From: Herbaspirillum hiltneri N3
GTDB taxonomy: Bacteria; Pseudomonadota; Gammaproteobacteria; Burkholderiales; Burkholderiaceae_D
Length of the DNA: 64,000 nucleotides
Assembly (NCBI RefSeq): GCF_001267925.1
Contig: NZ_CP011409.1
Location: 4,526,001-4,590,000 of the forward strand
Direction of reading: 5' to 3'
Below the pieces are notes generated by a model. The model had not been told where the DNA came from, did no database searches, and was given only the letters and a program-made list of their open reading frames with translations. Below, piece by piece: positions 1-64,000 of the stretch (within the stretch, counting starts at the first letter, position 1; each line of letters opens with the position of its first letter). Made by a program: the position numbers and the translations under genes.

Positions 1-1392
1 GGTCTCATGCGCCGCCGCCACCTGCAAAGCGCCGAACAGGGCGTTGGCAGAATTGTCCGAGCCGGTCACCGCCACGCCGATCCAACCGATCACCGGCGAC
101 AGGAAGGCAAACGCCGATCCCGTCCCCGCCAGCCAGCGCCCCAAGGTCGCGGTCTGGCCTGAATAATTCATGATGAAGGCCAGCGCCATCACGCACAGCA
201 CCGTCGGCACCGCCCAGCGCATCTGCACCAGCGTCTTGCCGTAGGTTTCCACCGCAGCACGCGCCGATACTTTCAGCATCATCGCACTGATCACGCCGGC
301 CAGCAGCAGCAACGAGCCGGCTGCCGACAAGCTGTTGAGCGTGAACATGGTGCCGATGGACTTGCCTTCCTGCGTACTGATAGCCAGACCCGGCCAGGCG
401 AACTTGAAGGTGCCTACCCCCAGCCACTTCTGCACCAGGCCGAACTGCACCACGGTAAAGATCGCAATGATCAGCAGGTACGGCGCATAGGCCAGCATCA
501 GTTGCTTGCGCGAGTGACCGATAGCTATATGCTCGGCCTGCTTGGTGACGTCGTTCTGGAACGCGTCGGCGGGCAACTTCGTCGGCTTCCAGAATTTCAG
601 CAGCACCATCACGCCGGCAGCCGAAGCCAGCGCGCCCACCACGTCGGCCAGCACCACCGAGAAATGGCTTGCGCTGATCCATTGCGCCGCGCCGAAAGCA
701 ACTCCCGCCACCACTGCCGCCGGCCAGGTCTGGCGCAGACCGCGCTTGCCGTCCATGATCCACACCAGCGCCAGCGGCACAAAAGCCGCGACCACCGGCG
801 TCTGGCGTCCGACGTGATGCCCCAGCTCTTCGAACGACAGGCCGGTCACTTGCGCCAGCGTTGTGATCGGTACCGCCAGCGCGCCGAACGCCACGGGCGC
901 AGTATCGGCCACCAGTGCAATCACGGCGGCCTTCAAAGGATGCAGGCCGATCGCCACGAGCATCGCGCCGGCGATTGCCACCGGCGTGCCGGCGCCGGCC
1001 AGCGCTTCAATCAGCGCACCGAAACTAAATGCAATCAGGATCGCCTGGATGCGCGGATCGTCGCTGATCAGCGCAAAGCTGTCGCGCAACACCGCAAAGT
1101 GGCCCGAGCGCACCGTCAGGTTGTACAACCAGATCGCGTTGACGATGATCCACAACACGGTCAGCACGCTGAACACCGCGCCGTAGACACCGACATTGGC
1201 GACTGTCGCCCATGGCATGCCATAGATGAAGCCCGCCACCACGGCGCAGATCAACAACGAAATCGCAGCCGATACATGCGGCGAAATCTTCAGCCAGCCG
1301 AGCATCACGAACATCGACAGCAACGGCAGCATCGCGCATAGCGCAGACGCGAACAGCGATCCGTTGACGGGATCGTAAATTTGTTGAAACAT
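1..1392 (-). CDS. lldP: L-lactate permease, LctP family (3' end beyond window)
   Basis: This is an inner-membrane permease of the LctP family, which imports lactate (and often glycolate) by proton symport. The reading frame is open from the ATG at 1390-1392 to the window edge, giving 464 residues of a family usually near 550, so only the C-terminus is missing. The protein is a chain of hydrophobic segments and carries family signatures such as GALIEALAGAGTPVAIAG and, near the edge, TGSDNSANALFGALQ. A strong ribosome binding site (GGAGGAG) sits just before the start. Upstream on the same strand is a NIPSNAP gene. No lactate dehydrogenase gene or LldR regulator is visible, so the role in lactate use rests on family membership alone. 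Confidence 0.9.
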   Translation of the reverse strand, partial: MFQQIYDPVNGSLFASALCAMLPLLSMFVMLGWLKISPHVSAAISLLICAVVAGFIYGMPWATVANVGVYGAVFSVLTVLWIIVNAIWLYNLTVRSGHFAVLRDSFALISDDPRIQAILIAFSFGALIEALAGAGTPVAIAGAMLVAIGLHPLKAAVIALVADTAPVAFGALAVPITTLAQVTGLSFEELGHHVGRQTPVVAAFVPLALVWIMDGKRGLRQTWPAAVVAGVAFGAAQWISASHFSVVLADVVGALASAAGVMVLLKFWKPTKLPADAFQNDVTKQAEHIAIGHSRKQLMLAYAPYLLIIAIFTVVQFGLVQKWLGVGTFKFAWPGLAISTQEGKSIGTMFTLNSLSAAGSLLLLAGVISAMMLKVSARAAVETYGKTLVQMRWAVPTVLCVMALAFIMNYSGQTATLGRWLAGTGSAFAFLSPVIGWIGVAVTGSDNSANALFGALQVAAAHET

Positions 1393-1506
1393 GGTTCTCC
1401 TCCAATATGGATGATTATTTTTTTGTAAGCGTCAAAGCGCTGGCGGATTGCTGACTGATGGTTGTACTGGTCCTCGCCTGATCGAAAAATGGATATGCGC
1501 TTGAAT

Positions 1507-1845
1507 TTATTTCTGCGTGAGCGGCCATTGCAGCGGCGCAAATTTGGCCGGCGTCATGAGCTGGTTTTCCTGCGATACCAGATACGCGGCGTTGGCGCTC
1601 TTCTCGAGATAAGCGGCCCAGGCCGGATCAGCTTGCAGACGATCGCGACGTGCATTGCGGTCGGCGGCGTCCTGGTAAACCCAGATGTGCGTGTAGCAAT
1701 TCAGACGCCCTGATTCGGCGACCAGATAGGCCAGCGGTTCGCCAAGATGCTTGCGCTGGATGTCGAAGCCGTGTTCTTCGTACAGCGCTAGATGTTTTTT
1801 CAAGGTACCGGGACGCGCGGTGTAGGTGCGGACGTCAAGCAACAT
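1507..1845 (-). CDS. NIPSNAP family protein
   Basis: This encodes a small protein of 112 residues with the ferredoxin-like dimeric alpha/beta barrel typical of NIPSNAP proteins. It begins MLLDVRTYTARPG and contains the family-like stretch THIWVYQDAADRNARRD. I chose the ATG at 1843-1845 because AAAGGAAG lies a few bases before it; the upstream in-frame ATG at 1870-1872 would add nine residues and has no such site. NIPSNAP genes in this group of bacteria often sit beside catabolic genes, but the biochemical role is unknown. It lies about 115 bases upstream of the lactate permease on the same strand and could share its transcript. Confidence 0.8.
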   Translation of the reverse strand: MLLDVRTYTARPGTLKKHLALYEEHGFDIQRKHLGEPLAYLVAESGRLNCYTHIWVYQDAADRNARRDRLQADPAWAAYLEKSANAAYLVSQENQLMTPAKFAPLQWPLTQK

Positions 1846-2319
1846 AAACTTCCTTTCGAGTGATGCAGACAAGATGTAAAGATTTCAGGGACGAATGCGC
1901 CCCCGCGACCGTTTTTCAGGTCGCGTCGGAAAAAGCTTCGTATGGAGATGGAACCGCCGGGCGGAATCAATGAAGCACATCCGGAAGACGTTTCCGATGC
2001 GCGTATTGAATCGGCATTGACCAGCGTGGGTCAGATGCTAACCAAGCCGTCCGAACGCACGGTAGGACTTAATTTCTTTTCTATTGGATTTTTCCACCGA
2101 AAGCCGGAACGCGCCGCAACGTGCAGGCTTGCACGCGATGCAGCTGCAGTTGCGCGGCTTTTCTTTTTACGTGCGCTTGTATATCCTGTGCCGGTGCATC
2201 TACGAGCGCGAGAAGATTTCCGGAGAGGAAATCACGGCGACACGATGTGCAGGAAGCCGACCGAAATCAATCACAACAACACGGCGGAGACATTGCAAGA
2301 CGAACACTGAAGCGACCCC
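1846..2319. other. Gene-free divergent intergenic region
   Basis: About 470 bases separate the NIPSNAP gene (minus) from the AraC regulator (plus). Short open frames here show no coding character. A small hairpin is visible (CGCGACC at 1904-1910 with GGTCGCG at 1919-1925) but it lacks a T-run, so it is not a convincing terminator. The region must hold promoters for both flanking genes; I could not pick out a clear one. Confidence 0.5.
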
Positions 2320-3213
2320 ATGAAAGACATCCGCTTTCCCGACGACACGCCAAATTTCGAGGTCTCCGATTTCAGCGGCGGCCATACGGAATTCGTGTTC
2401 GACCTAGTCAAGCTGGAAGGCCGCAACGAAATCCCGCGCCCTTTCCTACATCGCCACAGCTACTATCACATCCTGTGGATGAGCAACGCACAGGGTAACC
2501 ACGTGCTCGACTTCGACAACTACGGCATCGTTCCGCATTCCGTGTTCTTCATCTCGCCGGGGCAGATTCATGGTTGGACGTCGGAGATCGATGCCAGCGG
2601 CTATGCGATCAATTTCAGTCCTGAATTCTTTCTGCAGATTTTTCCACGCATCGAAGAACTGGCGGAGTTTCCCTTCTTCCACATCGCCAACGCCGATCCG
2701 GTGCTATACCTGACGCCCCAGCAACATGACGAACTGTTCCCGCTGCTTAAGGAAATAGAAAAGGAGAATGCCGGCGACCAGCGCTGGCGTTACGACATCG
2801 TGCGCTCCTTCCTGCAGATCCTGTTGACCAAGCTGCGTCGCCTGCACCAGCCGCACGACGCCGAATCGGTGCTGCCGCGCAGCTACAGCCTGACCAAGCG
2901 CTTCAAGCTGCTGATCGAACAGCACTACCTCGAGTTCGGCTCGGTGCAGGACTATGCGGCGCGCCTGTTCGTCACCGACCGCAAGCTCAATGAAGCGGTC
3001 AAAACCACCACCGGACGCACCGCCACGCAGTTGATCCACGATCGCATCCTGATGGAAGCAAAACGGCTGCTGGCGCAATCCGAACTCAGCATCGCGGAGA
3101 TTTCATATCGCCTCAACTTCGACGACTTCGCCTACTTCTGCCGCTTCTTCAAGAAGAATGTGCAGATGACCCCAGGTGAGTTCAAGAAAAAATTCTCCGC
3201 GCCACTGCCCTGA
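2320..3213 (+). CDS. AraC family transcriptional regulator (cupin sensor)
   Basis: This is a 297-residue transcription factor. Residues about 30-95 form a cupin-like AraC ligand-binding fold with HRHSYYHILWM and SPGQIHGW. Residues about 190-290 form the double helix-turn-helix DNA-binding domain, with LSIAEISYRLNFDDFAYFCR and the closing MTPGEFKKKF. The gene is followed 178 bases later, on the same strand, by a thiamine-diphosphate enzyme, which is its most likely target. The effector cannot be read from sequence. Confidence 0.85.
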   Translation: MKDIRFPDDTPNFEVSDFSGGHTEFVFDLVKLEGRNEIPRPFLHRHSYYHILWMSNAQGNHVLDFDNYGIVPHSVFFISPGQIHGWTSEIDASGYAINFSPEFFLQIFPRIEELAEFPFFHIANADPVLYLTPQQHDELFPLLKEIEKENAGDQRWRYDIVRSFLQILLTKLRRLHQPHDAESVLPRSYSLTKRFKLLIEQHYLEFGSVQDYAARLFVTDRKLNEAVKTTTGRTATQLIHDRILMEAKRLLAQSELSIAEISYRLNFDDFAYFCRFFKKNVQMTPGEFKKKFSAPLP

Positions 3214-3391
3214 TCTTTCCGCCTGCCGCACCCGGTACTTTCTCCGAGAAGTGCAGCAAATCCACGGATTAGTCCTATCACCCGCCAATCGCCGGCTTGT
3301 ATTCTCGTCCTGCTGAAAAGCGGTCTTGCACGACCGCTTGCTTTCCCCTGTCAACCACAACAGCCGGTGCACCGGCATACAAGAGACGAGC

Positions 3392-5101
3392 ATGTCAAAA
3401 CTGAAAACCGGCGGCCAGTTGCTGGTAGATGCGCTGCTGGCACAAGATGTCGATACCACTTTCTGCGTTCCTGGCGAAAGCTACCTGGATGTCCTCAATG
3501 CACTGTACGACCATCAGCAAGAAATCCGGGTGATCTCGTGCCGCCATGAGGGATCGGCCTCATTCATGGCAGAAGCCTACGGCAAGCTGACCGGCAAACC
3601 CGGCATCTGCTTCGTCACGCGCGGTCCCGGCGCCACCAACGCCAGCATTGGCGTGCATACGGCGTTCCAGGATTCGACGCCAATGATCCTGTTCGTCGGC
3701 CAAGTCGGACTCGACATGTGCGAGCGCGAGGCTTTTCAGGAAATCGATTACCGCCGCATGTTCGGCCCCTTCACCAAATGGGTGACCCAGCTCGACGACG
3801 TTTCACGCGTCGGGGAGTACGTGGCGCGGGCATTTTCCGTGGCGATATCAGGCCGGCCCGGTCCGGTGGTGATCGCGCTGCCGGAAGACATGCTGACCGA
3901 ATCTACCTTTCCGCGCGAGATCGGCAAGGTGGAGCCGGTGCAGGCCTATCCCGATCCTGACGCGCTGCAAGAAATGCAGAAACTGCTGCAGCAGGCCAGG
4001 CGGCCGATGCTGATCCTGGGCGGCTCCAACTGGAACCAGGATGGCGTGCGGAACATGGAACGTTTTGCCTCCCAGAACAACCTGCCGGTGGCGGCCTCGT
4101 TCCGCCGCCAGGATCTGTTCGACAATCGCCATCCAAACTACGTCGGTGAAGTCGGCATCGGTGTCAATCCGGCGTTGGCGAAAATAATCACCGAATCGGA
4201 CCTGATCATCGCAGTCGGTTCGCGCCTGGGTGAAATGGTGACCAGTGGCTATACGCTGCTCGATGTGCCACGTCCCAAGCAGAAGCTGGTGCATGTGATG
4301 CCTGCGGCGGAAGAACTTGGCCGCGTCTACCAGACCGACGTCAAGATCCTGTCGACGCTGAATGCGTTCGCGCGCATGACGGCGCAATTGCCTGCGGTCG
4401 ACGCACAAGCCTGGCGCAGCTGGCAGAAGCAGGCGCGCGACGCTTACCTGGAGTACATCGAACCGCCGTTGCGCGTCACCGACTTCGACCCCGCGCTGGC
4501 GTTCCGCCAGATGCAGGACATCCTGAACCAGGATGCCATCCTCACCAACGGCGCCGGCAACTACACCGCCTGGGCGCATCGCTACTATCAATTCTCTCAG
4601 CCGAAATGCCAACTGGCACCGACCAGCGGCGCAATGGGTTACGGCGTACCTGCGGCGATCGCGGCCAAGCTGTGCTTCCCCGCCCGCCAGGTGATTTGCC
4701 TGGCCGGCGACGGCTGCTTCCTGATGACTTCACAGGAACTGACGACCGCTGTGGCGCACCGGTTGGGTATTGTCTTCCTGGTGTTCAACAATGGCATGTA
4801 CGCCACCATCCGCATGCATCAGGAAAAGAATTATCCCGGTCGCGTGATGGCGACCGATCTCAATAATCCGGATTTCGTAGCGTACGCAAAGTCGTTCGGG
4901 CTTGATGCCTGCGCCATCGACAAGACGGCGGAGTTTGCGCCGGCGCTGGAGAAAGCACTCGGCATAACCAGCTCGACGTCGATGCCTTATCTGATCGAAA
5001 TCCGCCTGGACAAGGAAATGCTGACGCCGCGCGCGACCCTGTCCGGATTGCGAAAAACCGCGCTGGCGGAACGCGCCGACGGCAAGGAAAGCCAGTCCTG
5101 A
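3392..5101 (+). CDS. Thiamine-diphosphate-dependent enzyme, acetolactate synthase-like
   Basis: This encodes a 569-residue cytoplasmic enzyme of the IlvB/benzoylformate decarboxylase superfamily. The N-terminal pyrimidine-binding domain carries the catalytic glutamate in SCRHEGSASFMAEAYGK. The central domain resembles the FAD/DHAP-type domain. The C-terminal domain carries the diphosphate-binding GDG...NN motif (AGDGCFLMTSQE, FNNGMYATIR). I chose the ATG at 3392, which follows AAGAGACGAG, because residues upstream in the same frame have no family character. No IlvN-like regulatory subunit is adjacent, and an AraC regulator lies just upstream, so a catabolic decarboxylase or carboligase fits better than branched-chain amino acid synthesis. 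The substrate is not known. Confidence 0.85.
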   Translation: MSKLKTGGQLLVDALLAQDVDTTFCVPGESYLDVLNALYDHQQEIRVISCRHEGSASFMAEAYGKLTGKPGICFVTRGPGATNASIGVHTAFQDSTPMILFVGQVGLDMCEREAFQEIDYRRMFGPFTKWVTQLDDVSRVGEYVARAFSVAISGRPGPVVIALPEDMLTESTFPREIGKVEPVQAYPDPDALQEMQKLLQQARRPMLILGGSNWNQDGVRNMERFASQNNLPVAASFRRQDLFDNRHPNYVGEVGIGVNPALAKIITESDLIIAVGSRLGEMVTSGYTLLDVPRPKQKLVHVMPAAEELGRVYQTDVKILSTLNAFARMTAQLPAVDAQAWRSWQKQARDAYLEYIEPPLRVTDFDPALAFRQMQDILNQDAILTNGAGNYTAWAHRYYQFSQPKCQLAPTSGAMGYGVPAAIAAKLCFPARQVICLAGDGCFLMTSQELTTAVAHRLGIVFLVFNNGMYATIRMHQEKNYPGRVMATDLNNPDFVAYAKSFGLDACAIDKTAEFAPALEKALGITSSTSMPYLIEIRLDKEMLTPRATLSGLRKTALAERADGKESQS

Positions 5102-5229
5102 AAAGGGATGCCCATGATATTTTCCTTGCGGAAATGATGTGAAGGAGTGTGGTGCGGAAAAATCGCTTGATCACCGCTTCCACACGGTTACCTGACTTAC
5201 CAGGCAATCAAGCAACCGGTCACCCTCCC

Positions 5230-6675
5230 TCAGCCTTCCATCGCCTTCTTCAGCCGCAACGCCAGCCGCTTCGCCATGGCCGCATCCGCCACGTTGGCGA
5301 AGCCAAGCAACAGGCCGCGCTGCTGCGGCGCGTCGAGATACCAGCGCGACAGGGCCTGAATGCCGAAGCCTGCGGCGCGGGCGCGGTCGGCCAGCAAGGC
5401 ATCATCTTCGTGCGCGGCCAGTTTGGCGACGACGGACAACCCGCCGGGCTGCAGTTCGATCTGCAGGCGGCTGCCGAAGACCTGCTCCAGCGCGCGCACG
5501 AAGACGGCGCGGCGTTCGGCGTACAGCAGGCGCATGCGTTTGAGATGGCGCGAAAAATGTCCCTGCACAATGAAGTCGGCGAGGCCGGCCTGGAACAGGT
5601 AAGGACAGCCCGCGTTGAGGCTGGCGCAGACGGCCTGGAAGCGTGGCACCGCCCCGAGCGGGACGACCGCATACGCCAGGCGCAAACCGGGGAACATGAC
5701 CTTGCTGAAGGTACCGCAGTAAATCACGCGATCCACCTGGTCGAGACTCTTGAGCGCCGGCAGCGGGCGGCCCTGATAGCGGTATTCGCTATCGTAATCG
5801 TCTTCGATGATCCAGCTGCCGGCCTTGCTGGCCCACTCCAGCAGGGCCAGCCGGCGCTCCAGCGACAGCGTCACGCCGAGCGGACTCTGGTGGGACGGCG
5901 TCACCAGCGCAAAACGCGCATCCGGCGCGCGCCGCACGCCCTCTTCCACCATCAGACCATGCCGGTCCACCGGCACCGGCGCCAGCCGTGCGCCGGCATT
6001 GCGCAAGAACAGCTGAGCCTGCAAATAACCGGGATCCTCGAACCAGAACACATCGTCGAGTGCGGCCAGGCTGCGCAGCACCAGTTCCAGCGTGGCGCGA
6101 TAGCCGGCCGTGACGAACACCTGCTCGGACAGACAGGTCACGCCGCGCGATAGTCCGAGGTAAGTGGCGATGCGCTCGCGCAGCGGGCCATAGCCTGCCG
6201 GATCCGGGTAGGCCATGGTGAGCGGCTCGCCGGTGCGCAGGCGATGGCCGGCGATGCGGTTCCAGACCTTGCGCGGGAAGGCGTCGAGCGCAGGCAGGCC
6301 GAGCTTGAGCGGCTCCGGCTCGCGGCCATGGTGCTCGCCCGGCGTCGGCGCCAGCGCACCGGCAGCGGCAACCGCAAAGCGGCCCGGCGAGTCGGTCGTG
6401 GCGGCGGGCGCCGGCAAGGCCGGCGACACCACCGTGCCGGCTGCACCGCGCATTTGCAGATAGCCCTCGTCGGTCAGGATGCGGTACGCGGTCTCGACGG
6501 TGCCGCGTGCGAGGCTGAGCTCTGTCGCCAGTGCGCGCACCGCCGGCACCCGCTGGCCGGCGCGCAGATGGCCCTGGGCGATGGCAGTCTTGAAGCGTTG
6601 ACATATCTGCAGGTAGATCGGCAGTTGCAGCGTGCGATCGACGCTGAGTTCCAAGGAGGCGGGAGCAGTTTTCAT
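5230..6675 (-). CDS. MocR/PdxR family regulator (GntR HTH fused to aminotransferase fold)
   Basis: This encodes a 481-residue regulator. The N-terminal winged helix is of GntR type (RVPAVRALATELSLARGTVE at about 40-60). It is followed by a fold-type I aminotransferase-like domain that binds pyridoxal phosphate, with the Schiff-base lysine in GTFSKVMFPGLRLAY and the motif IIEDDYDSEYRY. MocR proteins sense PLP and amino-group donors and commonly control vitamin B6 or amino-acid genes. I used the ATG at 6673-6675 because an upstream in-frame ATG at 6744 adds 23 residues of no family character. No B6 gene is adjacent. The gene converges with the thiamine-diphosphate enzyme and diverges from an AraC regulator. 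Confidence 0.88.
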   Translation of the reverse strand: MKTAPASLELSVDRTLQLPIYLQICQRFKTAIAQGHLRAGQRVPAVRALATELSLARGTVETAYRILTDEGYLQMRGAAGTVVSPALPAPAATTDSPGRFAVAAAGALAPTPGEHHGREPEPLKLGLPALDAFPRKVWNRIAGHRLRTGEPLTMAYPDPAGYGPLRERIATYLGLSRGVTCLSEQVFVTAGYRATLELVLRSLAALDDVFWFEDPGYLQAQLFLRNAGARLAPVPVDRHGLMVEEGVRRAPDARFALVTPSHQSPLGVTLSLERRLALLEWASKAGSWIIEDDYDSEYRYQGRPLPALKSLDQVDRVIYCGTFSKVMFPGLRLAYAVVPLGAVPRFQAVCASLNAGCPYLFQAGLADFIVQGHFSRHLKRMRLLYAERRAVFVRALEQVFGSRLQIELQPGGLSVVAKLAAHEDDALLADRARAAGFGIQALSRWYLDAPQQRGLLLGFANVADAAMAKRLALRLKKAMEG

Positions 6676-7027
6676 GGACCAGTCGCTTTTACATTTTTTA
6701 AACAATGCGGGATGACAAGATAGTCGCATACTGCAGACCGACAAGCCACGGCAGTGCGACGTTGATGGAGAAATTCCAGGTAAAAATAAAGCCGCTGGTA
6801 GTGCAAAAGATCAATAAACTACGATACGGCAATCATTTTTCTTTGCAGCATGTACAGGATTGTTTAGAGTAGCTGCATTGCACCAATCGCCTTCCATTAC
6901 AGCCACCGATCTGATCTCTTCACCGTCCGGCCATGATTCCAGCGTCCCCCGCAGCAGCAGCTCACGCCCACCGCGCCTCCTTGAAGGTGAAGGCCGCGCC
7001 CGCTTGCGCCCATGACGGACGACATCC
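6676..7027. other. Divergent intergenic region between two regulators
   Basis: About 350 bases lie between the MocR regulator (minus) and an AraC regulator (plus). The middle (about 6690-6870) is AT-rich compared with the surroundings, as expected for promoters and for autoregulatory operators. I see no gene and no clear repeat. Confidence 0.5.
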
Positions 7028-8092
7028 ATGATGCACGAACACCAAGGCCTGGCCAGTCGGGTGATTGCCGCTCGCGGCAAGATGCCATTGCTTCTGCCGG
7101 CTGAAACTGCGGGCATCACGGGCTTCAGCCATCACTATTTCAGCGTGGCACAGCAACCGCTTGCCCTGCAGGCGCAAGCCTGGAGCGAACGCGTCAGCGG
7201 CCTGCTCGACACGCCGGTGTCGCGCACCCAGCGCCAGCAAAGCTTCGCCGGCGAAATGGATTCGTATGTCTTCAAGGACATGATTTATCTGGACTGCCGC
7301 ACCGACCCGCTGGCGCAGTCGCGCACGCTGGCCAAGATCTCGCGCGACAACGTGCGCGATTTCGTCTTCCACGTGGCGGTGGAAGGCGTTATGGAAACCC
7401 TGACCGAGGCCCGTCGCGAACGCAAGTCAATGCAATTCGTGCCGGGCATCCTGGTGCTGGACATGGGCCAGCCGATGCGCATGCTGCGTCCGACTTATGC
7501 GCACGTCCTGGCCTTCTTCCTGCCGCGCGCCACGGTGGAAGCGAAAATCGCCGACGCCGATTCGCTGCATGGCAAGGTGCTGGCCTACACGTCGCCGCTG
7601 ACGCGCCTTTTGCTGGCGCGCCTGATGGCGCTAAGCAGGGACTTGCGCGGCATGCCGGCGCCGGCGGCGGAAGAAGCCATCCGCGCCTGCGTCGATCTGC
7701 TGCTGGCTGCGTTCGGCAAGCGGCAGCGCCTCGACAGCAGCGCCCGCGCCGCCGCACAGTCGGCGATGCGCAGCCAGATCCAGCGCTACGTCCAGGCACG
7801 GCTGTATCACAAGGATCTGTCACCGGAAAGCGTGCTGCGCGCCTTCGATCTGTCGCGCCCGACCTTGTATCGCATGTTTGAAAGCGAAGGCGGCCTCGGC
7901 ACCTACATTCGCAATTGCCGCCTGCGCGAAGCCGCCGAAGAACTGGTCGGCATGCGCCAGACCGCGGTCATGGAGATCGCCTACGGCCTGGGCTTCAGCA
8001 GCGCCTCCGACTTCACGCGTGCGTTCCGCCGCGCCTACGGCATGACGCCGCTGGATTTTCGCGCACTCGGGCTTGATCTGCGCCGGGCCTGA
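7028..8092 (+). CDS. AraC family transcriptional regulator (long AraC-binding-like N-domain)
   Basis: This 354-residue regulator has an N-terminal domain of the 'AraC-binding-like' type found in regulators near 320-350 residues, with FHVAVEGVMETLTEARRE in its middle. A C-terminal AraC helix-turn-helix pair follows at about residues 250-345 (LRAFDLSRPTLYRMFESEGG, IAYGLGFSSASDFTRAF, YGMTPLDFRAL). Two tandem ATGs (7028 and 7031) are possible starts and the ribosome binding site is weak. It converges with cdh six bases away. No obvious target operon is next to it. Confidence 0.85.
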   Translation: MMHEHQGLASRVIAARGKMPLLLPAETAGITGFSHHYFSVAQQPLALQAQAWSERVSGLLDTPVSRTQRQQSFAGEMDSYVFKDMIYLDCRTDPLAQSRTLAKISRDNVRDFVFHVAVEGVMETLTEARRERKSMQFVPGILVLDMGQPMRMLRPTYAHVLAFFLPRATVEAKIADADSLHGKVLAYTSPLTRLLLARLMALSRDLRGMPAPAAEEAIRACVDLLLAAFGKRQRLDSSARAAAQSAMRSQIQRYVQARLYHKDLSPESVLRAFDLSRPTLYRMFESEGGLGTYIRNCRLREAAEELVGMRQTAVMEIAYGLGFSSASDFTRAFRRAYGMTPLDFRALGLDLRRA

Positions 8093-8098
8093 CGCAAC

Positions 8099-8836
8099 TC
8101 ATCTGGCGATGGCGCAGCCGTGATCGAGCAAGACTTCGGCGCTGCCGAACTCGGCGCGGTCGAAATTGACCGGCATGTTGATCAGGTAAAAACCCTCGGC
8201 GCCATCGTCGAAACGCGCGCCCGTCAGCAACAATGACTGCGCGCCCATCGCGTTGGCGGCATGCGCGCTGCGCAGGGCCGCCAGCTTGAACGGATCCTTG
8301 CTCTGCAAGGCGTCCGCCTCCAGCCGCATGACCCAGTAACGATGGCCTTCGATCATGAACGGCATCCATTTCCCCAAGGGATCGCGCCGATGCGCGCGCA
8401 ACAGATCCGGCACGTCGCGCCGCATGCAGTCGATGTGGATATGCAGTTGCAGCTGGCTGCGCGCGGCGGCCGAATTGACTTCAAGGCCCAGTTGCGATGG
8501 CTCCAGCGGCCGCCCCAGCGCAGCGCCGACGCGACCGCGCTGCTCCCAGGCATAACGCCAGTAATTGGGCGCATCGTCTTTCAGCAACTCGCGGCTTTCG
8601 ATGCCGGCCAGGCGGATGGTCGGGATCAGCAGGTACTGCGCCGCGCCGACGATGTCCTTGAGGATCACGAAACCCCGTTCGCGATCGACCAATGCGCATG
8701 GCTTCGGATCGCCGGCATTGATGCTATTTGGCAGGCACTGCGCGCTCGCGATCTGCCACAGCGCGTCGGGATTGGCGGCGCATGCCGGTGCGGCCGTTGC
8801 GAACAGCAGGGCGAGTAGCGGGAGAAAGATGCGCAT
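8099..8836 (-). CDS. cdh: CDP-diacylglycerol pyrophosphatase
   Basis: This encodes a 245-residue protein of the Cdh family, which hydrolyses CDP-diacylglycerol to phosphatidate and CMP. A Sec signal peptide is clear (MRIFLPLLALLFATAAPACA), so the protein is exported or membrane-tethered on the periplasmic side. The HIT-like catalytic stretch is QLQLHIHIDC at about residue 130, and the family-like GKWMPFMIEGHRYWVMRLEA follows. Length fits the family (about 250). It stands alone between an AraC gene (convergent) and an aldo/keto reductase (divergent). Confidence 0.88.
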   Translation of the reverse strand: MRIFLPLLALLFATAAPACAANPDALWQIASAQCLPNSINAGDPKPCALVDRERGFVILKDIVGAAQYLLIPTIRLAGIESRELLKDDAPNYWRYAWEQRGRVGAALGRPLEPSQLGLEVNSAAARSQLQLHIHIDCMRRDVPDLLRAHRRDPLGKWMPFMIEGHRYWVMRLEADALQSKDPFKLAALRSAHAANAMGAQSLLLTGARFDDGAEGFYLINMPVNFDRAEFGSAEVLLDHGCAIAR

Positions 8837-9001
8837 GATCGATGTCGGTTGGTCCGGTTAAGCTTACGCGGTGAATATGTCGCCGCCGTTACACCGGGGC
8901 GATTCGCGACGACGCCCGGCGATGCAAGATCATAACCGCTGCTGCAAGACAGCGCCGCCTGCGCTACATTGGAGCTTTGCCACCCGCCCTACGGAGCCGC
9001 C

Positions 9002-9844
9002 ATGCAAGCCATCCCGACGATTACCCTCAAGAACGGCGACCGCGTTCCTGCCCTCGGCCAGGGCACCTGGAACATGGGCGAGTCGGCCGCGCGCGCCGCC
9101 GATGAAGTGCGCGCGCTGCAGCATGGCATCGATCTCGGCATGACACTGATCGACACCGCCGAGATGTACGGCGACGGCGGCGCCGAAAAGGTCGTCGGCA
9201 AGGCCATCGCCGGCCGCCGCGACGACGTCTACCTGGTCAGCAAGGTGCTGCCTTTCAACGCTTCGCGCGCCGGCACGGTCAAGGCCTGCGAAGCCAGCCT
9301 CAAACGCCTGCATGTCGAACGCATCGATCTCTACCTGCTGCACTGGCGCGGCACGCATCCGTTTTCCGCCACCATCGAAGCGATGGAAACCCTGATCGAC
9401 CAGGGCAAGATCGGCGCCTGGGGCGTCAGCAATCTCGACAACGACGACATGCACGAACTGCTGGCGCTGGACAACGGCGCCAATGTGCAAGTCAACCAGG
9501 TGCTGTACAACCTGTCGCGGCGTGGCATCGAGTTCGACCTGCAGCCCTACTGTGCGCAACAGGGCGTGGCGATCATGGCCTACTCGCCTATCGAGCAGGG
9601 CCGCATCCTCAAGGAAGCCGCGCTGGTCGCCGTCGCCAAACGCCACGGCGTCACGCCGGCCCAGGTCGCGCTGGCGTGGACGCTGCGTCATCCGGGTGTG
9701 ATCTCGATTCCCAAGGCATCGACGGTGCAGCACGTGCAGGACAATCGCGCCTGTCTTGACCTCAGGCTTGATGCGGCCGATCTTGCCGGACTCGACAAGG
9801 CATTTGCACCGCCGAAGAAGCGCCGTCCGCTGGAAATGCTGTAG
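9002..9844 (+). CDS. Aldo/keto reductase
   Basis: This encodes a 280-residue NADPH-dependent aldo/keto reductase with a (beta/alpha)8 barrel. The catalytic tetrad is visible: Asp and Tyr in LIDTAEMYGDGG, Lys in VSKVLPFNAS and His in YLLHWRG. The cofactor-binding end is ISIPKASTVQHVQDN. I chose the ATG at 9002 because GGAG precedes it and MQAIPTITLKNGDRVPALGQG is the normal family beginning; the 11 residues upstream are not conserved. It is close to the YeaE/DkgA-type reductases for small aldehydes such as methylglyoxal. The natural substrate is unknown. Confidence 0.9.
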   Translation: MQAIPTITLKNGDRVPALGQGTWNMGESAARAADEVRALQHGIDLGMTLIDTAEMYGDGGAEKVVGKAIAGRRDDVYLVSKVLPFNASRAGTVKACEASLKRLHVERIDLYLLHWRGTHPFSATIEAMETLIDQGKIGAWGVSNLDNDDMHELLALDNGANVQVNQVLYNLSRRGIEFDLQPYCAQQGVAIMAYSPIEQGRILKEAALVAVAKRHGVTPAQVALAWTLRHPGVISIPKASTVQHVQDNRACLDLRLDAADLAGLDKAFAPPKKRRPLEML

Positions 9845-9932
9845 GCGAATTCAAAAGCAAGCGCCGGAGTGTTGTCGTCGCCTTGCCCTCTTACACTGCG
9901 TCTGCAATCGTGCAACCCAAGAGGATGAGGCA

Positions 9933-10664
9933 ATGCATACCGCAGCAGACCACAATAATTCCATCGCCCGGCGCGCCGCTGCGCTGGACTGGCAGGACAT
10001 CTGCACCGAACTCAACGAACACGGCTGTGCGCATCTGCCCGGCTTGCTGCAAGCGCAGGAATGCGAAGCGCTGATTGCAGACTATGCGCGCGACGACCTC
10101 TATCGCAGCCGCGTGGTGATGGCGCGTCATGGTTTCGGCCGCGGCGAATACAAGTATTACCGTTACCCGCTGCCGGATCTGATCGGCGCGTTGCGTGATG
10201 CCTTCTATCCTCATCTCGCACCGCAAGCCAACCGCTGGAATGAAGCGATGGGCATCGATATCCGCTATCCCGCCGCACACGCAGACTTCATCGCGCGCTG
10301 CCACGCCGCCGGACAATTGCGGCCGACGCCGCTGATCCTCAAATATGGGAGCGGCGACTACAACTGCCTGCACCAGGACTTGTACGGCGAACACGTATTC
10401 CCGATCCAGATGGCGATCCTGCTGTCGGAGCCGGGACGCGATTTCAGCGGCGGCGAATTTGTCATCACGGAACAGCGCCCGCGCATGCAGTCGCGCGCCG
10501 AAGTGGTGCCGCTGCGTCAGGGCGATGCACTGCTGTTCGCGGTCAATGAGCGACCGGTGTCTGGCACGCGCGGCTACTATCGCGTCAAGATGCGCCATGG
10601 GGTAAGCCGCTTGCGTTCGGGCGAGCGCTACACGATGGGCGTGATTTTCCACGACGCGCTGTAG
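9933..10664 (+). CDS. 2-oxoglutarate/Fe(II)-dependent oxygenase
   Basis: This encodes a 243-residue protein of the 2OG-Fe(II) dioxygenase superfamily. The metal triad is visible as HQD in CLHQDLYGEHVFPIQMAILL and a distal His in MRHGVSRL; the 2-oxoglutarate-binding Arg is probably in ERYTMGVIFHDA. The motif SGGEFVITEQRPR resembles prolyl-hydroxylase-type oxygenases that act on protein or small-molecule substrates. I used the ATG at 9933 after GAGGATGAGG; the longer upstream frame overlaps the preceding reductase and is not conserved. The gene follows the aldo/keto reductase by 88 bases and may be co-transcribed. The substrate cannot be inferred. Confidence 0.82.
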   Translation: MHTAADHNNSIARRAAALDWQDICTELNEHGCAHLPGLLQAQECEALIADYARDDLYRSRVVMARHGFGRGEYKYYRYPLPDLIGALRDAFYPHLAPQANRWNEAMGIDIRYPAAHADFIARCHAAGQLRPTPLILKYGSGDYNCLHQDLYGEHVFPIQMAILLSEPGRDFSGGEFVITEQRPRMQSRAEVVPLRQGDALLFAVNERPVSGTRGYYRVKMRHGVSRLRSGERYTMGVIFHDAL

Positions 10665-10668
10665 ACGT

Positions 10669-10701
10669 AAAAAAAGCGCCTCCGTTTTTCAGCGGAGGCG
10701 C
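10669..10701 (-). terminator. Intrinsic terminator of the ior operon
   Basis: A perfect 9-bp stem (10676-10684 with 10693-10701) is followed on the minus strand by seven T residues (A-run at 10669-10675). It ends transcription coming from the molybdenum oxidoreductase genes and probably also blocks the convergent oxygenase transcript. Confidence 0.9.
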
Positions 10702-10730
10702 CGTGTTGCTACGGGTGCTTCACATGCCGC

Positions 10731-12851
10731 TCAAGCCGATTTGATATTGTCCGGCGACAGCGGAATCTTGCGCACGCGTTTTCCCGTTGCTGCGAACAGG
10801 GCGTTCGCCACCGCCGGCCCCACCAGCGCCGTGGCCGGTTCGCCGATGCCGCCCGGCTTCTCGGTGCTCTTGACCAGCGTGACGTCGATGCGCGGCATCT
10901 GCGACATGCGGATCACCGGATAGTCATGGAAGTTGGTCTGCTGCACGCGGCCCTTGTCGAGCGTGATCTCCGAACCCAGCACCGACGACAGGCCGAAGGC
11001 GATGCTCGACTCGATCTGCGCTTCCACCGTGTCGGGATTGATCATGCGGCCGAGGTCGGCGGCTACCCACATCTTGTGCACGGTGATCTCGTTGTCCTTC
11101 ACCGAAATCTCCGCCACCTGCGCCATGTAGGTGTCGTAACCTTCCATCAGGGCGATGCCGTGGCTGCGGCCTTTCGCCAGCGGCTTGCCCCAGCCGGCCT
11201 TGGTCGCCGCGATCTTCAGCACATTGGCAAAACGCGGCTGCTTGTCCAGCAGCGCCAGCCGGTACTGATAGGGGTCCTTCCCTGCGGCGGCGGCCAACTC
11301 GTCGATGAAGCTCTCGTTGGCGAAAGCGTTGAGCGCATGGCTGACCGAACGCCAGTAGCCGACGCGCAGGCCGCTGTCGTGTTCGATGAGTTCCTGCGTC
11401 ATGTTGGGGATGTCATAGCCGACCACCGCCGCTTCCGCCATGAAGGGGTCGAGTGCGCCCTTGGGCAGGCCGAAGGCGCGCTGGGTCACCGACTGCGAAG
11501 TCAACTGGAAGGTCAGCGCCACCGGCTTGCCGGAGGCATCGAGTCCGGCAGCCATGCGATGGAACGCCATCGGCCGGTAGAAGTCATGCGTGGTGTCGTC
11601 CTCGCGGCTCCACAGCAGCTTGACCGGTTTGCCGACCGCTTTGGAAATCTGCGCCGCCTGCACCGCAAAGTCGTATTCCAGACGACGGCCGAAACCGCCG
11701 CCGAGGAAAGTAGTCTTCACCGTGACGTCTTCCGGCTTGAGGCCGACCGCCGCCGCGACATTGCCTTGCGTGCCCTGCTGGAATTGCGCCGGACCGATCA
11801 CCAGGCATTTGCCGTCCTTGTAGTCGGCAGTGAAATTCTGCGGCTCCATCGTTGCATGCGCCAGCAACGGCGACCAGTATTCGGCCTGCATGGTCTTGGC
11901 CGCGCTCTTCATGGCGGCGCCGGCATCGCCGGTTTTCTTGATCGGCGTCGGCGCGTCCTTGGCGTTGCGGATGCCCTCCATCATCGACGCGTTGTCGATG
12001 GCGGCGCCTGCACCTTCGTCCCAGGTGACGGTCACGGCTTCGCGCGCTTTCTTGGCATGCCAGTAACTGTCGGCCACCACCGCTACGCCGTCGCGGATCT
12101 GCACCACGTCGATCACGCCAGGCATTGCCTTGGCCTTGCTCGCGTCAAAACTGACCACCTTGCCGCCGATGACCGGACACTGCTCCAGCGAGGCGTAGAC
12201 CATGCCCGGCAACTTGACGTCGATGCCGAACACGGCCGTGCCGTTGACCTTGCGCGGCGTGTCGAGGCGCTTGGTCGGTTTGCCGATGATCTTGAAGTCC
12301 TTGGGGTCCTTCAAGACCACGTCCTTCGGCACCGGCAGTTTCGATGCGGCGTCGGCCAGTTCGCCGTAGGTCGCCTTGCGTCCGCCCGGACCAGTGACCT
12401 TGCCGTCGCCGGCCTTGAGCGTAGCGGCGTCGATGTTCCATTTTTGCGCTGCCGCCGTGATCAGCATGGTGCGCACCTGGGCGCCGGCCACGCGCAGCTT
12501 TTCCCAGCCGTCGCGCACCGAGGTCGAGCCGCCGGTGAGCTGGCCGCCAAGCAAGGCGTTGGTGTAGACCTCGCCGACCGGCGCGATCTCGACCTTGACC
12601 TTGCGGATGTCGACGCCGAGTTCTTCGGCGATCAGCATCGGCATCGAGGTGTAGACGCCCTGGCCCATTTCGGAGCGTGCGGAAATCAGTGTGATGGTGT
12701 TGTCGTCGGCAATGTGCACCCAGGCGTTGGGCGTATGCAATGTACCGGCCGCCTGCGATTCGCTGACCGCGCCCGGCAGGCTGACGCCGAGCGTGAAGCC
12801 GCCGCCGGCCAGTGCCGTTACCTTGAGGAAATCGCGTCGTGTGGTTGTCAT
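10731..12851 (-). CDS. iorB: Molybdopterin-binding oxidoreductase subunit, IorB-like
   Basis: This encodes a 706-residue large subunit of the xanthine-dehydrogenase superfamily of isoquinoline 1-oxidoreductase type, in which one long chain carries the molybdenum cofactor. The N-terminus is a twin-arginine signal (TTRRDFLKVTALAGGGFTLG), so the folded enzyme is predicted to be exported to the periplasm with its iron-sulfur partner. Motifs include FLGGGFGRRLEYDFAVQAAQ and, near the C-terminus, GGIGEPATALVGPAVANALF with the likely catalytic Glu. It starts 10 bases after the iron-sulfur subunit gene. No cytochrome partner or XdhC-type maturation gene is adjacent. The substrate (an N-heterocycle or an aldehyde) is unknown. 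Confidence 0.88.
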   Translation of the reverse strand: MTTTRRDFLKVTALAGGGFTLGVSLPGAVSESQAAGTLHTPNAWVHIADDNTITLISARSEMGQGVYTSMPMLIAEELGVDIRKVKVEIAPVGEVYTNALLGGQLTGGSTSVRDGWEKLRVAGAQVRTMLITAAAQKWNIDAATLKAGDGKVTGPGGRKATYGELADAASKLPVPKDVVLKDPKDFKIIGKPTKRLDTPRKVNGTAVFGIDVKLPGMVYASLEQCPVIGGKVVSFDASKAKAMPGVIDVVQIRDGVAVVADSYWHAKKAREAVTVTWDEGAGAAIDNASMMEGIRNAKDAPTPIKKTGDAGAAMKSAAKTMQAEYWSPLLAHATMEPQNFTADYKDGKCLVIGPAQFQQGTQGNVAAAVGLKPEDVTVKTTFLGGGFGRRLEYDFAVQAAQISKAVGKPVKLLWSREDDTTHDFYRPMAFHRMAAGLDASGKPVALTFQLTSQSVTQRAFGLPKGALDPFMAEAAVVGYDIPNMTQELIEHDSGLRVGYWRSVSHALNAFANESFIDELAAAAGKDPYQYRLALLDKQPRFANVLKIAATKAGWGKPLAKGRSHGIALMEGYDTYMAQVAEISVKDNEITVHKMWVAADLGRMINPDTVEAQIESSIAFGLSSVLGSEITLDKGRVQQTNFHDYPVIRMSQMPRIDVTLVKSTEKPGGIGEPATALVGPAVANALFAATGKRVRKIPLSPDNIKSA

Positions 12852-12861
12852 GGCGATCTCC

Positions 12862-13326
12862 TCAGGCCTTGCGCATTTCGGCCGCAGCGCTCTTGATGGC
12901 GGCGCGGATGCGATTGTAGGTGCCGCAGCGGCAAATGTTGCCGCTCATGGCGTTCTCGATGTCGGCGTCGCTGGGATTCTTGTTGGTGCGCAGCAGCGCC
13001 GCGGCGCTCATGAGCTGACCCGACTGGCAATAGCCGCATTGCGGCACGTCGTGCGCGATCCAGGCTTTTTGCAGCGGGTGGGAATTGTCCTTGGACAAGG
13101 ATTCGATGGTGGCAACCTTTTTGCCGGCCGCCGCCGAGACCGGGGTCTGGCAGGAGCGGATCGGCGCGCCATCGAGCTGCACGGTACAGGCGCCGCAGAG
13201 CGCCATGCCGCAACCGAACTTGGTGCCGGTCAGACCGATTTCATCACGGATCACCCACAACAACGGCGTATCCGGTTCCGCTTTGACTGTGACTTGCTTG
13301 CCGTTGAGGTTGAAGCTGGTTGTCAT
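12862..13326 (-). CDS. iorA: 2Fe-2S subunit of molybdenum oxidoreductase, IorA-like
   Basis: This encodes a 154-residue small subunit with two 2Fe-2S clusters. The plant-type ferredoxin cluster has [17 protein letters not shown] at about residues 38-54. The second, alpha-helical cluster has [17 protein letters not shown] and [16 protein letters not shown]. It passes electrons from the molybdenum site of the IorB-like subunit to an acceptor. It is the first gene of the pair, with a very strong ribosome binding site (GGAGGAG). It carries no signal of its own, as expected if it is exported piggyback on the twin-arginine signal of its partner. Confidence 0.9.
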
Positions 13327-13899
13327 CTTTTAACTCCTCCGACGTCCTGTTGGGTGGAACATCGGGGAAGACGTCAATCCGTCCGGATGTCCGTGCCTGG
13401 CGCAACCGGGAATGCCGGGGAGAATGGAGCGGAGAAGCTATTCACGATCTTGCTGCGAGGCCGTCTCGATTGCGTTTGCAGATCATAGGCTTATCCGGAG
13501 GAATCTGCAGGGAGATTTTCCGTTATTCCTCGCCATATATGGCGTTGGCGGCAAGATGGCCTCTTCGCAGGAAACGGTGATCCTGCCTCTGCTTCCGCTC
13601 GCGGGAGAGTTTTCTGCGGAGAGGTTTTATCGACCGGCAGTCGACGCAGCAGGTTGCCGGGGCTTCCCTCTTCTCGCTCCCTTGTTAAATCATCAACGTC
13701 TTTATTTTTCTCCGAAACACGCATCTGATGCTAAATAAAAATGCTAATCTCGTAACTGCAAATTACGTCCCGACGTACAACAATTCAATCACGTCGCCTC
13801 ATGAAACCGGCCGCAACGGACGGCGTTTCAGTCCAAGACGACCCGGCTCCAGCAAAGGCTGCCGAGTCATCAACACTTACATCACCGTTTGGGGGAAAC
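13327..13899. other. Intergenic region, divergent promoters presumed
   Basis: About 570 bases lie between the iorA start (minus) and the chemoreceptor start (plus). Short open frames are present but show no family character or ribosome binding site. It presumably contains the ior promoter and the chemoreceptor promoter; I could not recognise a convincing sigma-28 type site for the latter. Confidence 0.45.
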
Positions 13900-15528
13900 A
13901 TGAAACTCTCACAATTGAAAATCTCCACACGTCTGGCAATCGGCTTCACGATGGTCTGCGCGCTGCTCATCATCATCACGCTGCTCGGCATCATTCAGAT
14001 GGCCCAGCAGAAACAGCGCATGGATGAGATCACGAAGATCAACAACGTGGAAGCCAGCGAAGCCTCCTCCATGTATCTGTCCATTACCGAACGTGCGCTC
14101 GCTTTGCGCAACATGATCCTGCTTGAAGATAACCAGCAGGAAATCAGCGTCGAAATGAAACGCGTTGATGTACAGGCGCAAAAATATGCCGCCGCCGAGA
14201 AAAAACTGGGAGAGATGCTGAGCAGCGAAGGTTCGGCCAACCCGGAAGAACGCCAGCTGTTTGACGCCATCAGCGCAACCGCCAAGGTCGCCGACGGCTA
14301 TATCAAGCGGGTAACGACGCTGATCCTGGCCGGCAAGCGAGACGAGGCCTATTCGCTGATGCGAAATGAGTTCCGCCCGGTCCAGCGCAAATGGTGGGAA
14401 CAACTCAACAGCTTCATCGTGCTGGAGAACAAACAGAATGAGCAAGCCTCCGACAACGCGGACCTTGCCTACGCCAATGCGCGTTTCATGATGCTGCTGT
14501 TCGGCGGGCTGGCGGTGGTCGCCAGCATCATCGCGGCTTATCTGATCACGCGCAGCGTGCTGAGCCAGCTCGGTGGAGAGCCCGCCTATGCGAATCAGAT
14601 TGCCAATCAGATCGCACACGGCGACCTGACCGTCAATATCGAAACCAGGCCAAGCGATCAGAACAGCCTGCTGTTCTCGATAAAGAGCATGCGCGATGCC
14701 CTGGCGCAAATCGTCGGCCAGGTGCGCGCCGGCACCGATACGATTGCCACCGCCTCCAGCCAGATTGCCAAAGGCAACCTGGATTTGTCGTCGAGGACGG
14801 AGCAGCAGGCAAGTTCTCTGGAGGAAACGGCGTCATCGATGGAAGAGCTGGCGTCGACGGTGAAACAGAACTCCGGCAGCGCCCTCCAGGCGCACGAGCT
14901 TGCGCTGTCGGCATCCGATGTGGCAACCAAGGCCGGCGAAGTCGTTCAGCAAGTCATCAATACGATGGGGATGATCAACAATTCATCGCACAAGATCGTG
15001 GAGATCATTTCGGTTATTGACGGCATTGCGTTCCAAACCAATATTCTCGCCCTGAATGCTGCAGTGGAAGCGGCGCGCGCCGGAGAAGAAGGCCGCGGTT
15101 TCGCGGTCGTGGCATCGGAAGTGCGCAACCTGGCGCAACGCAGCGCGACCGCCGCAAAAGAGATCAAGGTGCTGATCACCGATTCCGTGAACCAGGTCGA
15201 TATCGGACGTTCTCTGGTCGAGCAGGCGGGCACGACGATGAGCGAGGTGGTCGGCAGCGTCAGTAAGGTCAACGGAATGGTGGCGGAAATTTCACAGTCC
15301 AGCCGTCAGCAAAGCGAGGGCATCGAACAGATCAACGACGCCGTCGCGCAGATGGACAACGTCACCCAGCAAAATGCCGCGCTGGTCGAGCAAGCCGCCG
15401 CCGCCGCGCAGTCCCTGCAGGAACAGGCGACCAAATTGTCGGCGCTGGTCGGCATCTTCAAACTGGGAACCTTGCCGATCCTGCAGAACAGCATCGATAT
15501 CACACCGTCCCGGCTGGAGCTTGCCTGA
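13900..15528 (+). CDS. Methyl-accepting chemotaxis protein (four-helix-bundle sensor)
   Basis: This encodes a 542-residue transmembrane chemoreceptor. The first membrane helix is at about residues 11-31, followed by a roughly 160-residue periplasmic four-helix-bundle ligand domain and a second membrane helix at about 195-219. A HAMP linker (containing [10 protein letters not shown]) and the cytoplasmic signalling domain follow. The signalling tip is at about 382-400 ([19 protein letters not shown]). I chose the ATG at 13900, preceded by GGGGGA; an in-frame upstream ATG at 13801 would add 33 non-conserved residues ahead of the membrane anchor. No CheR-binding pentapeptide is seen at the C-terminus. 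No other chemotaxis gene is adjacent. Confidence 0.9.
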
Positions 15529-15555
15529 GCGGTGGGTTGCGCGACAACAGTGCCG

Positions 15556-16320
15556 TCAGCTGAACCTGGTGAAGTCCGGCTTGCGCTTTTCAAAGAAGGC
15601 GGTAAAGGCTTCCTTGGCTTCCGGCGCCGTCAGCATTTTTGCGAAGTGTTCGATCTCCGCCGCCATCTGCGCTTCGGTGGCGGCGACGCGATTCTTCTTC
15701 ATCAATTGCTTGGTGACGCGTACCGAGCTGGCGGGCAGCGCGGCCAGTTTGGCGGCCTGCTTTTGTGCGAACGGCAGCAATTCTTCCGCCGTCAGCACAC
15801 GATTGACGATGCCCATGTCGCGCGCTTCGGCGACGTCGAAGGCTTCGCCCAGCAGCAGCTTTTCGGCCGCACGCTGGTAGCCGGCGATATGCGGCAGCAA
15901 TAGCGACGAGGCCGCTTCCGGGCATAAACCCAGTTGCGTGAATGGCATCGAGAATTTGGCATTGTCGGCCGCGTAGACCAGGTCGCAATGCAGCAGCAAG
16001 GTGGTGCCGATGCCGACCGCTGCGCCCGACACGGCAGCGACGATGGGCTTGCCGGCGTGGCTGATCTCCCACAGGAACCGGAACACCGGCGCGTCCTTGC
16101 TGTTGGGTGGATTCTTGAGGAAGTCTTCAAGGTCGTTGCCGGCAGTAAAGATTTGCGGCTTGCCCGTGAACAGGATGGCGCGCACCGCGCTGTCGGCTTC
16201 GGCGTCCTTGAGGGCGTCGGCCAGCTGCTGGTACATGGCGGCGGTGATGGCGTTCTTCTTTTCTTCGCGGTTGAAGGCGATAGTCAGGACGCCGCCGCTT
16301 TTTGTGAGTTCGATTTCCAT
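15556..16320 (-). CDS. Enoyl-CoA hydratase/isomerase family protein
   Basis: This encodes a 254-residue crotonase-fold enzyme. The oxyanion-hole stretches are FTAGNDLEDFLKNPP at about residues 56-70 and VSGAAVGIGTTLLLHCDLVY at about 99-118. The canonical Gly-rich oxyanion loop is present, while the two catalytic glutamates of classical hydratases are not clearly both present, so an isomerase or another crotonase activity is possible. It is the last gene of the minus-strand beta-oxidation set. It is separated from the upstream thiolase gene by a long palindrome and by a terminator that ends immediately before its own ribosome binding site (CGGAGA). Confidence 0.88.
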   Translation of the reverse strand: MEIELTKSGGVLTIAFNREEKKNAITAAMYQQLADALKDAEADSAVRAILFTGKPQIFTAGNDLEDFLKNPPNSKDAPVFRFLWEISHAGKPIVAAVSGAAVGIGTTLLLHCDLVYAADNAKFSMPFTQLGLCPEAASSLLLPHIAGYQRAAEKLLLGEAFDVAEARDMGIVNRVLTAEELLPFAQKQAAKLAALPASSVRVTKQLMKKNRVAATEAQMAAEIEHFAKMLTAPEAKEAFTAFFEKRKPDFTRFS

Positions 16321-16331
16321 ATGTCTCCGAT

Positions 16332-16366
16332 AAAAAAAGCCGCATCACCTGAGCGACGTGCGGCTT
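16332..16366 (-). terminator. Intrinsic terminator directly upstream of the enoyl-CoA hydratase gene
   Basis: An 8-bp stem (16337-16344 with 16359-16366) is followed on the minus strand by a seven-T run (A-run 16332-16338). The T-run ends about 11 bases before the hydratase start codon, so the hairpin lies within that gene's leader. T residues also follow on the plus side (16368-16374), so it could act in both directions. Confidence 0.85.
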
Positions 16367-16392
16367 GTTTTTTTAATGGTAGAGCCGCACTC

Positions 16393-16536
16393 AAAACCTG
16401 TTCATGATCCGTAGCGAGAGGCCGTCAGCCGGTGGCGGCCGGAGCGCACGAACCGGAATGTACTTTAGTACATGAGGATTCGGAGCACCACCCGACGCCG
16501 GATCACGGCCTCGAAGTAGGATCATGAGCAGATTTT
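16393..16536. repeat. Long imperfect inverted repeat (REP-like intergenic palindrome)
   Basis: The segment folds back on itself over about 140 bases. The outer arms 16395-16410 and 16519-16534 match at 14 of 16 positions as inverted copies. A middle pair follows (GAGGCCGT-type words near 16417-16424 and 16505-16512). The centre is the short palindrome ATGTACT/AGTACAT at 16458-16464 and 16467-16473. It fills nearly the whole gap after the thiolase stop codon. It has no coding capacity and looks like a dispersed intergenic element; no second copy is seen in this window. Confidence 0.75.
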
Positions 16537-17732
16537 TACATGCGTTCGAAGATGCCAGCTGCGCCCATGCCGGTGCCGACGCACATCGTCACCATGCCGT
16601 ACTTCAGGTTCTTGCGGCGCAGTGCGTGGATGGTGGTCGCAGCACGGATCGCGCCGGTTGCGCCGAGCGGGTGGCCGAGTGCAATCGCGCCGCCCATCGG
16701 GTTGACCTTGGCGGGATCGAGACCGAGGTCCTGGATCACCGCCAGCGCTTGCGCAGCGAAGGCTTCGTTGAGCTCGATCCAGTCCAGCTGATCCTGGGTG
16801 ATGCCGGCCGCGCGCAGGGCGACGGGGATGGCTTCCTTCGGACCGATGCCCATGATTTCCGGCGGCACGCCGCGCACGGCGAACGAGGCGAAGCGCGCAA
16901 GCGGAGTCAGGTTGAATTGCTTGAGGATCTTTTCGCTGACCAGAATCAGGGCGCCGGCGCCGTCCGATGTCTGCGAGCTGTTGCCGGCCGTGACGCTGCC
17001 CTTGGCGGCAAACACCGGCTTGAGCTTGGTCAGTGCTTCGATGGTGCTGTCGGCACGCGCGCCTTCGTCTTTGTTGACGGTGCGGGTCTTGATGTCGATC
17101 TGGCCGGTCGCCAGGTTGGGGAAGCGCTCGATGATATCGACGGAGGTGGTCTCATCGTTGAACTCGCCAGCCAGTTGCGCGGCGATGGCTTTCTGGTGCG
17201 AGGCCAGCGCGAAAGCATCCTGCGCTTCGCGCGAGACCTTCCATTGCTTGGCGACGTTTTCTGCGGTCAGACCCATGCCGTAGGCCATGCCGATGTTCTC
17301 GTCCTTGAACGCGCCCATGTTGACCGATGGGTGGAAACCCATCATCGGCACCATGGACATCGACTCGGCGCCGCCGGCGATCATGACGTCGGCCTGGCCG
17401 ACGCGGATGCGGTCGGCCGCCATCGCAATCGCGGTCACGCCGGATGCGCAGTAGCGGTTGATGGTGACGCCGCCGATGGTGTTCGGCAGGCCAGCCAGCA
17501 GCACGGCGTTGCGCGCCATGTTGAGGCCTTGCGCACCTTCAGGGAAAGAGCAGCCGATGATGGCGTCTTCGATCAGTTTCGGGTCGAGGCCCGGGACTTG
17601 CGCGATCGCGGATTGAATCGCGCGCACCAGCAGGTCGTCCGGACGCACGTTCTTGAACATGCCGCGCGGCGCTTTGCCGATCGGGGTGCGCGTCGCTGCA
17701 ACGATGTAGGCGTCTTGAAGTTGTTTGGTCAT
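16536..17732 (-). CDS. fadA: Acetyl-CoA C-acyltransferase (beta-oxidation thiolase)
   Basis: This encodes a 398-residue thiolase that cleaves 3-ketoacyl-CoA with coenzyme A. The nucleophilic Cys is in INRYCASGVTAIAMAADRI at about residue 90; the catalytic His is in GGAIALGHPLGATGAIRAAT; the C-terminal Cys is in MVTMCVGTGMGAAGIFERM. Length and motifs fit the degradative thiolase of fatty-acid oxidation. It follows the FadN-like multienzyme gene on the same strand, with the DUF559 cassette between them, so the two were probably once directly adjacent in an operon. Confidence 0.92.
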   Translation of the reverse strand: MTKQLQDAYIVAATRTPIGKAPRGMFKNVRPDDLLVRAIQSAIAQVPGLDPKLIEDAIIGCSFPEGAQGLNMARNAVLLAGLPNTIGGVTINRYCASGVTAIAMAADRIRVGQADVMIAGGAESMSMVPMMGFHPSVNMGAFKDENIGMAYGMGLTAENVAKQWKVSREAQDAFALASHQKAIAAQLAGEFNDETTSVDIIERFPNLATGQIDIKTRTVNKDEGARADSTIEALTKLKPVFAAKGSVTAGNSSQTSDGAGALILVSEKILKQFNLTPLARFASFAVRGVPPEIMGIGPKEAIPVALRAAGITQDQLDWIELNEAFAAQALAVIQDLGLDPAKVNPMGGAIALGHPLGATGAIRAATTIHALRRKNLKYGMVTMCVGTGMGAAGIFERM

Positions 17733-17748
17733 GTCAAATTCTCCTTGT

Positions 17749-17790
17749 ACTCCCTCCCCTTCAAGGGGAGGGCTGGGGTGGGGATGGGTT
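17749..17790. repeat. Left 42-bp inverted repeat of the DUF559 cassette
   Basis: This 42-bp stretch is the inverted copy of 18131-18172, with 40 of 42 positions identical. It contains an internal palindrome (CTCCCCTTCAAGGGGAG). It supplies the last codons and the TGA stop of the DUF559 gene. Confidence 0.92.
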
Positions 17791-18126
17791 CAGGGCATTC
17801 CAGATCGCCTGAACAACCGCATCCGTCTCATTCAATACTTCGTTATTCCAAAATCGCAGAACGGTGAAGCCCGCCAGGTTCAATTTCTCGGTCCGCTTTT
17901 CGTCATGGTGATTCCCGACATGCTGCGAACCGTCTACTTCAATTACCAGGCGCTGCTCCAGACAAACAAAATCCAGCACGTAATTTTCAAAAGGGTGTTG
18001 GCGGCGGAACTTGACTTCAAGTTGCTCTCCACGCAGTCGATGCCAGAGTCTGCGTTCTGCATCGGTCATCGTCTTTCTCAACTCCTTTGCTGCGAGTTGT
18101 GTAAAAGCCTTGGTTTGACCTTGCAT
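17761..18126 (-). CDS. DUF559 domain protein (endonuclease-like fold)
   Basis: This encodes a 121-residue protein of the DUF559 family, related to the restriction-endonuclease-like fold of very-short-patch repair enzymes. Core motifs are RRLWHRLRGEQLEVKFRRQ, the acidic/hydrophobic strand ENYVLDFVCLEQRLVIEVDG with candidate Asp and Glu metal ligands, and FTVLRFWNNEVL. The biochemical function is not known. The gene is exactly framed by two inverted 42-bp repeats: its start codon lies 5 bases inside the right copy, and its final residues (PSPPQPSP) and stop codon are encoded by the left copy. It interrupts a beta-oxidation gene set, which suggests arrival as a small mobile or passively spread cassette. 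Confidence 0.88.
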   Translation of the reverse strand: MQGQTKAFTQLAAKELRKTMTDAERRLWHRLRGEQLEVKFRRQHPFENYVLDFVCLEQRLVIEVDGSQHVGNHHDEKRTEKLNLAGFTVLRFWNNEVLNETDAVVQAIWNALNPSPPQPSP

Positions 18127-18130
18127 TGGT

Positions 18131-18172
18131 AACCCATCCCCACCCCGCCCCTCCCCTTGAAGGGGAGGGAGT
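18131..18172. repeat. Right 42-bp inverted repeat of the DUF559 cassette
   Basis: This is the inverted partner of 17749-17790 (40 of 42 positions identical), with the same internal palindrome. It lies between the stop codon of the FadN-like gene (18178) and the DUF559 start (18126), and its purine-rich strand is the only possible ribosome-binding region for that gene. Confidence 0.92.
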
Positions 18173-18177
18173 GTTCA

Positions 18178-20565
<2,388 letters not shown>

Positions 20566-20766
20566 GCGTGTCTCCTTGTAGTGATGCAGAAATGAGGTCT
20601 GACTAGTCAGGAAGCAGTTCGCAAAACCCGGCAAAAAAACCGACTGGCTTGCGACACTCTACGCCTTCCTGCCATTTTTTACAGCATGCTGTGCTGTGAT
20701 GACACTGGCGTGACGGCGAGGTTCGGGAAATTTTCCCGACCGCCACGCCTGCCGGTCGACGACGAC

Positions 20767-22557
20767 TTAGAACAGGTCCGCGTCCAGCGCCATCAGATTG
20801 GCCGAGCCCGAACGCGCCTGGCGGATCAGCGTGGCGGTTTCAGGCAGCAGGCGCGCGAAGTAGAAGCGCGCCGTGGCCAGTTTCGACTTGTAGAAATTGT
20901 CGCCGGAATCCTGCTTTTCCAGCGCGATCTTTGCCATTTGCGCGAAAAAGTACGCGTAGACCAGGTGACCCACGACGCGCAGGTAAGGCACTGCGGCGGC
21001 GCCGACTTCGTCCGGATTCTGGAAGGCCTTCATGCCGATTTCCATGGTCAGCTTGGACACCTTGTCGCCAATGTCGGCCAGCGGCGAGATGAACTCGGAC
21101 ATCGCTTCGTCGGTGCCGTTGTCTTCGATGAAAGCCTGCACTTGCGCGCCGAACTTCTTCAACTTGGCGCCGTTGTCCATCAGGATCTTGCGGCCCAGCA
21201 AATCCAGCGACTGGATGGTGTTGGTGCCTTCATAGATCATGTTGATGCGAGCGTCGCGCACATATTGCTCCATACCCCATTCGGAGATGTAGCCGTGACC
21301 GCCGTAGACCTGCAGGCACTCGGACGTGGCAATCCAGGCGTTGTCGGTGATGAAGGCCTTGACCACCGGCGTCAGCAACGCGACCTGGTCGGCGGCTTCC
21401 TTGCGCACTTCTTCGTCTGGGTGATTCAGTTCCTTGTCCAGCTGCAGCGCGACATAGGAGCAGAATGCGCGGCCGCCTTCGGCATAGGCCTTGGCAGTCA
21501 GCAGCATGCGACGCACGTCGGGGTGGACGATGATCGGATCGGCGGCCTTGTCCGGCGCCTTCACGCCCGACAGGCTGCGCATCTGGATGCGGTCCTTGGC
21601 GTAGACCAGCGCATTTTGATACGCGACTTCGGTCAGGCCAAGACCTTGCATGCCGACGCCCAGGCGCGCGGCGTTCATGAACACGAACATCGCGTTCAAG
21701 CCCTTGTGCGGTCCGCCGATCAGCCAGCCGACTGCGCCGTCCAGATTCATCTGGCAGGTCGCGTTGCCGTGAATGCCCATCTTTTCTTCGATGGCGCCGC
21801 AGGTGATCGGGTTGCGCGAACCGAGCGAACCGTCTGCGTTCGGCATGAACTTCGGCACGATGAACAGCGAAATGCCCTTGGAGCCCTGCGGAGCATCCGG
21901 CAGGCGCGCCAGCACCAGGTGGACGATGTTGTCCGACATGTCGTGCTCGCCGGCAGAGATGAAAATCTTGCTGCCGGTGATCTTGTAGGAACCGTCGGCT
22001 TGCGGCTCTGCCTTGGAGCGCAGCAAACCCAGGTCGGTGCCGCAGTGCGCTTCGGTCAGGCACATGGTGCCGGTCCATTCGCCGGAGATCAGCTTGGGCA
22101 GGTACAGCGCTTTTTGTTCGTCGGAACCATGCGCGTGGATGCACTCGTAGGCGCCGTGCGACAGGCCCGGGTACATCGTCCAGGCCTGATTCGACGAGTT
22201 CAGCATTTCGTAGAACGAGTTGTTCATCACCAGCGGCAGACCCTGGCCGCCGAACTCCGGATCACAGGACAATGCCGCCCAGCCGGCTTCGACGTATTGC
22301 TTGTAGGCTTCCTTGTAGCCCTTCGGCGGGGTGACGGTTTTGGTGTCCTTGTTATAGGTGCAGCCTTCGCGGTCGCCGGAATGGTTCAGCGGAAACAGCA
22401 CCTGCGACGTGAACTTGCCGCCCTCTTCCAGCACCTGGTCGATCAGTTCACGGTTGGTGTCGGCATGCGCCGGCAAGGTCTTGAGGACGTCCTCGACCTT
22501 GAGCAGTTCGTGCAGAACGAATTGCATGTCGCGAAGGGGGGCGTTGTATTGGGGCAT
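20767..22557 (-). CDS. Acyl-CoA dehydrogenase (long type with C-terminal extension)
   Basis: This encodes a 596-residue FAD flavoenzyme that catalyses the first step of beta-oxidation. It has the N-terminal helical extension of the 590-600-residue class, then the acyl-CoA dehydrogenase core with MCLTEAHCGTDLGLLRSKAE (flavin and substrate contact) and YGGHGYISEWGMEQYVRDAR near the flavin adenine. The stretch IYEGTNTIQSLDLLGRK holds the Glu position typical of the catalytic base. The C-terminal domain ends the chain. The gene starts 42 bases after the TetR gene stop and precedes the FadN-like gene, so the three probably form one operon. Confidence 0.92.
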   Translation of the reverse strand: MPQYNAPLRDMQFVLHELLKVEDVLKTLPAHADTNRELIDQVLEEGGKFTSQVLFPLNHSGDREGCTYNKDTKTVTPPKGYKEAYKQYVEAGWAALSCDPEFGGQGLPLVMNNSFYEMLNSSNQAWTMYPGLSHGAYECIHAHGSDEQKALYLPKLISGEWTGTMCLTEAHCGTDLGLLRSKAEPQADGSYKITGSKIFISAGEHDMSDNIVHLVLARLPDAPQGSKGISLFIVPKFMPNADGSLGSRNPITCGAIEEKMGIHGNATCQMNLDGAVGWLIGGPHKGLNAMFVFMNAARLGVGMQGLGLTEVAYQNALVYAKDRIQMRSLSGVKAPDKAADPIIVHPDVRRMLLTAKAYAEGGRAFCSYVALQLDKELNHPDEEVRKEAADQVALLTPVVKAFITDNAWIATSECLQVYGGHGYISEWGMEQYVRDARINMIYEGTNTIQSLDLLGRKILMDNGAKLKKFGAQVQAFIEDNGTDEAMSEFISPLADIGDKVSKLTMEIGMKAFQNPDEVGAAAVPYLRVVGHLVYAYFFAQMAKIALEKQDSGDNFYKSKLATARFYFARLLPETATLIRQARSGSANLMALDADLF

Positions 22558-22599
22558 GGTGGTCTCCGGCGGAACTGATTGGAATAATTCTGATTAAAT

Positions 22600-23304
22600 T
22601 CAAGCTGCCTTGTTGGCAGCCGGTTTTGTGGTTTTGCTGCTGGCGGTCTTGGCAGACGCTGAAATCTGCGGCACTTGCGGGTTGCGGTAACTGTCGATGA
22701 GGCGGTCGAAGCCGGCCTGCGCACGCTCCACGCTGCCCGGGATCTTGAGGAAGCGCGCATCGTGGTGCAGCGCCAGAATCAGGCCGTAGATTTCGTAGAC
22801 CATCTGCTCGACGTTGATGTCGCTGCGCAGGTGGCCCATTTCCATCGACTGGTTGATGCAGCGGTGCAGTGCGTCGCGCCACGCCTGCACCATCGCCACC
22901 AAGTGGTCGCGGATGGCGCCGGGACGGTCGTCGTACTCGACCGCGCCGCTGATGTAGATGCAGCCGAGCGCGATTTCCACGCTGACCAGCTTGACCCAGC
23001 GCGCGAACATGCCTTGCAGGCGCTGCAGGCCGCGCGGCTCCTTGATGCTGGGATAGAAAACTTCCTGCTCGAAACGATGGTGGTACAGGCGCACCACTTC
23101 GATCTGCAGGTCTTCGCGCGAACCGAAATGGGCAAACACGCCGGATTTGCTCATCTTCATTTTTTCGGCGAGCAAACCGATGGTGAGGCCTTCCAGGCCG
23201 TCGCGACTGGACAGTTCCAGCGCCATGTCAAGAATGGCGGCGCGCGTGAGCTCGCCCTTGCGCATGAACTTCGGCCGTGTCACGGATGATGATGTCTCAA
23301 TCAT
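22600..23304 (-). CDS. TetR/AcrR family regulator of the beta-oxidation genes
   Basis: This encodes a 234-residue regulator with an N-terminal TetR helix-turn-helix (TRAAILDMALELSSRDGLEG to FAHFGSREDLQIEVVRLYHH, about residues 20-70). The C-terminal domain is of the TetR_C type and would bind an effector. The chain ends in a Lys/Ala/Ser-rich tail (about 20 residues) that is unlikely to be structured. It is the first gene of the beta-oxidation set, so autoregulation and relief by an acyl-CoA are likely; this is inference from position. Confidence 0.87.
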   Translation of the reverse strand: MIETSSSVTRPKFMRKGELTRAAILDMALELSSRDGLEGLTIGLLAEKMKMSKSGVFAHFGSREDLQIEVVRLYHHRFEQEVFYPSIKEPRGLQRLQGMFARWVKLVSVEIALGCIYISGAVEYDDRPGAIRDHLVAMVQAWRDALHRCINQSMEMGHLRSDINVEQMVYEIYGLILALHHDARFLKIPGSVERAQAGFDRLIDSYRNPQVPQISASAKTASSKTTKPAANKAA

Positions 23305-23543
23305 TGCTGTATCTCGAAAACGCCAAATTGGGTCTGCTGCGCCGGTGTTTATTGTTGTCTTCGGCCTACCTGGGCAGCACGGAATTTTTTATGCGAACGG
23401 TCGTACTATTATTCATTGCCTGCCAAATGTCAAACGAAAAGTGACGGCGTCATCAAATTGCATCGAGGGATGCACCGTAGCCACACCGTCGATCGCACTT
23501 GCGCGCGGGAAAGATCGCGATTCTCCGGCCGGACAGGGGGAAT

Positions 23544-23918
23544 TCAGGAGGAGGATTGATCAAGCAAACGGCGATCGCGCTTGGTCGGACGGCCCTTGAG
23601 CGCGGCCGTCGGTTCCTTGAAGAAATGGTGTTGCTCGGCAAGCAGGCGGCGCTTTTCCACGCTGGCGGCGGTTTCACCGTAGAGGCCTTGCGCCACGGCG
23701 GCCGAACCGCGCTTGTCCGAAATGCCGCAGACCTGGACTTCCCATTCGGTGGCGCCATTGTCGATTTGCAGCATATCGCCGGTTTTGAGGCTGTGCGAAG
23801 GCTTGGTGCGCTCGCCGCGCAGCTTCACCTTGCCGCGCTCGACGGCGTCGGCCGCCAGCGAACGCGTCTTGAAGAAGCGTGCCGCCCAGAGCCATTTGTC
23901 GATGCGGGTGGTATCCAT
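23544..23918 (-). CDS. hslR: S4-domain heat-shock ribosome protein Hsp15
   Basis: This encodes a 124-residue RNA-binding protein. The S4 domain covers about residues 3-65 (RIDKWLWAARFFKTRSLAAD, VKLRGERTKPSHSLKTGD) and a basic tail (KGRPTKRDRRLLDQ) follows. Hsp15 rescues stalled 50S subunits that still carry peptidyl-tRNA. I used the ATG at 23916-23918; the longer frame begins in the terminator upstream. It stands alone between the TetR gene and a thiolase gene, separated from the latter by a strong hairpin. Confidence 0.88.
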   Translation of the reverse strand: MDTTRIDKWLWAARFFKTRSLAADAVERGKVKLRGERTKPSHSLKTGDMLQIDNGATEWEVQVCGISDKRGSAAVAQGLYGETAASVEKRRLLAEQHHFFKEPTAALKGRPTKRDRRLLDQSSS

Positions 23919-23947
23919 GTCGGATTCAAATTCAATTTGGATCAAAT

Positions 23948-23990
23948 GAAAATGCCGGCCTTGGGAGCTTCCGCAAGGCCGGCATCTTTT
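23948..23990 (-). terminator. Intrinsic terminator after the second thiolase gene
   Basis: A perfect 12-bp GC-rich stem (23952-23963 with 23974-23985) follows the thiolase stop codon on the minus strand. T-runs flank it on both sides (four on the minus side, five on the plus side), so it can work in either direction. Confidence 0.85.
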
Positions 23991-24035
23991 TGCTGCGATA
24001 TTACTCAGCACGCCGGGGCACGGCCCCGCGCGGCA

Positions 24036-25211
24036 TCAGCGTTCGACCGCCAGCGCCACGCCCATGCCGCCGCCGATACACAGGCTGGCGAGGCCGCGCT
24101 TGGCGTCGCGGCGAACCATTTCGTGCAGCAGCGTGACCAGCACGCGGCAGCCGGAAGCACCGATCGGGTGACCGATTGCAATCGCGCCGCCGTTGACGTT
24201 GATCTTGCTGGTGTCCCAACCCATTTGCTTGTTGACGGCAATCGCCTGCGCCGCGAAGGCTTCGTTGATTTCCATCAGATCGAGGTCTTGCGGGGTCCAG
24301 CCGGCCTTCTTCAGCGTCAGCTGCGAGGCCGGCACCGGGCCCATGCCCATGATGCTTGGATCGAGGCCGGCCGAAGAATACGACTTGATCTTGGCCAGCA
24401 CCGGCAGGCCGAGTTCGGCAGCCAGTTTGGCCGACATCAGGACCACGGCGGCGGCGCCGTCATTAATGCCGGAGGCGTTGCCGGCGGTGACGGTGCCTTC
24501 CTTGTCGAAAGCTGGTCGCAGCGCACCCAGCGCTTCGGCGGTGACACCCGGCTTGACGAATTCGTCGGTGTCGAAAACGACTGTTTCCTTCTTGTTCTTG
24601 ATTTCGATCGGGACGATTTCATCCTTGAACTTGCCGGCCTTTTGCGCAGCTTCGGCCTTGTTTTGCGACGCGGCTGCAAACTCGTCCTGCTCCTTGCGGG
24701 AGATGTCGTATTTCTTGGCGACGTTTTCAGCGGTGATGCCCATGTGGTACTGGTTGTAGACGTCCCACAGGCCGTCGACGATCATGGTGTCGGTCAGCTT
24801 GGCGTCGCCCATGCGGAAACCGTCGCGCGAGTTGTTCAGCACGTGCGGCGAGGCGCTCATGTTTTCCTGGCCGCCGGCAATCACGATCTGCGCGTCGCCG
24901 CACTTGATCGCCTGCGCCGCCAGTTGCACTGCCTTGAGGCCGCTGCCGCAGACCTTGCCGACCACGAAGGCCGGGACCATGTCCGGCAGGCCCGAGCGGA
25001 TCACCGCCTGGCGCGCCGGATTCTGGCCGACGCCAGCTGTCAGCACCTGGCCGAGGATGACTTCGCTGATGCTTTCCGGCTTGATGCCGGTCTTTGCCAG
25101 CAAGGCCTTGATGACTTGCGCGCCGAGATCCGAGGCGGCGATTTTCGACAAGGAACCGCCGAATTTACCGACCGCTGTTCTCTGTGCTGCAACAATAACG
25201 ACGTCATCCAT
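24036..25211 (-). CDS. Acetyl-CoA acetyltransferase (biosynthetic-type thiolase)
   Basis: This encodes a 391-residue thiolase of the PhaA/AtoB type, which condenses two acetyl-CoA (or works in reverse). The active Cys is in [19 protein letters not shown] at about residue 88; the His is in [20 protein letters not shown]; the second Cys is in [18 protein letters not shown]. The start has a strong ribosome binding site (AAAGGAG). It is separated by terminators on both sides and so is transcribed alone. It could supply acetoacetyl-CoA for polyhydroxybutyrate or act in ketone-body use; no phaB or phaC gene is nearby. Confidence 0.9.
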
Positions 25212-25368
25212 GTTTCACTCCTTTTGTTGAATTACCGAAGTCTTTCCGGGGGTGGACTGACTTGCTTGTTGAAATCCGGGACGTCCATCTTAGTCCATTT
25301 CAGGGGCAATGGCGATACGGTGGATTTTCGATATGAATGCCGCAGATATTCAAATTTTTCTGTCTATA

Positions 25369-25405
25369 AAAAACGCCGCGGTCCTTGTGGGACAGCGGCG
25401 TTTTT
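25369..25405. terminator. Bidirectional terminator after catalase
   Basis: An 11-bp stem (25369-25379 with 25395-25405) ends in A-runs and T-runs on both sides, so it works in both directions. It lies 38 bases after the catalase stop codon on the minus strand. Confidence 0.9.
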
Positions 25406-25442
25406 CGATGCCAAGACTACCTTCCGGCGAGTATGTCCAAGC

Positions 25443-26891
25443 TTATTTGCTGCCTACCTTGAGTGCCGCGATTGCCTTCGCAACGCCTGCGCCGTAGGCC
25501 GGATCGGCCTTGGTGCAGTTGTCGATATGGCGTTGCACGACCGGTTCCGAGGCGCCGTTGATGGCGCGTGCGGTGTTGTCGAACAAGACCTGCTGCTGGG
25601 CCGGCGTCATCAGCTGGAACAAAGCGCGCGGCTGCGAGTAGTAATCGTCGTCCACGCGGTGATTCCAGTGATCGGCCGCGCCTTCGATGGCCAGCGGCGG
25701 CTCGCGGAAGTCGGGTTGCTCCTGCCATTGGCCGTAGCTGTTCGGCTCGTAGCCCAGGGTCGCGCCGTGGTTGCCGTCGACGCGCATGGCGCCATCGCGG
25801 TGCGAGGTGTGGACCGGGCAGCGCGCCGCGTTGACCGGGATCTGGTAGTGGTTCACGCCCAGACGATAGCGGTGCGCATCGCCGTACGAGAACAGGCGCC
25901 CTTGCAGCATCTTGTCCGGCGAGAAGCCCACGCCCGGCACCACGTTGGCTGGCGAGAAGGCAGCTTGCTCGACTTCGGCGAAGTAGTTTTCCGGATTGCG
26001 GTTCAGCTCCAGCACGCCGACTTCGATTTCCGGATAGTCCTTGTGCGGCCACACCTTGGTCAGGTCGAACGGGTTGAGATGGTAGGAGCCGGCTTCCTTC
26101 TCCGGCATGATTTGCACGAACAGTTTCCAGCGCGGGAAGTCCTTGTTTTCGATGCTGTCGAACAAGTCGCGCTGCGCGCTTTCGCGGTCGCGACCGACCA
26201 GATCGGCGGCTTCGGCGTCGGTCAGGTTCTTAATGCCTTGCTGCGTCTTGAAGGCAAACTTGACCCAGAAGCGCTCGTTGGCGGCGTTGATGAAGCTGAA
26301 CGTGTGGCTGCCGAAGCCGTGCATGTGGCGATACGAGCGCGGTAGGCCGCGGTCGCTCATGACGATGGTGACCTGATGCAGAGCTTCGGGCAGCAGCGTC
26401 CAGTAATCCCAATTGTTGTTGGCGCTGCGCAGGTTGGTCTTCGGATCGCGCTTGACGGCGCGGTTCAGGTCGGGGAATTTGTGCGGATCGCGCAGGAAGA
26501 ACACCGGCGTGTTGTTGCCGACCAGGTCCCAGTTGCCTTGCTCGGTGTAGAACTTGATGGCGAAGCCACGGATGTCGCGCTCGGCGTCGGCCGCGCCGCG
26601 CTCGCCGGCCACGGTCGAGAAACGCAGGAACAGGTCTGTTTTCTTGCCGACTTCGGAGAATATCTTTGCCTTGGTGTATTTGGTGATGTCGTGCGTGACG
26701 GTGAAGGTGCCGTAGGCGGCGGAACCCTTGGCGTGCATGCGGCGTTCCGGAATGACTTCACGATCAAAGTGGGCCAGCTTTTCGAGGAACCAGACGTCTT
26801 GCAGCAGGGCCGGACCGCGCGGACCTGCCGTTTGGATGTTGTTGTTGTCGGCGACGGGGGCGCCGGCGGAGGTGGTTAACTTATTGCTCAT
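25443..26891 (-). CDS. katA: Heme catalase (small-subunit clade)
   Basis: This encodes a 482-residue monofunctional catalase that breaks down hydrogen peroxide. The distal His is in [20 protein letters not shown] at about residue 55; the stretch [20 protein letters not shown] follows; the proximal heme Tyr is in [20 protein letters not shown] at about 335. Length is typical for the small-subunit clade without the C-terminal flavodoxin-like domain. It has no signal peptide and so is cytoplasmic. The upstream 234 bases are very AT-rich (about 26,950-27,010), as expected for a regulated promoter, but I could not confirm an OxyR site. Confidence 0.93.
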
Positions 26892-27125
26892 GTCACATCC
26901 CTTTAAAAATCTAGGTTAGAAGACCCGCATCTGTGCCTGCATGATGGCGGTGCTGCATGAACTTTAATTAAATTTATTAAAAATTAGAAATTGATTGTCT
27001 TTATTGATGGGATAGGAATTCCGTTCATGCCGGCAATGTGGCGTCTGGCCGCCTGCACCGGTAAAAGGGAAAGTGCATTATCACCCAGCCTTGTGTAAAG
27101 GCAATGACATCCGCGAACACCCCTG

Positions 27126-28289
27126 TCAGGCGTCCTGCCCCAGGGTGATCACGCGGATGATGCCGCGGTACATCAGGAAGGCGGTGCCGTACCAGAGGCG
27201 CTTGTACCACGGCGAATGCAGGAAATCCTGCAGCTGCACCAGCCGGCCTTCGCTCAGGCCGATTTCGATCTCGGTGCGCAGGGTGGCGGCGAAATCGGCG
27301 TCGCTGACGACGACGTTGGCTTCCTGGTTCACGAACAGGCTGAGGCCGTCGTAGTTGCTCGATCCGACCGTGGCCCATTCGTCGTCGATCACCGCGACCT
27401 TGGCGTGCAGCTGGGTCTTGGTGTATTCGATGATCCGCACGCCTGCCTTGAGGAGTTTAGGATAGAAGGAATGCGCCACCGCATCCTGCAGGTAGAACTG
27501 GCCGACGCCGAGCAACAGCGTCACGCGCACGCCGCGCAGCGCGGCTTCTTCCAGCGCGCGGCGCAGCTTGCGTCCGGGCGCGAAATACGGATTGGTCAGG
27601 AATGCCGTCTCGCGCGCGCGGCCGAGCGCCTGCAGGTAAGCGCGCTGGATGGTGCGGCGGTTGCGCAGGTTGTCCCGCACCACCAGCCCGGCCAGCGCCT
27701 GGCCCGGTTCGGTGCCGTGCTGGGTGTAGCGCCCCATCTTGAAGCGGTCCCAGCGTGCGCGCAGCTTCATCTTGCCGATGCGTATCCACTGGTCTTGCAT
27801 CTCGCGATGAATCGCTTCCACCAGCGGGCCGCTGATGCGCACCGCGAAATCCCAGCGCGGCGCCGGCAAGGGCGCCCGGCGCGAATCGTCCGAAAAGAAA
27901 TCGTCGTTGATGTTGAGTCCGCCCGCGAACGCCACCTTGCGATCCGCCACGCACAGCTTGCGGTGGCTGCGCGCGACGCCCCGCTTGAACCAGGGATTGA
28001 ACGAGCGATGCTGGACGCCGGCGGCGGTGAGCGTGGCCTTGAGCTGCTTGCTCTCCACGCGGCCGGTGCCGACCCAGTCGGTGATGACGCTGACCACGAC
28101 GCCGCGGCCGGCGGCGCGGACCAGCGCGTCCCGCACCAGGATGCCGGTGTCGTCGAGGCTGAAGATGTAGGTTTCGAGATAGATCTCGGCGCGTGCCTCG
28201 TCGATGGCGGCAATCAGCGCCGGGAAGAATTCCAGTCCGCAACGCAGCAACTCGACGTGGTTGTCGCCGCTATAGCTGATCACGCGCAT
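27126..28289 (-). CDS. clsB: Cardiolipin synthase B family phospholipase D-like protein
   Basis: This encodes a 387-residue phosphatidyltransferase of the ClsB class. Two HKD motifs are present: HRKLCVADRKVAFAGGLNIN at about residue 109 and HAKVAVIDDEWATVGSSNYD at about 292. There is no N-terminal pair of membrane helices as in ClsA. It follows the EEP nuclease gene on the same strand with an 84-base gap, matching the nudB-EEP-clsB order of Burkholderiales. Confidence 0.9.
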   Translation of the reverse strand: MRVISYSGDNHVELLRCGLEFFPALIAAIDEARAEIYLETYIFSLDDTGILVRDALVRAAGRGVVVSVITDWVGTGRVESKQLKATLTAAGVQHRSFNPWFKRGVARSHRKLCVADRKVAFAGGLNINDDFFSDDSRRAPLPAPRWDFAVRISGPLVEAIHREMQDQWIRIGKMKLRARWDRFKMGRYTQHGTEPGQALAGLVVRDNLRNRRTIQRAYLQALGRARETAFLTNPYFAPGRKLRRALEEAALRGVRVTLLLGVGQFYLQDAVAHSFYPKLLKAGVRIIEYTKTQLHAKVAVIDDEWATVGSSNYDGLSLFVNQEANVVVSDADFAATLRTEIEIGLSEGRLVQLQDFLHSPWYKRLWYGTAFLMYRGIIRVITLGQDA

Positions 28290-28373
28290 GGCAGATCCGC
28301 GCCGTAGCGAAAGTCGGGAGAGAAAGCGAAAAGGAAAGCGGGCAAGTGGCGTCTGACGGAAGTTGGACTGCCG

Positions 28374-29168
28374 TCATTTTAAGCGCAAGGTGCTGACAAT
28401 GGGCGCATGGTCCGACAAGTTCGCCCACAGGCCTCCGCGCATGACTTCCGCCGATTCGACTTCGAAACCACGCAGGTAGATGCGGTCCAGCCGCAGCATC
28501 GGCAGCGAAGCCGGGAAGGTACGCGCCGGCTGGATCACCGGCTGCATGCCGCCGAGCTTGCGCAGGTAACCCATCAGGCCGTGCGCGGAACCGTGCTGTT
28601 CGAACACTTCGCTGACGCCGAGGCGGATGCGCAGGAATTCGCTGAGCTTGTTGCCCCAGTCATTGAAGTCGCCGGCGATGATGACCGGCGCATCCGGCGG
28701 CGAGGAAGCGCGCACCGCTTCGATCAGCGCCGCGGTCTGACGGCGGCGGCCGCCCGCGAACAAGCCGAGATGGATCACGTAGCAATGCACCGACACGCCC
28801 TCGATATCGACCACGCAATGAAGGATGCCGCGCGATTCATAAGCGTGATCGGAGACGTCCTGGTTGCGCGCCGAGGCGATCGAAAAGCGCGACAGCAGCG
28901 CATTGCCGTGATGGCCGTGGTCGTACACCGCGTTCACGCCATAAGCGGCGTGATGCGATTCACCGGCCAGGTATTCATGCTGGGCCTGCTGCGGCCACAG
29001 CGCGGCATGCCGCAGCGCGATGCGGTCGTGACGCCCCTGCACTTCCTGCAGGAACACCAGGTCGGCGTCGAGCTGCGCCAGCGCCTGCTTGAGCGCGTGG
29101 ATGCGCGGGCGTCCACTGAACGAGGTGACGCCCTTGTGGATGTTGTAAGTGGCTATGCGTAACTTCAT
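28374..29168 (-). CDS. Endonuclease/exonuclease/phosphatase (EEP) family protein
   Basis: This encodes a 264-residue DNase I-like metal-dependent hydrolase. The family residues appear in order: TYNIHKG (Asn), FLQEVQG (Glu), IIAGDFNDWGNKL (Asp and Asn) and the final SDHAPIVSTLRLK (Asp-His). I chose the ATG at 29166-29168, preceded by AAGAGG; the upstream in-frame ATG adds 57 residues without family character. The usual neighbour clsB suggests a role on phospholipid or a related phosphodiester, but nuclease activity is equally possible. Confidence 0.87.
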   Translation of the reverse strand: MKLRIATYNIHKGVTSFSGRPRIHALKQALAQLDADLVFLQEVQGRHDRIALRHAALWPQQAQHEYLAGESHHAAYGVNAVYDHGHHGNALLSRFSIASARNQDVSDHAYESRGILHCVVDIEGVSVHCYVIHLGLFAGGRRRQTAALIEAVRASSPPDAPVIIAGDFNDWGNKLSEFLRIRLGVSEVFEQHGSAHGLMGYLRKLGGMQPVIQPARTFPASLPMLRLDRIYLRGFEVESAEVMRGGLWANLSDHAPIVSTLRLK

Positions 29169-29254
29169 ACGATCGGCAAAACCTCTTGGTGAATTCAAAT
29201 GGAACTGCGCAAATGGAACTGCGGCCGTCGTCGTTGCGAAGGCGCGCGGACAAC

Positions 29255-29743
29255 TTAAATGTACTGCGGCAGCTGCAGGATCGCTTCGGCGTTCGACGGC
29301 GAAAAACACAGGTCGGCCGCAGCGCGGTACGGCAACCACTGGTAGCGCGTATGCTCGCGCGGCGCCAGCGTTACGGGAATTCCTTCCGGCACCAGCAAAC
29401 CGAACACGTGTTCGAGATTGCGCGTCACGCCGGGCGCATAGCGATGGCGCCAGACCGGATAGATCTCATAGTCGTTTGACAACTTCCAGTCGCTGAGATG
29501 ATCGCACGGAACCCGATTGGCGGCTGTCGGCGAAACACTGATTTCATCGCTAATCACAATCCCGGTTTCCTCGCCGACTTCACGTTGCGCGGTCAGCATC
29601 AGGGGCTCGTCGGGCGTGTCTTTGGAGCCGGTGACCGATTGCCAGTAGCCGGCCTTGTCGGTGCGTTCGATCAGCAATACGTCCAGCGCTGCAGTGTAGA
29701 TGACGACCAGGACGGACTCGGGGATTTTAAAGGGACGGTTCAT
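29255..29743 (-). CDS. nudB: Dihydroneopterin triphosphate diphosphatase
   Basis: This encodes a 162-residue Nudix hydrolase of the NudB type, which removes pyrophosphate from dihydroneopterin triphosphate in folate synthesis. The Nudix helix is QREVGEETGI at about residue 54, following GSKDTPDEP. The NudB-like tail EHVFGLLVP and HTRYQWLPY is present. NudB normally lies right after aspS in this group. Here the aspS fragment is 3.9 kb upstream on the same strand, with three other genes in between. Confidence 0.9.
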   Translation of the reverse strand: MNRPFKIPESVLVVIYTAALDVLLIERTDKAGYWQSVTGSKDTPDEPLMLTAQREVGEETGIVISDEISVSPTAANRVPCDHLSDWKLSNDYEIYPVWRHRYAPGVTRNLEHVFGLLVPEGIPVTLAPREHTRYQWLPYRAAADLCFSPSNAEAILQLPQYI

Positions 29744-29803
29744 TTCTCTTGAGCATGTGACAAGTTGCCAACGTCCATTGTATCCGTATCGTTCCTCGCG
29801 CGA

Positions 29804-30712
29804 TCAGTCTGCAACGGCGCCGGCGCTCTCCTCGACCAGCCAGTTGCGGAAACCGCGCGCCGCCGCGTGCTCGATGCGGTCGCGCGGCCACACCGCATAA
29901 TAGCCGCCGCCGAGGCTGGCGCTGGCCTCGCAGGCGCGCACCAGCAAGCCCTCGCGCATGCAGGCGTCGATCATGTGGCGCCATGCCAGCACGATGCCAT
30001 GCCCCTCCATTGCCAGCTGCAACAGGATCGGATATTGGTTGGACAGGATCTGATGCTCGATGCGCGCATCGCCAAGATCGTTCTGCGCCATCCAGTTCTG
30101 CCACGACATCCACTGGCGCTGGCCGTCCTCCTGCATCAACAAGGTTTCCTGCAGCAGATCGCGTGGTTCCAGCGTGCGCCCCGCGAGATAGGCAGGCGAA
30201 CACACCGGGAACACTTCTTCGTCATACAGGCGGCGCGCCGCCAGTCCGGACGGCGGGCCATCGCGCAGGAAATAGATGCCCATGTCGAAATCGGTTTCCG
30301 ACAAGGCGGCGAGGCTGTCGTTGACGATCAGACGCAGATGGCACTCCGGTTGCAGCGCGCGGAACCGCGCCAGCCGCGGCGTCAGCCACAGCACCGCGAC
30401 GCCGGAAGAACAGGCTACCGTCAGTTCGCTGTGGCCCTTGCGCTTCATGATGTCTTCGGTGACTTCGGCGCAGCCGACCAGCAGGCGCTGCACCTCTTCG
30501 GCGTAACGTTGCCCGCTGACGGTCAGGCGCAGCGCGCGCGGTTCGCGGATGAACAACTTCTTGCCGAGGAAACGCTCCAGCTGTGCGATCTGGCGGCTGA
30601 TGGCGCTTTGCGTCAGATGCAGCTCCGCCGCGGCGCGCGTGAAGCTGCTGTGCCGCATGGCAGCTTCAAACGCAATCAGCGACGGCAGAGGAGGCAGTGG
30701 AGAAATACGCAT
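29804..30712 (-). CDS. LysR family regulator, GcvA-like
   Basis: This encodes a 302-residue LysR regulator. The N-terminal winged helix-turn-helix is clear (LIAFEAAMRHSSFTRAAAEL, LTQSAISRQIAQLERFLGKK at about residues 12-50), and the periplasmic-binding-protein-like effector domain follows from about 90. The start style (PPLPSLIAFEAAMRH) is that of GcvA-type members. It lies 64 bases after the amidohydrolase gene on the same strand and probably controls that gene and the MFS transporter. Confidence 0.88.
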   Translation of the reverse strand: MRISPLPPLPSLIAFEAAMRHSSFTRAAAELHLTQSAISRQIAQLERFLGKKLFIREPRALRLTVSGQRYAEEVQRLLVGCAEVTEDIMKRKGHSELTVACSSGVAVLWLTPRLARFRALQPECHLRLIVNDSLAALSETDFDMGIYFLRDGPPSGLAARRLYDEEVFPVCSPAYLAGRTLEPRDLLQETLLMQEDGQRQWMSWQNWMAQNDLGDARIEHQILSNQYPILLQLAMEGHGIVLAWRHMIDACMREGLLVRACEASASLGGGYYAVWPRDRIEHAAARGFRNWLVEESAGAVAD

Positions 30713-30776
30713 GATGGCGGCCCGTGTTGAACAACTCAGAGCTCCATCATAGAGCGAAAAACATGCCCGCCCGGAT

Positions 30777-32036
30777 TCAGCGTGTGCTGTACGTGTTGCA
30801 AGTATTGCGATGCACGCAACCGCCCTGCATCACCAGCGAGAAGTGTTCGCCCTGCCCCCCCAGCAGATGGATGTCGTCCAGTGGATTACCGTCGACCACG
30901 ATCAGGTCGGCGCGCGCGCCGGCACGCACCGTGCCGAGTTCGCCCTCGCGCTGCAGGATGGCGGCGGCAATTGAAGTCGCCGACCGGATCGCTTCCAGAT
31001 TGCCGAGGATCTCGGCACGGATGACGAATTCCTGCGACTGGTCCTGGTGCATTTCGCCCAGCAGATCGGAACCGAAGCCCATTTGCACGCCGTGCTCGGC
31101 ATAAATCTTCAATGAATCGCGGCCGGCCTGGCGCACCGATTCGATCTTGGCCACCGACTCGGCCGGCAAGCCCAGGCGGGCACCGTCGCGCGCCAGCGAG
31201 TCATAGGTAACCAGCGTCGGCACCACGAATGCGCCATGCTCGCGCATCACGCGCGCAGCATCGGCATCCACCAGGTTGCCGTGCTCGATGGTGCGCACGC
31301 CGCAACGCACCGCGCGCGAAATCGCGCGGCCGGTGTAGGCATGCGCCATGACGTAAGTCTGTGCGGCCTCCGCTTCGGCCACGATGGCGCGGATTTCGTC
31401 TTCGCTGTATTGCGTGTTGCCGATCGGGTCGGTCGGCGATGCGACGCCGCCGGAGGCCATGATCTTGATCTGCGTCGCGCCCTTCTGGATCTCTTCACGC
31501 GCAGCCAGCCGCACGGCGTCGACGCCGTCCGCCACGCGCGCAATCGCACCGGCGCGGAAGGCGCAAGAGCAAGGCTCCAGCACATCCGAACGTGGACGGA
31601 AATCGCCATGCCCACCAGTCTGCGACAAGGCCTTGCCGGACGGGAAAATCCTCGGCCCCGGTACCAGCCCGATGGCAATGGCCTGCGCCAGTCCCCAGTC
31701 GGCGCCGCCGGCGTCGCGCACGGTAGTGAAGCCTCGGTTGAGCATCGCTTCGACAATCGGCAAGGCGCGGATCGACGTCAGCGAACCCGGTTGCAAGGCG
31801 TTCGCGCCCAGGTTCGCCAGCGATGCCAGCACGTGCACGTGGCAGTCGATCAGTCCCGGCATCACCGTCTTGCCGGTCACATCAATGCGTTGCACATCGG
31901 AGGCATCCGGCGCCTCGATGGGTGTCGAAGAGACCTCGATGATGCGGTCGTTTTCAATCAGGACATCGTGGCGAAGCAGCAGGCTGCCATACGCCGGATC
32001 GAGGACGTTACCGCCCTGCAGGAGAATCTTGGTCAT
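30777..32036 (-). CDS. Amidohydrolase family protein (imidazolonepropionase/prolidase-like)
   Basis: This encodes a 419-residue metal-dependent amidohydrolase. Metal ligands appear in VMPGLIDCHVHVLASLANLG (HxH), in MAHAYTGRAISRAVRCGVRT, in TIEHGNLVD and in FGSDLLGEM (final Asp). The family includes peptidases acting on Xaa-Pro or Xaa-Arg dipeptides and other cyclic-amide hydrolases. It lies 32 bases after the MFS transporter and just before a LysR gene. Together they read as an import-and-hydrolyse module for an amide-like compound of unknown identity. Confidence 0.87.
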   Translation of the reverse strand: MTKILLQGGNVLDPAYGSLLLRHDVLIENDRIIEVSSTPIEAPDASDVQRIDVTGKTVMPGLIDCHVHVLASLANLGANALQPGSLTSIRALPIVEAMLNRGFTTVRDAGGADWGLAQAIAIGLVPGPRIFPSGKALSQTGGHGDFRPRSDVLEPCSCAFRAGAIARVADGVDAVRLAAREEIQKGATQIKIMASGGVASPTDPIGNTQYSEDEIRAIVAEAEAAQTYVMAHAYTGRAISRAVRCGVRTIEHGNLVDADAARVMREHGAFVVPTLVTYDSLARDGARLGLPAESVAKIESVRQAGRDSLKIYAEHGVQMGFGSDLLGEMHQDQSQEFVIRAEILGNLEAIRSATSIAAAILQREGELGTVRAGARADLIVVDGNPLDDIHLLGGQGEHFSLVMQGGCVHRNTCNTYSTR

Positions 32037-32068
32037 GAAAAATCAAATCTGAAAAATGAAATCTGAAG

Positions 32069-33370
32069 CTAAGCGCGTTGCAAATACGACGGTTCGCGCA
32101 CGAAGCGTGTACCCGCCAGACTGATGGCGGCGGCGATCATCACGTAGAATGCCGGCGCCATGGTGCTGCCGGTGGCGGCGATCAGGCCGGTGATGATGAA
32201 GGAGGCGAAACCGCCGAAAATCGTCACCGCCAGGTTGTAGGCCACCGACAGGCCGGTCGACAACACCTTGGCCGGGAACAGTTCTGAGAAGGCAGCCAGA
32301 ATCGGGCCGGTGTAAGTGGCGATCAGGATGCCGAACACCAGCTGGAACACCAGCAGCGAACCGAGACCCGGCGCGTGGTTGATGTAAGCGAACATCGGAT
32401 ACGCCAGCACCAGGATCAGCAGTGCGGCACCCGACAACAGGCCGCGACGGCCGTAGCGATCGGCGAGGCGGCCCACCACTGGTGCGAACACCATGATGCA
32501 CAAACCGCCCACCATGCCGGCGATGAAGCCGGTCGACTGCGGCAGCTTGAGCACTTTGATGGAATAAGTCGGCATGTAGAACAGGAGTACGTAAGTACAG
32601 ACCGTCCACAGGATCACCATCGAAAAACTCGCCGTGGTTTCGCGCGGATAGTTGCGGATGATTTCCTTGAGCGGCGAGTCGGTCTTGTCCTTGGCTTCAA
32701 GGAAGGCAGGCGTTTCATCGAGGTGATGGCGAATGTAATAGCCGACCGGGCCGATGATGATGCCCAACAGGAACGGCAGACGCCAGCCCCAGCTCGCCAG
32801 CGCTTCGGGACTGAGGCTGCTGGTCACGAAGGTGCCGACTGCGGCGCCCAGCAACACGGCCACGCCGATGCTGGCCTGGATCCAGCTGGAATAAAAGGCG
32901 CGTTCCTTGACCGGCGCATATTCGGTCAGGAAGGCTGTGGCGCTGCCCATTTCTCCGCCGGCCGAAAAGCCTTGCAGCAGGCGCGCCACCACGATGATCA
33001 ACGGCGCGAACAGGCCGATCTGTTCATACGTCGGCGCGATGCCGATCAGCGTCGTACCGGCCGCCATCAGCAGGATGGTGAGCGACAGCGCCGCCTTGCG
33101 GCCGACGCGGTCGGCATAGATGCCTAGCAGGATGCCGCCGACCGGACGCATGAAGAAGCCGACACCGAAGGTCGCCACTGCCAACAGCAACGAGGTCAGT
33201 TCGTTACCGGTGGGGAAAAACAATTTGGCGATGATGACTGCGAAAAAACTGTAGACGGTGAAGTCGAACCATTCAAGGCCGTTGCCGATGACGGTGGCGA
33301 TGATGGCGCGTCGGCGCTGGTCGGTGCTGACGACAACCGGCGGCGCGGCGTAGGCGGTGTTGGCTTGCAT
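32069..33370 (-). CDS. MFS transporter, metabolite:H+ symporter type
   Basis: This encodes a 433-residue 12-helix inner-membrane transporter of the MHS (ProP/citrate) group. The family signature FSAGGEMGSATAFLTEYAP is present, as are the inter-helix basic motifs (YADRVGRKAAL, ADRYGRRGLLSG). I chose the ATG at 33368-33370 because GGGGAG precedes it; the longer frame adds 31 residues upstream. It is the first gene of the MFS/amidohydrolase/LysR set and probably imports the amidohydrolase substrate. Confidence 0.87.
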   Translation of the reverse strand: MQANTAYAAPPVVVSTDQRRRAIIATVIGNGLEWFDFTVYSFFAVIIAKLFFPTGNELTSLLLAVATFGVGFFMRPVGGILLGIYADRVGRKAALSLTILLMAAGTTLIGIAPTYEQIGLFAPLIIVVARLLQGFSAGGEMGSATAFLTEYAPVKERAFYSSWIQASIGVAVLLGAAVGTFVTSSLSPEALASWGWRLPFLLGIIIGPVGYYIRHHLDETPAFLEAKDKTDSPLKEIIRNYPRETTASFSMVILWTVCTYVLLFYMPTYSIKVLKLPQSTGFIAGMVGGLCIMVFAPVVGRLADRYGRRGLLSGAALLILVLAYPMFAYINHAPGLGSLLVFQLVFGILIATYTGPILAAFSELFPAKVLSTGLSVAYNLAVTIFGGFASFIITGLIAATGSTMAPAFYVMIAAAISLAGTRFVREPSYLQRA

Positions 33371-33531
33371 GGTTTCTCCCCTTGATATGTTCGTCCGATG
33401 ATAGGACGAGCAAGAAGCAAGCCGGAAATGATATCTGCGCATGTCGCCATGCTTGCAGCGCATGCATGCGGAAAAAATTTATAACAAATCCGCCGCCGCA
33501 GCGAGGCATGGGCATGAATTGAATGGGCATG

Positions 33532-33564
33532 AAAAAAGGCGCAATGCATTGCTGCATGCGCCTT
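33532..33564 (-). terminator. Terminator after aspS
   Basis: A 12-bp stem with one bulged A (33537-33549 with 33553-33564) is followed on the minus strand by a T-run (A-run 33532-33538). A second plain hairpin (GTCCACGCC at 33579-33587 with GGCGTGGAC at 33593-33601) lies between it and the aspS stop codon. Both fit the end of the aspS transcript. Confidence 0.82.
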
Positions 33565-33625
33565 CTTTCGACTTGCCCGTCCACGCCGATCAGGCGTGGA
33601 CGGTATCGTCATATTTCTGCTCTGC

Positions 33626-34460
33626 TTACGCCTTGATCGCCGGCTCCGCATTGCGCAAACGGATATGCAGTTCGCGCAGTTGCTTCTCGTCGACCGCCGA
33701 CGGCGCTTGCGTCAACAGATCTTGCGCGCGCTGGGTCTTCGGGAAAGCGATGACGTCGCGGATCGACTCGGCACCGGCCATCATGGTGACCAGACGATCC
33801 AGGCCGAAGGCGATGCCGCCGTGCGGCGGTGCGCCGTATTGCAGCGCATCCAGCAGGAAGCCGAACTTCAGGCGCGCTTCTTCGTCGTTGATCTTGAGCG
33901 CGCGGAACACCTTGCTCTGCACTTCGGCGCGGTGGATACGGACCGAACCACCGCCCATTTCCCAACCGTTCAGCACCAGGTCGTAGGCCTTGGCGATGGC
34001 GGCTGCCGGGTTGGTCGAGATGAAATCTTCGTGACCATCCTTCGGCGAGGTGAACGGGTGATGCAGGGCGACCCAGCGCTGGTTGTCTTCGTCGTATTCG
34101 AACATCGGGAAGTCGACCACCCACAGCGGGCGCCAGACGTCGTCGAACAGGCCGTTCTTCTTGCCGAAATCGCTGTGGCCGATCTTCACGCGCAGCGCGC
34201 CGATGGCGTCGTTGACCACCTTGGTCTTGTCGGCGCCGAAGAAAATCAGGTCGCCGTCTTGCGCGCCGGTCTTCTCGATGATCGCCGCCAGGGCTGCATC
34301 ATGCAGGTTCTTGACGATCGGCGATTGCAGGCCGTCGCGGCCCTTGGCCTTTTCATTGACCTTGATGTACGCCAGGCCCTTGGCGCCGTAGATGGCGACG
34401 AACTGAGTGTAGGCGTCGATTTCCGAACGCGGCATTTCCGCGCCGCCCGGCACGCGCAAG
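33626..34460 (-). CDS. aspS: Aspartyl-tRNA synthetase, C-terminal 277 residues only
   Basis: This is the C-terminal half of aspartyl-tRNA synthetase, which charges tRNA(Asp). Visible motifs are [15 protein letters not shown] and [18 protein letters not shown] of the bacterial insertion domain, class II motif 3 in [20 protein letters not shown], and [20 protein letters not shown]. The family is near 590-600 residues, so the anticodon-binding domain and class II motif 1 are absent. The frame changes abruptly at about 34,460 into an unrelated ABC-transporter gene on the other strand. Since the gene is essential, the break is more likely a join in the sequence than a real truncation. Confidence 0.93.
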
Positions 34461-34739
34461 TCGACCTATGCGTCGGCTGGCTACCAGAAGGCCTCGCCGT
34501 ATGCAGATTTCGTCCTCGACGCTATCCAGAGCGCGGACCCCGACAGTCCCACCCTCAAGCCGGTTCCTTACGTGGGCATCCAGCTTGTGACGATTCCGGA
34601 ATTTACCAGCATCGGCACGGTCACCGGCCAGGCCATCGCGCGCGCGCTGGTGGGCAGGAGCAGTGTGGAAAACGCGTTGAAGTCCGCGCAGACCATCACG
34701 ACGCGTCTGATGCAGCAGGGGCGCTACATCAAATACTGA
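34461..34739 (+). CDS. ABC sugar-type solute-binding protein, C-terminal fragment
   Basis: These 92 codons encode the C-terminal end of a periplasmic extracellular solute-binding protein (family 1 type). The reading frame is open from the join to TGA at 34737-34739 and contains [28 protein letters not shown] and the tail [13 protein letters not shown]. It has no start codon or ribosome binding site, and the missing N-terminal part would be about 320 residues. A strong terminator follows. Sugar or polyol uptake is the usual role of this family; the ligand cannot be inferred. Confidence 0.75.
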
Positions 34740-34760
34740 AGCGCTTGCGGGGGAAAGAAA

Positions 34761-34796
34761 AATGGCAGCCGGAGAAAACTCCGGCTGCCATTTTTT
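34761..34796. terminator. Bidirectional terminator between solute-binding protein and Aer
   Basis: A perfect 14-bp stem (34761-34774 with 34779-34792) has a four-base AAAA loop and is followed by T's (34791-34796) on the plus side. An A-rich run precedes it for the minus side. It separates two convergent genes. Confidence 0.92.
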
Positions 34797-34822
34797 GCTG
34801 CGATCCTGCAGTGCAGGAAGAC

Positions 34823-36385
34823 TTATTTATGCTGGAATTTGAATACCGAAATCGCCTGCAACAGGCGGCCGGTTTGTTCTTCCAGACTGCCTGCGGCAGC
34901 GGCGGCTTGTTCCACCAGAGCGGCATTCTGCTGCGTGCTTTCATCCATGTCGGTGACGGCCTGATGCACTTGCGTGATGCCGGCGCTTTGCTGCTGGGTG
35001 GCGACGGTGATTTCGTTCATGATGCCGGTCACGCGTTTGACCGATTCGACGATCTCGGTCATGGTGCTGCGCGCGTCGTCGACCAGGCGATTGCCGATAT
35101 CGACCTTTTCCACCGAGTCTTCGATCAGCGTCTTGATTTCCTTGGCGGCGCCGGCCGAACGCTGCGCCAGGCTGCGCACTTCGGAAGCCACGACCGCAAA
35201 GCCTCGGCCCTGTTCACCGGCGCGCGCTGCTTCGACGGCGGCGTTCAGCGCCAGGATATTGGTCTGGAAGGCGATGCTGTCGATCAGGCTGATGATGTCG
35301 ACGATCTTCTTCGACGATGCGCTGATTTCGCTCATCGTGGTGCCGGTCTTGGCGACCACGTCGCCGCCTTTGACCGCAATCGACGAGGCCGAGGCCGCCA
35401 GCTGGTTGGCCTGCAATGCGCTGTCGGCATTCTGGCGCACGGTGGCGGCCAGCTGTTCCATGCTGGACGCAGTCTCTTCCAGATTGGATGCCTGCGACTC
35501 GGTGCGGTGCGACAAGTCCATGTTGCCGGTGGCGATCTCGCGCGTAGCGCCGTTGATCGACTCGACGTTGGAGCGCACGTCGCCGATGATCGCGGTCAGG
35601 TTGATGTTCATCTGGCGCAATGCGCGCAACAGCCGGCCGATCTCGTCGTGGCGGTCGGATTCGGCGCGGTTCGACAAGTCGCCGCCGGTGATGGCGTAAG
35701 TAGCCAGCAGCGCCGCCTGGATCGGGCGCACCAGCGCACTGTGCAGCGCGTACCAGATGGTCAGCGTGATCAGCATGGTGGCGATGCAGATGGCGGTGTT
35801 GAGCATGCTGTGATCGGTCAGGAAGCTGACGCTCGCGGCCACCAGCTGCAGCCCCAGCAGCGTGATCATGGACAGGTTGATGCGGGTGTTCAGCTGGATC
35901 TTGCCGAGCTTGGCGATCCAGCCCTTGAAGCCGGTTCTGACGACGTTGCCCTGCTCGATGGCGATGCCCTTGGCCTTGCCCTTGCGCATGTCGGCGTACA
36001 GTTTTTCCGCGCCGGCGACGTCCTGGCGCGACGGCTTGGTACGCACCGACATGTAGCCGATGACCTGGCCTTTTTCGCGTACCGGCGTGATGTTGGCCAG
36101 CACCCAGTAATGATCGCCGCTCTTGCGGCGATTCTTGACCAGGCCGGTCCAGGGGATGCCCTTCTTGACGGTTTTCCACATGTCGGCGAAGGCTTCAGCC
36201 GGCATGTCGGGGTGGCGCACGATGTTTTGCGGTGCGCCCATCAGCTCTTCTTCGTGGAATCCGCTGACTTCGATGAAGTAGGGATTGACGTAGGTAATGT
36301 TGCCCTTCAGATCAGTTTTGGAGACGATCGATTTGCCGTCTTGTAATTCATACTCGGCATTGGTGACCGGCAGGTTCATGCGCAT
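34823..36385 (-). CDS. aer: Aer-like PAS-domain chemoreceptor
   Basis: This encodes a 520-residue aerotaxis-type receptor. The N-terminal PAS domain (about residues 10-120) has [20 protein letters not shown] and [20 protein letters not shown] and would bind FAD to sense redox state. A membrane-spanning hairpin lies at about 170-215, followed by HAMP and the cytoplasmic signalling domain with [19 protein letters not shown]. It has no periplasmic sensor domain, as expected for Aer. It is a single gene between a terminator and a BPSS1780 gene; no che genes are near. Confidence 0.9.
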
Positions 36386-36442
36386 CTTATTTCCCCGTGA
36401 CAGCTGCGTTGTGGTGGTTATTCTTGCTTTTCGGCAAGCACT

Positions 36443-37240
36443 TTACCTTGCGCCGTCGTTGCTCTCTGGAACAGGTGCTTCGTCGCGCGGGGGCTTGCCA
36501 AAGACTGCAGTGTAAGTTGGGTAAAAAGAGCAATACATGACCACGGTCAATATTATCGACAATGGCAGCAAAATAAACACGATCACCGTCATGTTGTTGA
36601 ACAGCAATGCAACAATGGTGCTGATGGTGGCCGGCAGCAGCACGCCGATCACCAGCCACGCCAGGCCGTAGACCGTGAATGCCTTGGCGGCGCGGCGCAC
36701 CGCGAAGAAGCTGTAGAACAGCGCCTTGCCCAGCGGCATCTTGTGCCAGGCGATCAGCGGCGCGGCGAACCAGAACGCCATGGCCGCCGGGATGTATACC
36801 AGCGCGGCCACGATCATGGCCAGACGCAGATTGCTGCCTTCGATGTCCCTGGGGTCCAGGCCGGGGCCGGTCATGGCTTTCCAGAAGGCGCCGCCGTCGA
36901 CCAGCGTCGAGACGGCGACCGCCGCGAAGGCCGCCAGCAGATACAGTACGCCCAGCGCCAGCAGCGTGCGCAGCGCCGGCGAACGGAAGCTCACCAGCAG
37001 CAGGCTTGGATAGACGCGTTTGCCTTCCTCGATCTGGCGGCAGGCTTGCATGAACGACATGGCGAACACCGGCACCAGGATCAGTGGCAGCAGCTGGCCG
37101 ATGATGGGCAAAATGCCCAGTGCCAGCATCAGGAACATGTAGCTCAGGAACAGCGTCGACACTTCCGCGGGTTGCTTGCGGAACAGCGCCAGGCCTTCCT
37201 TGACCCAGAGCCAGCCGGTTTTTGCAGGCAGTTTTTCCAT
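36443..37240 (-). CDS. BPSS1780 family membrane protein
   Basis: This encodes a 265-residue inner-membrane protein with several hydrophobic helices (for example LALGILPIIGQLLPLILVPV near residue 35 and PLSIILTVVMYC near the end). The start is MEKLPAKTGWLWVKEGLALF. Family members of unknown function lie directly after thrB in Burkholderiales. The start codon lies two bases after the thrB stop, so the two are translationally coupled here as well. Confidence 0.82.
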   Translation of the reverse strand: MEKLPAKTGWLWVKEGLALFRKQPAEVSTLFLSYMFLMLALGILPIIGQLLPLILVPVFAMSFMQACRQIEEGKRVYPSLLLVSFRSPALRTLLALGVLYLLAAFAAVAVSTLVDGGAFWKAMTGPGLDPRDIEGSNLRLAMIVAALVYIPAAMAFWFAAPLIAWHKMPLGKALFYSFFAVRRAAKAFTVYGLAWLVIGVLLPATISTIVALLFNNMTVIVFILLPLSIILTVVMYCSFYPTYTAVFGKPPRDEAPVPESNDGAR

Positions 37241-37241
37241 A

Positions 37242-37466
37242 TCAGTTCGGTCCCGGCAGCGGCGGTACGGCGCCGTTCACGCGCAACCGCAGGATGCGTT
37301 CGAAGTGTGTCGGATCGTGCGGCGTCAGCATTTCGGCGGCGCGCGGCAGGTAGAAATCATACAGGCGCGACAGCCAGAAGCGCAGCGCGGCGGCGCGCAG
37401 CATGGCGCTCCAGGCCTGCTGCTCGGCCGCACCGAATGGCCGCACCGCGTGATAGGCGTCCAGCAT
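37242..37466 (-). CDS. thrB: Homoserine kinase, C-terminal fragment
   Basis: These last 70 or so codons match the C-terminus of the ThrB homoserine kinase of the APH-fold type ([46 protein letters not shown]). The family is near 320-330 residues, so most of the enzyme, including the ATP-binding and catalytic segments, is missing. The frame continues without a break into fusA at 37,456-37,466, where the shared word MLDA (ATGCTGGACGC) joins the two. A BPSS1780 gene follows, as in native thrB loci. Confidence 0.85.
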
Positions 37467-38297
37467 GGCTTGCACGCCCTTGTTCTTGAACGCGGTGCCG
37501 CACATCATCGGAACGATTTCGCTGGCGATGGTGCGCTGGCGAATCGCTGCCTTGATTTCTTCTTCGCTCAGGTCGCCGTCTTCCAGGTACTTGTTCATCA
37601 GCTCTTCGGATGCTTCAGCAGCCGCTTCGACCATGTTCTCGCGCCATTTTTGAGCTTCTTCCTTCAGATGCTCAGGAATGTCACGGTAGTCGAACTTCAT
37701 GCCCTGGGAAGCGTCATCCCAGTAGATCGCGCGCATCTTGACCAGATCGATCACGCCTTCGAAGTTGTCTTCGGCGCCGATAGGCACTTGCATAGGAATC
37801 GGGTTGGCCTTCAGGCGTGCACGCATCTGGTCGTACACCTTGAAGAAGTTCGCGCCGGTACGGTCCATCTTGTTGACGAACGCCAGACGTGGAACCTTGT
37901 ACTTGTTCGCTTGACGCCAGACCGTTTCCGACTGTGGCTGAACGCCGCCGACTGCGCAGTAAACCATGCAGGCGCCGTCGAGCACGCGCATCGAACGCTC
38001 AACTTCAATCGTGAAGTCAACGTGGCCCGGGGTGTCGATGATGTTGATGTGGTGAGCCGGGAAGTTGTTCGCCATGCCCTTCCAGAAACAGGTCGTCGCA
38101 GCCGAGGTAATGGTGATACCGCGCTCTTGCTCTTGTTCCATCCAGTCCATGGTGGCGGCGCCATCATGCACTTCACCGATCTTGTGGTTCACGCCCGTGT
38201 AGAACAGAACGCGCTCAGTCGTCGTTGTCTTACCGGCGTCAATGTGAGCGGAAATACCGATGTTGCGGTAGCGCTCAATGGGGGTCTTGCGAGCCAT
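37456..38297 (-). CDS. fusA: Elongation factor G, N-terminal part only
   Basis: This encodes about the first 280 residues of EF-G, the ribosomal translocase GTPase. The GTPase motifs are [19 protein letters not shown] (G1), [10 protein letters not shown] (G2), [18 protein letters not shown] (G3) and [14 protein letters not shown] (G4). The genuine protein is near 700 residues, so domains II-V are missing. After [11 protein letters not shown] the frame becomes homoserine kinase. The context upstream (rpsG, rpsL) is the normal str operon. Confidence 0.95.
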
Positions 38298-38423
38298 GAT
38301 TTATTCCTAAGTCTTTAATGCGCGAAACCGAGCGCCATTTTTGTAAAATAGTCGCTCGGCTCGAACAAATTTAGATACAAGCGAAGTCTTTCCAAAAAAG
38401 CCGGAAAGCCCCGCGCAGTCTTG

Positions 38424-38894
38424 TTAGAAGCGGAAGTGCGAGAACGCCTTGTTCGCTTCAGCCATACGGTGAACTTCGTCACGCTTCTTCATCGCACCGC
38501 CACGGCCTTCAGCCGCTTCGATCAACTCGCCACCCAGACGTTGCGGCATGGACTTTTCGCTACGCTTGTTTGCGGCTTCGCGCAACCAACGCATCGACAA
38601 CGCCATACGACGGACTGGACGCACTTCCACCGGAACCTGGTAGTTGGCGCCGCCGACGCGGCGGGACTTCACTTCGACCAGCGGCTTGCAGTTGTTCAGC
38701 GCAGCGGAGAACACTTCCAGCGGGTCTTTACCGGTTTTGGTTTGGATATGGTCGAACGCACCGTAGATGATGTTTTCAGCGACCGACTTCTTGCCGGACA
38801 GCATCAACACGTTGACGAACTTAGCAACTTCAACATTGCCGAACTTTGGATCAGGCAGGATATCCCGCTTGGGTACTTCACGACGACGTGGCAT
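38424..38894 (-). CDS. rpsG: 30S ribosomal protein S7
   Basis: This encodes a 156-residue S7, which binds the 3' domain of 16S rRNA and starts assembly of the 30S head. [20 protein letters not shown] and [20 protein letters not shown] are standard bacterial sequences, and the length is normal. It lies between rpsL and fusA in the usual str order. In other bacteria S7 represses this operon by binding its mRNA in the rpsL-rpsG gap; here that gap (38,895-39,041) is 147 bases, long enough for such a site. Confidence 0.97.
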
Positions 38895-39041
38895 TTCAAT
38901 TCCTTTCAGTCTTCAGTTGAGCGCGCAGATAAACTCTTGCCGCACTCGCGGACGGCCATCATAGCCACCCACTTACTCGGCCCGTTACGGACCGACACAT
39001 TTCACCAGGCTTGCGCCCGACAAAAAACAAATTACTCGATG

Positions 39042-39425
39042 TTACTTTTTAGCTGCCTTGGCGCGCTTGGCACCGTACTTCGAGCGAGCTTGCTTACGAT
39101 CCTTGACGCCTTGGGTATCCAGAGCACCGCGAACCATGTGGTAACGCACACCCGGCAAATCCTTCACACGGCCGCCGCGCAACAGCACGACGCTATGTTC
39201 TTGCAGGTTGTGGCCTTCACCACCGATGTACGAAATCACTTCGAAGCCGTTGGTCAAACGCACTTTTGCAACCTTACGCAAAGCGGAGTTTGGCTTTTTA
39301 GGAGTCGTTGTGTAAACACGGGTACATACGCCGCGTTTTTGCGGGCTGTTTTCCAGCGCCGGCGATTTGCTTTTCACGGTCGCGGAGACACGTGGGTTGC
39401 GAATCAATTGATTGATGGTTGGCAT
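39042..39425 (-). CDS. rpsL: 30S ribosomal protein S12
   Basis: This encodes a 127-residue S12, part of the decoding centre. The standard [20 protein letters not shown] beginning, [20 protein letters not shown] and [17 protein letters not shown] are present. Both lysines commonly mutated in streptomycin resistance (in PKKPN and in RVKDLPG) are the wild-type residue. It is the first gene of the str operon, with about 300 bases of upstream leader and promoter space. Confidence 0.97.
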
Positions 39426-39636
39426 CGTTTTATATCCAACAAAATTTACGACGTTAATAACATTAATTCCAGAAACGGTTGCCCGGAATTAAACAAGAAA
39501 CTTGCACGGAAGAAACCTGTGCACACCGATTTTAGAGAAAACGAGAGAAGCGCCGAAGAAAGCCGGAAGCAGACCAAAGAACGCTTAAGCTCAGGAGAGC
39601 CCAAATTCGAGAACTCGCGAGTATATGCCTGAAACG

Positions 39637-39672
39637 CAAAAGGGTCAAGGGCAGCTCCCTGCGCCCTGACCC
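39637..39672 (-). terminator. Terminator after the HmuS-like gene (in the rpsL upstream region)
   Basis: A 10-bp stem with one bulged A (39642-39652 with 39663-39672) is followed on the minus strand by a short T-run (A-run 39638-39641). It lies 55 bases after the HmuS-like stop codon. The remainder of the gap 39,426-39,726 holds no gene and must carry the rpsL promoter, which I could not place with confidence. Confidence 0.75.
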
Positions 39673-39726
39673 CCGTGACTGTTTTACGACGTTTTTGCCA
39701 CTTTTTTAATCAAGCGGTGCCAAACC

Positions 39727-40860
39727 TCACGAAGCCTTTGCCAGACTGGCAACAATCTGGCGCCAGGCCGTCGTCTCTTCCTTGTTGCGATCGCGGCGCG
39801 AGAAGAAGTTGACAACCTGCTCACCCTTGGCGTCATAGAACTCCACCGAAGTGATCACGCCGTCCTTGGCCGGACGCTTGACCACCCAGCCGCGATCGAT
39901 GCCGGCCTGGCGCAGATGCAGGTTGAAGTCCGGATCCAGCACGTTGTACCACTCATCGGTCTGCTTCACTTTCTTGATCGTGCCGCTGAAGATCTGCGTC
40001 ATGCCCGGGTTGCTCACGAACACCATGATCGGCTGTCCTTGCCTGGCGGCGCTGTCGAGCAGGGTCTGCACCGACTGCGCACTGATGCGGTAGGCGGCGT
40101 CCTTGCCGATCAGGTCCAGCGCCTGTTCACGCGTGATGCCTAGGTCCTTGAGCAGACGCGGGAATTCATGCACGTCGCTGAGCTCGCTCCAGGTGTCGCG
40201 TAATTCCTTGAGGTCGACTTCGCCGTTCGGCTTTTTGACGACCTTGACCGGCGCCTTGTCGACGCTCAGGTGGGCCACTTGCTCGGCCGCCTTGAAATCG
40301 GCGACCAGCTTGTCAAACGCCGCCACGCCGGCTTCGTTGTCGAGATACACCTTGTTGACCGCGTTGCCATGCACGTCGAAAAATTGCAGGCTGCGGCTGA
40401 TCTTGCCTTCGCGGCCGGGCTGCACCACGGCGAACGCCGAACGCCATTGGTCGGTGCCGAAGCGCAGGTCGATCGGACCGCCGGCGAATCCGGTACCCGG
40501 AATCACGCGGCCGTCTTGGTTGAGCTTTGCCTGGGTGACCGTACCGACACGTTCCAGTACGGCGCTGTCGTTGCGCGTGATGGCCTTGATCTGACCGAGC
40601 TCATGCAAGCGGTCGTACACCGCCTTGTAGGAAGCGCTGCCGTCGCGCAGGCGGGTCGCGCCCTTGCCGACGTTGGTCGCCACCAGTTCGGCTTCCGAGA
40701 CGTTGAGCTTCTGCGCGGCATCGCGCGGCTGCAGCCTGGGCTGCTCCACGCGCAACGCCGACCAGCGTTCGGCCAGGTTGTTGTCAGGCGTGGTCGAACA
40801 CGCTGCGATGCTGATGACGCCTGCAGCCAACAGCAACGCGCCCAGTTTGGTGTATTTCAT
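39727..40860 (-). CDS. hmuS: HmuS/HemS-like heme-binding protein with a lipoprotein signal
   Basis: This encodes a 377-residue protein of the HemS/HmuS/ChuS family, two tandem repeats that hold heme between them. Family stretches include RDAAQKLNVSEAELVATNVG, LGQIKAITRNDSAVLERVG, LSDVHEFPRLLKDLGITREQ (with the likely heme-ligand His) and VFVSNPGMTQIFSGTIKKVK. Unusually, the N-terminus is a lipoprotein signal: ALLLAAGVISIAACSTT, with lipobox IAAC, Cys21 and Ser at +2, which predicts outer-membrane anchoring. Family members are normally cytoplasmic. It follows the heme receptor gene by 42 bases. No HmuTUV-type ABC importer is adjacent. Confidence 0.85.
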   Translation of the reverse strand: MKYTKLGALLLAAGVISIAACSTTPDNNLAERWSALRVEQPRLQPRDAAQKLNVSEAELVATNVGKGATRLRDGSASYKAVYDRLHELGQIKAITRNDSAVLERVGTVTQAKLNQDGRVIPGTGFAGGPIDLRFGTDQWRSAFAVVQPGREGKISRSLQFFDVHGNAVNKVYLDNEAGVAAFDKLVADFKAAEQVAHLSVDKAPVKVVKKPNGEVDLKELRDTWSELSDVHEFPRLLKDLGITREQALDLIGKDAAYRISAQSVQTLLDSAARQGQPIMVFVSNPGMTQIFSGTIKKVKQTDEWYNVLDPDFNLHLRQAGIDRGWVVKRPAKDGVITSVEFYDAKGEQVVNFFSRRDRNKEETTAWRQIVASLAKAS

Positions 40861-40902
40861 TGAAGGCCTCTTTTCGGTTAAGTGGTTTCGGTTGACGGAT
40901 GA

Positions 40903-43155
40903 TCAGTATTCGAACTTCATGCTGACGTTGAAGCTGCGACCCGGCTCGGTGTACGCGTCCTTGTTGGTGGCGCTGTCGGCCAGCGACAGGCCGCGTATAT
41001 CGGTCCAGTTCCAGTACTTGCGATCGAACAGGTTGCGAATGCCGGCGTAGAGCACGGCGTTCTTGCTGAAGCGATAGCCTGAGCTCAGGTCCATGACGAA
41101 GAACGACGGCGAGACGAAGTTGGTCGGCGTCGCGATGTCTTCCTTCTTCTTGGACGCGTTGTAGATCACATCGCTTTGCACGAACCAGACCTGCGTCGGC
41201 TCGTAGCGCACGCCGGCAACCACCGACAGCGGCGCCACCGATTCCAGTCCGGTTTTCTTGCCGGTCCGGTCGGTTGTCGTGCCCTTGGTATAGGCGAAAC
41301 CGGTCTTCAGCGACAGGCCGCGTTCCATGCGCCAGTCGAGACGCCCTTCGAAGCCGTGGATTGATGCCTTGGCCGCGTTCACGTACTGGAAGATGGTCGG
41401 GTTGAGCACGGTGCCGGCGCCGGCGACGGACACCGAGTCGATGAAGTTGCGATACTCGCCGGCATAAGCGGCCGTGCTGTAGCTGAACAGGCCGGCCGAT
41501 GTCGGCAGCTTGCCGCGGAAGCCGATCTCATAGGAATTGCTGGTCTCCGGCTTGAGATTCGGGTTGGCGATTTGCGAGTACCCTTGCGACGCATTGTTGA
41601 AGTAGGAATTGACCTCGTGCGGCGACGGCGAACGGAAGCCGCGTGCGTACTGGATGTAGGGTGCAAACGCCGGTGCGACTTCGTAGATGAAAGCGAGGCG
41701 CGGCGAGAATGCGCTGTCCTTGCTGGTCGACGCCGGCTGGCGGTTTGCGATGGCTTGCGCATCGTACTTGGCGCTGGCCTCCGGCTTGATCTTGTAGGAA
41801 TCGTAACGCAGGCCCGGCACGATACTCAGCGCGCCGATGCGCATGTCGTCCTGCAGATAGGCGCCGAATACGCTGTACTCGGTTTTCGGGAAGTACTCGC
41901 AGTATTGCGTGCCGGTGCAGGTGGTCCAGCCGGTGCCCGACGCCGCCATCTGCAACTTCGCCACGCTGAGGTCGACGCCGTAGGTCAGCTTGTGCTTGAT
42001 GATACCGGTGTTGAAGCCGCTTTCGGCCAGCACGCCGCCGCCGAAAATGTCGTCCTGATAGCTGATGTCACGGAAACGCGGACGGGTCGGCGCAGCGCCG
42101 TTTTCAAAGGAGTACTGGCTGGTCTTCGAATCGCGGTAGTAGAGATTGGCGCGCAGCTTCTGGAACACCGGATTGTCCGTGTCGTCATGCTCGTATTGCA
42201 GCTGCAGCTTGTTGCTCTTGACGTCGCTGGCGCTTTGATAGCCCGTGATCGTCGGCGCCGCCACGGCGGAGAGGCTGTCGCCGCGCAACTTGTTTTCCAC
42301 CGTTTCGAAACTCAGCTTGAAGACGTTGCGTGGATCGATCTTGAACACCAGCTTGCCCAGCGCCGAGCGATTGTTGTAGGTCAGCGGATCGGCTTTGGTG
42401 CGCGCCGCGCCGGTGCCGCCGACGCTGCCATTGGTTTCGGTCTCGTTGCCATGGCGCGCATTCAGCACCAGCATGCCTTGCACGTGATCATTGCCGAAGG
42501 CCATGGTGCCGGTCGCACCATAGCTGCTGTCGCTGGAATCGTAGGAAGGACGCAGCGCAAAGTAGCTGCTCTTGCCAAATACGTTCAGCAGATCTTGCGG
42601 ATCCTTGGTGACGAAGTTGACCACGCCTGTCAGGCCGTCACTTCCGTACATCGATGACGCCGGACCGCGCAGGATTTCGATGCGCTGGTACAGATCGGTG
42701 TCGGTGTAGGCGCCACGGCCGGCGCTCAACGTGCCCTGGCTGAACGCGCGCGGCAAGGCCACGCCGTCTTCCAGCAACATGACGCGATTGCCTTCCAAGC
42801 CGCGAATGTTGATGCCTTCGTTGCCGCCGCGCCCCATGGTGGCTGACGCGCCGGTCACGCCGCCGACGCGATAGACCGAGCGGCGCACTTCCACACCTGG
42901 CTCATAGCGCAGGGCATCCTTGATGTCCTTGGCGTTTTGCTGTTCGAGTTCTTCGGCGGTGATCACCGAGACGGTGGCGGCAACCCGGTTCAGGTCGCTG
43001 TCGACGCCGCGCGTGGCGGTGACGGTGATTTCATCGAGCGGGCGATTCAGCGCCGCCAGTTGCTGCGTAGTTTGCTGCGCAGTCGCAGGTGTCATTGCCC
43101 ATTGTTGCAGCACGACGGCCGTCGCAAGGACGAGTTTTTTCTTGCATAGCTTCAT
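40903..43155 (-). CDS. hmuR: TonB-dependent heme/hemoglobin receptor
   Basis: This encodes a 750-residue outer-membrane receptor of the TonB-dependent hemoglobin/transferrin family. A signal peptide precedes a TonB-box-like segment (LDEITVTATRG), the plug (KDIKDALRYEPGVEVRRSVY, RIEILRGPASSMYGSDGLTG) and the 22-strand barrel. The heme-receptor motifs are present as FRSPSPHEV (a variant of FRAP) and ANPNLKPE (NPNL). I chose the ATG at 43153-43155, spaced 9 bases after AGGGGA, over the ATG three codons upstream. A Fur-box promoter lies about 200 bases upstream. The HmuS-like lipoprotein gene follows in the same operon. Confidence 0.9.
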   Translation of the reverse strand: MKLCKKKLVLATAVVLQQWAMTPATAQQTTQQLAALNRPLDEITVTATRGVDSDLNRVAATVSVITAEELEQQNAKDIKDALRYEPGVEVRRSVYRVGGVTGASATMGRGGNEGINIRGLEGNRVMLLEDGVALPRAFSQGTLSAGRGAYTDTDLYQRIEILRGPASSMYGSDGLTGVVNFVTKDPQDLLNVFGKSSYFALRPSYDSSDSSYGATGTMAFGNDHVQGMLVLNARHGNETETNGSVGGTGAARTKADPLTYNNRSALGKLVFKIDPRNVFKLSFETVENKLRGDSLSAVAAPTITGYQSASDVKSNKLQLQYEHDDTDNPVFQKLRANLYYRDSKTSQYSFENGAAPTRPRFRDISYQDDIFGGGVLAESGFNTGIIKHKLTYGVDLSVAKLQMAASGTGWTTCTGTQYCEYFPKTEYSVFGAYLQDDMRIGALSIVPGLRYDSYKIKPEASAKYDAQAIANRQPASTSKDSAFSPRLAFIYEVAPAFAPYIQYARGFRSPSPHEVNSYFNNASQGYSQIANPNLKPETSNSYEIGFRGKLPTSAGLFSYSTAAYAGEYRNFIDSVSVAGAGTVLNPTIFQYVNAAKASIHGFEGRLDWRMERGLSLKTGFAYTKGTTTDRTGKKTGLESVAPLSVVAGVRYEPTQVWFVQSDVIYNASKKKEDIATPTNFVSPSFFVMDLSSGYRFSKNAVLYAGIRNLFDRKYWNWTDIRGLSLADSATNKDAYTEPGRSFNVSMKFEY

Positions 43156-43355
43156 GGTAACCATTCCCCTGAGTGAGTTCGGTTACTGGCATGCTGCTAG
43201 CTGGCTACCTGGATGTGAATACGAGAGTTTTGCCTGCCTCGCGGCTGCGCTGCGACATGCTGGTCGCGCGGAGTCATTTTGTTTTATTGCGCGGCGTCTG
43301 TTCCGATGAAACCGGATGGCGTTGTCGCCGAGCGTTCCCGAGGCTGATTATTTTT

Positions 43356-43374
43356 AATAAGAATAATTCTTATT
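43356..43374. promoter_or_regulatory. Fur box
   Basis: A 19-bp near-perfect palindrome (AATAAGAATAATTCTTATT) matches the Fur consensus GATAATGATAATCATTATC at 13 of 19 positions. It covers the expected transcription start just after the -10 element of the receptor promoter, so iron-loaded Fur would block transcription. Confidence 0.85.
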
Positions 43375-43379
43375 CAGGA

Positions 43380-43408
43380 ATTGTAGGACAAAACTTCAAT
43401 CCGCTCAA
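43380..43408 (-). promoter_or_regulatory. Sigma-70 promoter of the heme receptor operon
   Basis: On the minus strand a -35 element TTGAGC (43403-43408) and a -10 element TACAAT (43380-43385) are separated by exactly 17 bases. The Fur box starts 5 bases downstream. The rest of the 43,156-43,564 gap is a gene-free leader of about 200 bases and the rpoC terminator. Confidence 0.7.
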
Positions 43409-43479
43409 GATGATTCGTCAACATTTACGTTTCACTATCCGGCGGCGACACGAAGCCTGCTGCAATGCGTCCGCCCATG

Positions 43480-43513
43480 AAAAAACGGCGCCGGAATTTC
43501 TTCCGACGCCGTT
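43480..43513 (-). terminator. Terminator of the rpoBC operon
   Basis: A stem of 7 + 5 bp with one mismatch (43484-43496 with 43501-43513) is followed on the minus strand by a run of six T's (A-run 43480-43485). It lies 50 bases after the rpoC stop codon, so the heme receptor genes need their own promoter. Confidence 0.88.
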
Positions 43514-43564
43514 CTTCCTTGCAGTACATCGGCCCCTCAAGGCAGATGTACTGCGATTACATCA

Positions 43565-47803
<4,239 letters not shown>

Positions 47804-48055
47804 GTATCACTCCAGGTTGGCGTGAGAACGCTAGGTAATGCTATGTATATCGAGACGGCCGCACCACAATCTGCGCACACCCTGTTCGCACCTGCGGGAG
47901 AGCCGTGGCTTGCGCCGGGTTCCGCATGTACCGGGACAGACTTGGTCGTCCTTGACTGCTTACAATTGCTTGTAGCTGCTTGCTGAACTGCTTTGTTGCT
48001 TTACTTTACTGCGTCGCCGCCGTTCCTGCCGGCGGCAGGATCAGACGATAAAACA

Positions 48056-48082
48056 GGGCAAGACGGCCGCGCCGCCTTGCCC
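48056..48082. other. GC-rich stem-loop between rpoB and rpoC
   Basis: GGGCAAG at 48056-48062 pairs with CTTGCCC at 48076-48082 around a GC-rich inner stem, just after the rpoB stop codon. On the minus strand it is followed by TGTTTTA rather than a clean T-run, so it may be an RNA-processing or partial attenuation structure. The remaining part of the 288-base gap shows nothing else. Confidence 0.55.
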
Positions 48083-48091
48083 CCGGGAACA

Positions 48092-51000
48092 TCAGTCGCG
48101 TTCGAGATCGATGTCGATACCGAGCGAACGGATTTCCTTGACCAGCACGTTGAAGGACTCCGGCATGCCGGCGTCGATCACGTGGTCGCCCTTGACCAGG
48201 TTTTCATAAACCTTGGTACGGCCGTTCACGTCATCGGACTTCACGGTCAGCATTTCCTGCAGCACATACGATGCGCCGTAGGCTTCCAGTGCCCAGACTT
48301 CCATTTCACCGAAGCGTTGGCCGCCGAACTGCGCCTTACCGCCCAGAGGCTGCTGAGTCACCAGCGAGTAAGGACCGGTCGAACGTGCGTGCATCTTGTC
48401 GTCAACCAGATGATGCAGCTTCAGGTAATGCATGTAGCCAACCGTCACGGTGCGCTCGAAAGCTTCGCCGGTACGGCCGTCATACATGGTGACCTGATTC
48501 TTCGACGGCGTCATGCCCAGTTGCTTGGCGATGTGATCCGGGTATGCCAGATCCAGCATGCGACGGGTTTCGTCTTCGTGCGCGCCGTCAAACACCGGCG
48601 TGGCGAACGGAACGCCCTTCTTCAGGTTGGCTGCCAGTTCCAGAATCTCCTGATCGCTGAACTCGTCGAGCGCTTCCTTCTTGCCCGATTCGTTGTAGAT
48701 CGTGGTCAGGAACTTGCGCAGTTCAGCGATCTTCACTTGTGCAGTCAGCATTTCGCCGATGCGCAGGCCCAGACCCTTGGCTGCCCAGCCCAGATGGACT
48801 TCGAGAACCTGACCGACGTTCATGCGCGATGGCACGCCCAGCGGGTTCAGCACGATGTCGGCTGGTGTACCGTCGGCCATGTGCGGCATGTCTTCGATCG
48901 GCAGGATGCGCGAAACCACACCCTTGTTGCCGTGACGACCCGCCATCTTGTCGCCTGGTTGCAGGCGGCGCTTCACGGCCAAGTAAACCTTGACCATCTT
49001 CTGCACGCCTGGCGGCAGTTCGTCACCTTGTGTCAGCTTCTTGCGCTTTTCTTCAAACGCCAGATCGAACTGGTGACGCTTTTCGGCGATCGATTCCTTG
49101 ATCGCTTCCAATGCTGTCGCCATGTCGTCATCCGCCGGGCGGATGTCGAACCAGTGGTACTTGTCCAGATCGTCCAGGTACGCCTTGTCCAGCTTGGTGC
49201 CCTTGACCAGTTTCTTCGGACCGCCGTTGGCGACCTTGCCGATCAGCATCTTTTCCAGACGCTGGAAGGCATCGCCTTCAACGATACGCAGCTGGTCGTT
49301 CAGGTCCAGGCGATAGCGCTTCAGTTCATCGTCGATGATCTGTTGTGCGCGCTTGTCGCGCTGGATGCCTTCGCGGGTGAACACTTGCACGTCGATGACG
49401 GTGCCGACCATGCCCGAAGGCACGCGCAGCGAGGTGTCCTTCACATCGGATGCCTTTTCGCCGAAGATCGCGCGCAGCAGCTTCTCTTCCGGTGTCAGCT
49501 GGGTTTCGCCCTTTGGCGTCACTTTACCGACCAGCGTATCGCCGGCTTCGACTTCAGCACCGATGTAGGTGATGCCGGATTCGTCCAGACGCGCCAGCTG
49601 GTTTTCCGCCAGGTTCGAAATATCGCGGGTGATTTCTTCCGCGCCGAGCTTGGTGTCGCGAGCGACAACCGACAGCTCTTCGATGTGAATCGAGGTGTAG
49701 CGGTCATCAGCCACAACTTTTTCGGAGATCAGAATCGAATCTTCGAAGTTGTAGCCGTTCCATGGCATAAACGCCACCAGCATGTTCTGACCCAGAGCCA
49801 GTTCGCCCAGGTCGGTCGATGCGCCGTCGGCGATCACGTCATGCTTGGCGACACGGTCGCCAACCTTGACGATCGGACGCTGGTTGATGTTGGTGTTCTG
49901 GTTCGAACGTGTGTACTTGATCAGGTTGTAGATGTCGACGCCGACTTCGCCAGCCTGCGCTTCTTCATCGTTCACACGAATCACCACACGGCCTGCATCG
50001 ACGTAATCGACGATACCGCCACGCAACGCTTGCACGGTGGTGCCGGAGTCGACTGCAACGGTGCGCTCGATGCCGGTGCCGACCAGCGGCTTTTCCGGAC
50101 GCAAGCAAGGAACCGCCTGACGTTGCATGTTGGCGCCCATCAATGCGCGGTTCGCATCATCGTGTTCGAGGAACGGAATCAGCGACGCCGCCACCGACAC
50201 GACCTGGCCTGGGGCCACGTCCATGTACTGCACGCGTTCCGGCGAGACCAGAATGGTTTCGCCGGCTTCACGCGCCGAAACCAGTTCATCGGACAGCTTC
50301 AGCGAAGCGTCGATGGTCGCATTCGCCTGGGCGATGATGTAGCGGCCTTCTTCGATTGCCGACAGATAGTCGATCTGGTTGGTGACCTTGCTGCCCTCAA
50401 CCTTGCGGTATGGGGTTTCCAGGAAGCCGTATTCGTTCAGGCGGGCATACAGCGCCAGCGAGTTGATCAGGCCGATGTTCGGGCCTTCAGGCGTTTCGAT
50501 CGGGCACACGCGGCCGTAGTGGGTCGGGTGCACGTCGCGGACTTCAAAGCCGGCACGTTCGCGGGTCAGACCGCCAGGTCCCAGGGCGGAAACACGGCGT
50601 TTGTGCGTGATTTCCGACAGCGGGTTGGTTTGATCCATAAACTGCGACAACTGCGACGAACCGAAGAATTCGCGGATCGCTGCCGAGATCGGCTTCGAGT
50701 TGATCAGGTCATGCGGCATCAGGTTGTCCGCTTCGGCCTGGCCGAGACGTTCCTTGACGGCGCGCTCAACGCGGACCAGACCGGCGCGGAATTGATTCTC
50801 CGCCAGTTCGCCGACGCAACGGACGCGACGGTTACCCAAGTGATCGATGTCATCGACTTCGCCGCGGCCATTGCGCAGTTCAACCAGAATCTTGATCACG
50901 GCCAGGATGTCTTCGTTCGACAAGGTCATCGCGCCGGTCAGTTCATCACGGCCGATACGGCGGTTGAACTTCATGCGGCCGACGGCCGACAGGTCGTAAC

Positions 51001-52198
51001 GGTCTTCGCTGTAGAACAGGCCGTTGAACAGGGCTTCCACCGAGTCTTCGGTCGGCGGTTCGCCAGGACGCATCATGCGATAGATCGCCACGCGCGCAGC
51101 GGTCTGATCCGCTGTGTCGTCGGTACGCAGGGTTTGCGAGATGTAGCCGCCCTGATCCAGGTCGTTGGTGTACAGCGTCTGGACTGCATCGATGTTGGCT
51201 TCGCGCAGGCGGGCCAGCAATTCTTCAGTCAGTTCGTCGTTGGCCGAAGCGATGACTTCGCCGGTGTCGCCGTCGACGATGTTCTTCGCCAGGACGCGAC
51301 CCAGCAGGTAGTCTTCCGGCACGGAGATCTGCTTGATGCCTGCAGCTTCGATGTCGCGCACGTGCTTGGCGTTGATGCGCTTGTCCTTCGCGACCAGCGG
51401 CTTGCCGGCCTTGTCGAGGATGTCGAAACGCGCTACTTCGCCGCGCAGGCGCTCGGACACGAATTCCATCTCGGCGCCTTCAGCGCGCAGGGTGAAATTG
51501 TCGAACACGAAGAAGTTCGCCAGGATCTGCTCGGACGTCATGCCGATGGCCTTGAGCAGGATCGTTACCGGCATCTTGCGACGACGGTCGACGCGGAAGA
51601 ACAGGATGTCCTTCGGATCGAATTCGAAGTCGAGCCACGAACCGCGGTAAGGAATGATGCGTGCGGAGAACAACAGCTTGCCGGACGAATGCGTCTTGCC
51701 GCGGTCATGTTCGAAGAACACGCCCGGCGAACGGTGCAGCTGCGACACGATGACGCGTTCGGTGCCGTTGATGACGAACGAACCGGTGGTCGTCATGAGC
51801 GGCAATTCGCCCATGTAGACTTCCTGTTCCTTCATTTCCTTGATGACCGGCTTGGTCGGCGATTCCTTGTCCAGGATCACCAGACGCACTTTGGCACGCA
51901 GCGGCGACGCGAAGGTCAGGCCACGTTGTTGGCATTCCTTGACGTCGAACGGCGGCGCGCCCAACACATAGGACAGAAACTCGAGACGCGCAAAACCATT
52001 GTGCGAAACGATAGGGAAAATCGATGTAAAGGCCGATTGCAGACCTTCGTTCTTGCGTTGGGACGTTGTTTTGTCCGTCTGCAAGAATGTCTGGTATGAC
52101 TCGATCTGAGTCGCTAGCAGGAACGGAACGTTGTGGACGTTAGCGCGTTTCGCAAAGGATTTACGAATACGCTTCTTCTCAGTAAATGAGTAGTGCAT
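48092..52198 (-). CDS. rpoB: DNA-directed RNA polymerase subunit beta
   Basis: This encodes the 1368-residue beta subunit. I chose the ATG at 52196-52198 ([15 protein letters not shown]), spaced 5 bases after GGAG, rather than the in-frame GTG two codons upstream. The rifampicin pocket ([20 protein letters not shown], then [11 protein letters not shown]) has the wild-type residues at the usual resistance positions. The C-terminal part contains the conserved [15 protein letters not shown] and [20 protein letters not shown]. Confidence 0.98.
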
Positions 52199-52533
52199 GG
52201 ACACTCCGTGAGTGACAGGAAGGATAGAGAGTTCAGGACTCGCCCGGATTGCTTGTCGCCTTGTTGCTGCAATCCGTTAGCAGCGAAACCTCAAGTCTCA
52301 GCCCTTCAGTCTTGGTTGGCGCCTTCTCTTGCTTCGCCGGCGAAGCTGGCAAGAAACTGCTGACCATTAACGAACTTGAATTCGACGCAAATTCGAATCG
52401 GACTCAAATTCACATACAAAATTACGAAACGACAAAGGAGCCAAAGCCGAATCCTTCTTTCAAAGGATTCTGCACTTTGACTCCGGTGGAACGATGCGCC
52501 GGCGAACCGGCGATATTCCAGCTCAAGTAAAAA
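52199..52533 (-). promoter_or_regulatory. rplL-rpoB leader with three hairpins
   Basis: This 335-base gap has no gene. Reading the minus strand after rplL there is first a perfect 6-bp stem with a UUCG loop (52497-52502 with 52507-52512), then AATCCTT/AAGGATT (52050-range offset: 52450-52456 with 52463-52469), and then the palindrome GCTTCGCCGGCGAAGC (52331-52346). None ends in a T-run. The position matches the attenuator and RNase III processing region known between rplL and rpoB in enterobacteria, so a similar role is inferred. Confidence 0.5.
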
Positions 52534-52911
52534 TTACTTGAGTTCAGCTTTCGCGCCAGCTTCTTCCAGCTTCTTCTTGGCTGCTTCGGCGTCTGCCTTG
52601 GCGATGCCTTCTTTAACTGGCTTCGGTGCGCCGTCAACCAGATCCTTGGCTTCTTTCAAGCCCAGACCGGTGATTTCGCGAACTGCCTTAATGACGCCAA
52701 CCTTGTTCGCGCCGACTTCGGCCAGAACAACGGTGAACTCTGTTTGCTCTTCAGCAGCAGCGGCGCCAGCGCCACCACCGGCAGGACCGGCAACAGCCAT
52801 TGCTGCTGCGGAAACGCCGAACTTCTCTTCGAATGCCTTCACCAGGTCATTCAATTCCAACACGGTCAAGGCGCCTACGGCTTCCAAGATATCGTCTTTG
52901 CTAATTGCCAT
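52534..52911 (-). CDS. rplL: 50S ribosomal protein L7/L12
   Basis: This encodes a 125-residue L7/L12 stalk protein that recruits translation factors. The N-terminal dimerisation part ([20 protein letters not shown]), the Ala/Gly-rich hinge ([13 protein letters not shown]) and the C-terminal factor-binding domain ([20 protein letters not shown]) are all present. The ribosome binding site AGGAG is clear. The TAA stop sits in a short palindrome (CTCAAGTAA...TTACTTGAG). It follows rplJ by 99 bases in the usual order. Confidence 0.97.
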
Positions 52912-53010
52912 TTGAAACTCCTAATTTATTTCGGTAATAACATCTAATCGGTACTGACGCAGAGGTCAAAGCGCTCATGAACAACCGCCACATTGCTGCG
53001 GCCGGCGTTC

Positions 53011-53508
53011 TTAAGCTGCTTCGGCTTCTTTCTTGGCTGCCAGAGCAGCCAGACCACGCGCAAAACCAGCGACCGGAACCTGCATCATGCCCAGCAATTG
53101 GGCCAGCAGAACTTCGCGGGACGGGATATTTGCCAATGCAGTCACAGCAGCCTTATCCAGCGGCTTGCCTGCATAGTTACCTGCCTTGACAACCAGCTTG
53201 TCGTTGGTCTTAGCAAAGTCGGAGATGACTTTAGCTGCAGCAACGGCATCTTCCGAGATCGAATAGATCAGCGGGCCGGTCATTTCAGAAGCGAGGTCAG
53301 CAAACGCGGAACCTTCAACGGCACGACGCGCGAGTGTGTTTTTCAACACGCGCAGGTACACGCCTTGGTCACGCGCTTTGGCGCGCAGTTGCGTCAAGTG
53401 ACCAACCTGGATGCCACGGTATTCGGCCACGACGATAGTCTGCGCAGCTGCTACTTTTGCGGCGACTTCGGCGACAACGGCCTTTTTGTCATTCAGATTG
53501 AGACTCAA
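53011..53508 (-). CDS. rplJ: 50S ribosomal protein L10
   Basis: This encodes a 165-residue L10 that anchors the L7/L12 stalk to 23S rRNA. The sequence begins [20 protein letters not shown] and includes [20 protein letters not shown] and [21 protein letters not shown] chose the TTG at 53506-53508 as start: GGAGG lies 7 bases before it and the protein begins as L10 should. The upstream in-frame ATG at 53541 would add 11 non-conserved residues and has no such site. Confidence 0.95.
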
Positions 53509-53833
53509 GATCAACCTCCAAAAATGATGCTTGGCGACCACACAGGCGAAAAACCTGCTTGCCTTACATCGGTTCGAACACGGCGTCCGACGTTAGGAGT
53601 TCATTGCAACGTTTCGTGAACCGTGAAACGCTGTGTGAGACTGCAAAACTTGTTCGGGGTCACCATCTGCGCTGGGTAATCGGAAACGGGAGCTTCCGAC
53701 GTTTTAACTTTGTGCCTGCCTGCTGCACGCCGCCCAACGGTCTTTGATTGCCTGAAGCACTTCACAATTGCAAAATGCTCCAGCCCAAAGATGCGCCCCG
53801 TCTCCGCAAGGAAACGAGGACTTGATTCTTTAC
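53509..53833 (-). promoter_or_regulatory. rplJ leader (probable L10 autoregulatory RNA)
   Basis: About 325 bases separate rplA from rplJ. In many bacteria this leader folds into an L10(L7/L12)4-binding RNA that represses rplJL translation. The stretch has several short complementary words, including CAGG/CCTG around TTTTTCG (53,546-53,560 region) near the 3' end, but I could not verify the full fold. There is no gene here. Confidence 0.45.
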
Positions 53834-54450
53834 TTAAGCCGACAGGGTCGATTGGTCCACGCGGACGCCAGCGCCCATAGTGGACGACAGCGACACCTTG
53901 CGCAGGTAAACACCCTTGCTGGTGGCTGGCTTTGCCTTGTTCAGCGCGTCGATCAGTGCAACCAGATTCGACTTCAGATCTGCGTCGCTGAACGACTTGC
54001 GACCGATGGTGGCGTGAATGATGCCGGCCTTGTCGGTACGGTATTGCACTTGACCAGCCTTGGCGTTCTTGACGGCGGTGGCGACGTCAGGAGTCACGGT
54101 GCCGACCTTCGGGTTAGGCATCAGGCCACGTGGGCCCAGGATCTGACCCAGGGTACCGACGATACGCATGGTGTCCGGCGAAGCGATCACGATGTCGAAA
54201 GGCATGTTGCCGGCCTTGACTTGCTCAGCCAGATCTTCCATACCGACGACGTCTGCGCCGGCCGCCTTGGCTTGCTCGGCCTTTTCGCCCGAAGCGAACA
54301 CGGCGACGCGAACGGTCTTGCCTGTACCAGCCGGCAGAACGACGGAACCGCGGACGACCTGGTCCGACTTCTTCGCGTCAACGCCCAGTTGGACGGACAC
54401 GTCGATCGATTCGTTGAACTTTGCTGTTGCGAATTCCTTGACCAGCGCCA
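53834..54450 (-). CDS. rplA: 50S ribosomal protein L1, lacking the N-terminus
   Basis: About 200 residues of L1 are present, out of about 231. Motifs such as [40 protein letters not shown] and the end [16 protein letters not shown] are clear. The first 30 or so residues are replaced, in the same frame, by the beginning of an ABC permease at about 54,431-54,450, where the bases of LVKEFA fit both genes. rplJ follows as normal, but the rplK gene expected upstream is not there. L1 is important for growth, so a join in the sequence is the likely explanation. Confidence 0.95.
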
Positions 54451-54652
54451 GCGCGATGTTGGACGGCGCCGGCATGATGTAGATCGGAATCTCGAAGAAG
54501 CGGATGATCGCCTCCCACACCGCCACGACGGCGACGAACACGGTCGGGATCAGCAGCAGTTCGGGCCGCGCCCTGAGCGTGCGGCGCAGGCTGAAAGAGG
54601 TGGACGCCGGGGTGACGTTCGGCGCGGCCGGATTGTTGTGGACGCTTTCCAT
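54431..54652 (-). CDS. ABC transporter permease, N-terminal fragment (SsuC/TauC type)
   Basis: The first 70 or so residues of an ABC importer permease are present: a cytoplasmic start ([17 protein letters not shown]), one membrane helix ([21 protein letters not shown]) and the typical [14 protein letters not shown] segment. The family is about 250-290 residues, so most is missing beyond the join into rplA. The start codon overlaps the stop of the ATPase gene, showing a tight operon. It would import a sulfonate, nitrate or other small organic anion. Confidence 0.8.
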
Positions 54653-55500
54653 CAGATGAATCCCTGTGTATTGAACTGGCTGCGGATGCGTTTGCTGTAC
54701 ACGCCGAAAGCGTCGGTCGACATGATGTCGAGGCTGCGTTCGGCCGGCAGGTCTACCGTCACCAGGTCGGCGATGCGGCCGGGACGATTGGACAGCACCA
54801 TCACGTGGGTGCCGAGGAAAATCGCTTCAGGAATCGAGTGCGTCACGAAGATGACCGTCTTGCCGGCCTTGCGCCAGATACGCAGCAACTCGAGGTTCAT
54901 CACCTCGCGCGTCATGGCGTCGAGTGCGCCGAACGGCTCATCCATCATCAGGATCGACGGATCGTGGATCAGGGAACGTGCGATGGCGACGCGTTGCTGC
55001 ATGCCGCCCGACAATTCATTCGGATAGCGATTGGCGAAATCGGCCAGGCCGACCATGTCCAGCAGCTCCTGCGCGCGCACGCGGCTGGTGGCCATGTCAA
55101 GGCCGAGCACCCGCGCCGGCAGCAGGACATTTTCGATGGCGGTTTTCCATGGCAGCAACACCGGACTCTGGAACACCATGCCGATATCGCGATGCGGTTC
55201 ACGCACTTCTTCGCCGTTGACCCTGATCGACCCGGCCGAGCGCGGGATCAGGCCCGACAGCAACTTGAGCAGGGTCGACTTGCCGCAGCCCGACGGGCCG
55301 ACGATGGTCATGAAGCCGCCTTGCGGCACCGTCACCGAAATCGGGCCGAGCGCCTGCACCTTGCCGCCGTCGTGGGTGGCGTAGGTTTTTTCCAGGGCAT
55401 CGACGACGATGGCCGCGGGCCGGCTCGCGGCGGTGGCGCCGGCGGCGTTTTCCGTTTCCTGGCTGAATGACGTGTCTCGCACGATCGACATAACTGACAT
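54652..55500 (-). CDS. ABC transporter ATP-binding protein (nitrate/sulfonate/taurine type)
   Basis: This encodes a 282-residue ATPase. Walker A is [16 protein letters not shown], the signature is [15 protein letters not shown], and Walker B is [20 protein letters not shown] chose the ATG at 55498-55500 because AGGAG lies 8 bases before it; the in-frame ATG at 55536 adds 12 residues. It follows the LeuD-like gene by 64 bases and overlaps the permease gene. The ligand is probably the substrate of the dehydratase/lyase enzymes of the same operon, which is inference. The expected binding-protein gene is not present in this block. Confidence 0.9.
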
Positions 55501-55564
55501 CCGGTTGACTCCTGAATGGCAAGCATCATAGAGCAAATAAGAACGGCCTCGGATAAATCCCGCC

Positions 55565-56074
55565 CTAAGAAGTCAATTGCGACTTCACGAATTCGAGACC
55601 GCCGCCGGCGTTGACGATATCTTGCAGGAACGGCGCCAGCGGCTCCACCTGCATCTGCTTGCCGCTGGTCGCGTTGAAGATCGCGCCGCGGCTGAAATCG
55701 ATGTCGAGCTGATCGCCGTCGTCGATGGCGTCGAGCACGTCGCTGCCCGCCATCAGCACCGGCACGCCCATGAAGATCGCCAGCCGGAACGGCCCGCGCG
55801 ACAGCGAACGCGCCAGCAGGCCGACGCCCAGCGCCTTCATCGCCAGGAAGGGATGGCTGTGGTTGCTACCGTGGGCGAAATTGCGGCCGGCCACGATGAC
55901 GTCGCCGGGCTGCGCCTGTTGCGCGAACTCGGGCCGCACTTCGGCCAGCAAATGATGGCGCAACATGCGCGGATCGAACTCGAACACGTGACGCGCCGAA
56001 ATCAACTGATCGCTGGAGATGTCGCCGGAAAATTTCCAGGCGCGCCCGCTGCTGGTTTTGCCGGCGGCGCTCAT
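55565..56074 (-). CDS. Aconitase-type dehydratase small subunit, LeuD-like
   Basis: This encodes a 169-residue swivelling domain of the 3-isopropylmalate dehydratase small-subunit type. Motifs are the start region GRAWKFSGDISSDQLISARH and the loop VAGRNFAHGSNHSHPFLAMK, which contacts substrate. Its start overlaps the stop of the LeuC-like gene by four bases, as in LeuCD pairs. Not part of a leucine operon (no leuA or leuB), so a catabolic relative such as a 2,3-dimethylmalate or homoaconitate-type dehydratase is likely. Confidence 0.87.
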   Translation of the reverse strand: MSAAGKTSSGRAWKFSGDISSDQLISARHVFEFDPRMLRHHLLAEVRPEFAQQAQPGDVIVAGRNFAHGSNHSHPFLAMKALGVGLLARSLSRGPFRLAIFMGVPVLMAGSDVLDAIDDGDQLDIDFSRGAIFNATSGKQMQVEPLAPFLQDIVNAGGGLEFVKSQLTS

Positions 56075-57345
56075 GCCGCCCCTCCTTCGGCATAAGCACG
56101 CGGATCGGTGATGTGGCCGGTGATCGCGGACGCCGCCACCGTCATGGCGCTGGCAAGGAAAATTTCCGCCTCGTTGCTGCCCATGCGGCCCGGGTCGTTG
56201 CGGGTGCTGGTGCTGATGCGGCGTTCGCCGGCCGTCAATTGCGCGATGCCGCCGAAACAAGGGCCGCAGGTCGACGGCGAAATGGTCGCGCCGGCGGCGG
56301 TGAGCTCGGTCAGCAATCCCTCTTGCAAGGCCTGCTGGAAAACCTGCTGCGTGGCCGGGATCACCAGCAGATTCACTTCCGCATGCACCTTGCGGCCGCG
56401 CAGGATGGCGGCGGCGGAACGGATGTCTTCGATCGAACCGGACACGCACGATCCGATGTACGCATGCTGGATGACGACATCGGACATCGCCTGCGCTTCG
56501 CGCACGTGGTTGGGCGACGGCGGGATCGACACGCGCGGCGTCAGCGTCGACAGGTCGAGGTCGATGGTCATTGCGTACCCGGCGTCGGCGTCGCTGTTGA
56601 TCGACTGCGGCGCCTGCAGATCGGCAACGCCATGCGCGCGCAGGTAATCGATGCAGCGCTGATCGACGGCGGCGATGCCTGACTTGGCGCCGGCGTCGAC
56701 GCACAGGCCGCAGATCGTCATGCGCTCCGGCACCGACAGCGTCGACAGGCCCGCGCCCTGGTATTCGATGACGCGATAGCTGGTCGCTTCGTCGTCAAGC
56801 TGCTGCATGGTCGCCAGCACGATGTCGCGCGCCGCCACGCCGGGGCGGCAGGCGCCGTGCAGCCGCACGCGAATGGTCTCGGGCACCTTCATCCAGATCT
56901 GGCCGGTGGCCAGCACCATGGACACTTCAAAACCGAACGGCACCGACAAGGCGCCGACTGCGCCCAGTCCCGGCGCGTGGCTGTCGGCGCCGGCGGCGAA
57001 CATGCCCGGCGCCACCAGGCCCTGCTCCACCATGAGCGGATGCGTGATGCCGACGCCGTCGAAGAAATGCCCGACCGACCATTCCTGCGCCAACTGGCGC
57101 GTGAGCTTGTTGCGCTCGGCGCCGGCGATGCTGTGCACCGGCACTTCGTGGTCGATGATGACGGCGACGCGTTCGGGATGCGCCAGCCTGGTCACGCCGA
57201 TTTCGCGGATGCGTTTGATGTATGCGGAAAACGACACCTCCGGCGCCGTCACCAGGTCCGGACTTGCCCAGATGATCTCGCCGTGCTGCACGCTTTCGCG
57301 GCCGCTGGTGCGCGCAAGGATTTTCTGCGTCATGGTTGCGCCCAT
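56071..57345 (-). CDS. Aconitase-type dehydratase large subunit, LeuC-like
   Basis: This encodes a 424-residue 4Fe-4S dehydratase subunit. The substrate-side motif is GMFAAGADSHAPGLGAVGAL. Cluster cysteines are expected in IGSCVSGSIEDIRSA (at about residue 300) and in PSTCGPCFGGIAQLTAGERR (two Cys at about 363-366). Start: ATG at 57343-57345, 9 bases after GGGGAG; the lyase stop codon lies inside this ribosome binding region. The pair with the LeuD-like subunit, and the lyase gene ahead of it, suggest catabolism of a branched hydroxy-acid. Confidence 0.87.
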   Translation of the reverse strand: MGATMTQKILARTSGRESVQHGEIIWASPDLVTAPEVSFSAYIKRIREIGVTRLAHPERVAVIIDHEVPVHSIAGAERNKLTRQLAQEWSVGHFFDGVGITHPLMVEQGLVAPGMFAAGADSHAPGLGAVGALSVPFGFEVSMVLATGQIWMKVPETIRVRLHGACRPGVAARDIVLATMQQLDDEATSYRVIEYQGAGLSTLSVPERMTICGLCVDAGAKSGIAAVDQRCIDYLRAHGVADLQAPQSINSDADAGYAMTIDLDLSTLTPRVSIPPSPNHVREAQAMSDVVIQHAYIGSCVSGSIEDIRSAAAILRGRKVHAEVNLLVIPATQQVFQQALQEGLLTELTAAGATISPSTCGPCFGGIAQLTAGERRISTSTRNDPGRMGSNEAEIFLASAMTVAASAITGHITDPRAYAEGGAA

Positions 57346-57350
57346 TGCCG

Positions 57351-58020
57351 CTAACTCCCCTCGTTCACTTGTGTCGCCAGCTCTGCGTCGAAGGCGGCGG
57401 CGCGTTCCACGCCGACCAGTCGGCCGACGTCGGCAAACTGCGCCATGCCGTCCACCAGTTGTACGGTGTCGCCGCTGGCGAACATGCTGCGCAACATGTC
57501 TTGCTGCGCCTTGAAGGTGGTCTGGATCAGCGACAGCGGATACAGCGACATGGCGAAGCCGGCTGCCGCAAGCTGTTGGCGCGTGTAATTGGGACGGACG
57601 GTTTCGGCGGCGACGTAGATCACCGGGATCCGGACGCTCGACGCCACCGCTTCCAGCTCGGCGGTCGTACTGAGCGAAGGCGCCATGACGGCATCGGCGC
57701 CGGCGCGCTCCATCGCCTGCGCGCGCACGATGACTTCGTCAAGGCCGTAGATGGTCATGGCGTCGGTGCGGCCGATGATGACGAATTCGCTGCTCTTGCG
57801 ACCTGCCCGCGCAGCTTTCAGGCGCAAGGCCATTTCTTCAGCCGGCACAAGTTTCTTGCCGGCCATGGCGCCGCATTTCTTGGGCATGATCTGGTCTTCC
57901 AGATGCAGGCCGGCGATGCCGGCCTTTTCGAAGGCGCGCACGGTTTCTGCGATGTTGGCGGCGCCGCCGTAGCCGGTGTCGGCGTCAACCAGTACGGGAA
58001 AGGAGACCGCTTCGGCGATG
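57351..58020 (-). CDS. PEP mutase/isocitrate lyase family enzyme, lacking the N-terminus
   Basis: About 222 residues of a 290-residue family (2-methylisocitrate lyase, 2,3-dimethylmalate lyase, oxaloacetate decarboxylase) are present. The metal-binding [19 protein letters not shown] and the active-site stretch [20 protein letters not shown] are seen; Cys of the KKCG motif is kept but the following His of many lyases is Ala. The N-terminal 70 or so residues are missing because the frame is cut at about 58,018 and continues as the antisense of an RND gene. It is the first gene of a dehydratase/ABC operon. Confidence 0.87.
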
Positions 58021-59755
58021 CGCCCGCCTGCTGCACCACGTGCCGGAAGAGAAGCAGGGCTGGTTCTATCACAAGAGCGGCGCGTTCTTCGACCACGTCG
58101 TCGCACGCTACGGCGTCGCGCTGGAATGGGTGCTCGATCGCCAGCGCGCCACGCTGGCGGTGGCGCTGGGCACGCTGGCGCTGACCGTGGTGCTGTACAT
58201 CTTCATCCCCAAGGGTTTCTTCCCGGTGCAGGATACCGGCGTGATCCAGGGCATTTCGGAAGCCACGCAATCGGTCTCCTTCGGCGCCATGGCCGAGCGT
58301 CAGCAAGCGCTGGCCAAGGTGGTGCTGGAAGACCCGGCGGTGGAAAGCCTGTCGTCCTTCATCGGCGTCGACGGCATCAACGCCACCCTGAACAGCGGCC
58401 GCATGCTGATCAACCTGAAGCCGCACGAATCGCGTGATGGGGGAGAGAGAATCAGCGCCAGCGACATCATCCGCCGCCTGCAACCGAGGCTCGCCGAAAA
58501 AGTCCCCGGCATCACGCTCTACATGCAACCGGTGCAAGACCTGACCATCGAAGACAGCGTCAGCCGCACGCAATACCAGTTCACGCTGGAAGACGCCGAT
58601 CCCGCCGAACTCAGCACCTGGGTGCCGAAGATCGTCGAACGCCTGCGCCAATTGCCGGAACTGGCCGACGTTGCCAGCAACGTCCAGGACCAGGGTTTGC
58701 AGGCCTACGTCGAGATCGACCGCGATGCCGCCTCGCGCATGGGCATCACCACGGCCGCCATCGACAATGCGCTGTACAACGCCTTCGGCCAGCGCCTGAT
58801 CTCGACCATCTATACGCAATCGAATCAATACCGGGTGGTGATGGAGGTCAAGCCGGAATTCCAGAAGGGACCGGACGCGCTCAACAGCATTTTCCTGGTG
58901 GCCTCCAACGGCAACCAGATCCCGCTGGCCAGCATTGCCAAGGTGACCGAGCGCACCGCGCCGCTGGTGGTCAACCATCTCGGCCAGTTCCCGGCGGCCA
59001 CCGTCTCGTTCAACCTCGCGCAGGGCGCCTCGCTGGGTGAAGCGGTCAAGGCCATCATGGCGGCCGAGAAAGAGATCGCCATGCCGGCCAGCATCTCGAC
59101 CAACTTCCAGGGCGCAGCGCTGGCGTTCCAGGCGTCGCTGTCGAATACGCTGTGGCTGATCTTGGCGGCGATCGTGACGATGTACATCGTGCTCGGCGTG
59201 CTGTACGAAAGCTACATCCATCCGATCACCATCCTGTCGACCTTGCCGTCGGCCGGTGTGGGCGCCTTGCTGTCGCTGATGATTTCGCGCAACGACCTCG
59301 GCATCATCGGCATCATCGGCATCATCCTGCTGATCGGCATCGTCAAGAAGAACGCCATCATGATGATCGACTTCGCGCTCGAGGCTGAGCGGCACGAAGG
59401 CAAGTCGCCGCGCGAGGCGATCTACCAGGCCTGCCTGCTGCGCTTCCGTCCCATCCTGATGACCACCATGGCGGCCTTGCTGGGCGCCTTGCCGTTGATG
59501 CTGGGTACGGGCGTGGGCTCCGAGCTGCGCCAGCCGCTCGGCATTACCATGGTCGGCGGCCTGCTGGTGTCGCAGGTGCTGACGCTGTTCACCACGCCGG
59601 TAATCTACCTCGGTTTCGACAGCCTGGCCCGACGCCTGCGCAAGCGTTTCGGCAAGGAAGAGCATTCGGACGACGACGATGCACCTTCGGCCAACGCGCC
59701 GCTGCTGCCGCCGGCGCAGCCCTCGCCGCCGCAGCCTTCACCACCACACGCCTGA
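58016..59755 (+). CDS. mdtB: RND efflux permease, C-terminal half (MdtB-like)
   Basis: About 579 residues of an RND multidrug permease of about 1040 remain. The frame is open from the join ([14 protein letters not shown]), with no genuine start. Visible are [18 protein letters not shown], the second porter domain and the last membrane helices ([38 protein letters not shown]). The C-terminus is an unusual acidic and Pro-rich tail ([20 protein letters not shown]). The N-terminal half, with the catalytic proton-relay Asp pair of helix 4, is missing. It is followed 12 bases later by a complete MdtC-like permease. Confidence 0.92.
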
Positions 59756-59767
59756 CGCAGGGACAGC

Positions 59768-62700
59768 ATGAATATTTCGCGTCCCTTCATCGAACGGCCC
59801 ATCGCCACCACGTTGCTGACCATCGGCATCGCGCTGGCGGGCATGCTGGCGTTCAAGCTGTTGCCGGTGTCGCCGCTGCCGCAGGTCGACTACCCGACCA
59901 TTTCGGTATCGGCCTCGATGCCCGGCGCCAGTCCGGAAACCATGGCGGCGACCATCGCCACGCCGCTCGAGCGCGCCCTTGGCACCATCGCCGGCGTCAC
60001 CGAAATGACTTCGTCGAGCTCGCTCAACTCGACCCGCATCACCTTGCAGTTCGACCTCAACCGCGACATCGACGGCGCCGCGCGCGACGTGCAGGCGGCG
60101 CTCAACGCCGCGCGAAGCTTGCTGCCGTCCGGCATGCCGAGCAGTCCGACCTACCGCAAGGTGAATCCGGCCGACGCGCCGATCATGATCCTGGCGCTGA
60201 CCTCGGACACCATGACGCAGGGCCAGATGTACGACGCCGCCGACAGCATCCTGGCGCAAAAGCTGTCGCAGGTGCGCGGCATCGGCCAGGTCAGCGTGGG
60301 CGGCAGTTCGCAGCCGGCGGTGCGGATCGAGCTCAATCCGACCGCGCTCAACAAGTACGGCATCGGCACCGCTGACGTACGCACCGCGGTGGCCGCCACC
60401 AACGCCAACCGTCCCAAGGGCATCGTCGAAGACGGCGACCGCAACTGGCAGATCTACGCCAATGACCAGGTCAAGACTGCGGCCGAATACGCGCCGCTGA
60501 TCGTTTCCTACCGCAACGGTGCGCCGGTGCGCGTGCGCGACATCGCCGAGGTCAGGGATTCGGTGGCCGACCTGCGCAATTCCGGCTCCGCCAACGGCAA
60601 GCCGTCGGTGCTGGTGATCCTGAACCGCCAGCCCGGCGCCAACATCATCGAGACCGTCGACGCCGTGGATGCCTTGCTGCCCAACCTGAAGGCATCGATC
60701 CCGAACGCCATCAATCTCGAGGTGATGATGGACCGCACGCCGACCATCCGCGCCTCGCTCAAGGACACCGAGAAGACCCTGCTGATGTCGATCGCGCTGG
60801 TGATCATGGTGGTGTTCCTGTTCCTGCGCAACGGCCGCGCCACGCTGATCCCGAGCGTGGCGGTGCCGGTCTCGCTGATCGGCACCTTCGGCGTCATGTA
60901 TCTGCTCGGCTACACGCTCGACAACCTGTCGCTGATGGCGCTCACGATCGCCACCGGCTTCGTGGTCGATGACGCCATTGTGGTGCTGGAAAACATTTCG
61001 CGCCACATCGAGCAGGGCATGAAGCCGTTCAGGGCGGCGCTGATCGGCGCGCGCGAAGTGGGCTTCACGGTGCTGTCGATGAGCATTTCGCTGATCGCGG
61101 TGTTCATCCCCATCCTGATGATGGGCGGCATCGTCGGCCGCCTGTTCCGCGAGTTCGCCGTGACACTGTCGGTGGCGATCCTGGTGTCCCTGGTGGTGTC
61201 GCTGACGACCACGCCGATGATGTGCGCCAAGTTGCTGAAACACCAGAGCGAAGAAGAGCGCAAGCCGGGGCGGTTCTTCTCCGCGGTTGAGCGTCTGTTC
61301 GACAGCATGCTGCGCGGTTATGAGCGCTCGCTGGCGTGGGCCTTGCGGTTTTCGCCGCTGATGATCGTGATCCTGCTTGCCACGATCGCGCTCAATGTTT
61401 ATCTGTACGTGATCGTGCCCAAGGGTTTCTTCCCGCAGCAGGATACCGGCCGGCTGGTCGGCGGCATCCGCGGCGACCAGTCAATCTCGTTCCAGGCCAT
61501 GCGCACCAAGCTCAACGAGTTCATTGAAATCGTCCGCCAGGATCCTGCGGTAGCCAACGTCACCGCCTTCACCGGCGGCGGCCGGCGCAATGGCGGCAGC
61601 ATGTATATCGCGCTCAAGCCGCTGGCGGAGCGCAAGATTTCCGCCGACAAGGTGATCGCACGGCTACGCATCAAGCTCGGCCACGTGGCCGGCGCCAGCC
61701 TGTTCCTGCAGGCGGTGCAGGATATCCGCGTCGGCGCGCGGCAGAGCGATTCGCAATATGAATACACGCTGCAATCCGACGATCTCGAACTGCTGCGCAC
61801 CTGGGAGCCCAAGATCCGCCTGGCGTTCTCCAACCTGCCGCAGCTGGAAGACGTCAGCACCGACCAGCAGGACAAGGGTTTGCAGACCACGCTGACGATC
61901 GACCGCGAGACCGCCATCCGCAGCGGCGTCACACCGCAGCTGATCGACACCAGCCTGAGCGACCTGTTCGGCCAGCGCCAGATTTCGACGATCTACAGCG
62001 GGATGAACCAGTACCACGTGGTGATGGAAGCCGCGCCGCAATACTGGCAAAGCCCGGAAATCCTCAACAGCACCTACGTCAGCCTCGCCAACAGTACGGC
62101 CAACCTGTCGCCGACCACTTCGGCGCTGGGTACGCCGCCGGCGCTGACGGCGGGCGGCAAGCTCAACTCCAACTCGTCGCTGGCGCTGACCCTGTCGACG
62201 GCGGCATCGAAGCAGGTGCCGCTGACCTCGTTCTCCAGCTTCGCGCCGACCACTACCTCGCTGAGCGTGAGCCACGAAGGACAGTTCATCGCCTCGACGA
62301 TCTCCTTCAACCTGGCCGAAGGCGTCTCGCTGTCGCAAGCCACCCAGGTGATCAACGACACGCTCGCGCGCCTGGGCGTGCCGACGGCGGTGCACGGCGC
62401 CTTTGCCGGCACCGCCAACGCCTTCCAGTCGTCGCTGAACAGCCAGCCGGTGCTGATCCTGACTGCCTTGCTGGCGGTGTATATCGTGCTCGGCGTCTTG
62501 TATGAAAGCCTGGTGCACCCGATCACCATCATCTCGACGCTGCCGTCGGCCGGCGTCGGTGCGCTGCTGGCCTTGCTGGCGACCGGCACCGACTTCAGCC
62601 TGATCGCGCTGATCGGCGTGATCCTGCTGATTGGCATCGTCAAGAAGAACGCCATCATGATGATCGACTTCGCCCTGCAGGCCGAGCGTGCGCGCGGCCT

Positions 62701-63001
62701 GTCGCCGCGCGACGCGATCTTCGAAGCGTGCAGCCTGCGCTTCCGGCCTATCATGATGACCACCATGGCGGCGCTGCTGGGCGCCGTGCCGCTGGCGCTG
62801 GGTACCGGCGACGGCGCCGAATTGCGCCAGCCGCTCGGCATTTCCATCGTCGGCGGCCTCATCGTCAGCCAGATGCTGACGCTGTACACCACGCCGGTGG
62901 TCTATCTCTACATGGAGCGGTTCCGCCTGTGGAGCAAGGGTTTGTTCGAGCGCAAGACGGGACGCAAAGCCAGTCCGCAACAGAACACGGGCGCGGCATG
63001 A
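59768..63001 (+). CDS. mdtC: RND efflux permease, MdtC-like
   Basis: This encodes a complete 1077-residue RND permease. The N-terminal segment [20 protein letters not shown], proton-relay region [20 protein letters not shown] (two Asp), [19 protein letters not shown] and [20 protein letters not shown] are as in family members. An insertion of about 60 residues rich in Ser/Thr (near residue 775-835) lies in the second porter domain. It forms with the preceding truncated permease a heteromeric MdtBC-type pump, and with the following lipoprotein a tripartite system. No membrane-fusion protein (MdtA) is in this block because of the join. Confidence 0.94.
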
Positions 63002-63024
63002 CACGCGGCGTCCACGGAGAAAAA

Positions 63025-64000
63025 ATGATGACCTACGCAAAACACAACTTGACGCGCATCCTGATGCTGACGCCGCTGACTCTGGCCCTGGCGGCTTGCT
63101 CGGTCGGCCCCGACTACGTCCGTCCGCAGGCCGCGGCGGTCCCGGCCGCCTTCAAGGAAATGAAAGACTGGAAACCGGCCCAGCCCAGCGAATTGGCCAT
63201 GAACGGCAAGTGGTGGGAAATGTTCGGCGATCCGCAGCTCAATGCGCTGGTGGAGCAGATCGATATTTCCAACCAGAACCTGGCGCAGTCGGAAGCCAAT
63301 TTCCGCAAAGCCATGGCGCTGGTGCAGGCCGCACGCGCCGACTATTCGCCGACGCTGTCGGCGGATGCGTCGCGCACGCGTTCGCGCTCTGCAACGGGTA
63401 GCGGCAGCAGCGGCAGCAGTTCCGGTTCATCGGTGCGCGACAACTATTCCTTCTCGCTCAACGCCGACTGGGAAATCGACGTCTGGGGCCGTGTGCGCCG
63501 CAACGTCGAATCGAACGAAGCCAGCGCCCAGGCCAGCGCCGCCGACCTCGCGGCGACCCGGCTGAGCGCGCAGGCGCAACTGGCGCAGAACTATCTGCAA
63601 CTGCGCGTGCTCGATGCGCAACAGCAGCTGCTGGACGACACCGTCGCTGCATACCAGCGTTCGTATCAGCTGACGCTGAATCAATACAACGCCGGCGTGG
63701 TAGCGAAGTCCGATGTCATCCAGGCGCAGACGCAATTGAAATCGGCCCAGGCGCAGGCGCTCGACAATGGCGTACAGCGCGCGCAACTGGAGCATGCGAT
63801 TGCCTTGCTGGTCGGCCAGCCGGCCTCGACCTTCTCGATCACGCCGTCGCCATTGACCGCTGCGGCGCCGCCGATTCCCGTCGCCTTGCCGTCGATGCTG
63901 CTGGAACGCCGTCCCGACGTTGCCGGCGCCGAACGCCGCGTCGCCGCCGCCAATGCCCAGATCGGCGTGGCGCAGGCGGCGTATTATCCGAGCCTGTCGC
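63025..64000 (+). CDS. NodT-type outer membrane factor lipoprotein (3' end beyond window)
   Basis: The first 325 residues of a TolC-like outer-membrane channel are present; the family is near 470-500. A lipoprotein signal ends in LTLALAACSVGPDYVRPQ with Cys25. The coiled-coil repeats are visible (NQNLAQSEANFRKAMALVQA; LEHAIALLVGQPASTFSIT), followed by LLERRPDVAGAERRVAAANA of the second repeat. A short Ser/Gly-rich stretch (about residues 125-140) is unusual. GGAGAAAAA precedes tandem ATGs (63025 and 63028). It ends the RND operon. Confidence 0.92.
   Translation, partial: MMTYAKHNLTRILMLTPLTLALAACSVGPDYVRPQAAAVPAAFKEMKDWKPAQPSELAMNGKWWEMFGDPQLNALVEQIDISNQNLAQSEANFRKAMALVQAARADYSPTLSADASRTRSRSATGSGSSGSSSGSSVRDNYSFSLNADWEIDVWGRVRRNVESNEASAQASAADLAATRLSAQAQLAQNYLQLRVLDAQQQLLDDTVAAYQRSYQLTLNQYNAGVVAKSDVIQAQTQLKSAQAQALDNGVQRAQLEHAIALLVGQPASTFSITPSPLTAAAPPIPVALPSMLLERRPDVAGAERRVAAANAQIGVAQAAYYPSLS

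Follow-up and report, generated by a model that had tools for sequence, protein, structure and literature searches.

The stretch of DNA analysed here (the window) comprises 64,000 nucleotides, positions 4526001 to 4590000 of the one-contig chromosome of Herbaspirillum hiltneri N3 (4,965,474 bp). Within 24 kb of it, truncated genes abut one another at several places, which raises the question of whether this gene order belongs to the living bacterium or was created while its genome was assembled. The original prediction described the whole window as a mosaic of at least five blocks separated by four joins of the same style, and attributed these either to a systematic cause in the assembly or to an extensively rearranged strain. 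Based on comparisons within the N3 genome and with its relatives, the tract from 34.4 to 58.0 kb of the window is most probably (a probability of about 0.96) an assembly artefact made of duplicated filler, in a chromosome that has been published as complete.

Blocks, joins and source copies

The window (queried as positions 25001 to 45000 and 45001 to 64000) was compared with its own genome by BLAST, and the block edges were determined by base-by-base extension. Unique flanks were found up to position 34466 on the left and from about position 58019 on the right, with three duplicated blocks between them (Table 1). The four joins thus separate five blocks, A to E, all within 24 kb as anticipated, and the open reading frames and domain matches show genes cut on both sides of every join. 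Each of the three inner blocks (B, C and D) occurs a second time elsewhere in the N3 genome, and such identity within one assembly is what a misjoin or duplicated filler should leave. The claim that the whole window is a mosaic holds for the tract at 34.4 to 58.0 kb but not for the regions at 8.1 to 34.47 kb and 58.02 to 64 kb, which are collinear with a relative (BLAST chains, gaps of up to 8 kb tolerated). For window positions 1 to 8105, no equivalent was seen in those parts of G005, a single-contig relative, that were fetched; this part could be strain-specific DNA or hide an intergenic join.

Table 1. Blocks, joins and chimeric reading frames of the tract (window positions).
Feature	Position	Strand	Remarks
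Block A end: aspS C-terminal half	33626..34466	-	model positions 322-582 of 586
Join A/B	34440..34466		up to 27 bp common, one likely mismatch; aspS side judged from relatives
Block B, 3,038 bp	34440..37477	+	100% copy of genome 238889-241926 (+)
Chimeric in-frame fusA-thrB ORF	37242..38297	-	arises from join B/C
Join B/C	37457..37477		21 bp exact common word
Block C, 16,999 bp	37457..54455	+	100% copy of genome 4788042-4805040 (+)
Chimeric rplA ORF	53834..54652	-	foreign N-terminal residues from block D
Join C/D	54438..54455		18 bp exact common word
Block D	54438..58023	-	exact copy of genome 343480-339895 (-)
Join D/E	58019..58041		~20 bp imperfect overlap, one-base indel; mdtB side judged from relatives
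Block E start: mdtB C-terminal half	58040..59755	+	MdtB/MuxB model positions 505-1038 of 1040

Block B contains the end of a solute-binding protein gene, genes for an MCP and a BPSS1780-family protein, and the C-terminal end of thrB; in its source copy the genes are unbroken open reading frames with domain matches. Block C carries the N-terminus of fusA, rpsG, rpsL, genes for a HutX-like protein and a TonB-dependent haem receptor, rpoC, rpoB, rplL, rplJ and most of rplA. Block D holds part of an ABC permease gene, an ABC ATPase gene, genes for LeuD-like and LeuC-like dehydratase subunits, and part of a 292-aa ORF. The HutX-like and haem receptor genes are located between rpsL and rpoC (window 39042 to 43565), and the arrangement at the source is common to Herbaspirillum sp. 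3R11 and H. lusitanum P6-12.

Join A/B cuts aspS and, on its B side, the solute-binding protein gene, while join B/C cuts thrB and fusA. Join C/D interrupts rplA, whose first 23 or so residues are gone, together with the ABC permease gene, and join D/E interrupts the 292-aa ORF and mdtB. At join B/C the N-terminal 273-280 aa of fusA are fused in frame to the C-terminal end of thrB, giving a chimera of 351 aa that exists only because of the join; fusA itself is whole (701 aa) at the source copy of block C. Three of the cut genes had been regarded as essential, which stands for aspS and fusA but not for rplA, as the latter is dispensable in Escherichia coli.

The suggested synteny dot-plot was run in part, in the form of BLAST chains between 809,474 bases of N3 and 540,000 bases of G005. 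The source copies of blocks C and D proved collinear with this relative across their edges, including the source rplA region, whereas the window copies did not. In Herbaspirillum sp. 3R11 and H. lusitanum P6-12, too, the corresponding sequence keeps to source C beyond the B/C edge, at which the window copy ends. The N3 genome has two copies of rpoB encoding identical proteins. Among 12 relatives of the same genus, rpoB was found in one place in ten (including G006, which also shows an additional row for a 46-residue fragment), gave no match in two (G002 and G004) and was found in two places in none. The caution that gene-neighbourhood arguments across the joins are unsafe was well placed.

It is scarcely credible that a mobile element or prophage brought the blocks in. 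The genes named in the three blocks have housekeeping, chemotaxis, transport and metabolic functions, and the copies match N3's own loci. No recombinase, transposase or integrase was recognized in the tract among 17 ORFs compared with NCBIfam (three without a match) and six compared with Pfam (four without a match).

The short common words expected at the joins were found at all four, being exact at B/C and C/D, where they were read directly in both source copies, and imperfect at the two outer joins. Since the relevant aspS and mdtB sequence was not found in the N3 genome, the overlaps at A/B and D/E were judged from relatives, with the row of relative G021 at aspS left out of the comparison. 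The match of block D is exact to window position 58023, beyond which it extends, across a one-base indel, to about 58041. That joins B/C and C/D are seated on exact words of 21 and 18 bases is beyond chance expectation; in 1.56 Mb of the N3 genome, repeated 18-mers account for 0.57% of positions and repeated 21-mers for 0.30%. Repeated 20-base words, gene families included, occur at one site per approximately 2.5 kb of the 1.56 Mb examined, so that wrong pieces can be linked by any step for which an overlap of about 20 bases suffices. A strict k-mer path was considered and rejected, as join D/E is imperfect and join A/B probably so; an error-tolerant aligner would fit better. The exact A/B join gave 0 matches in a set of genome contigs that may omit N3 or near genomes, and no weight was given to this result.

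Short common words at joins are a mark of template switching too. A real ectopic composite could thus be envisaged, in which template switching joined three copied pieces, including a second rpoB-rpoC, between aspS and mdtB, the intact aspS having been lost from the assembly. The words at the joins and the identity of the copies, which would make them recent, are both consistent with such an event. It is nevertheless very unlikely, given that the sole aspS is halved, that conserved sequence of 2.9 kb and 4 kb is missing exactly at the outer joins, and that the published assembly method offers a simpler cause.

Sequence missing at the outer joins

In a whole-genome profile search of N3, in which all six candidates were scored, the sole aspS found was the C-terminal half listed in Table 1, and two other matches to the aspS model belong to the lysine--tRNA ligase (lysS) gene. 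By comparison, aspS is whole in all 13 relatives, each having one match above the model cut-off that runs from model position 2 or 3 to 582. DNA from the N-terminal side of aspS of a relative had no match in the N3 genome among the best 40 of 110 candidates. A cell whose only aspartyl-tRNA synthetase is half an enzyme should not be able to live. A viable rearrangement would keep every essential gene whole somewhere, and aspS is whole nowhere in this assembly. The reading of an extensively rearranged strain fails for this reason, as its cells would be left without aspartyl-tRNA synthetase.

On the left flank, the relatives match N3 up to genome position 4560466 in all ten that were fetched and in G005. 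In nine of the ten, and in G005, a stretch of about 2.9 kb follows, after which the match resumes at N3 3689744-3689761 and proceeds backwards. The exception is G009, where the same two regions are adjacent and the match resumes only at N3 3685955. A GT20 (otsA-like) gene is cut at N3 3689761. This GT20 region lies approximately 3 kb from the C-terminal half of aspS in most relatives examined. Among the matches listed, the 2.9-kb stretch of G005 had weaker matches to other genes but no N3 counterpart.

On the right flank, all ten fetched relatives and G005 match from N3 4584019, followed by 4.0-4.3 kb and then by N3 3748317-3748329. The N-terminal half of mdtB was not found in the N3 genome among the matches listed with the G005 sequence as query. 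Likewise, the approximately 4-kb stretch of G005 on the mdtB side had no N3 counterpart among the matches listed, and its weaker matches were mainly to RND pump genes. For the missing 2.9 and 4 kb, the whole-genome search used the sequence of G005 as its only query. A cut gene was also considered at N3 3748317 and rejected, as the response regulator located there has both of its domains complete.

Both outer joins interrupt an order that is conserved in the relatives, and both therefore replace conserved sequence. Such loss, about 2.9 kb on one side and about 4 kb on the other, is what a misjoin or duplicated filler would be expected to cause. If, as we infer, the neighbours seen in the relatives are also the true neighbours in N3, the ends of blocks A and E would each belong next to other sequence.

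A natural rearrangement at the species level, in which the order truly differs and the genes were cut in the course of evolution, is very unlikely. The gene order of N3 does differ from that of G005 elsewhere, for example after N3 4599418. An old event of this kind, however, is difficult to reconcile with exact copies of three regions and the loss of half of the sole aspS. As joins at chance matches of about 20 bases halve an essential gene, an assembly mistake is almost certain.

Other duplicates and large-scale order

A self-comparison by megablast (at least 95% identity over at least 120 bases) covered 1,595,474 bp, with pairs visible only if both copies lie within that third of the chromosome. 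Eight pairs were detected, namely B, C and D and five others; within that scope, the scarcity of further duplicates speaks against the artefact reading. Three of the latter are minor, being a tuf pair, a 291-bp pair at 95% identity and a local tandem pair of 140 bp. A 3,477-bp inverted pair at 99.9% identity links 4235223-4238697 with 4272929-4269454. The first of these copies has a diguanylate cyclase without its GGDEF domain and a truncated MFS transporter, and the second holds complete versions of the two; this inverted duplicate is probably an error of the same kind as the tract. rRNA was considered as its cause and rejected after a scan at Rfam gathering thresholds returned no match. The exact 616-bp repeat at 4191810-4192425 and 4205665-4206280 holds one whole ORF of 187 aa and looks unlike a join of the mosaic kind. 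It belongs to a 25-kb region whose G+C content is low (0.51).

A second mosaic of duplicates was looked for at 3.69 Mb, and no near-identical copy was found for the 10.5 kb from N3 3689500 among the best 40 of 400 candidates. The neighbours in the relatives also hinted at a simple inversion of 812 kb (3.748 to 4.56 Mb). We do not claim such an inversion, as the GC skew of 3748328-4560466 (-0.021) is like that of its flanks (-0.021 and -0.018).

Proposed origin and implications

The H. hiltneri N3 chromosome was deposited as CP011409 with a length of 4,965,474 bp (PMC4626616). According to its announcement, SOLiD fragment and mate-pair reads were combined with MiSeq reads and several assemblers were used; the SOLiD reads were partly assembled, and integration by Phrap gave 5,970 contigs and 283 scaffolds (PMC4626616). 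H. seropedicae SmR1 and H. lusitanum P6-12 served as targets for aligning the contigs, and FGAP was used for gap closure (PMC4626616). According to the GFinisher paper, the N3 contigs were ordered on a reference of more than 800 H. lusitanum contigs, themselves mapped on SmR1 (PMC5056350). FGAP uses BLAST to align the ends of contigs with those of alternative assemblies, the best of which it inserts into the gap (PMC4091766). In the literature searched, CP011409 is named nowhere beyond its announcement (PMC4626616), and the available parts of PMC5056350 and PMC13273997 report no error in the N3 chromosome.

A procedure with short reads, multiple assemblers, ordering on a reference and FGAP could plausibly make joins of this type, although the default thresholds of FGAP may demand more than a 20-bp match. 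In the proposed course of events, two contig ends (in aspS and mdtB) with other true neighbours would have been bridged by 23.6 kb of filler, to which the regions at 0.239 Mb, 4.79 Mb and 0.34 Mb each contributed one copied piece. The pieces would have been chained at some 18-27 common bases, with an indel at one of the four joins. The source copies were left in place, so that the pieces now appear twice. The real sequence lost would amount to about 2.9 kb, from the N-terminal half of aspS to the middle of otsA, and about 4 kb, from the N-terminal half of mdtB onward. The SOLiD contigs, merging by Phrap and FGAP are the candidate steps behind the joins. Of the two causes originally put forward, the systematic assembly cause is supported by the exact extra copies, the missing half of aspS, the conserved sequence lost at the outer joins and an assembly method that could plausibly create such joins.

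Misassembly with duplicated filler is a known kind of error in gap-closed short-read genomes. The N3 tract resembles it in that sequence used twice bridges contig ends, genes are cut, conserved sequence is lost and the overlaps are short chance matches. It differs from the usual case in that the filler comes from three loci, reaches 23.6 kb and stands in a chromosome published as complete. Copies joined at short common words are also reminiscent of rearrangements by microhomology-mediated template switching, but unlike those the N3 genome keeps only half of an essential gene, which a living cell should not tolerate.

We claim no new biology for the tract between 34.4 and 58.0 kb of the window. 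Gene callers could report the fusA-thrB fusion ORF as a real protein, and the false second rpoB-rpoC, the fusion and the missing halves of aspS and mdtB could enter studies of gene content, copy number and synteny. As the chromosome is published as complete and stands as the genome of its species in the set searched, these false features could spread.
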